The notes under the pieces are model-generated. The model did not search any database. It was given only the letters and a program-made list of their open reading frames with translations, and was not told where the DNA came from. From positions 1 to 64,000 of the forward strand of contig JAPDOI010000985.1 of NCBI GenBank assembly GCA_029168955.1: a stretch of 64,000 bases of DNA, given 5' to 3'. This DNA is from Aplectana chamaeleonis. Its lineage: Eukaryota > Nematoda > Chromadorea > Rhabditida > Cosmocercidae. Below, piece after piece: positions 1 through 64,000 of this stretch (position 1 is its first letter; every line of letters starts with the position of its first letter). The position numbers and the translations under genes were made by a program.

Positions 1-2469
1 AAACAGTGTTTGGAAAAGGGCCCGGTTCCTAAACGAACAGTGCATAAGCTGGAACACTTCCTGAATAAGGGAAGTTTTTGGTGCAAATACCGCGTCTTTA
101 TGGTGTGCACCTTTAATGCTCTCAGTGACAGACACAAACATTTCCTCTCACTAACAGAAGGTATTTTACAAGTCCTTAGATCATTCATTCAAAGTTGTTT
201 CGAGAGTGCCATCAAAAATACGGTTCATCCCTGTGAGAAACGGAGTTACGCCAGATTCAAACTGATTTAAACTAGTTTTCAACAAATCGTGGAATGAAAA
301 AGTTGGATTGAGACGTTTTCCCTCAACTGATAATCAGTAGCTTCCTGGTGATTGCTTCAGGGACAAAGTGACAAGTTCTAAGTTGATTGCTTTTCCCTTG
401 AAGCAGCGAGGCAGTTGTTCCACTACGAAATTAGTGTACTCCTGCCCATTTCTTTCCCCATGCTCATCGGAGACAGAGTATAGCGGAAGGGGGGAGGTTA
501 CCATCGATCAAACTCTGGTGCGCTTTAATTATCTGGTCAACCGCATCAATGAAGAAGATCCGTGACACGGATGGTTGGCCGATTTTGAGCTAATTTGTGC
601 TGATTGAAAGCGAAACGCTTATTATGCCGTTAAAAAAGTCAAAAAAGAGCATAAAATTTTACACGGCAACATCGTCAAATCAAAAATTCACGTAGACTCT
701 GCCCATGAGCTTCGCAGACTCCACCCTAGACAAACTCGTCCAGATTCGATTTTTCAAGTACTGTCACCTCTTCTAGTTTTGAAGTTTCTCACGACGTGGG
801 CGTCCTAGTACAGATTCCACAAAGTCTACTAACCCCTTTGCTAACACAAACCAATTTACCGCCAGCTCACGCTATTTCAGCAAGCAGGCATGTTGCGGTG
901 TGGAGTCGTCCCACCTTCACTTCATAGCAGGAATAACCAGGAATTTCATGACAGGAATTTCTCTATTTGCGTCAGTTTTCCTACGGCTTTTTTTCGTGAG
1001 TTTTTTCCATACTACCAATACTCCGATCCTTCGATTTATGTTATACAATCGATACCATTTTTTTTCAAAAACGATTAACACAGTCTGAGAAAACTCCTCT
1101 CAAAGTAAAACTTGAAGCAGTCCCAGCTGAACAGTGGTGGAGCTTCCTAGAAACATAACTGATTTTGCGGAAAGTTCCGGAGATTAGATTGGCACAGCTT
1201 CTTCATCACCCCTTTAATGCCCTCAGAATGTCGTGGCGTAGAGGCAAGCGTCTCGCTTAGTACCCAGTAGGCGTAGGGTTCCGACCGTCTGAGAATTGTT
1301 TGGCATTTTCTTTGAAATCATTTTTTCAGATTCAGTAGCATTCCCGATTGAGAGTAACTCTCAGACTCTCGGGAAACGATTATGTTAACCAGGGTGCAAG
1401 CAAAAGATCTGATCACTTTATTTATAATCAAAAAAAAATTTGCGAGGAATTTTTTTTTCAGGAGTAGGAAGTGGTGCTCGATAGGAAAAAGATTTAAAGG
1501 CAGTGTCCACGATGAAAATTGTTCCTCTGTTTTCAGCCTATCTTTAATAACGGTCCCATGCTTTGATTCCAACGATGTCTCTGAAATCGTACACGACCTT
1601 CTGGGAACGAAGTTATGGATCCCTCAAAATTGAGCTAGAGAAGCACTGGCTGACAGAGTTTTCTGAGGCTTGTGACTTCCGTATTTTGCCGCCGATGTAT
1701 GCCTGGCTGACACTGAGTAAAGGGAGAAATCGAGAATGAAGGGAAGAACGGAGCCAATAATCCCAGGAAACCATGGCTCATCTCTTGATTTCAAGCTTTC
1801 ATTCTCGTTCACGACGGTGGCGAGAGTAACGCGCTCTTAGGCTTTGCCTTGCGCTCAAAGTGGCAACTTCGAATCTTTTTGGGGCTCTTCGTGCAGCTCG
1901 TTTTCATGCGTTCTTGCGACGTTAACGTTACAGAGTGTCCCTCCACTACCCATTCCCAGTTGACTTTCAAACACTTTTTCATCCACACTTGAACACTGCC
2001 TTTAAACACAAGGACTGTAGTGAAAGACAAATGAACATCAGCTCACACCCACAACCGTGAATTTCAGTTGTAACAACAATTGTTAGAGAAAAGCAGCGCC
2101 AACAATGTCTTGAGGAAAAGCCGAGCCAGGCATACACCAAAAAAAAGCGCGTGCGCTTTTGCGCGCGGGATGTTTCGCCCTGTCACCGCCTGAACGCACT
2201 ATCACTCTGTCTGCCTGAATTTGTGCACGTTTTGGTGAGAATGTTTGCGCGTGCACATCAATGGTGTATGCTGGAACTCTGGGAGCTTCGAATGGTATGG
2301 AGTGGTTGTTTAGGTAACCAGCAGCGAAACAAAAGATACGATAGGTTTTTGAACTAGAAGCACTTTATAGAAAGTAAACTAAAGCAAGAGTTCTAAAACT
2401 AATCGCGATTTTATACACTGAATTCAATAATATGAGCCAAAATAATGCGAAGTGAACCTTCTAATTATA
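1..2469. other. Unassigned sequence, no recognisable gene
   Basis: Only short reading frames (under 90 codons) with no recognisable domain are present on either strand. About 1440-1520 carries a short segment (AAAGGCAGTG followed by TCCACGATGAAAAT) that recurs in diverged form near 42603-42628 and, inverted, near 43125-43145, so part of this stretch is a dispersed repeat. I see no RNA gene that I can support. Confidence 0.5.
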
Positions 2470-2623
2470 TGTTTACACAAGGTGCTGGAGTTGATCACGC
2501 AAAACGCTTGGCTCCGGGCGGGAGGATTGAACCAGCATATTCCCTCTCCCCGGAAAGGGAATATGCTGGTTCAATCGCCAGGCTCCAAGCATTTACGATC
2601 AACTCCAGCTGCTTGTGTAAACA
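2470..2623. mobile_element. Fold-back (MITE-like) element, 154 bp
   Basis: The left half beginning TGTTTACACAAG is matched in reverse complement by the right half ending CTTGTGTAAACA. Complementarity continues inward through GGAGTTGATC and a long perfect inner stem containing GAACCAGCATATTCCCT, leaving only a small loop near 2548. Almost the whole element is therefore a hairpin, as is typical of non-autonomous DNA-transposon derivatives. No transposase is encoded and I could not identify a clear target-site duplication. The transposon superfamily is unknown. Confidence 0.7.
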
Positions 2624-2710
2624 GCTCTATAACGTGCACTGCGACGTTGAACTGCAGTTACGGCAAAAAACAACCCAAAATCTTCTAGTATGATTTACAT
2701 AGTTGCACAA

Positions 2711-2871
2711 GAACGAAATTTTCGAAAAATTTCCGAAAGATTTCGAATTTTTTTCGTTCGTTTTTGTTGGTTCATTTTAGTGTAACGAATTTTTCAGAAT
2801 TTCGTTCATTCAAAATTTTTTCGAACAATTTTTTCATTTATTGTTCGTTCGACATTTTTTTCGAAATTGTA
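2711..2871. repeat. TTCGAA/CGAACGAA-rich low-complexity patch
   Basis: An AT-rich stretch built from short variants of TTCGAAA, TTCGTTCG and AATTTTTTCGAA. The same vocabulary recurs in a longer patch at 60251-60531, so this is a dispersed degenerate repeat rather than chance composition. No gene is visible in it. Confidence 0.55.
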
Positions 2872-4545
2872 CAATTATACTTCTAATGTAGTCGGTCGAT
2901 CGGCGCACGCGACAGGTGCGCGGGGCGCTGAGTGGTTTGCAGCCATCCTCTCGCTGGCTACGCTCAAGAAGCCACTCCCCTGAGATGGAAGAAAGGAACA
3001 TACATCCAATCTTCATTGTACAAGATCTGTTAGAATTTCACTTAGCGCTTTTCCAGAGGGAAGGCACTTCAGTGGAGCCTGTGGAGGTGTGGCTTGTGGC
3101 CATACTCGATGAACTCCTAAGTATGGGTCCTAAAGGTATTATGGATCAGAGGCCTTAGTGTGCCGGACACGACAGCCCCTTTTGACAATGTATGGGAAAC
3201 ATTCTAACGATACAGTTGTGCACCTATATCGCTCGAACATTCCCTGCGTTTTACGCAAACGTCTGCTGTCTAGAAGAAGCAGGGTCACCAACGAACATGT
3301 ACCAACAGACCTGTATGCAGACCCCCTCCTTGGGGGTACTCCATGAATCAGCTATTAGCAACGATTTTAATGGGTGTGCCTGAAGCGCGCCACCACATGT
3401 GCGAATTCTATCCGTCATGAGGTTACGAATTGACCGACGTTTTGCCGCACTTTTCACACGTGACAAATTGATGACAGCAAACGATAGCAAATTATCTGTA
3501 TCAAGTCTACACGTGAAATCGTCAAAGCCATTACGTGCGGTGCGTAGTTCAAAAACCCACCCGCACTATTTTTGATTCACCGTCTTGAAGAAACCACCAC
3601 AGTACCTCTCTCTCTGTTCTGAGAATTTTCAGCAGCTGCAAGTATGGAGGTCTGGAAGAACGTTATTGCAAAGTACATTGACTGGTACAAATTTTGCATT
3701 TGGAAGCGGTGTTTTCGGCTAGTTCCACGTCTATGAGTCAATGAAGAGGTCGCTATCACGCTGGAAAAAGCCAAAACCAAAAATCCCGTGGATAATCAAT
3801 TTAGAGAAAAAGAGTCACTTTAATTTACTTCGCCCTCAGCCCAATAAACAAGGAAACTAAGCATGCCCACATGTCCAACACCTAAATGAGGAACAATAGA
3901 TGCAACACTTCAGAGAGGTCTTCACGATTACAAGCGCAAGCACGGGAATGCTGAAGAGGAATCAGGAAAGTGGCGAAATGAGCGAGTAATGAAGTTAGGA
4001 GTTGGAAGCGCAACTTTCAATTACAAAGTAGAAATCCAACTTCTGAATTGAAACTGATTCCCAGCCAAGCCTAATTCCACCCCGCGGGCGACATAAATTA
4101 GATAGGAAGCAGACAGAATGATTAGCGATTTCTCATATGACGGCCACCAGGAAAAAGGATTATACAAACTAATCTATATTGCCAAAACTGAATTCATCCA
4201 ATGCTGGATCAAATGTGAAAAGTAAATCCCGGTAGGGAGGAATACTCATGACTGATCCTGTGGCATGGCGATCCTACTTACCAATCCCTACTTAGTTAGT
4301 AATTTTGTGTGAGAATCAGAATGTTCCCGTAAAAGTGCTAGAGCTCGAGAAAAACAATATAAAACCTTTATCTTTTTTTATTGATAGAGTTGCTAGACTT
4401 GCTCCCGGTTGTACAGACATATGGTTTTCATACTATACATATTATTTACTCTGACGCATGAACCCGTGCGGTGTTGGCAGCATCACCGGCCAACGAGATT
4501 TCGATCGCGCTTGCGGCTATCTGCAGCCTTCGCAGCCCCGTCCAT
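2872..4545. other. Unassigned sequence
   Basis: No open reading frame here exceeds about 80 codons and none shows a recognisable domain. The stretch between about 3800 and 4545 lies just downstream of the minus-strand RTE-like pseudogene and may include its 3' untranslated tail, but I cannot define an end for the element. Confidence 0.4.
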
Positions 4546-5935
4546 TTAGACTTTATGTGAATTCATTATGTGATTTCTATGGTTACTTACTTGGTTAATT
4601 AGGTTGATCCGTTCCTCCAAACGCGGCAATTGCTTTGTTGCGAGATCGTATTTCCATTCATTTCGGTCTTGAGCTCTTGTGGGCCAATAAACTAAGCATC
4701 TGTTTCTGGAATCAACCATATTGTATCGAATACAAAGTGAATCAAAGTCCCACCTGGTCATGAGTCTCTCCCAAGCGGTCGTTTCTTACATCGCCGAGGA
4801 TACCATTCGATTACAAACTTTGCTCCTACGCGTCCATCATTACTTTATCTCGAGTGCATGCCCTGCCCATCGATGCTTGGTTTTTTACGTGTTCCGAGAG
4901 CATCAGCGACATTGAACATTGAGCGGATATCTGCGTTGTGTAGACCTTCACTTCTTTGTCGGAAAGAGTGTGTCCGACAAAATGAGATGTCGTTCGAATC
5001 GAGGCCTGCGCCACCTTCAGTTGTGATTCCAGCTCCTTTATCAGTGTCCAGGATTCGCTACCATAACATAAAGCAGGAATGACAGTACTATTGAAGAGCT
5101 CTGCTTTCAGTTCACTTTTTCCTGAGTCTCCTGCACGGCTGGTATGATGGTGTATACTTTTGCCACCCATGCTGCTTTCCTCCTTCTTGCATGATTTTCC
5201 TTCTTTAAATCGTTGTACATGTTCAGGAGGAGCCCGAGGTATACGTATTCAACTGTTTCCTCGGTGGCGCACCGTCTAGTCGAACAGGGGAAAGAATCCA
5301 GCAAAACGATTCCTCATGACTTTAGTCTTCATTTTGTTCAACAAAAGACTAACTTCCTTTCCTCCGGTATCAAATTGGTGAATCATTGACGCTGCTTCAT
5401 TTGGCGTATGTGTCAAAAAACCACAATGTTGTCCAGCAAACCTCAGGTGGTTTAATAGCTTGCCGTTGATATTAATTTCAACATTGTCCCCAATCACATC
5501 TCCTGACGATCCGATTAGTAGGACTGCAGAGGGAAAGATTAAGGCTGATTGGATCTCCTTATCGAACGCCTTTCTTGATTGCTATAGTGACAGAACGAAA
5601 GAATGGCCGGAACGTGGTCGTGCAACTCGAGTAGCAGTCTTTAAAAACATTCACGTATTGCTGCTCGACTGCACCTGATTTGAAAGACTCTTCCAAACCG
5701 CCATGTGTTCAATGGAGTCAAACGCTGGTACAGTAGTCTATGAACGTCATGACAAATGGGATTTGGTGCTCTCTGCAAGCCTCAGTGACTCTCGTGCGAG
5801 AGTGATGATGTGGTCGATTGTGCTGAAACATCTTCGAAATCGGCCTGCTCGACGGACTGAGCTTCCTCCAATCCGCACCAGCCGCGAAGCGGCACTGGAT
5901 AAGTTTGGTTTGCCTAGACCTTGTGATCACTAAGA
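4546..5935 (-). pseudogene. RTE-like non-LTR retrotransposon reverse transcriptase, broken and 5'-truncated
   Basis: Reading leftward, conserved blocks of an RTE-like LINE polymerase appear in the expected order but in different frames. There is a fragment reading EEAQSVEQADF near 5840-5870, then palm motif A as TFIDY and AFDSIE in two frames near 5705-5745. The block that should read GVRQGDP has a stop codon where the Q belongs (about 5539-5580). HLRFAGQH stands where FADD (motif C) is expected near 5420-5455, followed by LNKMKTKVMRN, VYLG near 5235, STVIPALCYGSESW near 5050-5090, and an end reading RAQDRNEWK near 4650. At least four frameshifts or stops, loss of the catalytic aspartate pair and absence of the N-terminal endonuclease show that it is dead. 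5' truncation is usual for LINE copies because reverse transcription starts at the 3' end. The family assignment rests on recalled resemblance to strongylid nematode elements. No intact coding sequence remains. Confidence 0.8.
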
Positions 5936-6131
5936 ATTTTTGAAATAGTTTATAGAATCTTTGAAACAAATATTTTGAAGATTTCCTTTTGGATATGAGT
6001 GAATGGGTCCAGAAGACACCTGCTGTCCGATTTTCAGCCCGAATCGGTTCACAAAATAACAAAGTTGAGAGCCCGAAAGCGTAAGAAATTTTCATGGTGT
6101 TGTGCGCCGCAGGTCAAGTGAATAACCGTCA
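5936..6131. other. Spacer between LINE remnant and GGCCGT minisatellite
   Basis: Unique-looking sequence in which I see no gene, RNA or repeat. It separates the truncated 5' end of the reverse-transcriptase remnant from the minisatellite and the 42-bp satellite. Confidence 0.4.
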
Positions 6132-6240
6132 GGCCGTGGGCCGTAGACAGAAGTAGGGCCGTAGACCGTGGGCCGTAGACCGTGTCGGCCGTAGGCTGTT
6201 GGCCGTGGGCCGTAGGCCTGCGGGCCGTCAGAGAGCCGTC
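6132..6240. repeat. GGCCGT-rich minisatellite
   Basis: About 110 bp composed of imperfect short repeats of GGCCGTAGACCGTG and GGCCGTGGGCCGTAG. The array is irregular, with units of about 7-16 bp. It sits 125 bp left of the 42-bp satellite but shares no obvious unit with it. Confidence 0.7.
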
Positions 6241-6364
6241 ACGCTTTTCAGTCCTCACTGCTAATAGCCACTGCCAATGGTAGCAGGCAATGAGACTTGG
6301 CAAACAGATAAGTTGGTGGGGGTACGTAGGCTGGTAAGTAATCGATTTGGTAGGTGAGTGGGGA

Positions 6365-9300
6365 TTCTGATGGCATCATCGGGACGTCGTGAAAAAGTGC
6401 TTCTGGCTTCTGATGACGTCATCGGGACGTCGTGAAAAGTGCATCTGGCTTCTGATGACGTCATCGGGACGTCGTGAAAAGTGCATCTGGCTTCTGATGA
6501 CGTCATCGGGACGTCGTGAAAAGTGCTTCTGGCTTCTGATGACGTCATCGGGATGTCGTGAAAAGTGCTTCTGGCTTCTGATGACGTCATCGGGACGTCG
6601 TGAAAAGTGCTTCTGGCTTCTGATGACATCATCTGGACGTCGTGAAAAGTGCTTCTGGCTTCTGATGACGTCATCAGGACGTCGTGAAAGGTGCGTTTGG
6701 CTTCTGATGACGTCATCGGGACGTCGTGAAAAGTGCTTCTGGCTTCTGATGACGTCATCGGGACGTCGTGAAAAGTGCTTCTGGCTTCTGATGACGTCAT
6801 CGGGACGTCGTGAAAAGTACTTCTGGCTCCCGATGACGTCATCGGGACGTCGTGAAAAGTGCTTCTGGCTTCTGATGACGTCATCGGGACGTCGTGAAAA
6901 GTGCTTCTGGCTTCTGATGACGTCATCGGGACGTCGTGAAAAGTGCTTCTGGCTTCTGATGACGTCATCGGGACGTCGTGAAAAGTGCTTCTGGCTTCTG
7001 ATGACGTCATCGGGACGTCGTGAAAAGTGCTTCTGGCTTCTGATGACGTCATCGGGACGTCGTGAAAAGTGCATCTGGCTTCTGATGACGTCATCGGGAC
7101 GTCGTGAAAAGTGCTTCTGGCTTCTGATGACATCATCTGGACGTCGTGAAAAGTGCTTCTGGCTTCTGATGACGTCATCAGGACGTCGTGAAAAGTGCGT
7201 CTGGCTTCTGATGACGTCATCGGGACGTCGTGAAAAGTGCTTCTGGCTTCTGATGACGTCATCGGGACGTCGTGAAAAGTGCTTCTGGCTTCTGATGACG
7301 TCATCGGGACGTCGTGAAAAGTGCTTCTGGCTTCTGATGACGTCATCGGGACGTCGTGAAAAGTGCTTCTGGCTTCTGATGACGTCATCGGGACGTCGTG
7401 AAAAGTGCTTCTGGCTTCTGATGACGTCATCGGGACGTCGTGAAAGTGCATCTGGCTTCTGATGACGTCATCGGGACGTCGTGAAAAGTGCTTCTGGCTT
7501 CTGATGACGTCATCGGGACGTCGTGAAAAGTGCTTCTGGCTTCTGATGACGTCATCGGGACGTCGTGAAAAGTGCTTCTGGCTTCTGATGACGTCATCGG
7601 GACGTCGTGAAAAGTGCTTCTGGCTTCCGATGACGTCATCGGGACGTCGTGAAAAGTGCATCTGGCTTCTGATGACGTCATCGGGACGTCGTGAAAAGTG
7701 CTTCTGGCTTCCGATGACGTCATCGGGACGTCGTGAAAAGTGCTTCTGGCTTCTGATGACGTCATCGGGACGTCGTGAAAAGTGCTTCTGGCTTCTGATG
7801 ACGTCATCGGGACGTCGTGAAAAGTGCTTCTGGCTTCTGATGACGTCATCGGGACGTCGTGAAAAGTGCTTCTGGCTTCTGATGACGTCATCGGGACGTC
7901 GTGAAAAGTGCTTCTGGCTTCTGATGACGTCATCGGGACGTCGTGAAAAGTGCTTCTGGCTTCTGATGACGTCATCGGGACGTCGTGAAAAGTGCTTCTG
8001 GCTTCTGATGACGTCATCGGGACGTCGTGAAAAGTGCTTCTGGCTTCTGATGACGTCATCGGGACGTCGTGAAAAGTGCTTCTGGCTTCTGATGACGTCA
8101 TCGGGACGTCGTGAAAAGTGCTTCTGGCTTCTGATGACGTCATCGTGACGTCGTGAAAAGTACATCTGGCTTCTGATGACGTCATCGGGACGTCGTGAAA
8201 AGTGCTTCTGGCTTCTGATGACGTCATCGGGACGTCGTGAAAAGTGCTTCTGGCTTCTGATGACGTCATCGGGACGTCGTGAAAAGTGCTTCTGGCTTCT
8301 GATGACGTCATCGGGACGTCGTGAAAAGTGCTTCTGGCTTCTGATGACGTCATCGGGACGTCGCAAAAAGTGCTTCTGGCTTCTGATGACGTCATCGGGA
8401 CGTCGTGAAAAGTGCTTCTGGCTTCTGATGACGTCATCGGGACGTCGTGAAAAGTGCTTCTGGCTTCTGATGACGTCATCGGGACGTCGTGAAAAGTGCT
8501 TCTGGCTTCTGATGACGTCATCGGGACGTCGTGAAAAGTGCATCTGGCTTCTGATGACGTCATCGGGACGTCGTGAAAAGTGCTTCTGGCTTCCGATGAC
8601 GTCATCGTGACGTCGTGAAAAGTGCTTCTGGCTTCTGATGACGTCATCGGGACGTCGTGAAAAGTGCTTCTGGCTTCTGATGACGTCATCGGGACGTCGT
8701 GAAAAGTGCTTCTGGCTTCTGATGACGTCATCGGGACGTCGTGAAAAGTGCTTCTGGCTTCTGATGACGTCATCGGGACGTCGTGAAAAGTGCTTCTGGC
8801 TTCTGATGACGTCATCGGGACGTCGTGAAAAGTGCTTCTGGCTTCTGATGACGTCATCGGGACGTCGTGAAAAGTGCTTCTGGCTTCTGATGACGTCATC
8901 GGGACGTCGTGAAAAGTGCTTCTGGCTTCTGATGACGTCATCGGGACGTCGTGAAAAGTGCTTCTGGCTTCTGATGACGTCATCGGGACGTTGTGAAAAG
9001 TGCTTCTGGCTTCTGATGACGTCATCGGGACGTCGTGAAAAGTGCTTCTGGCTTGTGGAGACGGCACCGGGGCGTAGCGAAAAGTGCGTCTGGCTTCTGA
9101 TGACGTCATCGGGACGTCGTGAAAAAGTGCTTCTGGCTTCTGATGAAGTCATCGGGACGTCGTGAAAAGTGCTTCTGGCTTCTGATGACGTCATCGGGAC
9201 GTCGTGAAAAGTGCATCTGGCTTCTGATGACGTCATCGGGACGTCGTGAAAAGTGCTTCTGGCTTCTGATGACGTCATCGGGACGTCGTGAAAAGTGCTT

Positions 9301-12300
9301 CTGGCTTCTGATGACGTCATCGGGACGTCGTGAAAAGTGCTTCTGGCTTCTGATGACGTCATCGGGACGTCGTGAAAAGTGCTTCTGGCTTCCGATGACG
9401 TCATCGGGACGTCGTGAAAAGTACATCTGGCTTCTGATGACGTCATCGGGACGTCGTGAAAAGTGCTTCTGGCTTCTGATGACGTCATCGGGACGTCGTG
9501 AAAAGTGCTTCTGGCTTCTGATGACGTCATCGGGACGTCGTGAAAAGTGCTTCTGGCTTCTGATGACGTCATCGGGACGTCGTGAAAAGTGCTTCTGGCT
9601 TCTGATGACGTCATCGGGACGTCGTGAAAAGTGCATCTGGCTTCTGATGACGTCATCGGGACGTCGTGAAAAGTGCTTCTGGCTTCTGATGACGTCATCG
9701 GGACGTCGTGAAAAGTGCTTCTGGCTTCTGATGACGTCATCGGGACGTCGTGAAAAGTGCTTCTGGCTTCTGATGACGTCATCGGGACGTCGTGAAAAGT
9801 GCATCTGGCTTCTGATGACGTCATCGGGACGTCGTGAAAAGTGCTTCTGGCTTCCGATGACGTCATCGGGACGTCGTGAAAAGTGCTTCTGGCTTCTGAT
9901 GACGTCATCGGGACGTCGTGAAAAGTGCTTCTGGCTTCTGATGACGTCATCGGGACGTCGTGAAAAGTGCTTCTGGCTTCTGATGACGTCATCGGGACGT
10001 CGTGAAAAGTGCATCTGGCTTCTGATGACGTCATCGGGACGTCGTGAAAGAGTGCTTCTGGCTTCTGATGACGTCATCGGGACGTCGTAGAAAGTGCTTC
10101 TGGCTTCTGATGACGTCATCGGGACGTCGTGAAAAGTGCTTCTGGCTTCTGATGACGTCATCGGGACGTCGTGAAAAGTGCTTCTGGCTTCTGATGACGT
10201 CATCGGGACGTCGTGAAAAGTGCTTCTGGCTTCCGATGACGTCATCGGGACGTCGTGAAAAGTGCTTCTGGCTTCTGATGACGTCATCGGGACGTCGTGA
10301 AAAGTGCTTCTGGCTTCTGATGACGTCATCGGGACGTCGTGAAAAGTGCATCTGGCTTCTGATGACGTCATCGGGACGTCGTGAAAAGTGCTTCTGGCTT
10401 CTGATGACGTCATCGGGACGTCGTGAAAAGTGCTTCTGGCTTCTGATGACGTCATCGGGACGTCGTGAAAAGTACATCTGGCTTCTGATGACGTCATCGG
10501 GACGTCGTGAAAAGTGCTTCTGGCTTCTGATGACGTCATCGGGACGTCGTGAAAAGTGCTTCTGGCTTCTGATGACGTCATCGGGACGTCGTGAAAAGTG
10601 CTTCTGGCTTCCGATGACGTCATCGTGACGTCGTGAAAAGTACATCTGGCTTCTGATGACGTCATCGGGACGTCGTGAAAAGTGCTTCTGGCTTCTGATG
10701 ACGTCATCGGGACGTCGTGAAAAGTGCTTCTGGCTTCTGATGACGTCATCGGGACGTCGTGAAAAGTGCTTCTGGCTTCTGATGACGTCATCGGGACGTC
10801 GTGAAAAGTGCTTCTGGCTTCTGATGACGTCATCGGGACGTCGTGAAAAGTGCTTCTGGCTTCTGATGACGTCATCGGGACGTCGTGAAAAGTGCTTCTG
10901 GCTTCTGATGACGTCATCGGGACGTCGTGAAAAGTGCTTCTGGCTTCTGATGACGTCATCGGGACGTCGCGAAAAGTGCTTCTGGCTTCTGATGACGTCA
11001 TCGGGACGTCGTGAAAAGTGCTTCTGGCTTCTGATGACGTCATCGGGACGTCGTGAAAAGTGCTTCTGGCTTCTGATGACGTCATCGGGACGTCGTGAAA
11101 AGTGCTTCTGGCTTCTGATGACGTCATCGGGACGTCGTGAAAAGTGCTTCTGGCTTCTGATGACGTCATCGGGACGTCGTGAAAAGTGCTTCTGGCTTCT
11201 GATGACGTCATCGGGACGTCGTGAAAAGTGCTTCTGGCTTCCGATGACGTCATCGGGACGTCGTGAAAAGTGCTTCTGGCTTCTGATGACGTCATCGGGA
11301 CGTCGTGAAAAGTGCTTCTGGCTTCTGATGACGTCATCGGGACGTCGTGAAAAGTGCTTCTGGCTTCTGATGACGTCATCGGGACGTCGTGAAAAGTGCT
11401 TCTGGCTTCTGATGACGTCATCGGGACGTCGTGAAAAGTGCTTCTGGCTTCTGATGACGTCATCGGGACGTCGTGAAAAGTGCTTCTGGCTTCTGATGAC
11501 GTCATCGGGACGTCGTGAAAAGTGCTTCTGGCTTCTGATGACGTCATCGGGACGTCGTGAAAAGTGCTTCTGGCTTCTGATGACGTCATCGGGACGTCGT
11601 GAAAAGTGCTTCTGGCTTCTGATGACGTCATCGGGACGTCGTGAAAAGTGCTTCTGGCTTCTGATGACGTCATCGGGACGTCGTGAAAAGTGCATCTGGC
11701 TTCTGATGACGTCATCGGGACGTCGTGAAAAGTGCTTCTGGCTTCCGATGACGTCATCGGGACGTCGTGAAAAGTGCTTCTGGCTTCTGATGACGTCATC
11801 GGGACGTCGTGAAAAGTGCTTCTGGCTTCCGATGACGTCATCGGGACGTCGTGAAAAGTGCATCTGGCTTCTGATGACGTCATCGGGACGTCGTGAAAAG
11901 TGCTTCTGGCTTCTGATGACGTCATCGGGACGTCGTGAAAAGTGCTTCTGGCTTCCGATGACGTCATCGCGACGTCGTGAAAAGTGCATCTGGCTTCTGA
12001 TGACGTCATCGGGACGTCGTGAAAAGTGCTTCTGGCTTCTGATGACGTCATCGGGACGTCGTGAAAAGTACATCTGGCTTCTGATGACGTCATCGGGACG
12101 TCGTGAAAAGTGCTTCTGGCTTCTGATGACGTCATCGGGACGTCGTGAAAAGTGCTTCTGGCTTCTGATGACGTCATCGGGACGTCGTGAAAAGTGCTTC
12201 TGGCTTCTGATGACGTCATCGGGACGTCGTGAAAAGTACTTCTGGCTTCCGATGACGTCATCGGGACGTCGTGAAAAGTGCTTCTGGCTTCTGATGACGT

Positions 12301-15300
12301 CATCGGGACGTCGTGAAAAGTGCTTCTGGCTTCTGATGACGTCATCGGGACGTCGTGAAAAGTGCTTCTGGCTTCTGATGACGTCATCGGGACGTCGTGA
12401 AAAGTGCTTCTGGCTTCTGATGACGTCATCGGGACGTCGTGAAAAGTGCTTCTGGCTTCTGATGACGTCATCGGGACGTCGTGAAAAGTGCTTCTGGCTT
12501 CTGATGACGTCATCGGGACGTCGTGAAAAGTGCTTCTGGCTTCTGATGACGTCATCGGGACGTCGTGAAAAGTGCTTCTGGCTTCTGATGACGTCATCGG
12601 GACGTCGTGAAAAGTGCTTCTGGCTTCTGATGACGTCATCGGGACGTCGTGAAAAGTGCTTCTGGCTTCTGATGACGTCATCGGGACGTCGTGAAAAGTA
12701 CTTCTGGCTTCCGATGACGTCATCGGGACGTCGTGAAAGTGCTTCTGGCTTCTGATGACGTCATCGGGACGTCGTGAAAAGTGCTTCTGGCTTCTGATGA
12801 CGTCATCGGGACGTCGTGAAAAGTGCATCTGGCTTCTGATGACGTCATCGGGACGTCGTGAAAAGTGCTTCTGGCTTCTGATGACGTCATCGGGACGTCG
12901 TGAAAAGTGCTTCTGGCTTCTGATGACGTCATCGGGACGTCGTGAAAAGTGCTTCTGGCTTCTGATGACGTCATCGGGACGTCGTGAAAAGTGCTTCTGG
13001 CTTCCGATGACGTCATCGGGACGTCGTGAAAAGTGCTTCTGGCTTCTGATGACGTCATCGGGACGTCGTGAAAAGTGCATCTGGCTTCTGATGACGTCAT
13101 CGGGACGTCGTGAAAAGTGCTTCTGGCTTCTGATGACGTCATCGGGACGTCGTGAAAAGTGCTTCTGGCTTCCGATGACGTCATCGTGACGTCGTGAAAG
13201 TGCTTCTGGCTTCTGATGACGTCATCGGGACGTCGTGAAAAGTGCTTCTGGCTTCTGATGACGTCATCGGGACGTCGTGAAAGTGCTTCTGGCTTCTGAT
13301 GACGTCATCGGGACGTCGTGAAAAGTGCATCTGGCTTCCTGATGACGTCATCGGGACGTCGTGAAAAGTGCTTCTGGCTTCTGCTGACGTCATCGGGACG
13401 TCGTGAAAAGTGCTTCTGGCTTCTGATGACGTCATCGGGACGTCGTGAAAAGTGCTTCTGGCTTCTGATGACGTCATCGGGACGTCGTGAAAAGTGCTTC
13501 TGGCTTCTGATGACGTCATCGGGACGTCGTGAAAAGTGCTTCTGGCTTCTGATGACGTCATCGGGACGTCGTGAAAAGTGCTTCTGGCTTCTGATGACGT
13601 CATCGGGACGTCGTGAAAAGTGCTTCTGGCTTCTGATGACGTCATCGGGACGTCGTGAAAAGTGCTTCTGGCTTCTGATGACGTCATCGGGACGTCGTGA
13701 AAAGTGCTTCTGGCTTCTGATGACGTCATCGGGACGTCGTGAAAAGTGCTTCTGGCTTCTGATGACGTCATCGGGACGTCGTGAAAAGTACTTCTGGCTT
13801 CCGATGACGTCATCGGGACGTCGTGAAAAGTGCTTCTGGCTTCTGATGACGTCATCGGGACGTCGTGAAAAGTGCTTCTGGCTTCTGATGACGTCATCGG
13901 GACGTCGTGAAAAGTGCTTCTGGCTTCTGATGACGTCATCGGGACGTCGTGAAAAGTGCTTCTGGCTTCTGATGACGTCATCGGGACGTCGTGAAAAGTG
14001 CTTCTGGCTTCTGATGACGTCATCGGGACGTCGTGAAAAGTGCTTCTGGCTTCTGATGACGTCATCGGGACGTCGTAGAAATTGCTTCTGGCTTCTGATG
14101 ACGTCATCAGGACGTCGTGAAAAGTGCTTCTGGCTTCTGATGACGTCATCGGGACGTCGTAAAAAGTGCTTCTGGCTTCTGATGACGTCATCGGGACTTC
14201 GTGAAAAGTGCTTCTGGCTTCTGATGACGTCATCGGGACTTCGTGAAAAGTGCTTCTGGCTTCTGATGACGTCATCGGGACGTCGTGAAAAGTGCTTCTG
14301 GCTTCTGATGACGTCATCGGGACGTCGTGAAAAGTGCTTCTGGCTTCTGATGACGTCATCGGGACGTCGTGAAAAGTGCTTCTGGCTTCTGATGACGTCA
14401 TCGGGACGTCGTGAAAAGTGCTTCTGGCTTCTGATGACGTCATCGGGACGTCGTGAAAAGTGCTTCTGGCTTCTGATGACGTCATCGGGACGTCGTGAAA
14501 AGTGCTTCTGGCGTCTGATGACGTCATCGGGACGTCGTGAAAAGTGCTTCTGGCTTCTGATGACGTCATCGGGACGTCGTGAAAAGTACATCTGGCTTCT
14601 GATGACGTCATCGGGACATCGTGAAAAGTGCTTCTGGCTTCTGATGACGTCATCGGGACGTCGTGAAAAGTGCTTCTGGCTTCTGATGACGTCATCGGGA
14701 CGTCGTGAAAAGTGCTTCTGGCTTCTGATGACGTCATCGGGACGTCGTGAAAAGTGCATCTGGCTTCTGATGACGTCATCGGGACGTCGTGAAAAGTGCT
14801 TCTGGCTTCTGATGACGTCATCGGGACGTCGTGAAAAGTGCTTCTGGCTTCTGATGACGTCATCGGGACGTCGTGAAAAGTGCTTCTGGCTTCTGATGAC
14901 GTCATCGGGACGTCGTGAAAAGTGCTTCTGGCTTCTGATGACGTCATCGGGACGTCGTGAAAAGTGCTTCTGGCTTCTGATGACGTCATCGGGACGTCGT
15001 GAAAAGTGCTTCTGGCTTCTGATGACGTCATCGGGACGTCGTGAAAAGTGCTTCTGGCTTCTGATGACGTCATCGGGACGTCGTGAAAAGTGCTTCTGGC
15101 TTCTGATGACGTCATCGGGACGTCGTGAAAAGTGCTTCTGGCTTCCGATGACGTCATCGGGACGTCGTGAAAAGTGCATCTGGCTTCTGATGACGTCATC
15201 GGGACGTCGTGAAAAGTGCTTCTGGCTTCTGATGACGTCATCGGGACGGCGTGGAAAGGACATCTGGCTTCTGATGACGTCATCGGGACGTCGTGAAAAG

Positions 15301-18300
15301 TGCTTCTGGCTTCTGATGACGTCATCGGGACGTCGTGAAAAGTGCTTCTGGCTTCTGATGACGTCATCGGGACGTCGTGAAAAGTGCTTCTGGCTTCTGA
15401 TGACGTCATCGGGACGTCGTGAAAAGTGCTTCTGGCTTCTGATGACGTCATCGGGACGTCGTGAAAAGTGCTTCTGGCTTCTGATGACGTCATCGGGACG
15501 TCGTGAAAAGTGCATCTGGCTTCTGATGACGTCATCGGGACGTCGTGAAAAGTGCTTCTGGCTTCTGATGACGTCATCGGGACGTCGTGAAAAGTGCTTC
15601 TGGCTTCTGATGACGTCATCGGGACGTCGTGAAAAGTGCTTCTGGCTTCTGATGACGTCATCGGGACGTCGTGAAAAGTGCTTCTGGCTTCTGATGACGT
15701 CATCGGGACGTCGTGAAAAGTGCTTCTGGCTTCTGATGACGTCATCGGGACGTCGTGAAAAGTGCTTCTGGCTTCTGATGACGTCATCGGGACGTCGTGA
15801 AAAGTGCATCTGGCTTCTGATGACGTCATCGGGACGTCGTGAAAAGTGCTTCTGGCTTCCGATGACGTCATCGGGACGTCGTGAAAAGTACATCTGGCTT
15901 CTGATGACGTCATCGGGACGTCGTGAAAAGTGCTTCTGGCTTCCGATGACGTCATCGGGACGTCGTGAAAAGTGCTTCTGGCTTCTGATGACGTCATCGG
16001 GACGTCGTGAAAAGTGCTTCTGGCTTCTGATGACGTCATCGGGACGTCGTGAAAAGTGCTTCTGGCTTCTGATGACGTCATCGGGACGTCGTGAAAAGTG
16101 CTTCTGGCTTCTGATGACGTCATCGGGACGTCGTGAAAAGTGCATCTGGCTTCTGATGACGTCATCGGGACGTCGTGAAAAGTGCTTCTGGCTTCTGATG
16201 ACGTCATCGGGACGTCGTGAAAAGTGCTTCTGGCTTCTGATGACGTCATCGGGACGTCGTGAAAAGTGCTTCTGGCTTCTGATGACGTCATCGGGACGTC
16301 GTGAAAAGTGCATCTGGCTTCTGATGACGTCATCGGGACGTCGTGAAAAGTGCTTCTGGCTTCTGATGACGTCATCGGGACGTCGTGAAAAGTGCTTCTG
16401 GCTTGTGATGTTGTCATCGGGACGTCGTGAAAGTGCTTCTGGCTTCTGATGACATCATCGGGACGTCGTGAAAAGTGCTTCTGGCTTCTGATGACGTCAT
16501 CGGGACGTCGTGAAAAGTGCTTCTGGCTTCTGATGACGTCATCGGGACGTCGTGAAAAGTGCTTCTGGCTTCTGATGACGTCATCGGGACGTCGTGAAAA
16601 GTGCTTCTGGCTTCTGATGACGTCATCGGGACGTCGTGAAAAGTGCATCTGGCTTCTGATGACGTCATCGGGACGTCGTGAAAAGTGCTTCTGGCTTCTG
16701 ATGACGTCATCGTGACGTCGTGAAAAATGCTTCTGGCTTCTGATGACGTCATCGGGACGTCGTGAAAAGTGCTTCTGGCTTCTGATGACGTCATCGGGAC
16801 GTCGTGAAAAGTGCTTCTGGCTTCTGATGACGTCATCGGGACGTCGTGAAAAGTGCTTCTGGCTTCTGATGACGTCATCGGGACGTCGTGAAAAGTGCAT
16901 CTGGCTTCTGATGACGTCATCGGGACGTCGTGAAAAGTGCTTCTGGCTTCTGATGACGTCATCGGGACGTCGTGAAAAGTGCTTCTGGCTTCTGATGACG
17001 TCATCGGGACGTCGTGAAAAGTGCATCTGGCTTCTGATGACGTCATCGGGACGTCGTGAAAGTGCTTCTGGCTTCTGCTGACGTCATCGGGACGTCGTGA
17101 AAAGTGCTTCTGGCTTCTGATGACGTCATCGGGACGTCGTGAAAAGTGCTTCTGGCCTCTGCTGACGTCATCGGGACGTCGTGAAAAGTGCTTCTGGCTT
17201 CTGATGACGTCATCGGGACGTCGTGAAAAGTGCTTCTGGCTTCTGATGACGTCATCGGGACGTCGTGAAAAGTGCTTCTGGCTTCTGATGACGTCATCGG
17301 GACGTCGTGAAAAGTGCTTCTGGCTTCTGATGACGTCATCGGGACGTCGTGAAAAGTGCTTCTGGCTTCCGATGACGTCATCGTGACGTCGTGAAAAGTG
17401 CATCTGGCTTCTGATGACGTCATCGGGACGTCGTGAAAAGTGCTTCTGGCTTCTGATGACGTCATCGGGACGTCGTGAAAAGTGCTTCTGGCTTCTGATG
17501 ACGTCATCGGGACGTCGTGAAGAGTGCTTCTGGCTTCTGATGACGTCATCGGGACGTCGTGAAAAGTGCATCTGGCTTCTGATGACGTCATCGGGACGTC
17601 GTGAAAAGTGCTTCTGGCTTCTGATGACGTCATCGGGACGTCGTGAAAAGTGCATCTGGCTTCTGATGACGTCATCGGGACGTCGTGAAAAGTGCTTCTG
17701 GCTTCTGATGACGTCATCGGGACGTCGTGAAAAGTGCATCTGGCTTCTGATGACGTCATCGGGACGTCGTGAAAAGTGCTTCTGGTTTCTGATGACGTCA
17801 TCGGGACGTCGTGAAAAGTGCATCTGGCTTCTGATGACGTCATCGGGACGTCGTGAAAAGTGCTTCTGGCTTCCGATGACGTCATCGGGACGTCGTGAAA
17901 GTGCTTCTGGCTTCTGATGACGTCATCGGGACGTCGTGAAAGTGCTTCTGGCTTCTGATGACGTCATCGGGACGTCGTGAAAAGTGCTTCTGGCTTCTGA
18001 TGACGTCATCGGGACGTCGTGAAAAGTGCTTCTGGCTTCTGATGACGTCATCGGGACGTCGTGAAAAGTGCATCTGGCTTCTGATGACGTCATCGGGACG
18101 TCGTGAAAAGTGCTTCTGGCTTCTGATGACGTCATCGGGACGTCGTGAAAAGTGCTTCTGGCTTCTGATGACGTCATCGGGACGTCGTGAAAAGTGCTTC
18201 TGGCTTCTGATGACGTCATCGGGACGTCGTGAAAAGTGCTTCTGGCTTCTGATGACGTCATCGGGACGTCGTGAAAAGTGCATCTGGCTTCTGATGACGT

Positions 18301-21300
18301 CATCGGGACGTCGTGAAAGATGCTTCTGGCTTCTGATGACGTCATCGGGACGTCGCGAAAAGTGCTTCTGGCTTCTGATGACGTCATCGGGACGTCGTGA
18401 AAAGTGCTTCTGGCTTCTGATGACGTCATCGGGACGTCGTGAAAAGTGCATCTGGCTTCTGATGACGTCATCGGGACGTCGTGGAAAGTGCATCTGGCTT
18501 CTGATGACGTCATCGGGACGTCGTGAAAAGTGCTTCTGGCTTCTGATGACGTCATCGGGACGTCGTGAAAAGTGCTTCTGGCTTCTGATGACGTCATCGG
18601 GACGTCGTGAAAAGTGCTTCTGGCTTCTGATGACGTCATCGGGACGTCGTGAAAAGTGCATCTGGCTTCTGATGACGTCATCGGGACGTCGTGAAAAGTG
18701 CTTCTGGCTTCCGATGACGTCATCGGGACGTCGTGAAAAGTACATCTGGCTTCTGATGACGTCATCGGGACGTCGTGAAAAGTGCTTCTGGCTTCTGATG
18801 ACGTCATCGGGACGTCGTGAAAAGTGCTTCTGGCTTCTGATGACGTCATCGGGACGTCGTGAAAAGTGCTTCTGGCTTCTGATGACGTCATCGGGACGTC
18901 GTGAAAAGTGCTTCTGGCTTCTGATGACGTCATCGGGACGTCGTGAAAAGTGCTTCTGGCTTCTGATGACGTCATCGGGACGTCGTGAAAAGTGCTTCTG
19001 GCTTCTGATGACGTCATCGGGACGTCGTGAAAAGTGCTTCTGGCTTCTGATGACGTCATCGGGACGTCGTGAAAAGTGCTTCTGGCTTCTGATGACGTCA
19101 TCGGGACGTCGTGAAAAGTGCATCTGGCTTCTGATGACGTCATCGGGACGTCGTGAAAAGTGCTTCTGGCTTCTGATGACGTCATCGGGACGTCGTGAAA
19201 AGTGCTTCTGGCTTCTGATGACGTCATCGGGACGTCGTGAAAAGTGCTTCTGGCTTCTGATGACGTCATCGGGACGTCGTGAAAAGTGCATCTGGCTTCT
19301 GATGACGTCATCGGGACGTCGTGAAAAGTGCTTCTGGCTTCTGATGACGTCATCGGGACGTCGTGAAAAGTGCATCTGGCTTCTGATGACGTCATCGGGA
19401 CGTCGTGAAAAGTGCTTCTGGCTTCTGATGACGTCATCGGGACGTCGTGAAAAGTGCTTCTGGCTTCTGATGACGTCATCGGGACGTCGTGAAAAGTGCT
19501 TCTGGCTTCTGATGACGTCATCGGGACGTCGTGAAAAGTGCATCTGGCTTCTGATGACGTCATCGGGACGTCGTGAAAAGTGCTTCTGGCTTCTGATGAC
19601 GTCATCGGGACGTCGTGAAAAGTGCATCTGGCTTCTGATGACGTCATCGGGACGTCGTGAAAGTGCTTCTGGCTTCTGATGACGTCATCGGGACGTCGTG
19701 AAAAGTGCTTCTGGCTTCTGATGACGTCATCGGGACGTCGTGAAAAGTGCTTCTGGCTTCTGATGACGTCATCGGGACGTCGTGAAAAGTGCTTCTGGCT
19801 TCTGATGACGTCATCGGGACGTCGTGAAAAGTGCTTCTGGCTTCTGATGACGTCATCGGGACGTCGTGAAAAGTGCTTCTGGCTTCTGATGACGTCATCG
19901 GGACGTCGTGAAAAGTGTTTCTGGCTTCTGATGACGTCATCGGGACGTCGTGAAAAGTGCTTCTGGCTTCTGATGACGTCATCGGGACGTCGTGAAAAGT
20001 GCATCTGGCTTCTGATGACGTCATCGGGACGTCGTGAAAAGTGCTTCTGGCTTCTGATGACGTCATCGGGACGTCGTGAAAAGTGCTTCTGGCTTCCGAT
20101 GACGTCATCGGGACGTCGTGAAAAGTGCTTCTGGCTTCTGATGACGTCATCGGGACGTCGTGAAAAGTGCTTCTGGCTTCTGATGACGTCATCGGGACGT
20201 CGTGAAAAGTGCTTCTGGCTTCTGATGACGTCATCGGGACGTCGTGAAAAGTGCTTCTGGCTTCTGATGACGTCATCGGGACGTCGTGAAAAGTGCTTCT
20301 GGCTTCTGATGACGTCATCGGGACGTCGTGAAAAGTGCTTCTGGCTTCTGATGACGTCATCGGGACGTCGTGAAAAGTGCTTCTGGCTTCTGATGACGTC
20401 ATCGGGACGTCGTGAAAAGTGCTTCTGGCTTCTGATGACGTCATCGGGACGTCGTGAAAGTGCTTCTGGCTTCTGATGACGTCATCGGGACGTCGTGAAA
20501 AGTGCATCTGGCTTCTGATGACGTCATCGGGACGTCGTGAAAAGTGCTTCTGGCTTCTGATGACGTCATCGGGACGTCGTGAAAAGTGCATCTGGCTTCT
20601 GATGACGTCATCGGGACGTCGTGAAAAGTGCTTCTGGCTTCTGATGACGTCATCGGGACGTCGTGAAAAGTGCATCTGGCTTCTGATGACGTCATCGGGA
20701 CGTCGTGAAAAGTGCTTCTGGCTTCTGATGACGTCATCGGGACGTCGTGAAAAGTGCTTCTGGCTTCTGATGACGTCATCGGGACGTCGTGAAAAGTGCT
20801 TCTGGCTTCTGATGACGTCATCGGGACGTCGTGAAAAGTGCATCTGGCTTCTGATGACGTCATCGGGACGTCGTGAAAAGTGCTTCTGGCTTCTGATGAC
20901 GTCATCGGGACGTCGTGAAAAGTGCATCTGGCTTCTGATGACGTCATCGGGACGTCGTGAAAAGTGCTTCTGGCTTCTGATGACGTCATCGGGACGTCGT
21001 GAAAAGTGCTTCTGGCTTCTGATGACGTCATCGGGACGTCGTGAAAAGTGCTTCTGGCTTCTGATGACGTCATCGGGACGTCGTGAAAAGTGCATCTGGC
21101 TTCTGATGACGTCATCGGGACGTCGTGAAAAGTGCTTCTGGCTTCTGATGACGTCATCGGGACGTCGTGAAAAGTGCTTCTGGCTTCTGATGACGTCATC
21201 GGGACGTCGTGAAAAGTGCATCTGGCTTCTGATGACGTCATCGGGACGTCGTGAAAAGTGCTTCTGGCTTCCGATGACGTCATCGGGACGTCGTGAAAAG

Positions 21301-24300
21301 TGCTTCTGGCTTCTGATGACGTCATCGGGACGTCGTGAAAAGTGCTTCTGGCTTCTGATGACGTCATCGGGACGTCGTGAAAAGTGCTTCTGGCTTCTGA
21401 TGACGTCATCGGGACGTCGTGAAAAGTGCTTCTGGCTTCTGATGACGTCATCGGGACGTCGTGAAAAGTGCTTCTGGCTTCTGATGACGTCATCGGGACG
21501 TCGTGAAAAGTGCTTCTGGCTTCTGATGACGTCATCGGGACGTCGTGAAAAGTGCTTCTGGCTTCTGATGACGTCATCGGGACGTCGTGAAAAGTGCTTC
21601 TGGCTTCTGATGACGTCATCGGGACGTCGTGAAAAGTGCTTCTGGCTTCTGATGACGTCATCGGGACGTCGTGAAAAGTGCTTCTGGCTTCTGATGACGT
21701 CATCGGGACGTCGTGAAAAGTGCTTCTGGCTTCTGATGACGTCATCGGGACGTCGCAAAAAGTGCTTCTGGCTTCTGATGACGTCATCGGGACGTCGTGA
21801 AAAGTGCTTCTGGCTTCTGATGACGTCATCGGGACGTCGTGAAAAGTGCTTCTGGCTTCTGATGACGTCATCGGGACGTCGTGAAAAGTGCTTCTGGCTT
21901 CTGATGACGTCATCGGGACGTCGTGAAAAGTGCTTCTGGCTTCTGATGACGTCATCGGGACGTCGTGAAAAGTACATCTGGCTTCTGATGACGTCATCGG
22001 GACGTCGTGAAAAGTGCTTCTGGCTTCTGATGACGTCATCGGGACGTCGTGAAAAGTGCTTCTGGCTTCTGATGACGTCATCGGGACGTCGTGAAAAGTG
22101 CTTCTGGCTTCTGATGACGTCATCGGGACGTCGTGAAAAGTGCATCTGGCTTCTGATGACGTCATCGGGACGTCGTGAAAAGTGCTTCTGGCTTCCGATG
22201 ACGTCATCGGGACGTCGTGAAAGTGCTTCTGGCTTCTGATGACGTCATCGGGACGTCGTGAAAAGTGCTTCTGGCTTCTGATGACGTCATCGGGACGTCG
22301 TGAAAAGTGCATCTGGCTTCTGATGACGTCATCGGGACGTCGTGAAAAGTGCATCTGGCTTCTGATGACGTCATCGGGACGTCGTGAAAAGTGCTTCTGG
22401 CTTCTGATGACGTCATCGGGACGTCGTGAAAAGTGCTTCTGGCTTCTGATGACGTCATCGGGACGTCGTGAAAAGTGCTTCTGGCTTCTGATGACGTCAT
22501 CGGGACGTCGTGAAAAGTGCTTCTGGCTTCTGATGACGTCATCGGGACGTCGTGAAAAGTGCTTCTGGCTTCTGATGACGTCATCGGGACGTCGTGAAAA
22601 GTGCTTCTGGCTTCTGATGACGTCATCGGGACGTCGTGAAAAGTGCATCTGGCTTCTGATGACGTCATCGGGACGTCGTGAAAAGTGCTTCTGGCTTCTG
22701 ATGACGTCATCGGGACGTCGTGAAAAGTGCATCTGGCTTCTGATGACGTCATCGGGACGTCGTGAAAAGTGCTTCTGGCTTCTGATGACGTCATCGGGAC
22801 GTCGTGAAAAGTGCTTCTGGCTTCTGATGACGTCATCGGGACGTCGTGAAAAGTGCTTCTGGCTTCTGATGACGTCATCGGGACGTCGTGAAAAGTGCAT
22901 CTGGCTTCTGATGACGTCATCGGGACGTCGTGAAAAGTGCTTCTGGCTTCTGATGACGTCATCGGGACGTCGTGAAAAGTGCTTCTGGCTTCTGATGACG
23001 TCATCGGGACGTCGTGAAAGTGCATCTGGCTTCTGATGACGTCATCGGGACGTCGTGAAAAGTGCTTCTGGCTTCTGATGACGTCATCGGGACGTCGTGA
23101 AAAGTGCTTCTGGCTTCTGATGACGTCATCGGGACGTCGTGAAAAGTGCTTCTGGCTTCTGATGACGTCATCGGGACGTCGTGAAAAGTGCTTCTGGCTT
23201 CTGATGACGTCATCGGGACGTCGTGAAAAGTGCTTCTGGCTTCTGATGACGTCATCGGGACGTCGTGAAAAGTGCATCTGGCTTCTGATGACGTCATCGG
23301 GACGTCGTGAAAAGTGCTTCTGGCTTCTGATGACGTCATCGGGACGTCGTGAAAAGTGCATCTGGCTTCTGATGACGTCATCGGGACGTCGTGAAAAGTG
23401 CTTCTGGCTTCTGATGACGTCATCGGGACGTCGTGAAAAGTGCTTCTGGCTTCTGATGACGTCATCGGGACGTCGTGAAAAGTGCTTCTGGCTTCTGATG
23501 ACGTCATCGGGACGTCGTGAAAAGTGCTTCTGGCTTCTGATGACGTCATCGGGACGTCGTGAAAAGTGCATCTGGCTTCTGATGACGTCATCGGGACGTC
23601 GTGAAAAGTGCTTCTGGCTTCCGATGACGTCATCGGGACGTCGTGAAAAGTGCATCTGGCTTCTGATGACGTCATCGGGACGTCGTGAAAAGTGCTTCTG
23701 GCTTCTGATGACGTCATCGGGACGTCGTGAAAAGTGCATCTGGCTTCTGATGACGTCATCGGGACGTCGTGAAAAGTGCTTCTGGCTTCTGATGACGTCA
23801 TCGGGACGTCGTGAAAAGTGCTTCTGGCTTCTGATGACGTCATCGGGACGTCGTGAAAAGTGCTTCTGGCTTCTGATGACGTCATCGGGACGTCGTGAAA
23901 AGTGCTTCTGGCTTCTGATGACGTCACCGGGACGTCGTGAAAAGTGCTTCTGGCTTCTGATGACGTCATCGGGACGTCGTGAAAAGTGCTTCTGGCTTCT
24001 GATGACGTCATCGGGACGTCGTGAAAAGTGCTTCTGGCTTCTGATGACGTCATCGGGACGTCGTGAAAAGTGCTTCTGGCTTCTGATGACGTCATCGGGA
24101 CGTCGTGAAAAGTGCTTCTGGCTTCTGATGACGTCATCGGGACGTCGTGAAAGTGCTTCTGGCTTCTGATGACGTCATCGGGACGTCGTGAAAAGTGCAT
24201 CTGGCTTCTGATGACGTCATCGGGACGTCGTGAAAAGTGCTTCTGGCTTCTGATGACGTCATCGGGACGTCGTGAAAAGTGCTTCTGGCTTCTGATGACG

Positions 24301-27300
24301 TCATCGGGACGTCGTGAAAAGTGCTTCTGGCTTCTGATGACGTCATCGGGACGTCGTGAAAAGTGCTTCTGGCTTCTGATGACGTCATCGGGACGTCGTG
24401 AAAAGTGCTTCTGGCTTCTGATGACGTCATCGGGACGTCGTGAAAAGTGCTTCTGGCTTCTGATGACGTCATCGGGACGTCGTGAAAAGTGCTTCTGGCT
24501 TCTGATGACGTCATCGGGACGTCGTGAAAAGTGCTTCTGGCTTCTGATGACGTCATCGGGACGTCGTGAAAAGTGCTTCTGGCTTCTGATGACGTCATCG
24601 GGACGTCGTGAAAAGTGCATCTGGCTTCTGATGACGTCATCGGGACGTCGTGAAAAGTGCTTCTGGCTTCCGATGACGTCATCGGGACGTCGTGAAAAGT
24701 GCTTCTGGCTTCTGATGACGTCATCGGGACGTCGTGAAAAGTGCTTCTGGCTTCTGATGACGTCATCGGGACGTCGTGAAAAGTGCATCTGGCTTCTGAT
24801 GACGTCATCGGGACGTCGTGAAAAGTGCATCTGGCTTCTGATGACGTCATCGGGACGTCGTGAAAAGTGCTTCTGGCTTCTGATGACGTCATCGGGACGT
24901 CGTGAAAAGTGCATCTGGCTTCTGATGACGTCATCGGGACGTCGTGAAAAGTGCATCTGGCTTCTGATGACGTCATCGGGACGTCGTGAAAAGTGCTTCT
25001 GGCTTCTGATGACGTCATCTGGCTTCTGATGACGTCATCGGGACGTCGTGAAAAGTGCTTCTGGCTTCTGATGACGTCATCGGGACGTCGTGAAAAGTGC
25101 TTCTGGCTTCTGATGACGTCATCGGGACGTCGTGAAAAGTGCTTCTGGCTTCTGATGACGTCACCGGGACGTCGTGAAAAGTGCTTCTGGCTTCTGATGA
25201 CGTCATCGGGACGTCGTGAAAGTGCATCTGGCTTCTGATGACGTCATCGGGACGTCGTGAAAAGTGCTTCTGGCTTCTGATGACGTCATCGGGACGTCGT
25301 GAAAAGTACATCTGGCTTCTGATGACGTCATCGGGACGTCGTGAAAAGTGCTTCTGGCTTCTGATGACGTCATCGGGACGTCGTGAAAAGTGCTTCTGGC
25401 TTCTGATGACGTCATCGGGACGTCGTGAAAAGTGCTTCTGGCTTCTGATGACGTCATCGGGACGTCGTGAAAAGTGCTTCTGGCTTCTGATGACGTCATC
25501 GGGACGTCGTGAAAAGTGCATCTGGCTTCTGATGACGTCATCGGGACGTCGTGAAAAGTGCTTCTGGCTTCTGATGACGTCATCGGGACGTCGTGAAAAG
25601 TGCTTCTGGCTTCTGATGACGTCATCGGGACGTCGTGAAAGGCGCTTCTGGCTTCTGATGACGTCATCGGGACGTCGTGAAAAGTGCTTCTGGCTTCTGA
25701 TGACGTCATCGGGACGTCGTGAAAAGTGCATCTGGCTTCTGATGACGTCATCGGGACGTCGTGAAAAGTGCTTCTGGCTTCTGATGACGTCATCGGGACG
25801 TCGTGAAAAGTGCTTCTGGCTTCTGATGACGTCATCGGGACGTCGTGAAAAGTGCTTCTGGCTTCTGATGACGTCATCGGGACGTCGTGAAAAGTGCATC
25901 TGGCTTCTGATGACGTCATCGGGACGTCGTGAAAAGTGCTTCTGGCTTCTGATGACGTCATCGGGACGTCGTGAAAAGTGCATCTGGCTTCTGATGACGT
26001 CATCGGGACGTCGTGAAAAGTGCTTCTGGCTTCTGATGACGTCATCGGGACGTCGTGAAAAGTGCTTCTGGCTTCTGATGACGTCATCGGGACGTCGTGA
26101 AAAGTGCATCTGGCTTCTGATGACGTCATCGGGACGTGGTGAAAGTGCTTCTGGCTTCTGATGACGTCATCGGGACGTCGTGAAATGTACATCTGGCTTC
26201 TGATGACGTCATCGGGACGTCGTGAAAAGTGCATCTGGCTTCTGATGACGTCATCGGGACGTCGTGAAAAGTGCTTCTGGCTTCTGATGACGTCATCGGG
26301 ACGTCGTGAAAAGTGCTTCTGGCTTCTGATGACGTCATCGGGACGTCGTGAAAAGTGCTTCTGGCTTCTGATGACGTCATCGGGACGTCGTGAAAAGTGC
26401 TTCTGGCTTCTGATGACGTCATCGGGACGTCGTGAAAAGTGCTTCTGGCTTCTGATGACGTCATCGGGACGTCGTGAAAAGTGCTTCTGGCTTCTGATGA
26501 CGTCATCGGGACGTCGTGAAAAGTGCATCTGGCTTCTGATGACGTCATCGGGACGTCGTGAAAAGTGCTTCTGGCTTCCGATGACGTCATCGGGACGTCG
26601 TGAAAAGTGCTTCTGGCTTCTGATGACGTCATCGGGACGTCGTGAAAAGTGCTTCTGGCTTCTGATGACGTCATCGGGACGTCGTGAAAAGTGCTTCTGG
26701 CTTCTGATGACGTCATCGGGACGTCGTGAAAAGTGCTTCTGGCTTCTGATGACGTCATCGGGACGTCGTGAAAAGTGCTTCTGGCTTCTGATGACGTCAT
26801 CGGGACGTCGTGAAAAGTGCTTCTGGCTTCTGATGACGTCATCGGGACGTCGTGAAAAGTGCTTCTGGCTTCTGATGACGTCATCGGGACGTCGTGAAAA
26901 GTGCATCTGGCTTCTGATGACGTCATCGGGACGTCGTGAAAAGTGCTTCTGGCTTCTGATGACGTCATCGGGACGTCGTGAAAAGTGCATCTGGCTTCTG
27001 ATGACGTCATCGGGACGTCGTGAAAAGTGCTTCTGGCTTCTGATGACGTCATCGGGACGTCGTGAAAAGTGCTTCTGGCTTCTGATGACGTCATCGGGAC
27101 GTCGTGAAAAGTGCTTCTGGCTTCCGATGACGTCATCGGGACGTCGTGAAAAGTGCTTCTGGCTTCTGATGACGTCATCGGGACGTCGTGAAAAGTGCTT
27201 CTGGCTTCTGATGACGTCATCGGGACGTCGTGAAAAGTGCTTCTGGCTTCTGATGACGTCATCGGGACGTCGTGAAAAGTGCTTCTGGCTTCTGATGACG

Positions 27301-30300
27301 TCATCGGGACGTCGTGAAAAGTGCTTCTGGCTTCTGATGACGTCATCGGGACGTCGTGAAAAGTGCTTCTGGCTTCTGATGACGTCATCGGGACGTCGTG
27401 AAAAGTGCTTCTGGCTTCTGATGACGTCATCGGGACGTCGTGAAAAGTGCTTCTGGCTTCTGATGACGTCATCGGGACGTCGTGAAAAGTGCTTCTGGCT
27501 TCTGATGACGTCATCGGGACGTCGTGAAAAGTGCTTCTGGCTTCTGATGACGTCATCGGGACGTCGTGAAAAGTGCTTCTGGCTTCTGATGACGTCATCG
27601 GGACGTCGTGAAAAGTGCTTCTGGCTTCTGATGACGTCATCGGGACGTCGTGAAAAGTGCTTCTGGCTTCTGATGACGTCATCGGGACGTCGTGAAAAGT
27701 ACATCTGGCTTCTGATGACGTCATCGGGACGTCGTGAAAAGTGCTTCTGGCTTCTGATGACGTCATCGGGACGTCGTGAAAAGTGCTTCTGGCTTCTGAT
27801 GACGTCATCGGGACGTCGTGAAAAGTGCTTCTGGCTTCTGATGACGTCATCGGGACGTCGTGAAAAGTGCTTCTGGCTTCTGATGACGTCATCGGGACGT
27901 CGTGAAAAGTGCTTCTGGCTTCTGATGACGTCATCGGGACGTCGTGAAAAGTGCTTCTGGCTTCTGATGACGTCATCGGGACGTCGTGAAAAGTGCTTCT
28001 GGCTTCTGATGACGTCATCGGGACGTCGTGAAAAGTGCTTCTGGCTTCTGATGACGTCATCGGGACGTCGTGAAAAGTGCTTCTGGCTTCTGATGACGTC
28101 ATCGGGACGTCGTGAAAAGTGCTTCTGGCTTCTGATGACGTCATCGGGACGTCGTGAAAAGTGCATCTGGCTTCTGATGACGTCATCGGGACGTCGTGAA
28201 AAGTGCTTCTGGCTTCTGATGACGTCATCGGGACGTCGTGAAAAGTGCTTCTGGCTTCTGATGACGTCATCGGGACGTCGTGAAAAGTGCTTCTGGCTTC
28301 TGATGACGTCATCGGGACGTCGTGAAAAGTGCTTCTGGCTTCTGATGACGTCATCGGGACGTCGTGAAAAGTGCTTCTGGCTTCTGATGACGTCATCGGG
28401 ACGTCGTGAAAAGTGCTTCTGGCTTCTGATGACGTCATCGGGACGTCGTGAAAAGTGCTTCTGGCTTCTGATGACGTCATCGGGACGTCGTGAAAAGTGC
28501 TTCTGGCTTCTGATGACGTCATCGGGACGTCGTGAAAAGTGCTTCTGGCTTCTGATGACGTCATCGGGACGTCGTGAAAAGTGCTTCTGGCTTCTGATGA
28601 CGTCATCGGGACGTCGTGAAAGTGCTTCTGGCTTCTGATGACGTCATCGGGACGTCGTGAAAAGTGCTTCTGGCTTCTGATGACGTCATCGGGACGTCGT
28701 GAAAAGTGCTTCTGGCTTCCGATGACGTCATCGGGACGTCGTGAAAAGTGCATCTGGCTTCTGATGACGTCATCGGGACGTCGTGAAAAGTGCTTCTGGC
28801 TTCTGATGACGTCATCGGGACGTCGTGAAAAGTGCATCTGGCTTCTGATGACGTCATCGGGACGTCGTGAAAAGTGCTTCTGGCTTCTGATGACGTCATC
28901 GGGACGTCGTGAAAAGTGCTTCTGGCTTCTGATGACGTCATCGGGACGTCGTGAAAAGTGCTTCTGGCTTCTGATGACGTCATCGGGACGTCGTGAAAAG
29001 TGCTTCTGGCTTCTGATGACGTCATCGGGACGTCGTGAAAAGTGCTTCTGGCTTCTGATGACGTCATCGGGACGTCGTGAAAAGTGCTTCTGGCTTCTGA
29101 TGACGTCATCGGGACGTCGTGAAAAGTGCTTCTGGCTTCTGATGACGTCATCGGGACGTCGTGAAAAGTACTTCTGGCTCCCGATGACGTCATCGGGACG
29201 TCGTGAAAAGTGCTTCTGGCTTCTGATGACGTCATCGGGACGTCGTCGAACGGGCTTCTGGCTTCTGATGACGTCATCGGGACGTCGTGAAAAGTGCTTC
29301 TGGCTTCTGATGACGTCATCGGGACGTCGTGAAAAGTGCTTCTGGCTTCTGATGACGTCATCGGGACGTCGTGAAAAGTGCTTCTGGCTTCTGATGACGT
29401 CATCGGGACGTCGTGAAAAGTACTTCTGGCTCCCGATGACGTCATCGGGACGTCGTGAAAAGTGCTTCTGGCTTCTGATGACGTCATCGGGACGTCGTGA
29501 AAAGTGCTTCTGGCTTCTGATGACGTCATCGGGACGTCGTGAAAAGTGCTTCTGGCTTCTGATGACGTCATCGGGACGTCGTGAAAAGTGCTTCTGGCTT
29601 CTGATGACGTCATCGGGACGTCGTGAAAAGTGCTTCTGGCTTCTGATGACGTCATCGGGACGTCGTGAAAAGTGCTTCTGGCTTCTGATGACGTCATCGG
29701 GACGTCGTGAAAAGTGCTTCTGGCTTCTGATGACGTCATCGGGACGTCGTGAAAAGTGCTTCTGGCTTCTGATGACGTCATCGGGACGTCGTGAAAAGTG
29801 CTTCTGGCTTCTGATGACGTCATCGGGACGTCGTGAAAAGTGCTTCTGGCTTCCGATGACGTCATCGGGACGTCGTGAAAAGTGCATCTGGCTTCTGATG
29901 ACGTCACCGGGACGTCGTGAAAAGTGCTTCTGCCTTCTGATGACGTCATCGGGACGTCGTGAAAAGTGCGTCTGGCTTCTGATGACGTCATCGGGACGTC
30001 GTGAAACGTGCTTCTGGCTTCTGATGACGTCATCGGGACGTCGTGAAAAGTGCTTCTGGCTTCTGATGACGTCATCGAGACGTCGTGAAAAGTGCTTCTG
30101 GCTTCTGATGACGTGATCAGGACGGCGGGAGAAGTGCGTCTGGCTTCTGATGACGTCATCGGGACGTCGTGAAAAGTGCTTCTGGCTTCTGATGACGTCA
30201 TCGGGACGTCGTGAAAAGTGCTTCTGGCTTCTGATGACGTCATCGGGACGTCGTGAAAAGTACTTCTGGCTTCCGATGACGTCATCGGGACGTCGTGAAA

Positions 30301-31850
30301 AGTGCTTCTGGCTTCTGATGACGTCATCGGGACGTCGTGAAAAGTGCTTCTGGCTTCTGATGACGTCATCGGGACGTCGTGAAAAGTGCTTCTGGCTTCT
30401 GATGACGTCATCGGGACGTCGTGAAAAGTGCTTCTGGCTTCTGATGACGTCATCGGGACGTCGTGAAAAGTGCTTCTGGCTTCTGATGACGTCATCGGGA
30501 CGTCGTGAAAAGTGCTTCTGGCTTCTGATGACGTCATCGGGATGTCGTGAAAAGTGCTTCTGGCTTCTGATGACGTCATCGGGACGTCGTGAAAGTGCTT
30601 CTGGCTTCTGATGACGTCATCGGGACGTCGTGAAAAGTGCTTCTGGCTTCTGATGACGTCATCGGGACGTCGTGAAAAGTGCTTCTGGCTTCTGATGACG
30701 TCATCGGGACGTCGTGAAAGTGCTTCTGGCTTCTGATGACGTCATCGGGACGTCGTGAAAAGTGCTTCTGGCTTCTGATGACGTCATCGGGACGTCGTGA
30801 AAAGTGCTTCTGGCTTCTGATGACGTCATCGGGACGTCGTGAAAAGTGCTTCTGGCTTCTGATGACGTCATCGGGACGTCGTGAAAAGTGCTTCTGGCTT
30901 CTGATGACGTCATCGGGACGTCGTGAAAAGTGCTTCTGGCTTCTGATGACGTCATCGGGACGTCGTGAAAAGTACTTCTGGCTTCCGATGACGTCATCGG
31001 GACGTCGTGAAAAGTGCTTCTGGCTTCTGATGACGTCATCGGGACGTCGTGAAAAGTGCTTCTGGCTTCTGATGACGTCATCGGGACGTCGTGAAAAGTG
31101 CTTCTGGCTTCTGATGACGTCATCGGGACGTCGTGAAAAGTGCTTCTGGCTTCTGATGACGTCATCGGGACGTCGTGAAAAGTACTTCTGGCTTCCGATG
31201 ACGTCATCGGGACGTCGTGAAAAGTGTTTCTGGCTTCTGATGACGTCATCGGGACCCCGTGAAAAGTGCTTCTGGCTTCTGATGACGTCATCGAGTCGTC
31301 GTGAAAAGTGCTTCTGGCTTCTGATGACGTCATCGGGACGTCGTGAAAAGTGCTTCTGGCTTCTGATGACGTCATCGGGACGTCGTGAAAAGTGCTTCTG
31401 GCTTCCGATGACGTCATCGGGACGTCGTGAAAAGTGCTTCTGGCTTCTGATGACGTCATCGGGACGTCGTGAAAAGTGCTTCTGGATTCTGATGACGTCA
31501 TCGGGGCGTCGTGAAAAGCGCTTCTGGCTTCTGATGACGTCATCGGGACGTCGTGAAAAGTGCTTCTGGCTTCTGACGACGTCATCGGGACGTCGTGAAG
31601 TGCTTCTGGCTTCTGATGACGTCATCGGGACGTCGTGAAAAGTGCTTCTGGCTTCTGATGACGTCATCGGGACGTCGTGAAAAGTGCTTCTGGCTTCTGA
31701 TGACGTCATCGGGACGTCGTGAAAAGTGCTTCTGGCTTCTGATGACGTCATCGGGACGTCGTGAAAAGTACTTCGGGCTTCCGATGACGTCATCGGGACG
31801 TCGTGAAAAGTGCTTCGGGCTTCCGATGACGTCATCGGGACGTCGTGAAA
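6365..31850. repeat. Satellite block A, highly homogeneous
   Basis: About 600 units, most of them identical or one to two substitutions from consensus. Each standard unit has two ACGT-core palindromes: TGACGTCA and, 11 bp further on, GGACGTCG. Homogeneity is highest in the interior (for example 26200-28600, dozens of consecutive near-identical units). Diverged units cluster at both margins (6600-6720, 29880-30150, 31250-31860). This pattern fits homogenisation by unequal exchange or replication slippage. Some 17 units are 41 bp through loss of one A after GTCGTGA, and one junction at 25008-25028 is only 20 bp. Confidence 0.9.
6622..7210. repeat. 12-unit (504-bp) segmental duplication at left edge of block A
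   Basis: An unusual variant pair, GATGACATCATCTGG followed one unit later by CATCAGGACGTCGTGAAA(A/G)GTGCG, occurs at 6622 and again at 7126, exactly 504 bp (12 x 42) apart. Sharing two rare variants in the same order marks a duplicated multi-unit block rather than independent mutation. Confidence 0.65.
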
Positions 31851-32640
31851 AGTTCCTGGTTGCTTCTGATGACGTCATCGGGATGTCGTGGAAAGTGCCT
31901 CGGGCTTCTGATGACGTCATCAGGACGTCGTGAAAAGTACATCTGGCTTCTGATGACGTCATCGGGACGTCGTGAAAAGTGCTTCTGGCTTCTGATGACG
32001 TCATCGGGACGTCGTGAAAAGTACATCTGGCTTCTGATGACGTCATCGGGACGTCGTGAAAAGTGCTTCTGGCTTCTGATGACGTCATCGGGACGTCGTG
32101 AAAAGTACATCTGGCTTCTGATGACGTCATCGGGGCGTCGTGTAAAGTGCTTCTGGCTTCTTATGACGTCATCGGGACGTCGTGAAAAGTACATAGGACA
32201 TCTGATGACGTCATCGGGACGTCGTGAAAAGTGCATGGGGCTTCTGATGACGTCATCGGGACGTCGTGTAAAGTGCATAGGGCTTCTGATGACGTCATCG
32301 GGACGTCGTGAAAAGTACATCTGGCATCTGATGACGTCATCGGGACGTCGTGAAAGTGCTTCTGGCATCTGATGACGTCATCGGGACGTCGTGAAAAGTA
32401 CATCTGGCTTCTGATGACGTCATCAGGACGTCGTGAAAAGTATATAGGGCTTCTGATGACGTCATCGGGACGTCGTGTAAAGTGCTTCTGGCTTCTGATG
32501 ACGTCATCGGGACGTCGTGAAAGTACATCTGGCATCTGATGACGTCATCGGGATGTCGTGTAAAGTACATAGGGCTTCTGATGACGTCATCGGGACGTCG
32601 TGTAAAGTACACAGAGCATCTGATGACGTCATCAGGACGT
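31850..32640. repeat. Hybrid zone between satellite blocks A and B
   Basis: Units here combine the A-type half (CATCGGGACGTCGTGAAAAG) with B-type features such as TACATAGG, GCATAGGG, GCATGGGG and GTGTAAAG. Two 41-bp units lie near 32353 and 32518, and an irregular unit with AGTTCCTGGTTGC lies near 31850. The gradual mixture indicates that A and B are relatives within one array rather than two satellites joined by a breakpoint. Confidence 0.75.
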
Positions 32641-32650
32641 CGTGAAAAGT

Positions 32651-34160
32651 GGACAGAGTATCTGATGACGTCATCAGGATGTCGTATAAAGTAGACAGAG
32701 CATCTGATGACGTCATCAGGATGTCGTGTAAAGTACATAGGGCATCTGATAACTTCATCAGGATGACGTGTAAAGTACATAGGGCATCTGATGACGCCAT
32801 CAGGATGACGTGTAAAGTATATAGGGCATCTGATGACGCCATTAGGATGTCGTGTAAAGCACACAGGGCATCTGATGACGTCATCAGGATGTCATGTAAA
32901 GTACATAGGGCATCTGATGACGTCATCAGGATGTCGAGTAAAGTACATAGGACATCTGATGACGCCGATAGGATGTCGTGTAAAGTACATGGGGCATCTG
33001 GTGACGTCATCAGGATGACGTGTAAAGTACATAGGGCATCTGATGACGCCATTAGGATGTCGTGTAAAGTACATAGGGCATCTGTTGACGTCATCAGGAT
33101 GTCGTGTAAAGTACATAGGGCATCTGATGACTTCATCAGGATGACGTGTAAAGTACATAGGGCATCTGCTGACGTCATCAGGATGATGTGTAAAGTATAT
33201 AGGGCATCTGATGACGCCATTAGGATGTCGTGTAAAGTACATAGGGCATCTTATGACGTCATCAGGATGTCATGTAAAGTACATAGGGCATCTGATGACG
33301 CCATCAGGATGTAGTGTAAAGTACATAGGGCATCTGTTGACGTCATCAGGATGACGTGTAAAGTACACAGAGCATCTGATGACGTCATCAGGATGTCGTG
33401 TAAAGTGGACAGAGTATCTGATGACGTCATCAGGATGTCGTATAAAGTAGACAGAGCATCTGATGACGTCATCAGGATGTCGTGTAAAGTACATAGGGCA
33501 TCTGATAACTTCATCAGGATGACGTGTAAAGTACATAGGGCATCTGATGACGCCATCAGGATGACGTGTAAAGTATATAGGGCATCTGATGACGCCATTA
33601 GGATGTCGTGTAAAGCACACAGGGCATCTGATGACGTCATCAGGATGTCATGTAAAGTACATAGGGCATCTGATGACGTCATCAGGATGTCATGTAAAGT
33701 ACATGGGGCATCTGATGACGCCATCAGGATGTCGTGTCAAGTACATAGGGCATCTTATGACGTCATCAGGATGTCGAGTAAAGTACATAGGACATCTGAT
33801 GACGCCGATAGGATGTCGTGTAAAGTACATAGGGCATCTGATGACGCCATCAGGATGTCGTGTAAAGTACATAGGGCATCTTATGACGTCATCAGGATGT
33901 CGAGTAAAGTACATGGGACATCTGATGACGCCGATAGGATGTCGTGTAAAGTACATAGGGCATCTGATGACGCCATCAGGATGTCGTGTAAAGTACATAG
34001 GGCATCTTATGACGTCATCAGGATGTCGAGTAAAGTACATAGGACATCTGATGACGCCGATAGGATGTCGTGTAAAGTACATAGGGCATCTGATGACGCC
34101 ATCAAGATGTCGTGTAAAGTACATAGGGCATCTGATGACGCCATCAGGATGACGTGTAAA
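32651..34160. repeat. 756-bp (18-unit) higher-order repeat in block B
   Basis: The ordered series of variants GGACAGAGTA, CGTATAAAGTAGACAGAG, GATAACTTCATC, GACGCCATCAGG and GACGCCATTAGG begins at 32651 and again at 33407, exactly 18 units apart. A third partial instance starts at 35969, 61 units further on. Boundaries are approximate because later units diverge. Confidence 0.65.
33751..34128. repeat. Three tandem copies of a 126-bp trimer (3 x 42) in block B
   Basis: The ordered triplet of unit variants CATCTTATGACGTC with GTCGAGTAAAG, GACGCCGATAGG, and GACGCCATCAGG starts at 33751, 33877 and 34003. Copies are nearly identical, differing for example by CATAGG versus CATGGG. This is a local amplification of a three-unit block. 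Confidence 0.8.
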
Positions 34161-34926
34161 GTATATAGGGCACCTGATGACGTCATCAGGATGTCGTGTA
34201 AAGCACACAGAGCATCTGATGACGTCATCAGGATGTCGTGTAAAGTAGACAGAGCATCTGATGACGTCATCAGGATGTCGTGTAAAGCACACAGAGCATC
34301 TGATGACGTCAGCAGGATGTCGTGTAAAGTAGACAGAGTATCTGATGACGTCATCAGGATGACGTGTAAAGTATATAGGGCATCTGATGACGCCATTAGG
34401 ATGTCGTGTAAAGTACATAGGGCATCGGTTGACGTCATCAGGATGACGTGTAAAGTACACAGAGCATCTGATGACGTCATCAGGATGTCGTGTAAAGTGG
34501 ACAGAGTATCTGATGACGTCATCAGGATGTCGTGTAAAGCACACAGAGCATCTGATGACGTCAGCAGAATGTCGTGTAAAGTAGACAGAGTATCTGATGA
34601 CGTCATCAGGATGACGTGTGAAGTACATAGGGCATCTGATGACTCCAATAGGATGTCGTGTAAAGTGCATAGGGCATCGGTTGACGTCATCAGGATGTCA
34701 TGTAAAGCACACAGGGCATCTGATGACGTCATCAGGATGTCGTGTAAAGTACATAGGGCATCTGATGACGTCATCAGGATGTCGAGTAAAATACATAGGG
34801 CATCTGATGACTTCATCAGGATGACATGTAAAGTACATAGGGCATCTGATGACGCCATCAGGATGACGTGTAAAGTATATAGGGCATCTGATGACGCCAT
34901 TAGGATGTCGTGTAAAGTACATAGGG

Positions 34927-35430
34927 CATCTTATGACGTCATCAGGATGTCGAGTAAAGTACATAGGACATCTGATGACGCCGATAGGATGTCGTGTAAA
35001 GTACATGGGGCATCTGATGACGTCATCAGGATGACGTGTAAAGTACATAGGGCATCTGATGACGTCATCAGGATGTCGAGTAAAATACATAGGGCATCGG
35101 TTGACGTCATCAGGATGACGTGTAAAGTACATAGGGCATCTGATGACGCCAATAGGATGTCGTGTAAAGTACATAGGGCATCTTATGACGTCATCAGGAT
35201 GTCGAGTAAAGTACATAGGACATCTGATGACGCCGATAGGATGTCGTGTAAAGTACATGGGGCATCTGATGACGTCATCAGGATGACGTGTAAAGTACAT
35301 AGGGCATCTGATGACGTCATCAGGATGTCGAGTAAAATACATAGGGCATCTGATGACTTCATCAGGATGACATGTAAAGTACATAGGGCATCTGATGACG
35401 CCATCAGGATGACGTGTAAAGTATATAGGG
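34927..35430. repeat. 252-bp (6-unit) duplicated block in block B
   Basis: The variant series starting CATCTTATGACGTC, GTCGAGTAAAG, GACGCCGATAGG, TACATGGGGC occurs at 34927 and again at 35179. The first four to five units of the two blocks match in order before diverging. Confidence 0.6.
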
Positions 35431-37450
35431 CATCTGATGACGCCATTAGGATGTCGTGTAAAGTACATAGGGCATCTTATGACGTCATCAGGATGTCATG
35501 TAAAGTACATAGGGCATCTGATGACGCCATCAGGATGTCGTGTAAAGTACATAGGGCATCGGTTGACGTCATCAGGATGACGTGTAAAGTACATAGGGCA
35601 TCTGATGACGCCAATAGGATGTCGTGTAAAGTACATAGGGCATCTTATGACGTCATCAGGATGTCGTGTAAAGTACATAGGGCATCTGATGACTTCATCA
35701 GGATGACGTGTAAAGTACATAGGGCATCTGCTGACGTCATCAGGATGATGTGTAAAGTATATAGGGCATCTGATGACGCCATTAGGATGTCGTGTAAAGT
35801 ACATAGGGCATCTTATGACGTCATCAGGATGTCATGTAAAGTACATAGGGCATCTGATGACGCCATCAGGATGTAGTGTAAAGTACATAGGGCATCTGTT
35901 GACGTCATCAGGATGACGTGTAAAGTACACAGAGCATCTGATGACGTCATCAGGATGTCGTGTAAAGTGGACAGAGTATCTGATGACGTCATCAGGATGT
36001 CGTATAAAGTAGACAGAGCATCTGATGACGTCATCAGTATGTCGTGTAAAGTACATAGGGCATCTTATAACTTCATCAGGATGACGTGTAAAGTACATAG
36101 GGCATCTGATGACGCCATCAGGATGACGTGTAAAGTATATAGGGCACCTGATGACGCCATTAGGATGTCGTGTAAAGTACATAGGACATCTTATGACGTC
36201 ATCAGGATGTCGTGTAAAGCACACAGGGCATCTGATGACGTCATCAGGATGTCGTGTAAAGCACACAGAGCATCTGATGACGTCATCAGGATGTCGTGTA
36301 AAGCACACAGAGCATCTGATGACGTCATCAGGATGTCGTGTAAAGTAGACAGAGCATCTGATGACGTCATCAGGATGTCGTGTAAAGTAGACAGAGCATC
36401 TGATGACGTCATAAGGTTGTCTTGTAAAGCACACAGGGCATCTGATGACGTCATCAGGATGTCGTGTAAAGTAGACAGAGTATCTGATGACGTCATCAGG
36501 ATGTCGTATAAAGTAGACAGAGCATCTGATGACGTCATCAGGATGTCGTGTAAAGCACACAGAGCATCTGATGACGTCAGCAGGATGTCGTGTAAAGTAG
36601 ACAGAGTATCTGATGACGTTATCAGGATGTCGTATAAAGTAGACAGAGCATCTGATGACGTCATCAGGATGTCGTGTAAAGTACATAGGGGATCTGATGA
36701 CGTCATCAGGATGTCGTGTAAAGTAGGCATAGCATCTGATGACGTCATCAGGATGTCGTGTAAAGTAGACAGAGCATCTGATGACGTCATCAGGATGTCG
36801 TGTAAAGTAGACAGAGCATCTGATGACGTCATCAGGATGTCGTGTAAAGCACACAGGGCATCTGATGACGTCATCAGGATGTCGTGTAAAGCACACAGGG
36901 CCTCTGGTGACGTCATCAGGATGTCGTGTAAAGCACACAGAGCATCTGATGACGTCATCAGGATGTCGTGTAAAGTAGACAGAGCATCTGATGACGTCAT
37001 CAGGATGTCGTGTAAAGTAGACAGAGCATCTGATGGCGTCATCAGGATGACGTGTAAAGTACATAGGGCATCTGATGACGCCGATAGGATGTCGTGTAAA
37101 GTACATGGGGCATCTGATGACGTCATCAGGATGACGTGTAAAGTACATAGGGCATCTGATGACGCCATTAGGATGTCGTGTAAAGTACATAGGGCATCTG
37201 TTGACGTCATCAGGATGTCGTGTAAAGTACATAGGGCATCTGATGACTTCATCAGGATGACGTGTAAAGTACATGGGCATCTGATGACGTCATCAGGATG
37301 TCACGTAAAGTACATAGGGCATCTGATGACGCCATCAGGATGTAGTGTAAAGTACATAGGGCATCTGTTGACGTCATCAGGATGACGCCATCAGGATGTA
37401 GTGTAAAGTACATAGGGCATCTGTTGACGTCATCAGGATGACGTGTAAAG

Positions 37451-38710
37451 TACACAGAGCATCTGATGACGTCATCAGGATGTCGTGTAAAGTGGACAGA
37501 GTATCTGATGACGTCATCAGGATGTCGTGTAAAGTACATAGGGCATCTGATAACTTCATCAGGATGACGTGTAAAGTACATAGGGCATCTGATGACGCCA
37601 TCAGGATGACGTGTAAAGTATATAGGGCATCTGATGACGTCATCAGGATGTCGTGTAAAGTAGACAGAGCATCTGATGACGTCATCAGGTTGTCTTGTAA
37701 AGCACACAGGGCATCTGATGACGTCATCAGGATGTCGTGTAAAGCACACAGAGCATCTGATGACGTCATCAGGATGTCGTGTAAAGTAGACAGAGTATCT
37801 GATGACGTCATCAGAATGTCGTATAAAGTAGACAGAGCATCTGATGACGTCATCAGGATGTCGTGTAAAGCACACAGAGCATCTGATGACGTCAGCAGGA
37901 TGTCGTGTAAAGTAGACAGAGTATCTGATGACGTCATCAGGATGTCGTATAAAGTAGACAGAGCATCTGATGAAGTCATCAGGATGTCGTGTAAAGTACA
38001 TAGGGCATCTGATGACGTCATCAGGATGTCGTGTAAAGTAGACAGAGCATCTGATGACGTCATCAGGATGTCGTATAAAGTACACAGAGCATCTGATGAC
38101 GTCATCAGGATGTCGTGTAAAGTGGACAGAGTATCTGATGACGTCATCAGGATGTCGTGTAAAGTACATAGGGCATCTGATAACTTCATCAGGATGACGT
38201 GTAAAGTACATAGGGCATCTGATGACGCCATCAGGATGACGTGTAAAGTATATAGGGCATCTGATGACGTCATCAGGATGTCGTGTAAAGTAGACAGAGC
38301 ATCTGATGACGTCATCAGGTTGTCTTGTAAAGCACACAGGGCATCTGATGACGTCATCAGGATGTCGTGTAAAGCACACAGAGCATCTGATGACGTCATC
38401 AGGATGTCGTGTAAAGTAGACAGAGTATCTGATGACGTCATCAGAATGTCGTATAAAGTAGACAGAGCATCTGATGACGTCATCAGGATGTCGTGTAAAG
38501 CACACAGAGCATCTGATGACGTCAGCAGGATGTCGTGTAAAGTAGACAGAGTATCTGATGACGTCATCAGGATGTCGTATAAAGTAGACAGAGCATCTGA
38601 TGACGTCATCAGGATGTCGTGTAAAGTACATAGGGCATCTGATGACGTCATCAGGATGTCGTGTAAAGTAGACAGAGCATCTGATGACGTCATCAGGATG
38701 TCGTGTAAAG
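37451..38710. repeat. Two tandem copies of a 630-bp (15-unit) higher-order repeat
   Basis: Diagnostic variants recur exactly 630 bp apart: TACACAGAGC at 37451 and 38081, CAGGTTGTCTTGTAAAG near 37687 and 38317, and TCAGAATGTCG at 37811 and 38441. The copies differ at very few positions, for example GATGAAGTCATC near 37970 against GATGACGTCATC. This is the longest clean higher-order repeat I can follow and it lies against the right edge of the satellite. Confidence 0.85.
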
Positions 38711-38962
38711 TAGACAGAGCATCTGATGACGTCATCAGCATGTCGTGTAAAGTAGACAGAGCATCTGATGACGTCATCAGGATGTCGTGTAAAGCACACA
38801 GGGCATCTGATGACGTCATCAGGATGTCGTGTAAAGCACACAGAGCATCTGATGACGTCATCAGGATGTCGTGTAAAGTAGACAGAGCATCTGATGACGT
38901 CATCAGGATGTCGTGTAGAGTAGGCAGAGCATCTGATGGCGTCATCAGGACGTCGTAAAGTG

Positions 38963-39104
38963 AGTCGTGCGTCACTTGTAGCGTGCGGAACATGTCAATT
39001 ACTTTTGATTATCATAGGAATCCATGCTATTGGAAAAATATTGAAGATTTTCCAGGGATATTCCTTCATATTATCAAGAAAAAGTGAACAATGCTATTAA
39101 AATA
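38963..39104. other. Right flank of the satellite
   Basis: The periodicity stops after ACGTCGTAAAGTG and gives way to AT-rich sequence with no recognisable feature. Confidence 0.5.
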
Positions 39105-39686
39105 GGGTCTTTCAAGAGAAAGAGGTTTGGTTGACATCAGAAACGTTTCAACAAAAAGGGAACAATAGGCAAGTAGGCTGAGGAGAGTCTAAAAAGATTG
39201 AGCAGTATTTTCTGAGGCTGAATTTTTTTAGCCGATACTTCTTAACAGCGAAAACAAACCACTGTGACATTTCATAAGGAAAAGTTCAATGGTTTCCAAA
39301 AATGGACTTCTATTCGTTGACGAGATTATAAGAAAATACTCTTATTTGATGCTACACTTTGGGTTCGCTTCTCGTAGCAGCTGGAGCTAGCCGTCTGTGT
39401 AGGTAAGGTTGACATCATTTTCTCTTCCAATGATAACTAATAAGTTAACATAAATATACATTTTTATCGTAACTCCCATAATCGGAGTCTATTTGGAACC
39501 GCAAAAGCCTTCCGTGTAAAACGCCGCAACGGTCTATTTTTGCTGCTAAGAAGTATAGGCCAAGAAAGTCAGTCTCAGAGAATATTGTTCAATTTTTGTA
39601 GACTCTGCTCATCCTACTTGCCTATTGTTCCTTTTCTGTTGGAGCGTTTCTGACGCCAACCAAACCTCTTCCGCTTGAAAGGCCCC
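39105..39686. mobile_element. Fold-back element with arms of about 150 bp
   Basis: The left arm (about 39105-39256) is matched in reverse complement by the right arm (about 39530-39686). Shared blocks include AAGAGGTTTGGTTG, AGGAACAATAGGCAAGTAGG in the right-arm complement, AGAGTCTA and ATACTTCTTA. Arm identity by eye is roughly 80-85 percent. The centre (39257-39529) is AT-rich and encodes nothing recognisable. The structure fits a non-autonomous DNA transposon with long terminal inverted repeats. Confidence 0.75.
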
Positions 39687-40656
39687 TTCTTAATGGAAAG
39701 ATACACAAAAATACGTAAGGCGCCATAAAGGGCGCGAGGCCCGGACGCCATTGTGCGGAGTGCCGGAGGCCTGGGCGCTTTCCATTATTGCCACATCACC
39801 CTCAGTCGTTCTCGCTAATTCTTCTCCCTAGTGGAGGCGAATCAGTATTTCCCGAATTCTTCTAATGAATTATAACTGTAAAATGACGTCATCAATTAAA
39901 CAAAAAGTCAGTATAATGATCACAATCTTCAATTCGTAATCGTTTACAGGAGTAAATGTCCGAAATCGCCTTTTTTAGGCAATGATATCTCAGAAACTAC
40001 CCTGTAATTAAAATCTGTCTTTTAGTGAGAGTTTTTTTCATAGGCCAGGAACTCTTTCGATTTCAGAAAGGGAGGGAAATTCTGACGCATTGGCTGAGTT
40101 TGAGGTGGGTAAAAAATTAGACGTGTACATTTTCTCCGGGAGCTTTCGTAATCCATCTTATCACACATTTGTAAAATGCAAGGTATACCAAAATATATAT
40201 TACCACCAAATGTTCTGATCGTTAGCATTCATCGAGTTTTATCCGCCCGTAAACTTCAACCCATAGCCCCAAATCCACAATTAACTCCCGTACTTGAACG
40301 GGTGTTGGGCTCTTTTTTTAAATTTTGCAAATCCCAGCAGGATTTTTCGTAAAAAAACAGCCCGTCGTAATGCCCAGTTTTTTCTGTGGATGATTTTCGG
40401 TAGGGCTAGTAGCGAACTATTCCTTCGAGAGAAGTTACTTCTGAATTTACGCTTATTCTAGCTGGAAACTTGTTAAAACCAGCCTAGTTCCGACTTTTTT
40501 AGAGGATGATTTTCGATAGGGCTACGGGCGGGCTGTATTTATACAGTCCTATTTTACATATTTTTTGATTCTAGCTGGATTTTTTGAATGGAGAACAGCA
40601 GATCCGAAGTTTTCTCTGGGGAAGGGGTTCGTTACAATTTCCCATATTTTTGGGCA
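39687..40656. other. Unassigned sequence
   Basis: No gene recognised. A GC-rich patch at 39720-39785 (AAGGGCGCGAGGCCCGG against CCGGAGGCCTGGGCGCTTT) could form an imperfect short hairpin. One isolated TGACGTCA occurs near 39883, close to the satellite, but no 42-bp unit surrounds it. Confidence 0.4.
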
Positions 40657-40657
40657 C

Positions 40658-40710
40658 GGATCGACCACCGAGGGGATCGACCACCGTCATACGGCACGGA
40701 TCGACCACCG
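40658..40710. repeat. Short tandem repeat, three copies of GGATCGACCACCG
   Basis: GGATCGACCACCG occurs at 40658, 40674 and 40698; the first and third copies are preceded by GGCAC, GGGCAC or similar and the second and third are followed by TCATAC. The spacing is 16 and 24 bp, so it is an irregular mini-array. A 117-codon minus-strand frame spans it (40632-40985), but I recognise no domain and do not call a gene. Confidence 0.6.
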
Positions 40711-40719
40711 TCATACATA

Positions 40720-41122
40720 AGTAATGTGCGGCATTTGCCGACGGGCTGCTGGATCCTGCTTTGACGACGATTAGGCCACGTGGCGCACGGAAAGTACGCG
40801 GCCGAATCGTCGTCCACATCGCAATGTAGTCGAATCGAGAGCCTATCGTGGCCGAATCGGACCCCCTGGATGTCTGAGAGGTGAAATTTGCTGCTGTGCC
40901 TGGTCAAAATTCTGCGACGTGCACAGCAACTAAAAAATAGTTTAAAAGTATCAGGAACAATTTTTTTCCACAGCAACAAACACACGCATTAGTGTCAACC
41001 AAATACGAACAATAGAGCTCGAGAAAGGACAAGTGGACGACTAGAAGTCAATTACCAATCACCGGTTTTGAGCCAGTTTATGAACCCTGATACTACAACT
41101 CGAACAGGCGGGGCTTAGTACG
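40720..41122. other. Unassigned sequence
   Basis: Moderately GC-rich left part, then AT-rich. The minus-strand frame through 40985 includes DIQGVRFGHDRLSIRLHCD, which matches no family I know. Nothing else is seen. Confidence 0.3.
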
Positions 41123-41246
41123 TCGGCACAATACCGTTAGTACGCCAGCACATGCGGCAGGAGCTCCTGGTCTTTGGCAGCATATCCAGCTACAGCACGG
41201 ATGCTGCCAACCCCTTTGTGCCGGCGTACTAACGGTGTTGTGCTGA
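41123..41246. mobile_element. Fold-back element, 124 bp
   Basis: The left end TCGGCACAATACCGTTAGTA is matched in reverse complement by the right end (TACTAACGGTGTTGTGCTGA) with two mismatches. Pairing continues through the adjoining GCC/GGC and partly through GCGGCAG and CTGCC. The loop contains GGAGCTCCTGG. This is a small MITE-like hairpin with no coding capacity. Confidence 0.65.
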
Positions 41247-42309
41247 GTGAGAACGTATAATCTTAGATAGGGGCGGCCTTAATTAAGACATGACAACAAC
41301 TATCTGCCAGTCAATTACAGCTAATAGGTCATTGTTTGTTCAGAATCTATTAAATTGAGGTGTTGAACAAATGAAGAAGTTGTGCCAATCTGGATGAATC
41401 CGTAGGGATCCTTTTCGTCGGGAAAACTTCTTGATCCAACAGTTGCAGAGGTATACATACATACGTAGATAACTGTACTTATGGGAGTGATTCAGTTCGC
41501 ACTACTTTCTACTCAGGAAGCAAGATAATGTTTCCGCTTATAGCACCTAAAACAGTTTGTTTAGTTTTAATTGTCTGATTCCTTCTCTGAAATAGCTAAT
41601 TATGGGGAATCTATTGTTTACCGCGGAAGACCTGGTGATGTTTTCCAGTGATGATCAATGAGCGCCAGTTGAATGCATAGTGTGGTTGCGTATTTTGGCG
41701 ATTTTCATTCACATGATTTACTCAAAGATGAATGAATGAGGTGTTTATATCTAGTCGGAAGAATATATTAACCCATAATTACCCGCGACTCTCATGATTG
41801 CCAAAAAGTAATTTGAGAACACTCTCACTCCCAAAGGAACTGCGTGGAATACTTGCATTCGTGCTTCCTGACCAATGGCTAGCTTCCTGTGTGCCAGTGG
41901 TGTTTGACAGAAGGAAATCAGGTTCATGGACGACATTCAATCACTCAAAGTGAAACTCAGATGAGGACGCGTGCACATTAGCAATTGAAATGGAACTATC
42001 AAGCAGCTGAAGGGGTGGAGCCTGGCAGGCAGGGCTTTAAGGGATTCAGAGAATGAGGAATGCAAATGTGTCCCACTGTGAGAAGAAAAAAGACACTAAT
42101 AAATATGGAGCTCTTTGAAAAGGACAGGCTCAAAAGCCTAGTTTTTGGATATCGTGGATTAGATCCTATTTTATTTGCATGTATACATAGCTAGTTCTTC
42201 ATTCACAAACGAGGTGAACTTGTGAGGATTCAGACTGATTTACAATGTTACCCAGATGTGCATATGTTAAAGGCATCGTACGCTCTATAATTCTGCCCAC
42301 TATATTTTA
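41247..42309. other. Unassigned sequence
   Basis: AT-rich, with only short frames on either strand. No recognisable gene, RNA or repeat. Confidence 0.4.
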
Positions 42310-42580
42310 GGTTTGAATCATTAGTTGCCATGTGGAATAAATAGAGAACGGTAAGTAGCTTATCAACAAGTTATATGTACATCGTATATGAGTGAAAGTT
42401 GAGGTGTCATTTCCTGTTAAGCTACTTTCCTTTCTCTATTTATGCCACATGGCTGTCGGAAAGCGAGCCGCTTTCGGCGGAATCGAAAGCATTCGATCTC
42501 CCATATCTTCACAATAATGCGTCGGTGGCCCAGCAAACTCTACCTGAGTTCTCTGGTGGGCCCAACAAATGATTCAAACC
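42310..42580. mobile_element. Fold-back element with an apparent insertion in its right arm
   Basis: The left arm reads GGTTTGAATCATTAGTTGCC and continues through ATGTGGAATAAATAGAGAACGG and TAAGTAGCTTA (42310-42363). The complementary inner part, TAAGCTACTTTCC through GCCACATGGC, is at 42418-42453. The outermost complement, CAACAAATGATTCAAACC, is displaced to 42563-42580. About 109 bp (42454-42562), GC-richer and unrelated to the arms, separates the two parts of the right arm, which looks like a later insertion into a pre-existing fold-back. Confidence 0.65.
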
Positions 42581-43660
42581 CAAAAAAACGGTAGGTGCCT
42601 TCAAAGGCAGTGGTCACGATGAAAATCGTTATCGAAAAAAACTATTAAATACAGTTCAGATCGAAAACAGCTGAAAAACTATAAAGGTAGCGCGCTGAAA
42701 CACGGGTTAGAATTAGAGTTAGGGCCCAAAGGTGCCAGTTCGTGCACACGTGCACAGCGCCGCTCAAAAAGATCGCAGTCTCATGACGAGCGGTCAAAAA
42801 TTATCGACATTCAGAGGAAGAAATAAATGTAAACTTACCTAATAAAAACCGTTTAACAATGAAAGCAAGCACTTCTGTCAATGTTTTTGACTAGATGAGT
42901 CAATGTTCATTAATTGAAATTCAATTCCAAGACAGCTGATGTTCTTGATATTAGAGATCATCGATGCCGATGACATGGAGTGGGCTCGTCCACCATCAAA
43001 AGACAAGAAAGTTCAGGCTTCAAATTTAGCCCGAAACAGCGGGTTTTTCGCGATTTTTTCCTATAGGTCCTACTTCTCGGAATCCCGAAAATGGTTTAGA
43101 GAGGAAAAGAAGAAAAGCATATTTTATGGCGACCACTGCCTTTAAGTGACACAGCGCGACGCAAGATACTTGAAAAGTAGGAGTAGGGACAAACATGAAA
43201 GCAACTTCCATGGGAAAGGTTTCATAACTAAGGTAACGATACTAACTAGGAAAATACTTTGGGTCGGTCTGACCATTTTTGACAAAACGCACTCCAATTA
43301 GGTGTACCTTTAAAAATGTTTTCAAATCAGAGTGTGTGGCTGCTGAAGAGAATTATAATTCAGAAGATAACGGAGACATTTTCTAAGTTGTTCGTAAAGG
43401 TAAGTGCACCCAGGAGGAAATGTTTCGAGAGCTCTGAAAAATGATTTGTATTTGGCTCAAAAAGGTTTTCATGGGGTTATTCCTTGCCCTGAATACGGAT
43501 CTGGAGTCCGTTAATCGATATTCTGAGGCTACATAGCTGTAGGCTGCAGTGGATAGGATGCCATTTAGCTGACGAATCCTAACTTAGTATTTCGATAAGC
43601 GATGAATGAACCAACAATGCGTGTTTTGCACCCATAGAAGAGTTTCTAGTTAGATCTGAT
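42581..43660. other. Unassigned sequence with fragments of a dispersed repeat
   Basis: 42603-42628 (AAAGGCAGTGGTCACGATG) and, inverted, about 43041-43150 share blocks with 1440-1520, including AAAGGCAGTG and a nearby CTATAGGAAAAA or CGATAGGAAAAA. These are probably three degenerate copies of one repeat family. No gene recognised. Confidence 0.4.
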
Positions 43661-44071
43661 ATGTTAACCAAACTGCCTCATACCTGCCGTGATCTGCGCA
43701 CCATAATCTATCGAAACTCGATAAACACACCTCGTGTTCATGCTAAGATCTTCGAAAAACCTTCACAGAGAAGTGTCAAGGCGAAACTGCAGCAGCGCTT
43801 TGGAAGTCTCCAGAAGTCACATCTAGCCCGGAAAATCTGCCCCGGTGTAGACTTTAACCCAAACCTAATTAGAGGACAAATGAAGGCTCGCGAAGCGACG
43901 AAAAATGCACCCTTTCTTACCTCCAGTGCCTTCTGCTTGCCAGCGTGTACAACCAAAATCAGTCTACGTTATTTGTACAACTTCGTTTTGACGTTGAAGG
44001 ATCGCAATGCACTTCGAATGGCACTTGAATCGGAAGTGCGAACGACGTTCTCAAGGAGAACGCGATTGTGA
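43661..44071 (+). CDS. Unassigned 136-codon open reading frame (doubtful)
   Basis: An uninterrupted frame from ATG to TGA, 136 codons, basic in composition (many R and K). I recognise no domain, signal peptide or membrane segment. It overlaps a 72-codon frame on the opposite strand. No splice context, ribosomal signal or neighbouring gene supports it. In a nematode genome a single exon this short, between dispersed repeats, is more likely a chance frame or an eroded repeat fragment than a gene. I list it because it is the longest frame in its neighbourhood. Confidence 0.12.
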   Translation: MLTKLPHTCRDLRTIIYRNSINTPRVHAKIFEKPSQRSVKAKLQQRFGSLQKSHLARKICPGVDFNPNLIRGQMKAREATKNAPFLTSSAFCLPACTTKISLRYLYNFVLTLKDRNALRMALESEVRTTFSRRTRL

Positions 44072-44415
44072 GGAAGTGCAACTTGACGTGGGCGTGATTT
44101 TGAAGTGTCACTGCTAGGAAGGCTACTTTACCTAGAAAAACCACCACTGTTGCGGATGAGGATTTACTTCATACAACTGCGCAATTATAAAACTGCCAGA
44201 AGCAAAGAATACCGCATCTACGCCAAACAGAAAAGCAAAAACAACTCCTGGACCATCTCAATCAGCGAAGAAGACAGGTAGCGGTAGAAGGGTTCAATTA
44301 AAGAATGATGTTGACGACAACATAGGTGTGCACAGATTTTGATGTGTCTGAGTTTTTAATGCTTTTTCTCCGGTATATATTATCACAAAATTGCTGAGTT
44401 GATTACAAAACTTAG

Positions 44416-44486
44416 GTGTCAGGCAGGAATCGAACCCGCATTGCATTGCTTACCGGGCGAGAATGTTACCATTACACTACCGACAC
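44416..44486 (-). pseudogene. tRNA-like sequence, left arm copy
   Basis: On the minus strand a 71-nt cloverleaf is largely formed. The acceptor stem is GTGTCGG with CTGACAC (one G-U pair). The D arm is GTGT with ACAT around AATGGTA. The T arm is GCGGG with CCTGC around TTCGATT, so box B reads GGTTCGATTCC. The anticodon stem is damaged (CTCGC against GCAAT, only three pairs) and position 33 is C instead of U in the loop CCGGTAA, whose formal anticodon would be GGT. That damage argues for a tRNA-derived pseudogene or SINE head rather than a working tRNA. Confidence 0.55.
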
Positions 44487-44707
44487 CCCGCTCTGCATTC
44501 CTCAGCTATTCACACAAGGACTGTGTAGGCACAACAGCAATCACCCGTCAACGGGTATGATCTGGTAAGCACAAATCGGCATTAAATCCAGTTAAGCTAA
44601 GGCCTTTTGAAGACAATTTTTGATGCTTTTGAGTATCATACCAGTTAACGGGTGATTGTTGTTCTGCCTAAACAGTCCATGTGTGAGTCTGAGGAATGCA
44701 GGGTGGG

Positions 44708-44778
44708 GTGTCGGTAGTGTAATGGTAACACTCTCGCCCGGTAATCGGTGCAATGCGGGTTCGATTCCTGCCTCACAC
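44708..44778 (+). pseudogene. tRNA-like sequence, right arm copy
   Basis: A mirror copy of the left-arm sequence on the plus strand, 71 nt. It has the same acceptor GTGTCGG, D arm GTGT/ACAC around AATGGTA, and perfect box B GGTTCGATTCC in a GCGGG/CCTGC T stem. The acceptor 3' strand is CTCACAC, giving one mismatch, and the anticodon region (CTCGC CCGGTAA TCGGT) is again not properly paired. Both copies keep the polymerase III control boxes better than the anticodon stem, as expected when promoter function rather than decoding is retained. Confidence 0.5.
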
Positions 44779-44808
44779 CTACATAAGTTTTGTATTCAAG
44801 TCAGCAAC

Positions 44809-46241
44809 CTTGTGGCATGCACAGAGTTGAGGGGCAGTTTGACTCGAACGTCTCAGATACAGACAGCACACTTTCCGCAGTACGATTAGCTGACGTCCCG
44901 CAACCCCTCCAGCGGAAGATCAATATTTCGGTCGCGGGCAGTCGGCAGCGCCGTTTCGTTTACCGCCCGTACACGTTGAACAAGCACTCTGCGGCCCTTC
45001 TGCCATCGCGTTACGGCTAATTTGTTGACTGACAGAAGACAATCCAAAAGCAGCTTGCGGCACATTTTAAAATCACTCTTTAGATAAAGGTCTGTTGGAA
45101 CAAAATTTCACAAATCCCTTCTGAGCTCTTCATCTTGAACTGCTTCTGACAAGTAAAGAGTAAGCTCACGCAGAGTTACTTACTACACTCACTTGGCCTT
45201 GCAGCCTTTTGATCCGCAGATGCCACCAACAGACAGTGGCTCACCTGATCAGAGCCAGCGTCGCATACAACGAGGGTTTTGGGAAGAGCCTCATCACAGC
45301 GTTCTCTGCTCAGCGATCGTCCACTGGCTTTACTCTAGTGGGTGGTGCAACGGCGATAACAAAGTGGGAATCGATGAGTGAGTGTTCGATGACCCCCAGG
45401 AATAGCCGGCTGCCGGCCGACACTCCGCGGGAAGACTGGAAAACCTCTCTCTCCGCGGGAAGTTGGGCGCTGTGCCACGCCCACAAAATTGGGGCCGCGC
45501 GAAGTCGACTAGCCCGACTTGACCGGCGGGAAGTGGGCTGTTTTTATCTGAGGTGGTGTCGTTCCCGTATTAATGTTCTCTTGCTTGAATGCAGTTCGAC
45601 AACGAAGTCGTGCTATGTATGCATAAGTACGCCACGGTATATGAACTTACATATTCGCTGTCTTTTCAGTTGCAGGACTCTTAAAGGCTTCTCCAAAAGT
45701 GGTCTGTATTGATGGTCGACGTATCGCCCTTTCTAGCATCTACGACATGTACAATATCGCTGCTATCCAACGAAAAAAAAGGCGAAATTGTCAGTGTGGG
45801 CAACTAAAGCGTCTTTCAATCACAAATCGCCTTAAAGTGCTCTGATTTCAATTCTGTAAAGATCAAAATGTTTACGGTGCCACAATCTATCAAACAATAC
45901 AAAGAAATTTTTGGAATTTTAAAATAGAAACCCTTTTTAAAACGTAGTTAGTCATGAGTTTGATAATGATATCACAGTATCACGGGCCCGTTCACTGAAA
46001 ACGGCCGTATGCGATCTTTCCCATTATCAAAGTCCTTATCCTTACGTATAATAAGCGGCGTGGTGGTGTGTCTGACCGTTTTCTGTCCGACGTCCGACAC
46101 ACGTCCGACCATCGTCTGACCGGTTCTTTGAATTTCCCGCAATTTTCGACACCATTAGTCAGAGCACGTTATTGTTTCAAGAACACACGGAGAAGGTCGC
46201 GGAAAGTGTGTTAGGTTTAGGAGGAGCGCGCACAGCATTAC
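44809..46241. other. Unassigned sequence
   Basis: A 167-codon frame at 45209-45712 (plus) runs through a GC-rich patch at 45400-45540 with repeated CCGCGGGAAG. It matches no family I know and a second frame overlaps it, so I do not call a gene. At 46071-46129 the motif GTCYGAC recurs about six times (GTCTGACCG, GTCCGACGTCCGAC). Otherwise nothing is recognised. Confidence 0.35.
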
Positions 46242-46661
46242 GATCGTGGTGGGACCACCTTACCTGCTGCATATTAAGCCCTTTAAACTTTCACAGTTAT
46301 GGATCGTGGTGGGACCAACCTACCTGTTGCATATTGAGTCCTTTAAACTTTCAAAGTTATGGATCGTGGTGGGACCACACTACCTGTTGCATATTGAGTC
46401 CTTTAAACTTTCAAAATTCTGGATCGTGGTGGGACCAACCTACCTGTTGCACATTGAGCCCTTTCAACTTTCACAGTTATGGACCGTGGTGAGACCCACC
46501 TACCTGTTGCATATTGAGTCCTTTAAACTTTCAAAATTCTGGATCGTGGTGAGACCTACCTACATGTTGCATATTGAGTCCTTTAAACTTTCAAAAATAT
46601 GGATCGCGGTGGGACCACCCTACCTGTTGCACATTGAACCCTTTGAACTTTCATCGTTTGC
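46242..46661. repeat. Minisatellite, seven 60-bp units
   Basis: Seven units of exactly 60 bp start at 46242, 46302, 46362, 46422, 46482, 46542 and 46602. Each begins GATCGTGGTGGGACC (or a close variant) and contains CTGTTGCATATTGAGTCC and TTTAAACTTTCA. Because 60 is a multiple of 3, two plus-strand frames remain open through it (a 20-residue period containing LLHIESFKLS), which I regard as a by-product. Confidence 0.95.
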
Positions 46662-49205
46662 TGCCGTTTCGCCAAGCTAATTGAATGCTACATTCGCCCA
46701 GTGAAGGGAAGCCGAAGGAAGGCGGTCTACCGTTTCGTGAATGATGCTCATAGGTGATGGAGGGTGACGGGAGAAGCCAGTCCGTTGTTCAGCAAAATCA
46801 AACGAATGCTACACATAGTTGATGGCGGGAGGCCGGGAGAAGCCAGCCTAACGTTAAGCAAAGCTAAGCGAGTGCTACACATAGACATTGGAAGGAGGCC
46901 GGGAGAACCAAGCCCATCGTTCCGCGAAGCCAAACGAGTGCTTCACATAGTCAATGGCGGGGGCCCGGTAGAAGCCAGCCCATCGTTCCGCGAAGCCAAA
47001 CGAGTGCTACACATAGTCAATGGCGGGGGCCCGGTAGAAGCCAGCCTATTGTTCAGCGAAGCCAAACAAATGCTACACATAGTATATGGAGGGAGGCTGG
47101 GAGGAGCCAGCCCATCATTCGGCGGAGCCAAACGAATGCTACACTTGCCTAATGACGGGATGCCGGAGGAAGCCGGTCAACCGTTTGACCAAGCCAAATG
47201 AATGCTACACATATTCGATGGAGGGAGGCCGGAGGAAGTCGGTCTAGCTTTTGGTGAAGTCAATTGAATGCTACACATGCTCAGTAAACGGAGAATGGGA
47301 AAGCCGGCCTAACCTATGGTAGAGCTAAACGAGTGCTACACATAGTCAATGGAGGGAGGCCGGCAGAAGCCAGCCCATCTTTGCTCGAAGCCAAAAGAGT
47401 GCTACACATACATAGTCATTGGCGGGAGGCCAGGAGAAGCCAGTCCATCGGTCGTTAAAGCCAATTGAATGCTGCACATTGTTAATGAAGGGAGGCCGGA
47501 GGAAGCCGGTCAGCCGTTTGACCAAGCCAAATGAATGTTACACATAGTTGATGGAGGGAGGCGGGGGAAGCCATCCCATCGTTCGGCGAAGCCAAATGAG
47601 TGCTACACATACTCAATGGAGGGAGGCCGGGAGAAGCCAACCCATCGTTGCTCAAAGCCAAAAGAGTGCTACACATAGTCAATGACGGGAGTCCGAGAGA
47701 AACCAGCTCATCGTTCCGCGAAGCCACACGAGTGCTACACATGCTTAGTGAAGGAACAAAGCCGGTATACCGTTTCGTGAATGATGCACGTAGTTGATGG
47801 AGGGACGCTGAGGAAAGCCAGCCCATCGTTCGGCGAAGCGAAACGAATGCTACACATGCCTAATGAAGGGAGGCCGTAGGAAGCCGGTCAGCCGTTCGAC
47901 CAAGCCAAAAGAATGCTACACATAGTTGACGGAGGGAGGAGGGAGGGGGAACCAGCCCATCATTTGGCAAAGCCAAACGAGTGCTACACATACTCAATGG
48001 AGGGAGGCCAGGAGAAGCCAACCCATCGTTGCTCGAAGCCAAAAGAGTGCTACACATAGTCAATGACGGGAGTTCAAGAGAAACCAGCTCATCGTTCCGT
48101 AAAGCCAAACGAATGCTACACATGCTTAGTGAAGGAACAAAGCCGGTATACCGTTTCGTGAATGATACACATAGTTGATGGAGGGACGCGGGGGAAGCCA
48201 TCCCATCGTTCGGCGAAGCCAAACGAGTGCTACGCATGCCTAATGAAGGGAGGCCGGAGGAAGCCGGTCAGCCGTTTGACCAAGCCAAATGAATGTTACA
48301 CATAGTTGATGGAGGGAGGCGGGGGAAGCCGGCCCATCGTTCGGCGAAGCCAAACGAGTGCTATACATACTCAATGGAGGGAGGCCAGGAGAAGCCAACC
48401 CATCGTTGCTCGAAGCCAAAAGAGTGCTACACAAAGTCAATGACGGGAGTTCAAGAGAAACCAGCTCAACCTTCCGCAAAGCCAAACGAATGCTACACAT
48501 GCCTAATGAAGGCAGGCCGGAGGAAGCCGGTCAGCCGTTTGACCAAGCCAAATGAATGCTACACATAATTGATGGAGGGAGGCGGGGGGGGGGGGGGAAA
48601 CCAGCCCATCATTCGGCGAAGCCGAACGAGTGCTACACATACTCAATGGTGGGAGGCCGGGAGAAGCCAACCCATCGTTGCTCGAAGCCAAAAGAGTGCT
48701 ACACAAAGTCAATGACGGGAGTTCGAGAGAAACCAGCTCATCGTTCGGCGAAGCCAAACGAGTGCTACGCATGCCTAATGAAGGGAGGCCGGAGGAAGCC
48801 GGTCAGCCGTTTGACCAAGCCAAATGAATGCTACACATAGTTGATGGAGGAAGGCGGGGGGAAGCCGGCCCATCGTTCGGCGAAGCCAAACGAGTGCTAC
48901 ACATACATAATCAATGGAGGGAGGCCGGGAGAAGTCAACCCGTCGTTGCTCGAAGCCTAAAGAGTGCTACACATGCTTAGTGAAGGAACAAAGCCGGTAT
49001 ACCGTTTCGTGAATGATTCACATAGTTGATGGAGGAAGGCGGGGGAAGCCGGCCCATCGTTCGGCGAAGCCAAACGAGTGCTACGCATGCCTAATGAAGG
49101 GAGGCCGGAGGAAGCCGGTCAGCCGTTTGACCAAGCCAAATGAATGCTTCACATCGTCAGTGGAGGGAGGCCGGCGGAGACGACCTATCAAAGCCAAACG
49201 ACAAG
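46662..49205. repeat. 66-bp tandem array, about 38 units with higher-order structure
   Basis: Units are spaced exactly 66 bp at the left end, with GCTACACATA or variants at 46808, 46874, 46940, 47006, 47072, 47138, 47204 and 47270, and 63-68 bp further right. The consensus contains GAATGCTACACATAGT, ATGGAGGGAGGCCGG, GAAGCC and CATCGTTCGGCGAAGCCAAA. From about 47490 rightward, variant units recur in blocks of four to six (CCGTTTGACCAAGCC at about 47515, 47893, 48273, 48536, 48808, 49124), a higher-order period of about 260-380 bp. Open 22-residue periodic frames occur on both strands because 66 is a multiple of 3, so I do not call a protein. A run of 14 G interrupts it at 48584. Confidence 0.92.
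48584..48597 (+). repeat. Poly-G run (14) within the 66-bp array
   Basis: Fourteen consecutive G where sister units have GGCGGGGGAAGCC or GGCGGGGGGAAGCC, so the run is an expansion of a short G tract present in the unit itself. Confidence 0.9.
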
Positions 49206-50748
49206 CGGCGGAGTTAAGAAAGCTATTCTTCGAAACAGAGATGTTTTGAACAAAAGCATACTTATCATTGTGTTCACTAGCAATATTATTCTTCATTAAT
49301 AGGTTCGTTGCCCTTTTTGCTAGAGATGAATCGGCTATCTGGAATGGGACGCCGAAGCTGAGCACCGAACCAGCGCAGCCGGTTCGCCAGCGGCGCTGGG
49401 TGGCGTTAGCCGACTGGCGCAGCTGGTAAAAATATTATTCATCTTGAAAAATAAGTTTCTCCTGAATTTTCCAAAACATTTTTACATGATTGATTGGATC
49501 ACGACAGTCTTAACGTTTTGGCCTTATCAAAATTCAAAACGGAGCACTTTGAAGCGAGTTGTGGTAAAAATACGCTTTAGCTGCCCACTTTGGCTTTTTC
49601 AGAAGTTTGCCCCTTTTGGAAGTTTTTTTGGATTTTTTTTTGGAAGCTTGCCCCTTTTTTCCATTGGATAGCAGCGGTATTGTATATCCTCAAAAGCATC
49701 TAAGAAAACCAGTCTATTTTTGTTCTATATTTTTGGGTGAGTGTATCCCTCTAGTAAACGGAAATGGCATGAAAGCCATCTTTTGATCTTGTGATGGAAA
49801 CCAAGGTCGAAAGTAGTTAAAAGAGTTGTTTGAATTCGTGCCATATCGGTTTTTTGAAGAGTCGCGCTGGATCGCCAAGAATATCTTCAAAATTAAAGAG
49901 CGATGTGCAGAAACTAATCGATTTTTTCTGTAATCTGGAGCACTAATGTGTCAATCAAATTCTTAATGAACTTAGTGACACTGGCACTGAAGCGCTTACA
50001 GTCCAGGATTATACGCAAGCTGGTAGCGACGTGTAAACTGATGCTACTGTGGGTTTTAGATGCTCGCGCTCCCAGTTCTGTCAAGGAAGAGACGACACGT
50101 CACAACTTTGATGACATTTCTACTGACTACGAATGTCTCGTTACCTACCGCAGTGAAACACTGCGAGGGTAAGGATTATGATATATATGAACATCTCGCA
50201 AGAGCGACAAAACATATCCGGCATATCGGTTTTTGTCCGAAGATATAACTGCTATGTCAGGTCGCTTCCAGCAGAAATAATGTCTTATAGGTAGGTTTGA
50301 CAGCAAATTATCACGAATATCATGTTTTGATGCTGGTAGCACACTTGTACGATTGCCACGGCTTTCCTCATACGTTCTAATGTGAAAGCATCTGATCTTC
50401 GACTAACGGGACTGAACTCGATGTGCTTTATTAGGGAAAGAGACATGTTTCACCTGCACAGGGAACTTAGTCAAAACTTGGTCATATGCAACGGAGAAAA
50501 CTTGATTAAGACAGGTGGAGAAAGGTTTTCCATATAACAGTTTGCAGTGTAGCAAATAGAGATTGCGCTTCAGCCATAAAGGAAAAGCGTGAAAGCCAAC
50601 AAGATCTCCATAATACACAAGAAGCGAATTCTGCAGCACGAAGTTGGAGGAGAACGAAGTTGTCTTCCATATTTTAGTCGCGACCAGGATTTATCTCTTC
50701 TAAATACTGTCCAGGATGCTTCGATGGAAACTGAATCTGCTCACGCAC
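49206..50748. other. Unassigned sequence
   Basis: Only short frames under 80 codons. A GC-rich patch at 49355-49430 contains imperfect inverted copies of ACCAGCGCAGCCGG. No recognisable gene or RNA. Confidence 0.35.
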
Positions 50749-50903
50749 GTAACATCGGTATAGATTCTGAAAAGACATTGCGTTCTCCATTGAGGGTTGG
50801 CGCAAACTCGGTGCACCTATGTTATATGAAGCATATGGCCCCGAGTTTGCGCCAACCTTCAACAGTAAACGCGAAGTCTCTCCAGGATTCATGCCCACGT
50901 TAC
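50749..50903. mobile_element. Fold-back element, GTAAC...GTTAC family, copy 1
   Basis: A 155-bp imperfect hairpin. GTAACATCGGTATAGATTC at the left is matched by the complement of GGATTCATGCCCACGTTAC at the right, with an inner stem around GGTTGGCGCAAACTCGG and CCGAGTTTGCGCCAACC. It is a diverged copy of the element at 57866-58016, with the same length, ends and inner stem, which confirms a dispersed family. No coding capacity. Confidence 0.75.
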
Positions 50904-51437
50904 TACCCATATCGGTTTGGTTACGGTTCGTGCCGGAATCTGGTAGACCACCTGTCGTGGTCAAGGACGAGTAGGCATGATCCCAACACGATTCTGCTCG
51001 CAGTGCGCGTCGGAGAAACGGTTGTCTTTGAACGGGTGTTCTTCCTTAGTACTGCACAAGCATGCAGTACTTCTCCTAGTCACGGGAGGCCCCCGAAATA
51101 TGAGAAAAAGTTTTGAAAGGAAACCCTAGGCATTCTTCGGAGAGATCTTGGCTGCTTTAAAGCACAAAGCTGAAAGTATTGATAAGAAACTACTTTAGCG
51201 TTAGTGCAAGCTCCATCTAACTAGGGACTGCTTTAAACTTTCCGTGGAGATTTGGAAAGCCATGTTGTCGTTGCTGTAGGTCTGTGACAGTACATAAATG
51301 ATCAGTGCTTAAAATTCCCTAAATGGCTGCGGGGATTCCAAAAATGATATTTTCATTGCTTCAAAAAAAGGCAAGGGTACCCATCAGGGAATTCCTGGGG
51401 CGCTCAGGAAAAAACCTTCGGATTCGTCTCAAAACTT
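50904..51437. other. Unassigned sequence
   Basis: No recognised gene. The plus-strand frame that crosses the preceding fold-back element and ends at 51116 is not credible as a gene because it is largely hairpin sequence. Confidence 0.3.
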
Positions 51438-51441
51438 TCAA

Positions 51442-51451
51442 GGGGGGGGGG
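51442..51451 (+). repeat. Poly-G run (10)
   Basis: Ten consecutive G on the plus strand, one of five runs of ten or more in the right part of the window. Confidence 0.9.
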
Positions 51452-51589
51452 TTACTAAGGGCGCTGAACCCTAATCTTTGGTCTATTCCTTGCCAGACTT
51501 AGGGTTACTGTAGGTTACTGTAGGCATAATCCTTAGAACTGGCGTTACTTATCTTGAAATTTAGAAAGTGGGAAATGGACCTCGATTTC

Positions 51590-51725
51590 ATGTTCAGCAA
51601 CCCAAATATTTGAGCCAAATTTGAGACTTTAACCAAGCTACCGTAGACCCACCTTAACCTACCGTAACTAATCGAAAATCGATAAACGGGTTGCAGATTC
51701 GTGTAAGGCAGCCCGAATAACCCCT
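51590..51725. repeat. Dispersed repeat, arm paired with 53640-53800
   Basis: Contains GAGACTTTAACCAAGCTACC, GTAGACCCACC and GAAAATCGATAA. The reverse complement of 53640-53800 has these blocks in the same order (GAGACTTTGACCCAACTACC, CCCACCGCAATCTACCG, GAAAATCGATAA). They are two inverted copies of one family about 2 kb apart. Confidence 0.6.
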
Positions 51726-51737
51726 ATGTATGTACAC

Positions 51738-51856
51738 CAGGGCTGTGCGTTATAACGTTAATGTGTTAACGCATTAACAGGTTAACGCGATTTTTTCTCG
51801 AAAATTAACGATTAACGCTCAACGAAAAAGTCTTGAAATCACGTTAATTTATAATT
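51738..51856. mobile_element. TTAACG-rich transposon-end-like repeat, copy 1
   Basis: Begins CAGGGCTGTGCG and continues with repeated TTAACG motifs (GTGTTAACGCATTAAC, GAAAATTAACGATTAACGC). The copy at 57751-57863 shares the internal TTAACG blocks but has its CAGGGGTGTGCG terminus on the opposite side. An element with CAGGGGTGTGCG at both ends would explain this. Such termini are typical of hAT-superfamily ends; assignment to hAT is inference. Confidence 0.5.
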
Positions 51857-52372
51857 CGTTAACTGCTGTAGAATTTTGGCACCAGGGTACTGCACGAAGT
51901 GCGGGTCGGCCAGTTTTGTTTAGACCCCCTCTCCAATGCGAATTTTGCTCAGAACCCTCTTCCTAGGAGCGTGAGAAGGTCAAGTTTTGACCGTGTTCTA
52001 CCCACCATCTCCCCACCTAGAGCTGATGTGCTCAAACAGTGTTTATCTAGCAGGTTTACCTCTAATGTTTGATTGCAGTAAAATTACTTTTGTCGTATTG
52101 AAATGGTGAAGCCAGTGCTATGCGAAAAAATGCGGATGTTTGCAATGACGAGAGCACAGAACAGCGCTCATCGCATTTATGTAGAGGGGGGCTAAAAATG
52201 CCAAACTGTATGTAAAGCCTAACTTGCTCGGATAAGTCCGGGCGGATTAAGCAGCGGAGCGGTCGGTCACGGCAAAATATAACAGTGATAAGGAGATTTT
52301 GACATGATAATCCCAATAAGCTTTACTTCGACCGGCTTAAGTTGAGGGATCCAGGCTACATAGTGCAGTCCA
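51857..52372. other. Unassigned sequence
   Basis: No gene, RNA or clear repeat recognised between the TTAACG-rich repeat and the element with 25-bp inverted termini. Confidence 0.35.
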
Positions 52373-52538
52373 GGGGTGCGTTCCAAGAACGTTCCCATGG
52401 CAAAACGCGTCCATGGAATCGTAGCCACGGCCACGTGGGCGCAAATTTCAGTTATAATTCGCATCCATGGAAAGCAGATTTGTCCATGGTGAGGTAGTTC
52501 TCCCAGAGCGTTGTGGGAACGTTCTTGGAACGCACCCC
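52373..52538. mobile_element. MITE with perfect 25-bp terminal inverted repeats
   Basis: 166 bp. The first 25 bases, starting GGGGTGCGTTCCAAGAACG, are the exact reverse complement of the last 25 (52514-52538). Internally CCATGG occurs several times as further imperfect inverted copies. There is no coding capacity, and no target-site duplication could be assigned confidently. Perfect termini suggest a comparatively recent insertion. Confidence 0.85.
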
Positions 52539-52775
52539 ATCTAATTTCGTACCTCTGCTTATCAATGGAAAGCGGTCGGCAGAAGATCAATATGCATGCA
52601 TTCCTATGCAAAACACACGCCACCGATTGAGCGAGAGCGAATGCGCTGCCATGATTTTCAAGCACATCGATTTTCGACCAACCGTTTCTCATTGGTAATT
52701 AGATGTGGAACTTTTAGTGGACTATAATGGTTACAGCCCCTGCTGTGTAATAAAATGGAGATGTTTGAAGGAGAA

Positions 52776-52786
52776 GGGGGGGGGGG
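52776..52786 (+). repeat. Poly-G run (11)
   Basis: Eleven consecutive G on the plus strand. Confidence 0.9.
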
Positions 52787-52838
52787 AGTTTGATCTTGCC
52801 CGAAGTTTATAGTTATGCAAAGTAACGATCACGAGATA

Positions 52839-53075
52839 AGGATATTTAAGTCAAGCGGGGTCGATTTACCCTTTGTGTACACTTTCACCGTCTAGGATGG
52901 AGGCTGAACACTGCTACAGTATAGGGGCTCACACTTTCTCAAGAGTAGTTCGCCGAAAGTCGACAATGTTGAAAGTTACGAGCTATGTGAGTAGGATATT
53001 TGAGTCAAGCGTGGTTGTTTTACCCTCTTTACAAAATTTCCCCGTCTGAAAAAGACGCTGAAGCGCGCTACACTG
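52839..53075. repeat. Imperfect tandem duplication, period 154 bp
   Basis: AGGATATTTAAGTCAAGCGG at 52839 recurs as AGGATATTTGAGTCAAGCGT at 52993. Both are followed by TTTACCCT, CCGTCT, and CTGAA or GCTGAAG with CGCTACA or TGCTACA. Inverted relatives of the same motif occur at 55325-55360 and 57290-57320, so the unit belongs to a dispersed family. Confidence 0.65.
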
Positions 53076-53267
53076 TACTCGTCAACGGAAAAAAACGTGC
53101 GATTCTTCGAAAAAGTAAGATTTTTAAAAGGTTATAAGTGAAGTAGTAAATGAGTTATCTGGAAAAGTCAGGGCTTCGGGAAACTAGACTTTATACTTTA
53201 CCGTTTGCAACATTCCGCAAACCTGAAGAGTGCCTCTGAAGGACATTAACCTGTTGTGGGTTCTTCT

Positions 53268-53420
53268 CTGACAAGGGACCACTTTGAACATAAAATGGAG
53301 TTTCGAAAAACGGTCTTTTGAAAAATGTAGAGGGCGTAAAAATAAACTATTTAAAATTTTAAAATTTCACTCAGTCCCCACGGGTAGATCAAAAACCACC
53401 AAAACAATGGGTTGCGGTAG
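53268..53420. repeat. Dispersed repeat, arm paired with 54945-55095
   Basis: ACAAGGGACCACTTTGAACA, then TAAAATGGAGTTTCGAAAAACG and, further on, CCCACGGGTAGATCAAAAA are found as reverse complements in the same order at 54945-55095. They are two inverted copies of one family, about 1.5 kb apart. Confidence 0.7.
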
Positions 53421-54674
53421 GTAAAATGCCATTCAATGCACCCTAACCTAACGAAAGCCCCTGAAAATTAGGGAACGGACCTCAGATTCGTGTTCAGCGC
53501 CCCAAATTACCCCCTGGGACGGGGTTTGGGCTAAAAAAAATATCGACCTCTGAACCCCCAAAAATGGCTTTGAGCTTCTTACCTCACGAGGCTCCAAAGG
53601 TCGAAAAAAAATTCAAGACCCAAACTTTGCCCTCGGAGGTTATTTGAAGTGCTCATGACGAATCTGAGGTCAGCTTATCGATTTTCTACAGATTACGGTA
53701 GATTGCGGTGGGTATACGGTAGTTGGGTCAAAGTCTCAGATTTGACTCAAAATTTCTGAACGGGGGTCATTCGGGGTGCTGAATACGAATTTAATGTTCA
53801 CTTGTCAATTTTCAAATTATTAAGGTAGGTTTAGGCCCTCTATGTCATGACAACTACCGTAATTTGCAGTAAACCTCAGAATTTTGGCAAACGACCTCTT
53901 AGTTCGTGTTCAGCACCCTGGATTACCCCTACATACAAGTTTTGAGCCGAATCCGAAGATTTTTTCCAAACCACCTAGAAACTCCCTGACGGGTGGTACC
54001 CTTGCCTTGCCGCTAGGCTTGGAAAAACGCCTGTAACTTTCTCCAGAGTGGTTTCTTTTTCTCCGAGAAGCTGCAAAGAGCATACTCGGATTCTACGTTC
54101 AAAATGGCTCCAGAAAACTACATTTAATCCACAATGGCCAGGCTGACTAAAAGTAGTCTTCTTGTAAAGTGCGTTTTAGAAGGTTCTGTTCTACTGAAAA
54201 TTATGGAATTCATAACGAAACACTTTTCTTGAGTCTTCGAGCCATGCGCTTATGTATTAGCTTGCTTCAATGGATTTTGTAGTTTAGGTAAACCCACTTC
54301 TGTTTACAATAATTATTTCTGTTGGAAAAAAAGATTGGTCATTGATCAAGGAACAAGTACACGAAGTTTCATTTTGTCCGAACTTTTTTCCAGTGTCATA
54401 TATCAAAATAAGTCCCCTAAAGTGTTTCTCCGATATAAGGACGGTTTTTTGTAACATATGTGAGGGAGAAGGGTAAGGGTATTCTGATATTCTAGCAGTT
54501 GTCGAAACCTCGGAATTTCTATAGTTTCGAACATTGATGTGAACCGTTCTCCGTTTATATCACGTTACCTCTGCGACATCAGAAAAGAGGTATAAAAAAC
54601 AAGAGACACTGTTAAAACTCAAAACAAGTAAGGTGAACACATAGAAATGTCATTACTACCAGCCATAATGCAGT
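53421..54674. other. Dispersed-repeat mosaic without a recognised gene
   Basis: 53640-53800 is the inverted partner of 51590-51725. Recurrent phrases such as GAATCTGAGGTC, TTCGTGTTCAGC and CTACCGTA appear in both orientations between 51400 and 54000, so most of this stretch is degenerate copies of one or two repeat families. 54000-54674 shows nothing further. Confidence 0.4.
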
Positions 54675-54749
54675 AATGAATCCACAGAATTCGAACCTTC
54701 TTTCAATTGCTTCGTAATCCAACGCCTAACCGACTGAGCCACGGTGTGC
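54675..54749 (-). pseudogene. tRNA-like sequence resembling tRNA-Arg(ACG)
   Basis: On the minus strand, GTGGCTCAGTCGGTTAGGCG resembles a D arm with box A, followed by GGATTACGAAGC, where ACG sits in the anticodon position after two T residues, and by AGAAGGTTCGAATTCTG with box B GGTTCGAATTC. The T stem is weak and the 3' acceptor strand does not pair with the 5' CACACCG. This is best read as a degenerate tRNA-derived pseudogene or SINE head. Confidence 0.5.
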
Positions 54750-55480
54750 TGTCAGCTCATCCCGACTATCACGTGATCGGTGGTTTGAATGCAACGAGCA
54801 TTGTTCAGGGAATCAATGAACAAGTCATAACTCGAGAACCTAGCTAGATTTCATCTTCAAACTTTTAGGAGTACCTTTTTAGATGATTTCAAGGCCACTG
54901 TATAGCTCACGTTTGTGCTACGTCCTCCCAATCCAACGTTCTAGTTTCTTTCCTTTTTTGATCGTTTTTGATCTACCCGTGAGAACTGAGTGGAATTCTA
55001 AAATCTCAAATTGTTTCTTTTCAACTCCTCTACAACTCTCAAAAGACCGTTTTTCAAAACTCCATTTTATGTTCAAAGTGGTCCCTTGTGAAATGCATTG
55101 TGGGTCCACATCTAATGAAGTACTGAGAAGACGCGAACATGGACGCAGAACCCACACCAGGAAAAATTTCACAAAAGGCACACTCCAGAGGTGCCGTAGG
55201 CTTCAAACCAGTAGTTACTGCTGTTTTAAACTCTAATTTAGATTCGTGAACTTGGATGTTTTTTGTCATTTTCGTCTATCAGTGTAGCGGTATTCGGTGT
55301 TCATTTGAGACCCTGAAACTCAGAATAGAGTAAATTGACCACGCTGGACTCAAATATACTAATCTCGTGACTCGTAGAATAAGTTTTTTCTAGCAAGTTT
55401 TTTGCAAAAAAAAGCGTTTTGGGGTGTTTTTAGCGTTCACAAAGCGCCGCATCGCCGTAACTCACTTCAAAACCGATTAA
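54750..55480. repeat. Dispersed-repeat mosaic
   Basis: 54945-55095 is the inverted partner of 53268-53420. 55325-55380 (GACCACGCTGGACTCAAATA) recurs in direct orientation at 57297-57345 and inverted in the 154-bp tandem unit at 52839. 55400-55460 (AAAGCGTTTTGGGG, CACAAAGCGCCGCATCGCC) belongs to a GCGGCGCTTT-containing family also seen at 57105-57165, 58265-58320 and 62212-62258. A 117-codon frame through 54883-55236 lies within these repeats and is not called. Confidence 0.5.
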
Positions 55481-55982
55481 CACTTAAGAGACCGCGTGTC
55501 CACACTGCGCACCCACGCCACAAAACTTTCAATATTTTTTGAATTTTTAAAGCTTCCAGTCCTTCTCAAATACGAATAGGTTCCTTATAATGTAACCTAT
55601 TTACATTCACAGTGGTCAAGCATTTTGAGTGTTCCTAGTAATTTTACTACCATCTCCGGAAATGGCACTTTTCACTTTTTCGAGCTTCTTTGGTCGGAAA
55701 GGAAATGGTTCCAAACTATGCTAAAGGGGGTTATTATAATGATGCTGATTACAACTGTTGTTCTCTGATTGATTGTCGGAATATCAGTGCCACCTATTCG
55801 AGATGACTGCAGTAGGTCATCATTCAAAATTTTGCTGCATTGACACCGAGGGTCGTGCAAGTTGCTGCACAAGGTTCTGGTGTTTACCTTTCAGTTCTCA
55901 CTAAAATTTCCGTCGACTCAGGTATGTGAGCCATCGGTCATCTTTGTTCCAGATTTTGCTAAACTGGGAGAGGAGGATAACT

Positions 55983-55996
55983 GGGGGGGGGGGGGG
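55983..55996 (+). repeat. Poly-G run (14)
   Basis: Fourteen consecutive G on the plus strand, inside the candidate 1.3-kb element. Confidence 0.9.
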
Positions 55997-56208
55997 TGCA
56001 AACCTGTCATTAGTTCAATGCTCAAGATTTTGTTGAAACTTCACTGAGGGGTGTATTTGGAGGCCTTCAACAATCAAATGGTGTTTCTTTTACGTTTTTC
56101 AGAAGCACCGTTGTTGTCTGCCGAGCTGATCGTTATCCGTTTTTGATTGTTTGAGATTTTGGTGCGACTTCGCTCGGGTGGTCATTTGGGGGCGGGGAAG
56201 GCGACGGA

Positions 56209-56221
56209 GGGGGGGGGGGGG
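56209..56221 (+). repeat. Poly-G run (13)
   Basis: Thirteen consecutive G on the plus strand, about 225 bp from the 14-G run and in a similar context (a G-rich lead-in followed by TGC), suggesting a duplicated segment. Confidence 0.9.
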
Positions 56222-56775
56222 TGCCCATTATAAATTTGCTTTCCCTTTTGACATTTCTGATGGAATTTTCATCGGTTATAACAGAAAACTTTGCAGGTCA
56301 AAGTTTATTAGTCCGCCGAAAGTTCTCCATAAGGTTTAACAGGGCGTTACATAGTGGACGGTCGTGCTCCGCATGGCACAGTTCTAAGCATTACCTGTAA
56401 CCTGCAAAACTTTCTAGAAGTCGAGAGACAAACGTTTATTTCCGTGGCCAGCACGCTCAAAAATTTGCGAAAAGTGTTTCAAAGCACCTTGTGCATGCAA
56501 AGTTCGAATACCTTCCAAAATCAATACACAGCAGGCTCGTAAGAAAGCGGTGGATCGTTGCTTTACCTTGGTCTTACTTCAATTCTCTGCTTGCTCTCTG
56601 TACTCAAAGGTGGAGTAGAGACGGAATACTGGTTGTGTAAGTAAGAAAGCCTGCTCCGATCAAAATGGTTCCCAGCGGACCGCGTGTCCACACATGTTAC
56701 TCACGGAAACGATTAGCCGTGGAGCGCACCGGTCGGCTGTGGAAATTCGCCGTGGTGCAGGCGGTCTCTTAAGTG

Positions 56776-57750
56776 GTAAATGAGTTTTTCAGGAAGTTCT
56801 CGTGTTCCTCTCAATGAGGCGAATGCAACGGTACGTGTGTAAAGTCTTTTCAACTTGACATTCTGCTGAAGAATGGTTATTTTCTCCTGTAATTACCATC
56901 GACCACAGGTCAAAATATGACGAATTTCGGCCATTATGACCGTCTGATCATTTCCTAATGAGAAATTTTGTTGCGCAAATATGCGATTCACCGTAAAATT
57001 CTAGAGTTGAATCTATTATTTTGTAACACCATCGCATAGCACTCAATAAATGTAATTCATAAATGACTTCGAATTGAAATCGAATTGTTTTGAAGCAAGT
57101 CGTGGCGATGCGGCACTTTGTGAGCGCAAAAAACGCCGCAAAACGCTTTCTTTGCAAAAAAAAACATGCGCGGTACTGTAGTTTTCGAAAATTCCGACTT
57201 CGGGCGGGACAACTCCTGAGAAAGGTGTTAGCCCCATATTGTAGCGGTGCTTGGTCTCAATCTTCAGCGAGGAAAGTTTTTTTACAGGGTAAATAGACCA
57301 CGCTCAACTCAAATATCAACTCTACTGACTCATAGAAACCTTTCGCAGAAATCATTCAGCCTTTAGTAGGCGAATTGCTCTAGTCACTTCACATAGAGGA
57401 TTCATATGTCTTGTCCATCATTTTGGGAACGCCTTCACTATGAATCCATCCTAAACTTCCTAATTGAACGCCGTCACTCGCTATTCAGTTCAAATAGTAG
57501 TTCAGTCAAATCGCAATGCTTAGTTGAATTCCATGTGAAAAATTGCTTCGGTAGGTTTTCACTCACATGCACATTTCTCTAATGGGTCTTCCTCCGAAGG
57601 TCAGACATCTCCGGAGCGCTTCATCCCCTCTAAAGATCAGACCCCCTGTGGGGCCCTATCCCGCGACGAACCCTGTATGGCGTTGATTGACATGGGAGAT
57701 CTGACAATGTGTTGATCTTTGACGTGATAATGTTTTTCTTTCTGGTGGTT
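56776..57750. other. Unassigned sequence with dispersed-repeat fragments
   Basis: 57105-57165 carries an inverted copy of the GCGGCGCTTT-type repeat and 57236-57345 a direct relative of 55285-55380. Nothing else is recognised; no gene. Confidence 0.4.
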
Positions 57751-57863
57751 TAACGAATAGCAAAATCAATGTGTCAACGCATTAACGGGTTAACGCGGTT
57801 TCTTTCCCGAAAATTAACGATTAACGCTTAACAAAAAATTATTCTCATTTACGCACACCCCTG
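57751..57863. mobile_element. TTAACG-rich transposon-end-like repeat, copy 2
   Basis: Shares GTCAACGCATTAACGGGTTA, GAAAATTAACGATTAACGC and similar blocks with 51738-51856, but here the terminus CGCACACCCCTG is at the right end. It ends two bases before the next fold-back element begins, so the two elements abut. Confidence 0.55.
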
Positions 57864-57865
57864 AT

Positions 57866-58016
57866 GTAACGTCGGCATGGATCCGGAAGAGACTTTGCGT
57901 TCACTGTTGCAGGTTAGCGCAAACTCGGCGCCCTATGCTATAACATAGGTGCACCGAGCTTGCGCCAACGTCCAATGGGGAACGCAAAGTCTCTTCAGGA
58001 TCCACGCCGATGTTAC
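57866..58016. mobile_element. Fold-back element, GTAAC...GTTAC family, copy 2
   Basis: A 151-bp near-perfect hairpin. GTAACGTCGGCATGGATCC at the left is matched by the complement of GGATCCACGCCGATGTTAC at the right (one or two mismatches), followed by AGAGACTTTGCGTTC and GAACGCAAAGTCTCT, and an inner stem around GCGCAAACTCGG. It is better preserved than the copy at 50749-50903. No coding capacity. Confidence 0.85.
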
Positions 58017-58239
58017 ACGTTTTGAGGCGATTCTCAAAATCGTCGAAAGTCGCGTTCGTCCGGAAACATTCCCCCATTTTGACGCTTCGAACCCAATCAG
58101 ACGGAATTTTTAAAGCGTTGGCAAAAGAACCTTTAATTCGTAATCTGCACCTAAAACAACCCCTATAAAAACGTTTTAGGCTCTATCCGAGACAATTTTT
58201 TGAACATCCTGGAAATTGCAATTCGTGTACACCTTCTAA
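58017..58239. other. Short spacer, nothing recognised
   Basis: No feature seen between the fold-back element and the 4-kb inverted-repeat structure. Confidence 0.4.
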
Positions 58240-59217
58240 TACAATACCGCCCGCGACTTTGGGAAAAACGGCGTTTTCGGCGCTTTTTTCCGCCGCAAAG
58301 CGCCGCTTTGTCATAACTTCGTTCAAAGTGGTCCGTTTGGGTTGCTAGGGGCATATTCAGAATCAGCATCGACAGCTCTTCATTTTGAGATTACACATGT
58401 CTCACCCTGCAAACAAGGCATATAGGGCTAACAGAATCAATCGAATGTAAGAAAAGTGAAGCCAGATATCAAACTGATGCAAATATTCGGCTTCATACCA
58501 ACCATACAGATCATGCACGAGTTATGCAAGGTCAATTCCTGAATTTTGTAGAAGTCAAAATTACGTTTTATCGAGTGTTCGACGCCCCGAAAGACGAAGT
58601 CAACGCCCTTGGCTCGAGCGCAGAAGGTCCGGCATCACAACTGCGCTCAAGGCATCACAGCTATAGACTCTCTCGAAGTAGGAAAACCTGTCTGGAAGCA
58701 TTTACCGCCGAGCGGTACCTCGGTGATTTAGGCTCTAAATAAGGGACCCCAGATCACCGAGCTCCCGCTCTCGGCTCAAACGGTACCAATCGACCTGAAA
58801 CTTGCCCTACAACTTTCTTTTGCAATTTTTCTCCAAATAAGCGCCTTAGCAGAAAAATCTAGAGAACACGATTTTTCACCTATTTCAGATGCGCTAGGTC
58901 CATTTTCGCTTCAAACGCGATTATCGACGTCCCGTTCTCGGCTCAGACAGGACCCATCGACCAGAAAATCAGGGCAGCGACTTTCTTTTGAAACTCTTTT
59001 TCAAATAAGCAGCAATCCGAGAAACTCGATTTTTCACAACTTTTAGTTGTGCTCAAACAGCGTTTTTTTGCCGGTTCGACGCCCCGGCAGGCACACTCAT
59101 CGTTCTTCGATCGGGCGCGAAAGGTCTGCGATTGCCACTGCGCACCTTCATGTGGAGCCCTGTTTAAAGCTCTTACACGCCTGTCCCACAAAATAGGAAA
59201 CATAGGCAGTTTCCCTG

Positions 59218-59500
59218 TACTGTGCTTCGCTGGGCCGAACTCCGGTCCGCAATTGCGTCTCGATACGCTTTGCGGCCGCACGCGCTCGAGTCAGTCGAGT
59301 TCCCAGCACCAAAGCCGACTCGGTGTGGCTTTTTTATACAGTTTTCTCCGAATATTTTCAGTTTCCAGTTTCCAAAACCCACTCAGGGTCAACAGATCGG
59401 GGGCGGGGGCGCTGGAAACCCTTCCCACTCAAAATCGCGCGGCCGCAAAGCGTGTCGAGACGCAAATGCGGACCGGAATTTGGCCCAAAGAAGCACAGTA
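59218..59500. mobile_element. GC-rich fold-back element in the centre of the 4-kb structure
   Basis: The left arm, TACTGTGCTTCGCTGGGCCG through TGCGTCTCGATACGC and TTTGCGGCCGC (59218-59281), is matched in reverse complement by GCGGCCGCAAAGCG through TGCGGACCGGAATT and AAGCACAGTA (59438-59500). Arms are about 62 bp with a loop of about 155 bp. Frames crossing it on either strand are not credible genes. Confidence 0.8.
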
Positions 59501-60250
59501 GTATTTCGAAAATATTCTTGAGAATCATGCTCACTTTTTCCAGAGCGCGTCCGGGAAAAAACTTTCAACCTCGCAAAAAACTCTTAACCAATGTTGAATG
59601 TCACTAAACTCGCAGGACTCTCACCACTTCCCGTGGGTAAACCCTGCTAACAATGGTTTCTGACTTCCCTAACCATTCCTCAACGAAGGTCAGCCCCTCG
59701 TTGAACTTTTTTTCAGTTTTCAGCGAGCGCAGTGAGACAGCGCCCTTACTTTCGAGAACGCACATTCTGTCTTATATGGGCTGCTAGGTGCTATTAGAGC
59801 GGCAGATCCTAAACTCCTGGCCCGGCAAGATTTCGTTATCACCCCACTACGTTGTAGCGGCCCTTCTCGTCTTCCCACGAAGACCGAGGCAGAGACGCAG
59901 AGACGCAACGCGCAGAGAAAAAGAGCAACCGAGTCAGGCAGCTGTGAGGAGAGACGGGCCTCTCGCATCTTTCACTGATGTGTCATAGCGATACACGGCG
60001 AGTGGGAGCGGCGTTGAGTGAATCGTGTGGCTACAATGGGCATCGATTTTCGGGCAGACGGGGAGCCATTCTCATGGGAGAGAAAACCTTGGGATGAGTA
60101 TAAGAGTTTGTGAACGTGAAGGATCTTCGAAGCAATAGCGTAGACATTGCCATAGACGGTCTCTGAAACTATTTTCGGAGCAATCAAAACTTTCCCGGTG
60201 ATTATTCCAAGGTTGTCTGCTATAGTTGTGCAATTTCAAAAAAAAAGTGT

Positions 60251-60531
60251 AGAACGAACGAAATTTGAAAATTTTTCGTTCGAATTATTTTCGAAAGAAC
60301 AAAAAAATTTAAAAAATTGTTCGAAAAAATTTCGAACAAACGAAAACCAAATATTTTTTGTTCGAAACATTTTCGAAAGGACGGAAAATGAAAAAAAATT
60401 GTTCGAAAAAAAATTCAAACGAACGAAAACCAAAAGTTTTTCCATTGAAACAGTTCCGGGCGAACGAGAAATGAACAAAACTGTTCGAAACAATTTCGAA
60501 CGCACGAATTTCGAAAAACTTTCGAAATTCG
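60251..60531. repeat. TTCGAA/CGAACGAA-rich repeat, about three degenerate units
   Basis: Units of roughly 85-90 bp contain ACGAAAACCAAA, then TTGTTCGAAA and TTTTCGAAAGGACGG-like blocks. They share vocabulary with 2711-2871. Frames on both strands are low-complexity (F, K, E, N rich) and are not called. Confidence 0.65.
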
Positions 60532-62282
60532 TCCCGTTCTGGGCTCAAACGGGACAACTCGACCTGAGACTCGGCCTACTACTCTGATTTCTCATCCTCT
60601 TTCGTATAAGCACGGAGCCAGCGAAGATCCGGAAAACTTGATTTTTCACCTTTTTGGGATGTGCTAAAACAGTTTTTTTTTTCGCCCGGCTTTTTATCGA
60701 ATCCAAAATGTGGCCCTTGTGAATCCAAAATTCAATGCCAAATTGTGAGCGAGGGCGCTCTTTCTTTCACGTAACACTGTCTCAGTGCCTAGGCTGGCTT
60801 TAGCGGGTCTTGAAAACCGAACTTCCATATGGGGCTGATAATAATAGAGAAACTAATACGGTAGCTTCTTACAATAAAAATTTGATTCTTGATTTCCATG
60901 GAACGCTGCGATCCGGAGCAAGTTTCAAGAACATGTATTTCAAGAAGCATTTCTGCAAAAGAAAAATTCATGCAGGACGTGCCGAAATACTATAGCCTGG
61001 AAAGGACCGTAGCCACAAAAAGTCGTCGAGATCGCATAGTCTAAACAATTTTAGATTGGCATCACGGTCAAGATTGACCTAAATGTGTTCCCAGAAACAA
61101 ACAATCGGTTTAAAACAGTGGCCCGAGAAACTTGAAATTCTGATCTCAATGCCACCTGTTTGAGCGCACCGCTTCGCAGTGCGGGCTTCCAGAGTCAAAA
61201 ACATCAAGTTTGGGATGAGGACGGTTTCAGTCGAGAAACGGATAAGGCTTTGCCAGGAGCCCGTACGGATCGACATGATTTGAGGTCGTTTCAGCCAAAA
61301 CCGCCGGGGTGCCGCTAGGCGGGAAATGCATCCAGCCCGGTTGTTTTTGTTTCAAAGGAATCTATCCTGAGCGCAGTTGTGATCGCGGGCATTCTGAGCC
61401 CGAGAGAAGGACGATGACTGTGGCTGTCGGTGCGCCATACAGGCGAAAAAAAACGCTGGTTCAGCACATTCCCAAAAGGCGAAAAATCTAAATTTCCGGA
61501 CTGGGCTGCCGCAGTGCTTATTCGGAGGAAGATCAAAAAGAAAAGTTGTAGGCCGAGTCTAGGGTCGATTGGTCCAGTTCGAGCCGAGAACGGAAAATCA
61601 GTGGTTCCGCTCGAAGCGAGAATGGACTTGGCACATATGAGAGTGTCGAAAAATCGACCTTTCCGGCTTGGGCTGGCGCAGTGCTTATTCGAAAGAAGAT
61701 CAAAAAGTGATGTGGTAGGCCGAGTCGCAGGTCGATTGGTCCCGTTTGAGCCGAGAACGGGACGTCGATGACCGAGGGTCGTTTTTCAAAGCCAAAATCA
61801 CAAGGGTGGCGCTAGGCCGGAAATGCCTCCAGAGAGGTTTTAGCTGTTTTGAATGAGTCTATGCCAAGCGTGGTTGAGATCGCGGGCACCTTGAGCCCTA
61901 GCGAATGACGATGAATGTGTCTGCCGGGTCGCCAAACAGGGGAGAAACAGTGATTTTCACTTTTGCCACCACCATAAATTGGTTTTTCAAACTTCTGTAT
62001 AACTCGTCCTTCATCTGCACGGTTGATATGAAGCCATATTTACACCAATTTGATATCTAGCTTCAGTTTTCGTACACTCGATTGATTGTGTTAACCCTAT
62101 ATGCCTTGTTTGCCGGGTAAGACATGTGCGGGCTCAAAATGAAGAGCTCTCGATGCTGATTCTAAATATGCCTCTGGCAACCCAAACTGACCACTTTGAA
62201 CAAAGTTATGAGAAAGCGGCGCTTTCAGGCGGAAAAAAGCGCCGAAAACGCCGTTTTTCCCAAAGTCGCGGGCGGTATTGTA

Positions 62283-63114
62283 CCTACGCAAAGCTAACAA
62301 AATAGCTACTTTTGGAAATCTCCTGTAAACCTCAGGCATTTAGGGGATTCGGAATAGGGACTCTTAATGCTATGTCCCATACCTACAACCATGAACACAT
62401 GGTTTTATGGAAGCCCACCGGAAATGTAAGGTTAGCCCTTGTAAAAGTTCAAGAATGTAGCTCTAAAAAAGAACGCGTAGGGGATGAAAATTTTCTGCTA
62501 GGGTTCCTAGCTAATTATCTTAGCAGTTTGCCCTTCTGCCCTGATTCTCTATTAGTTTAATCATATTATTCACGGGACATACAACTGGTATGTTCAGAGA
62601 TGTTTCATCGCAATTACAGATCCGAAGAACTGAAAAAAGGGCAGGAATATCAAAATCACGCCAATATTGTGTATGTATGGAGCTAGTTGTACTATACGAT
62701 AAGGATGGCATTTACACATGCCTTGGCTTCAAAATGATTTTGGCTCCAGCAAAACAATTAAAAATCATGGGAGAGACCTTTTTCCAGTTGATCAAGAGGA
62801 AAGGGAATCCGAAACCTAAGTAAACTTTCACAAACTTTAACATTCGAGTAGAATTTAAACGGAGGACCAAGAGCACCTTTAATGCGAAAAGCTACTGCGA
62901 TATTCAAATCGCAGGGTGTGTCTACGGCAAAGAAAACTTACGGAAACGCATTTCGTCAGACGCGATAGTGATTTATCACCATACTTGTGAGCCTGAACCT
63001 TGTTACTGACATTGAAGACAGGGTCTTGGTAAAGTTTTGTTTTCGAGATTTTCCGCAAAATCGGAACGCACGCCACGGATTTGACTTACTTGACTTAATC
63101 ATTTGGCTTTCGCC
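62283..63114. other. Unassigned sequence
   Basis: Two short plus-strand frames (62312-62560, 82 codons; 62590-62823, 77 codons) have no domain I recognise and no supporting context. They could be eroded repeat fragments. Nothing else is seen. Confidence 0.35.
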
Positions 63115-64000
63115 TGACGCGGTTATTCCGCATCTCCACCGAGGTGTGCCGTCCTTGTAGTCAGCCGTGTCCATTTGTCTCGGTCTTCAGCCACAATTTG
63201 ATCACAATCCATCTACTGGTCGCTATTCCACTTCCAGCGAAGTAGAATATCGCGCCTGAATTTCCTTTCAATGCCGAGTGACTTCAAATCCTCCTTCACC
63301 ACTCCGTTCAACTACGTCCAGGCAACCGTTTCCAGACAGGGCTCGGAAGCATCCTTAGAACGTGTTTAACAAGACAATCTGGCGGCCTTCTTAAAATATG
63401 CCCGAACAAACGGAGACGCGAAATCCAAAAAAGCAAGCTGTAATGGCTTCAAATACCGCTGCTACGATTCAATTACTCTTCTCACGACGAACACTTGGTC
63501 GATGGTCGATATTCCAGATGGAAAACCGGCTTGCTCCTCTCTGGTCGTTTCTTGACGAAGTTTGATGAGTCGCTCGATAATGATACGTTCCAAAACCTTG
63601 TACATGACACGCAGTCGTGAGATTTCCCTGTGGCTCTTCAGATCCGCGACGAATAACTTTTTGAGAAGAGGTCGATGATCGCACGTCTCCACGAATTGGG
63701 TATCTTTCGCTCATCCACATGGCACGGATAGTGTTGGTTATTTCAAGAATCCCAGACAGAGGAAAAGCTTTCAGTATTTTAGCAGTGATGCTGTCATCTC
63801 CACCTGCCTTTCCATTCTTCATTTTCCGGACACAATCCAAAACTTTAGACTCAGTCGGCGGTTCCTCACTGACATCGTAATGTGCTCTCTGAACATGCGG
63901 GAGCTAAGTTACTGATGGCGCTGGACGATTCAGTAGTGAACTGAAGTAATCCTTCCATATTGGCAGTGTCGCATGACCAACTGCAACTCCATTGGTAGTG
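63115..64000 (-). pseudogene. RTE-like LINE reverse transcriptase, internally deleted, runs off right edge
   Basis: Reading leftward from the edge: GVAVGHATLPIWKDYFSSLL, EEPPTES, KMKNGKAGGDD (about 63805), then after a frameshift VMYKVLERIIIERL (about 63590), REEQAGF and STIDQVFVVRRVIE, then QLAFLDF (about 63425), the start of palm motif A. Immediately afterwards, in another frame, comes GHILRRP (about 63395), followed by VKEDLKSLGIERKF, VAEDRDKW and TAHLGGDAG (about 63140), which belong to the C-terminal end. The catalytic core from the rest of motif A through the YADD motif and beyond is missing, several hundred residues by comparison with family members as I remember them. Stops and frameshifts elsewhere confirm a pseudogene. 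It belongs to a lineage different from the remnant at 4546-5935. Confidence 0.85.

Follow-up and report, generated by a model that had tools for sequence, protein, structure and literature searches.

A 42-bp satellite of CREB/ATF-type palindromes lies within a dispersed mobile element in the nematode Aplectana chamaeleonis

Introduction

Canonical Helitrons are moved by a Rep/helicase. They begin with 5'-TC, insert between A and T without a clear duplication of the target, and finish with a CTRR 3' end that has a short terminal hairpin just inside it. Foldback elements carry long terminal inverted repeats. Mobile DNA can also distribute binding sites for transcription factors, among them the bZIPs ZIP-3, ATF-7, ZIP-11 and ATF-5. 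More than 10% of the motifs of these four factors in Caenorhabditis elegans lie in regions derived from transposable elements, and the authors speculate on decoys (PMC8896005). The rolling-circle element HelitronY4_CE is described as carrying more than 100 heat-shock elements in eight copies (PMC6927752), and some Tyba repeats of Rhynchospora are stated to be linked with a Helitron (PMC10048060); all three statements come from excerpts of the papers concerned.

Here we examine a 42-bp satellite built around the palindrome TGACGTCA; a narrow literature search for this word together with satellite or tandem repeat found nothing related. We show that the array forms the interior of a mobile element present in dispersed copies, with a hairpin module on its 5' side and an inverted-repeat module on its 3' side; this placement changes the likely cause of the satellite's spread.

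Results

Hundreds of palindromes in a 42-bp array

The window, by which we mean the whole 64,000-nucleotide stretch of contig JAPDOI010000985.1 that was analysed, contains 777 units of 42 bp in tandem at 6365-38956, or about 32 kb. The features of the locus are as follows; L numbers denote other loci.

5872..39698, + strand: whole mobile element, about 33.8 kb, from ends common to dispersed copies and from junctions
5872..6113, + strand: 5' module, A-subfamily type, with decayed terminal hairpin; 82% to L036 over 242 bp, 89.7% to L042
6126..6228, + strand: GGCCGTA-type minisatellite; L036, L041 and L042 carry similar repeats after the 5' module and before the array
6365..31820, + strand: A-type 42-bp units, consensus TTCTGATGACGTCATCGGGACGTCGTGAAAAGTGCTTCTGGC, about 99% alike
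31821..32617, + strand: switch zone of alternating A, mixed and B units, with approximate limits
32618..38956, + strand: B-type 42-bp units, consensus ATCTGATGACGTCATCAGGATGTCGTGTAAAGTACATAGGGC, about 76% to the A consensus
38957..39092, + strand: conserved stretch from array to 3' inverted repeat, 82.6% to L035
39096..39281, + strand: long inverted repeat of the 3' module, left arm, with 80.1% complementarity to its right counterpart
39286..39494, + strand: loop region of the 3' module, 91.9% to L035
39510..39694, + strand: right arm of the 3' inverted repeat, up to the element end, B-subfamily type, from arm pairing and locus comparison

An earlier note on this DNA had claimed hundreds of CREB/ATF-type palindromes, present in nearly all A units and many B units, and the counts agree. 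Of the 719 copies of TGACGTCA in the window, 718 lie inside the array; 100 shuffles of the window give roughly three (2.93 +/- 1.65). An exact copy is found in 717 of the 777 units: 588 of 597 A-type and 101 of 150 B-type, with 29 transition units and one end unit outside both sets. The palindrome, given in the note as 12 to 16 bp, is exactly 12 bp at 565 of the 718 sites and 16 bp at 105. The B-type block contains duplicated runs of up to 12 units each. We place the switch from A to B at about 31.8-32.6 kb; Tandem Repeats Finder put the split at 25,018 instead. With its long head-to-tail array and high-copy unit (about 228,200 pattern matches genome-wide), the repeat is satellite DNA.

Two other readings were rejected. 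A coding repeat is suggested by a unit length divisible by three and by long open frames on both strands, yet with 14 codons three open frames out of six are expected by chance; the frames are interrupted by single-base indels, and most A-to-B differences change amino acids (frames read by eye). As for a viral or prokaryotic origin, neither the unit nor the 5' end has an exact match in IMG/VR, nor the unit in GTDB contigs. In the flanks we found no sign of cellular genes: ten of the 89 ORFs of at least 75 codons gave no Pfam match at E 0.01, and for one of the ten neither protein relatives nor a viral-contig relative was found.

The array is the inside of a mobile element

The earlier note read the array as a plain satellite. 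This reading falls: a 5' module, a 3' module or both accompany the array at 11 of 12 other array loci, both at eight (L037 weakly), and neither was found only at L039. Because the pattern used to pick these loci was built on the unit, the proportion of arrays that lie in elements cannot be taken as an unbiased estimate. The copies have sharp ends and flanks unrelated to each other. Between both modules lie 42-bp repeats at eight loci; L033 and L035 have 145-bp repeats. Exact 5' ends number 2609 in the assembly (1.04 Gb), and their reversed control 0. In the window the 5' boundary is CCAA|TCCGCACC, and the 3' boundary is approximate.

At the 5' junction all nine copies read A|T, with a terminal TC in eight and TT in L031; at the 3' side ...GA(A)|T is seen in seven of eight copies, with an end in ...GATAGA(A) in six of eight and other variants in L041 and the window copy. 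An empty site shows the insertion: the joined flanks of L041 match L033:1215-2073 at 95.7% over 861 bp, the target being GGTGCGATA|TCATATTAG. This clean site corresponds to insertion between A and T, and a 2-bp AT duplication fits it equally well. A second empty site (L035 versus L044, 68%) is weak. A longer target duplication was rejected, as a possible ATTGTA repeat in the flanks of L031 is absent from the other copies read.

Like canonical Helitrons, the element has 5'-TC and A|T insertion, and a Helitron replicase domain occurs in the genome. PF14214 has 42 matches in the assembly, some loci giving two, without a link to the element ends; it has none in 14 control genomes, apparently prokaryotes and hence a weak control. 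Unlike canonical Helitrons, the element lacks a CTRR 3' end and has a 185-bp inverted repeat there instead. No short terminal hairpin was seen at that end, and no replicase in the element copies read. The window 5' module, taken as a whole, folds no better than its shuffles (z 0.01).

An old element around a young array

How did so long an array come to lie between these ends? The 5' module of the window is 81.5-89.7% alike to A-type copies versus 72-74% to B-type copies, and its 3' arms are 82.6-87.5% alike to B-type versus 71-78% to A-type. The window copy thus combines a 5' module of the A subfamily with a 3' module of the B subfamily, and its unit types switch at one place. Some copies are harder to assign: the second arm of L036 is nearest to B-type L032 (86.8%) though the remainder of L036 is A-type, and the arms of L041 are not clearly of either subfamily. 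The ends of the window element are old, its arms being 80% complementary (versus 96% in L032 and 95% in L035), and most of the array is young, 415 of 597 A units being identical to their consensus.

The array is probably a minisatellite that has overgrown inside a non-autonomous transposon of the rolling-circle, Helitron-like type. A replicase encoded elsewhere would have spread the element; after movement stopped, two elements or arrays may have recombined inside their repeats, and unequal exchange could then have swelled the array to 32 kb. Less certainly, the TGACGTCA palindrome might have been kept by a bound factor, most likely a bZIP of the CREB/ATF type, or for its palindromic structure, and its huge copy number may in turn titrate that putative factor.

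Is the core preferentially kept?

The earlier note had suggested that the core of block A is preserved where other bases vary, and had offered as refutation a core that varies as much as the rest. Across arrays the core shows less variation than the other positions. Taken by itself, block A gives no significant difference (p 0.13) and block B a borderline one (p 0.05). Positions 5-14 (GATGACGTCA) are the same in the consensus of all 14 sets (12 loci and the two window blocks, with L031, L035 and L039 contributing only 2-3 full units each) while other positions differ. Distinct variants per core position are 0.67 of those at the rest (bootstrap over sets 0.46-0.86). Ranked by low variability, the core window comes first in six of the 14 sets, 31st of 42 in L036 and 34th of 42 in L037. 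Genome-wide, 83.5% of units have an intact core versus 39.4% for a control 8-mer, counts in which units are not independent and large homogenised arrays dominate; among the 12 loci, L032 and L042 largely determine the control figure. In these comparisons the core is better retained than the other positions of the unit.

Homogenisation from a few source arrays, element-borne or those of an ordinary satellite, could leave the core intact as a by-product, with no selection at all. The dependence among units and the weight of large homogenised arrays just noted speak for such a process, and we hold it to be a real possibility, if on balance doubtful. It sits poorly with a block of ten positions that is invariant in all 14 consensuses amid differing neighbours, and with a bootstrap over sets that excludes a ratio of 1.

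Structure or binding?

The palindrome might instead be kept because a cruciform or hairpin serves the element when it replicates or recombines, rather than because a host factor binds it. The conserved block GATGACGTCATC is a palindrome in its own right, and the palindrome reaches 16 bp at the sites counted above; 5 of 200 shuffles of the A unit and 12 of 200 of the B unit fold as well, and consensus copies of the element ends form hairpins. As a single strand, however, one unit folds weakly (-6.3 kcal/mol for A, -4.5 for B), and the best A-unit fold pairs the core with a second ACGTC motif, not core with core. We judge this explanation rather unlikely.

Rather doubtful, too, is the proposal that the array was selected as a platform for a putative CREB/ATF bZIP, a factor sink or a chromatin nucleator, with the element merely its carrier. 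The optimal site is present and preferentially kept across arrays, and the assembly holds 349,376 copies of TGACGTCA, 17 times more than of its reversed control. About 65% of these lie in the 42-bp unit, as counted by pattern search (a DNA search with an 84-base unit query gave none, probably because common words are skipped), and with so large a share in one repeat a bZIP factor sink is conceivable. The excerpted C. elegans work on bZIP motifs and decoys (PMC8896005) points the same way. Against it stand the non-significant conservation in block A alone, the 49 of 150 B units without an exact core, and the loss of helical phase.

The earlier note had placed all sites on one helix face across 32 kb. 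This could not be borne out. Consecutive sites of the window array are 42 bp apart in 654 of 717 intervals and off-register in 28 of 717, and coherence at 10.5 bp over all its sites is only 0.18, so the long-range helical argument fails. In eight other arrays coherence ranges from 0.19 to 0.96, and L040 is out of register at 26 of its 55 intervals. Phasing at four helical turns holds locally only.

Discussion

The locus displays a satellite arising from a transposon with intermediates still visible: carrier ends, an empty site, a subfamily chimera in one array, and an old carrier round a young array. Since most TGACGTCA sites of the assembly sit in one repeat, one can also ask here whether a transcription factor is regulated differently when transposons carry arrays of its site.

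A bolder extension, unlikely as a whole, is that a rolling-circle-type transposon packaged a CREB/ATF palindrome whose core would be kept because it is bound, the dispersed arrays forming a genome-wide bZIP sink as well as stress- or signal-responsive enhancers. If so, most optimal CRE sites (about 228,200 of 349,376) would have been placed by a transposon that first moved and then swelled into satellite, a CRE counterpart of the heat-shock Helitrons. That the units are those of a repeat-based holocentromere, spread by a Helitron-like carrier like Tyba in Rhynchospora, is very improbable, although the arrays are dispersed, at about one exact 5' end per 400 kb (from copy number and genome size only), and the excerpted report of Helitron-linked Tyba (PMC10048060) offers an analogy.

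Comparison with known systems

Our favoured reading, an overgrown minisatellite in a Helitron-like element, has relatives at several distances. Tetris, a foldback transposon of Drosophila virilis, is reportedly a mobile element whose parts became satellite; foldback elements have long terminal inverted repeats, whereas here a long inverted repeat exists on the 3' side only.

The nearest precedents are the oyster HINEs and the heat-shock-site Helitrons of Caenorhabditis. According to excerpts of their report, the latter are rolling-circle elements with many copies of one transcription-factor site, as here, and HSF-1 binding to their heat-shock elements was established by ChIP (PMC6927752); our one element carries 718 CRE-type palindromes as putative binding sites. 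With HINEs and DINE-1, Helentron-associated non-autonomous elements that include Cg_HINE of the Pacific oyster, the element shares, as far as the excerpted accounts go, an apparent lack of coding capacity, a 5' inverted repeat, a candidate short inverted motif at both ends (here AGAGGTTTGGTT towards the 5' end with its complement towards the 3' end, spotted by eye), a minisatellite, central tandem repeats and high copy number (PMC4067079, PMC7492417). In the same excerpts HINEs differ in their T-rich or TT target (A|T here), in a 3' palindrome of 5-10 bp (a 185-bp inverted repeat here) and in repeat units of mostly 140-180 bp (42 bp here). The longest array given in the excerpted oyster study has 29.3 units (PMC7492417) and that in an excerpted review about 90; the array described here has 777.

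Modules flanking the array

We compared the window with 12 other 42-bp array loci of the same assembly (L031-L042). These are every cluster formed by the first 100 unit-pattern matches listed, all of them on contig C1 or C2. Aligning the array flanks by BLAST reveals a common module on either side (~260 bp upstream, ~700 bp downstream), constant in order and orientation; beyond the modules, the flanks of the copies are unrelated. Both modules are present at L031, L033, L034, L035, L036, L037 (weakly), L040 (second arm incomplete) and L041. A single module was found at L032, where the array extends to the locus edge, at L042, where it runs off, and at L038 (weakly), and neither was found by BLAST of the flanks of L039. 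Judging from these alignments, the 42-bp array is element-borne.

The 5' end of the element starts with TCGCTCCAGCCGCGAAGCGGCTGGAG, a 10-bp hairpin (z -4.9), followed in several copies by a GGCCGTA minisatellite. This terminal hairpin has decayed in the window copy, whose entire 5' module has no folding advantage over shuffles (z 0.01). The 3' module includes a pair of inverted arms, each about 185 bp long, with the second at the element's end. Complementarity between the arms is 80% in the window, against 96% in L032 and 95% in L035; the L032 3' module folds with a z of -26.9 against 20 shuffles. Units and modules fall into two subfamilies, A-type and B-type, and in two B-type copies a further, 145-bp minisatellite separates the 5' module from the 42-bp array (L033:4261-4704, L035:4390-6516).

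Insertion, copy number and replicase

Where does the element insert? When the flanks of L041 are joined, they align across the junction to L033:1215-2073 (861 bp, 95.7% identity). At the occupied site the sequence is GGTGCGATA|TCGCTCC ... ACAGAA|TCATATTAG, and at the empty site it is GGTGCGATATCATATTAG; the element went in between A and T, with either no target duplication or a 2-bp AT duplication. A weak match between L035 and L044 (68%) is a second candidate and follows the same rule. All nine 5' junctions are A|T; at the 3' side the ending GA(A)|T is shared by seven of the eight junctions, all but that of the window copy.

The exact 5' 25-mer occurs 1321 + 1288 times in the assembly and its reversed control 0 times. 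The Helitron replicase domain PF14214 has 42 matches there, two each at some loci and several within long open frames, and none in 14 control genomes, which appear to be prokaryotes. It is plausible that the element has its replicase partner among these loci. Matches on contigs C61, C1733 and C1345 of the assembly (G000) lie in uninterrupted frames of 2174-3351 codons.

A chimeric copy in the window

In the window copy, the 5' module is closest to the A-type copies (81.5-89.7% identity, against 72-74% for L033 and L035). The 3' arms show the opposite affinity: identity is 82.6-87.5% with L032, L033 and L035 and 71-78% with the A-type copies. The units match the modules: A-type units adjoin the 5' end and B-type units the 3' end, and about 20 units at the boundary are mixed or alternate in type. 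Elsewhere, L031, L034 and L040 are A throughout, and L033 and L035 B throughout. The simplest reading is that the join between the two subfamilies took place within the array; subfamily typing is not clean everywhere, because the second 3' arm of L036 is nearest B-type L032 (86.8%) and the L041 arms fit neither type clearly. L036, A-type in its other parts, is perhaps another mixed copy.

The array and its palindromic core

Features of the window array
6365-38956, 42-bp tandem array (Tandem Repeats Finder, two main rows)
before 31,400, A-type units, n=597 (unit alignment)
between A-type and B-type units, transition units, n=29 (unit alignment)
from 32,618, B-type units, n=150 (unit alignment)
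counted apart from these three classes, end unit, n=1 (unit alignment)

Unit-by-unit alignment of the window array yields 777 units. Tandem Repeats Finder breaks the array at 25,018; since identity to the A consensus remains high in the unit alignment up to about 31.5 kb, this split is not a biological border. The dense array of CREB/ATF-type palindromes described in the earlier note is borne out: 588 of 597 A-type units, 101 of 150 B-type units and 717 of all 777 units have the exact core, TGACGTCA. The word occurs 719 times in the window (718 within the array) versus 2.93 in the shuffled window. The palindrome is 12 bp long at 565 of the 718 array sites and 16 bp at 105.

A 12-unit run at 37461-37964 recurs identically at 38091-38594 (lag 15 units, 630 bp), and shorter repeated runs in block B, at lags of 61, 18, 13 and 6 units, point to segmental duplication inside the block.

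Forty-two base pairs are four helical turns at 10.5 bp, and the sites had been proposed to be phased across 32 kb. Locally the phasing holds, 654 of 717 core-to-core intervals being exactly 42 bp. It fails across 32 kb, where 28 of 717 intervals are off-register and 10.5-bp coherence over the whole array is 0.18. Coherence in other arrays is 0.96 (L036), 0.90 (L032), 0.82 (L041), 0.50 (L042), 0.47 (L037), 0.41 (L034), 0.20 (L040, with 26 of 55 intervals off-register) and 0.19 (L038). Local phasing is a trivial outcome of tandem copying.

Is the core kept more than the rest of the unit, as the earlier note suggested? Across 14 sets (the 12 loci, three with only 2-3 full units, and two window blocks) it is: the core has 6.75 distinct variants per position versus 10.1 elsewhere (p 0.0004; rank 1 of 42 windows), a ratio of 0.67 (bootstrap over sets 0.46-0.86). 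Against positions 15-27, which share the core's ascertainment, the ratio is 0.67 (0.50-0.88), and the consensus of positions 5-14 is invariant across the sets. Taken individually, just 6 of the 14 sets place the core window first; in L036 and L037 it is 31st and 34th of 42. On their own, the window blocks give a difference that is not significant in A and borderline in B: substitution is 0.0034 in the core versus 0.0134 elsewhere in block A (medians 0.0034 versus 0.0050; p 0.13) and 0.046 versus 0.103 in block B (p 0.05; rank 15 of 42).

Genome-wide, the unit pattern has 89,837 matches with positions 5-27 fixed, 107,623 with the core open (core intact in 83.5%) and 228,200 with positions 18-25 open (control segment, one position allowing two letters, intact in 39.4%). 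The counterparts are 628/638 and 628/659 in the window, and 118/143 and 118/291 in the 12 loci, the last driven by L032 and L042; these ratios are descriptive, because units of one array are not independent.

The window lies on contig C2073 of the assembly (1.037 Gb, 2087 contigs), in which TGACGTCA occurs at 349,376 places and the reversed word at 20,142. Sixty-five percent of the TGACGTCA places (228,200 matches) sit in the 42-bp unit, with slight double counting, since 3 of 947 such sites in a sample of loci plus the window were counted on both strands. Counted at 42 bp apiece, the units at these matches make up about 9.6 Mb, or 0.9% of the assembly.

Other features

44414-44487 (-), tRNA-Thr (GGT)
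44707-44780 (+), tRNA-like sequence with an odd anticodon call, ~220 bp from tRNA-Thr on the opposite strand
46242-46653, 60-bp tandem array, adjoining the next
46757-48974, 66-bp tandem array with higher-order periods of 132, 198 and 272 bp
60252-60508, AT-rich imperfect 41/82-bp repeat

Contig C1296 (L051, L052) carries a vertebrate-like mitochondrial COX1, read as frog-like, twice, 17.36 kb apart; this is probably host contamination. A COX1 fragment on another contig we take to be nematode.

Discussion

The ends of the window element are old, and 415 of 597 A units are identical to the consensus. In the model of Scalvenzi and Pollet, as outlined in PMC10048060 and also named in PMC7492417, internal repeats expand, mobility drops and a satellite results. 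The window copy, with its old ends, near-identical A units and joined subfamilies, resembles this model.

Four papers describe related features: HINEs have subterminal inverted repeats, a 3' palindrome and T-rich targets (PMC4067079); HINE-type elements in oyster bear satellite-like repeats, the longest array having 29.3 monomers (PMC7492417); some Helitrons hold >100 heat-shock elements (PMC6927752); and ZIP-3, ATF-7, ZIP-11 and ATF-5 are among the factors with >10% of motifs in TEs (PMC8896005). Canonical Helitrons have a CTRR 3' end, unlike the present element, and HINEs target TT, whereas its junction is A|T. Because one tested feature of each named family fails, we call the element non-canonical Helitron-like, without family membership. 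In how it works, it is like HINEs, the repeat-bearing oyster elements and the heat-shock Helitrons.
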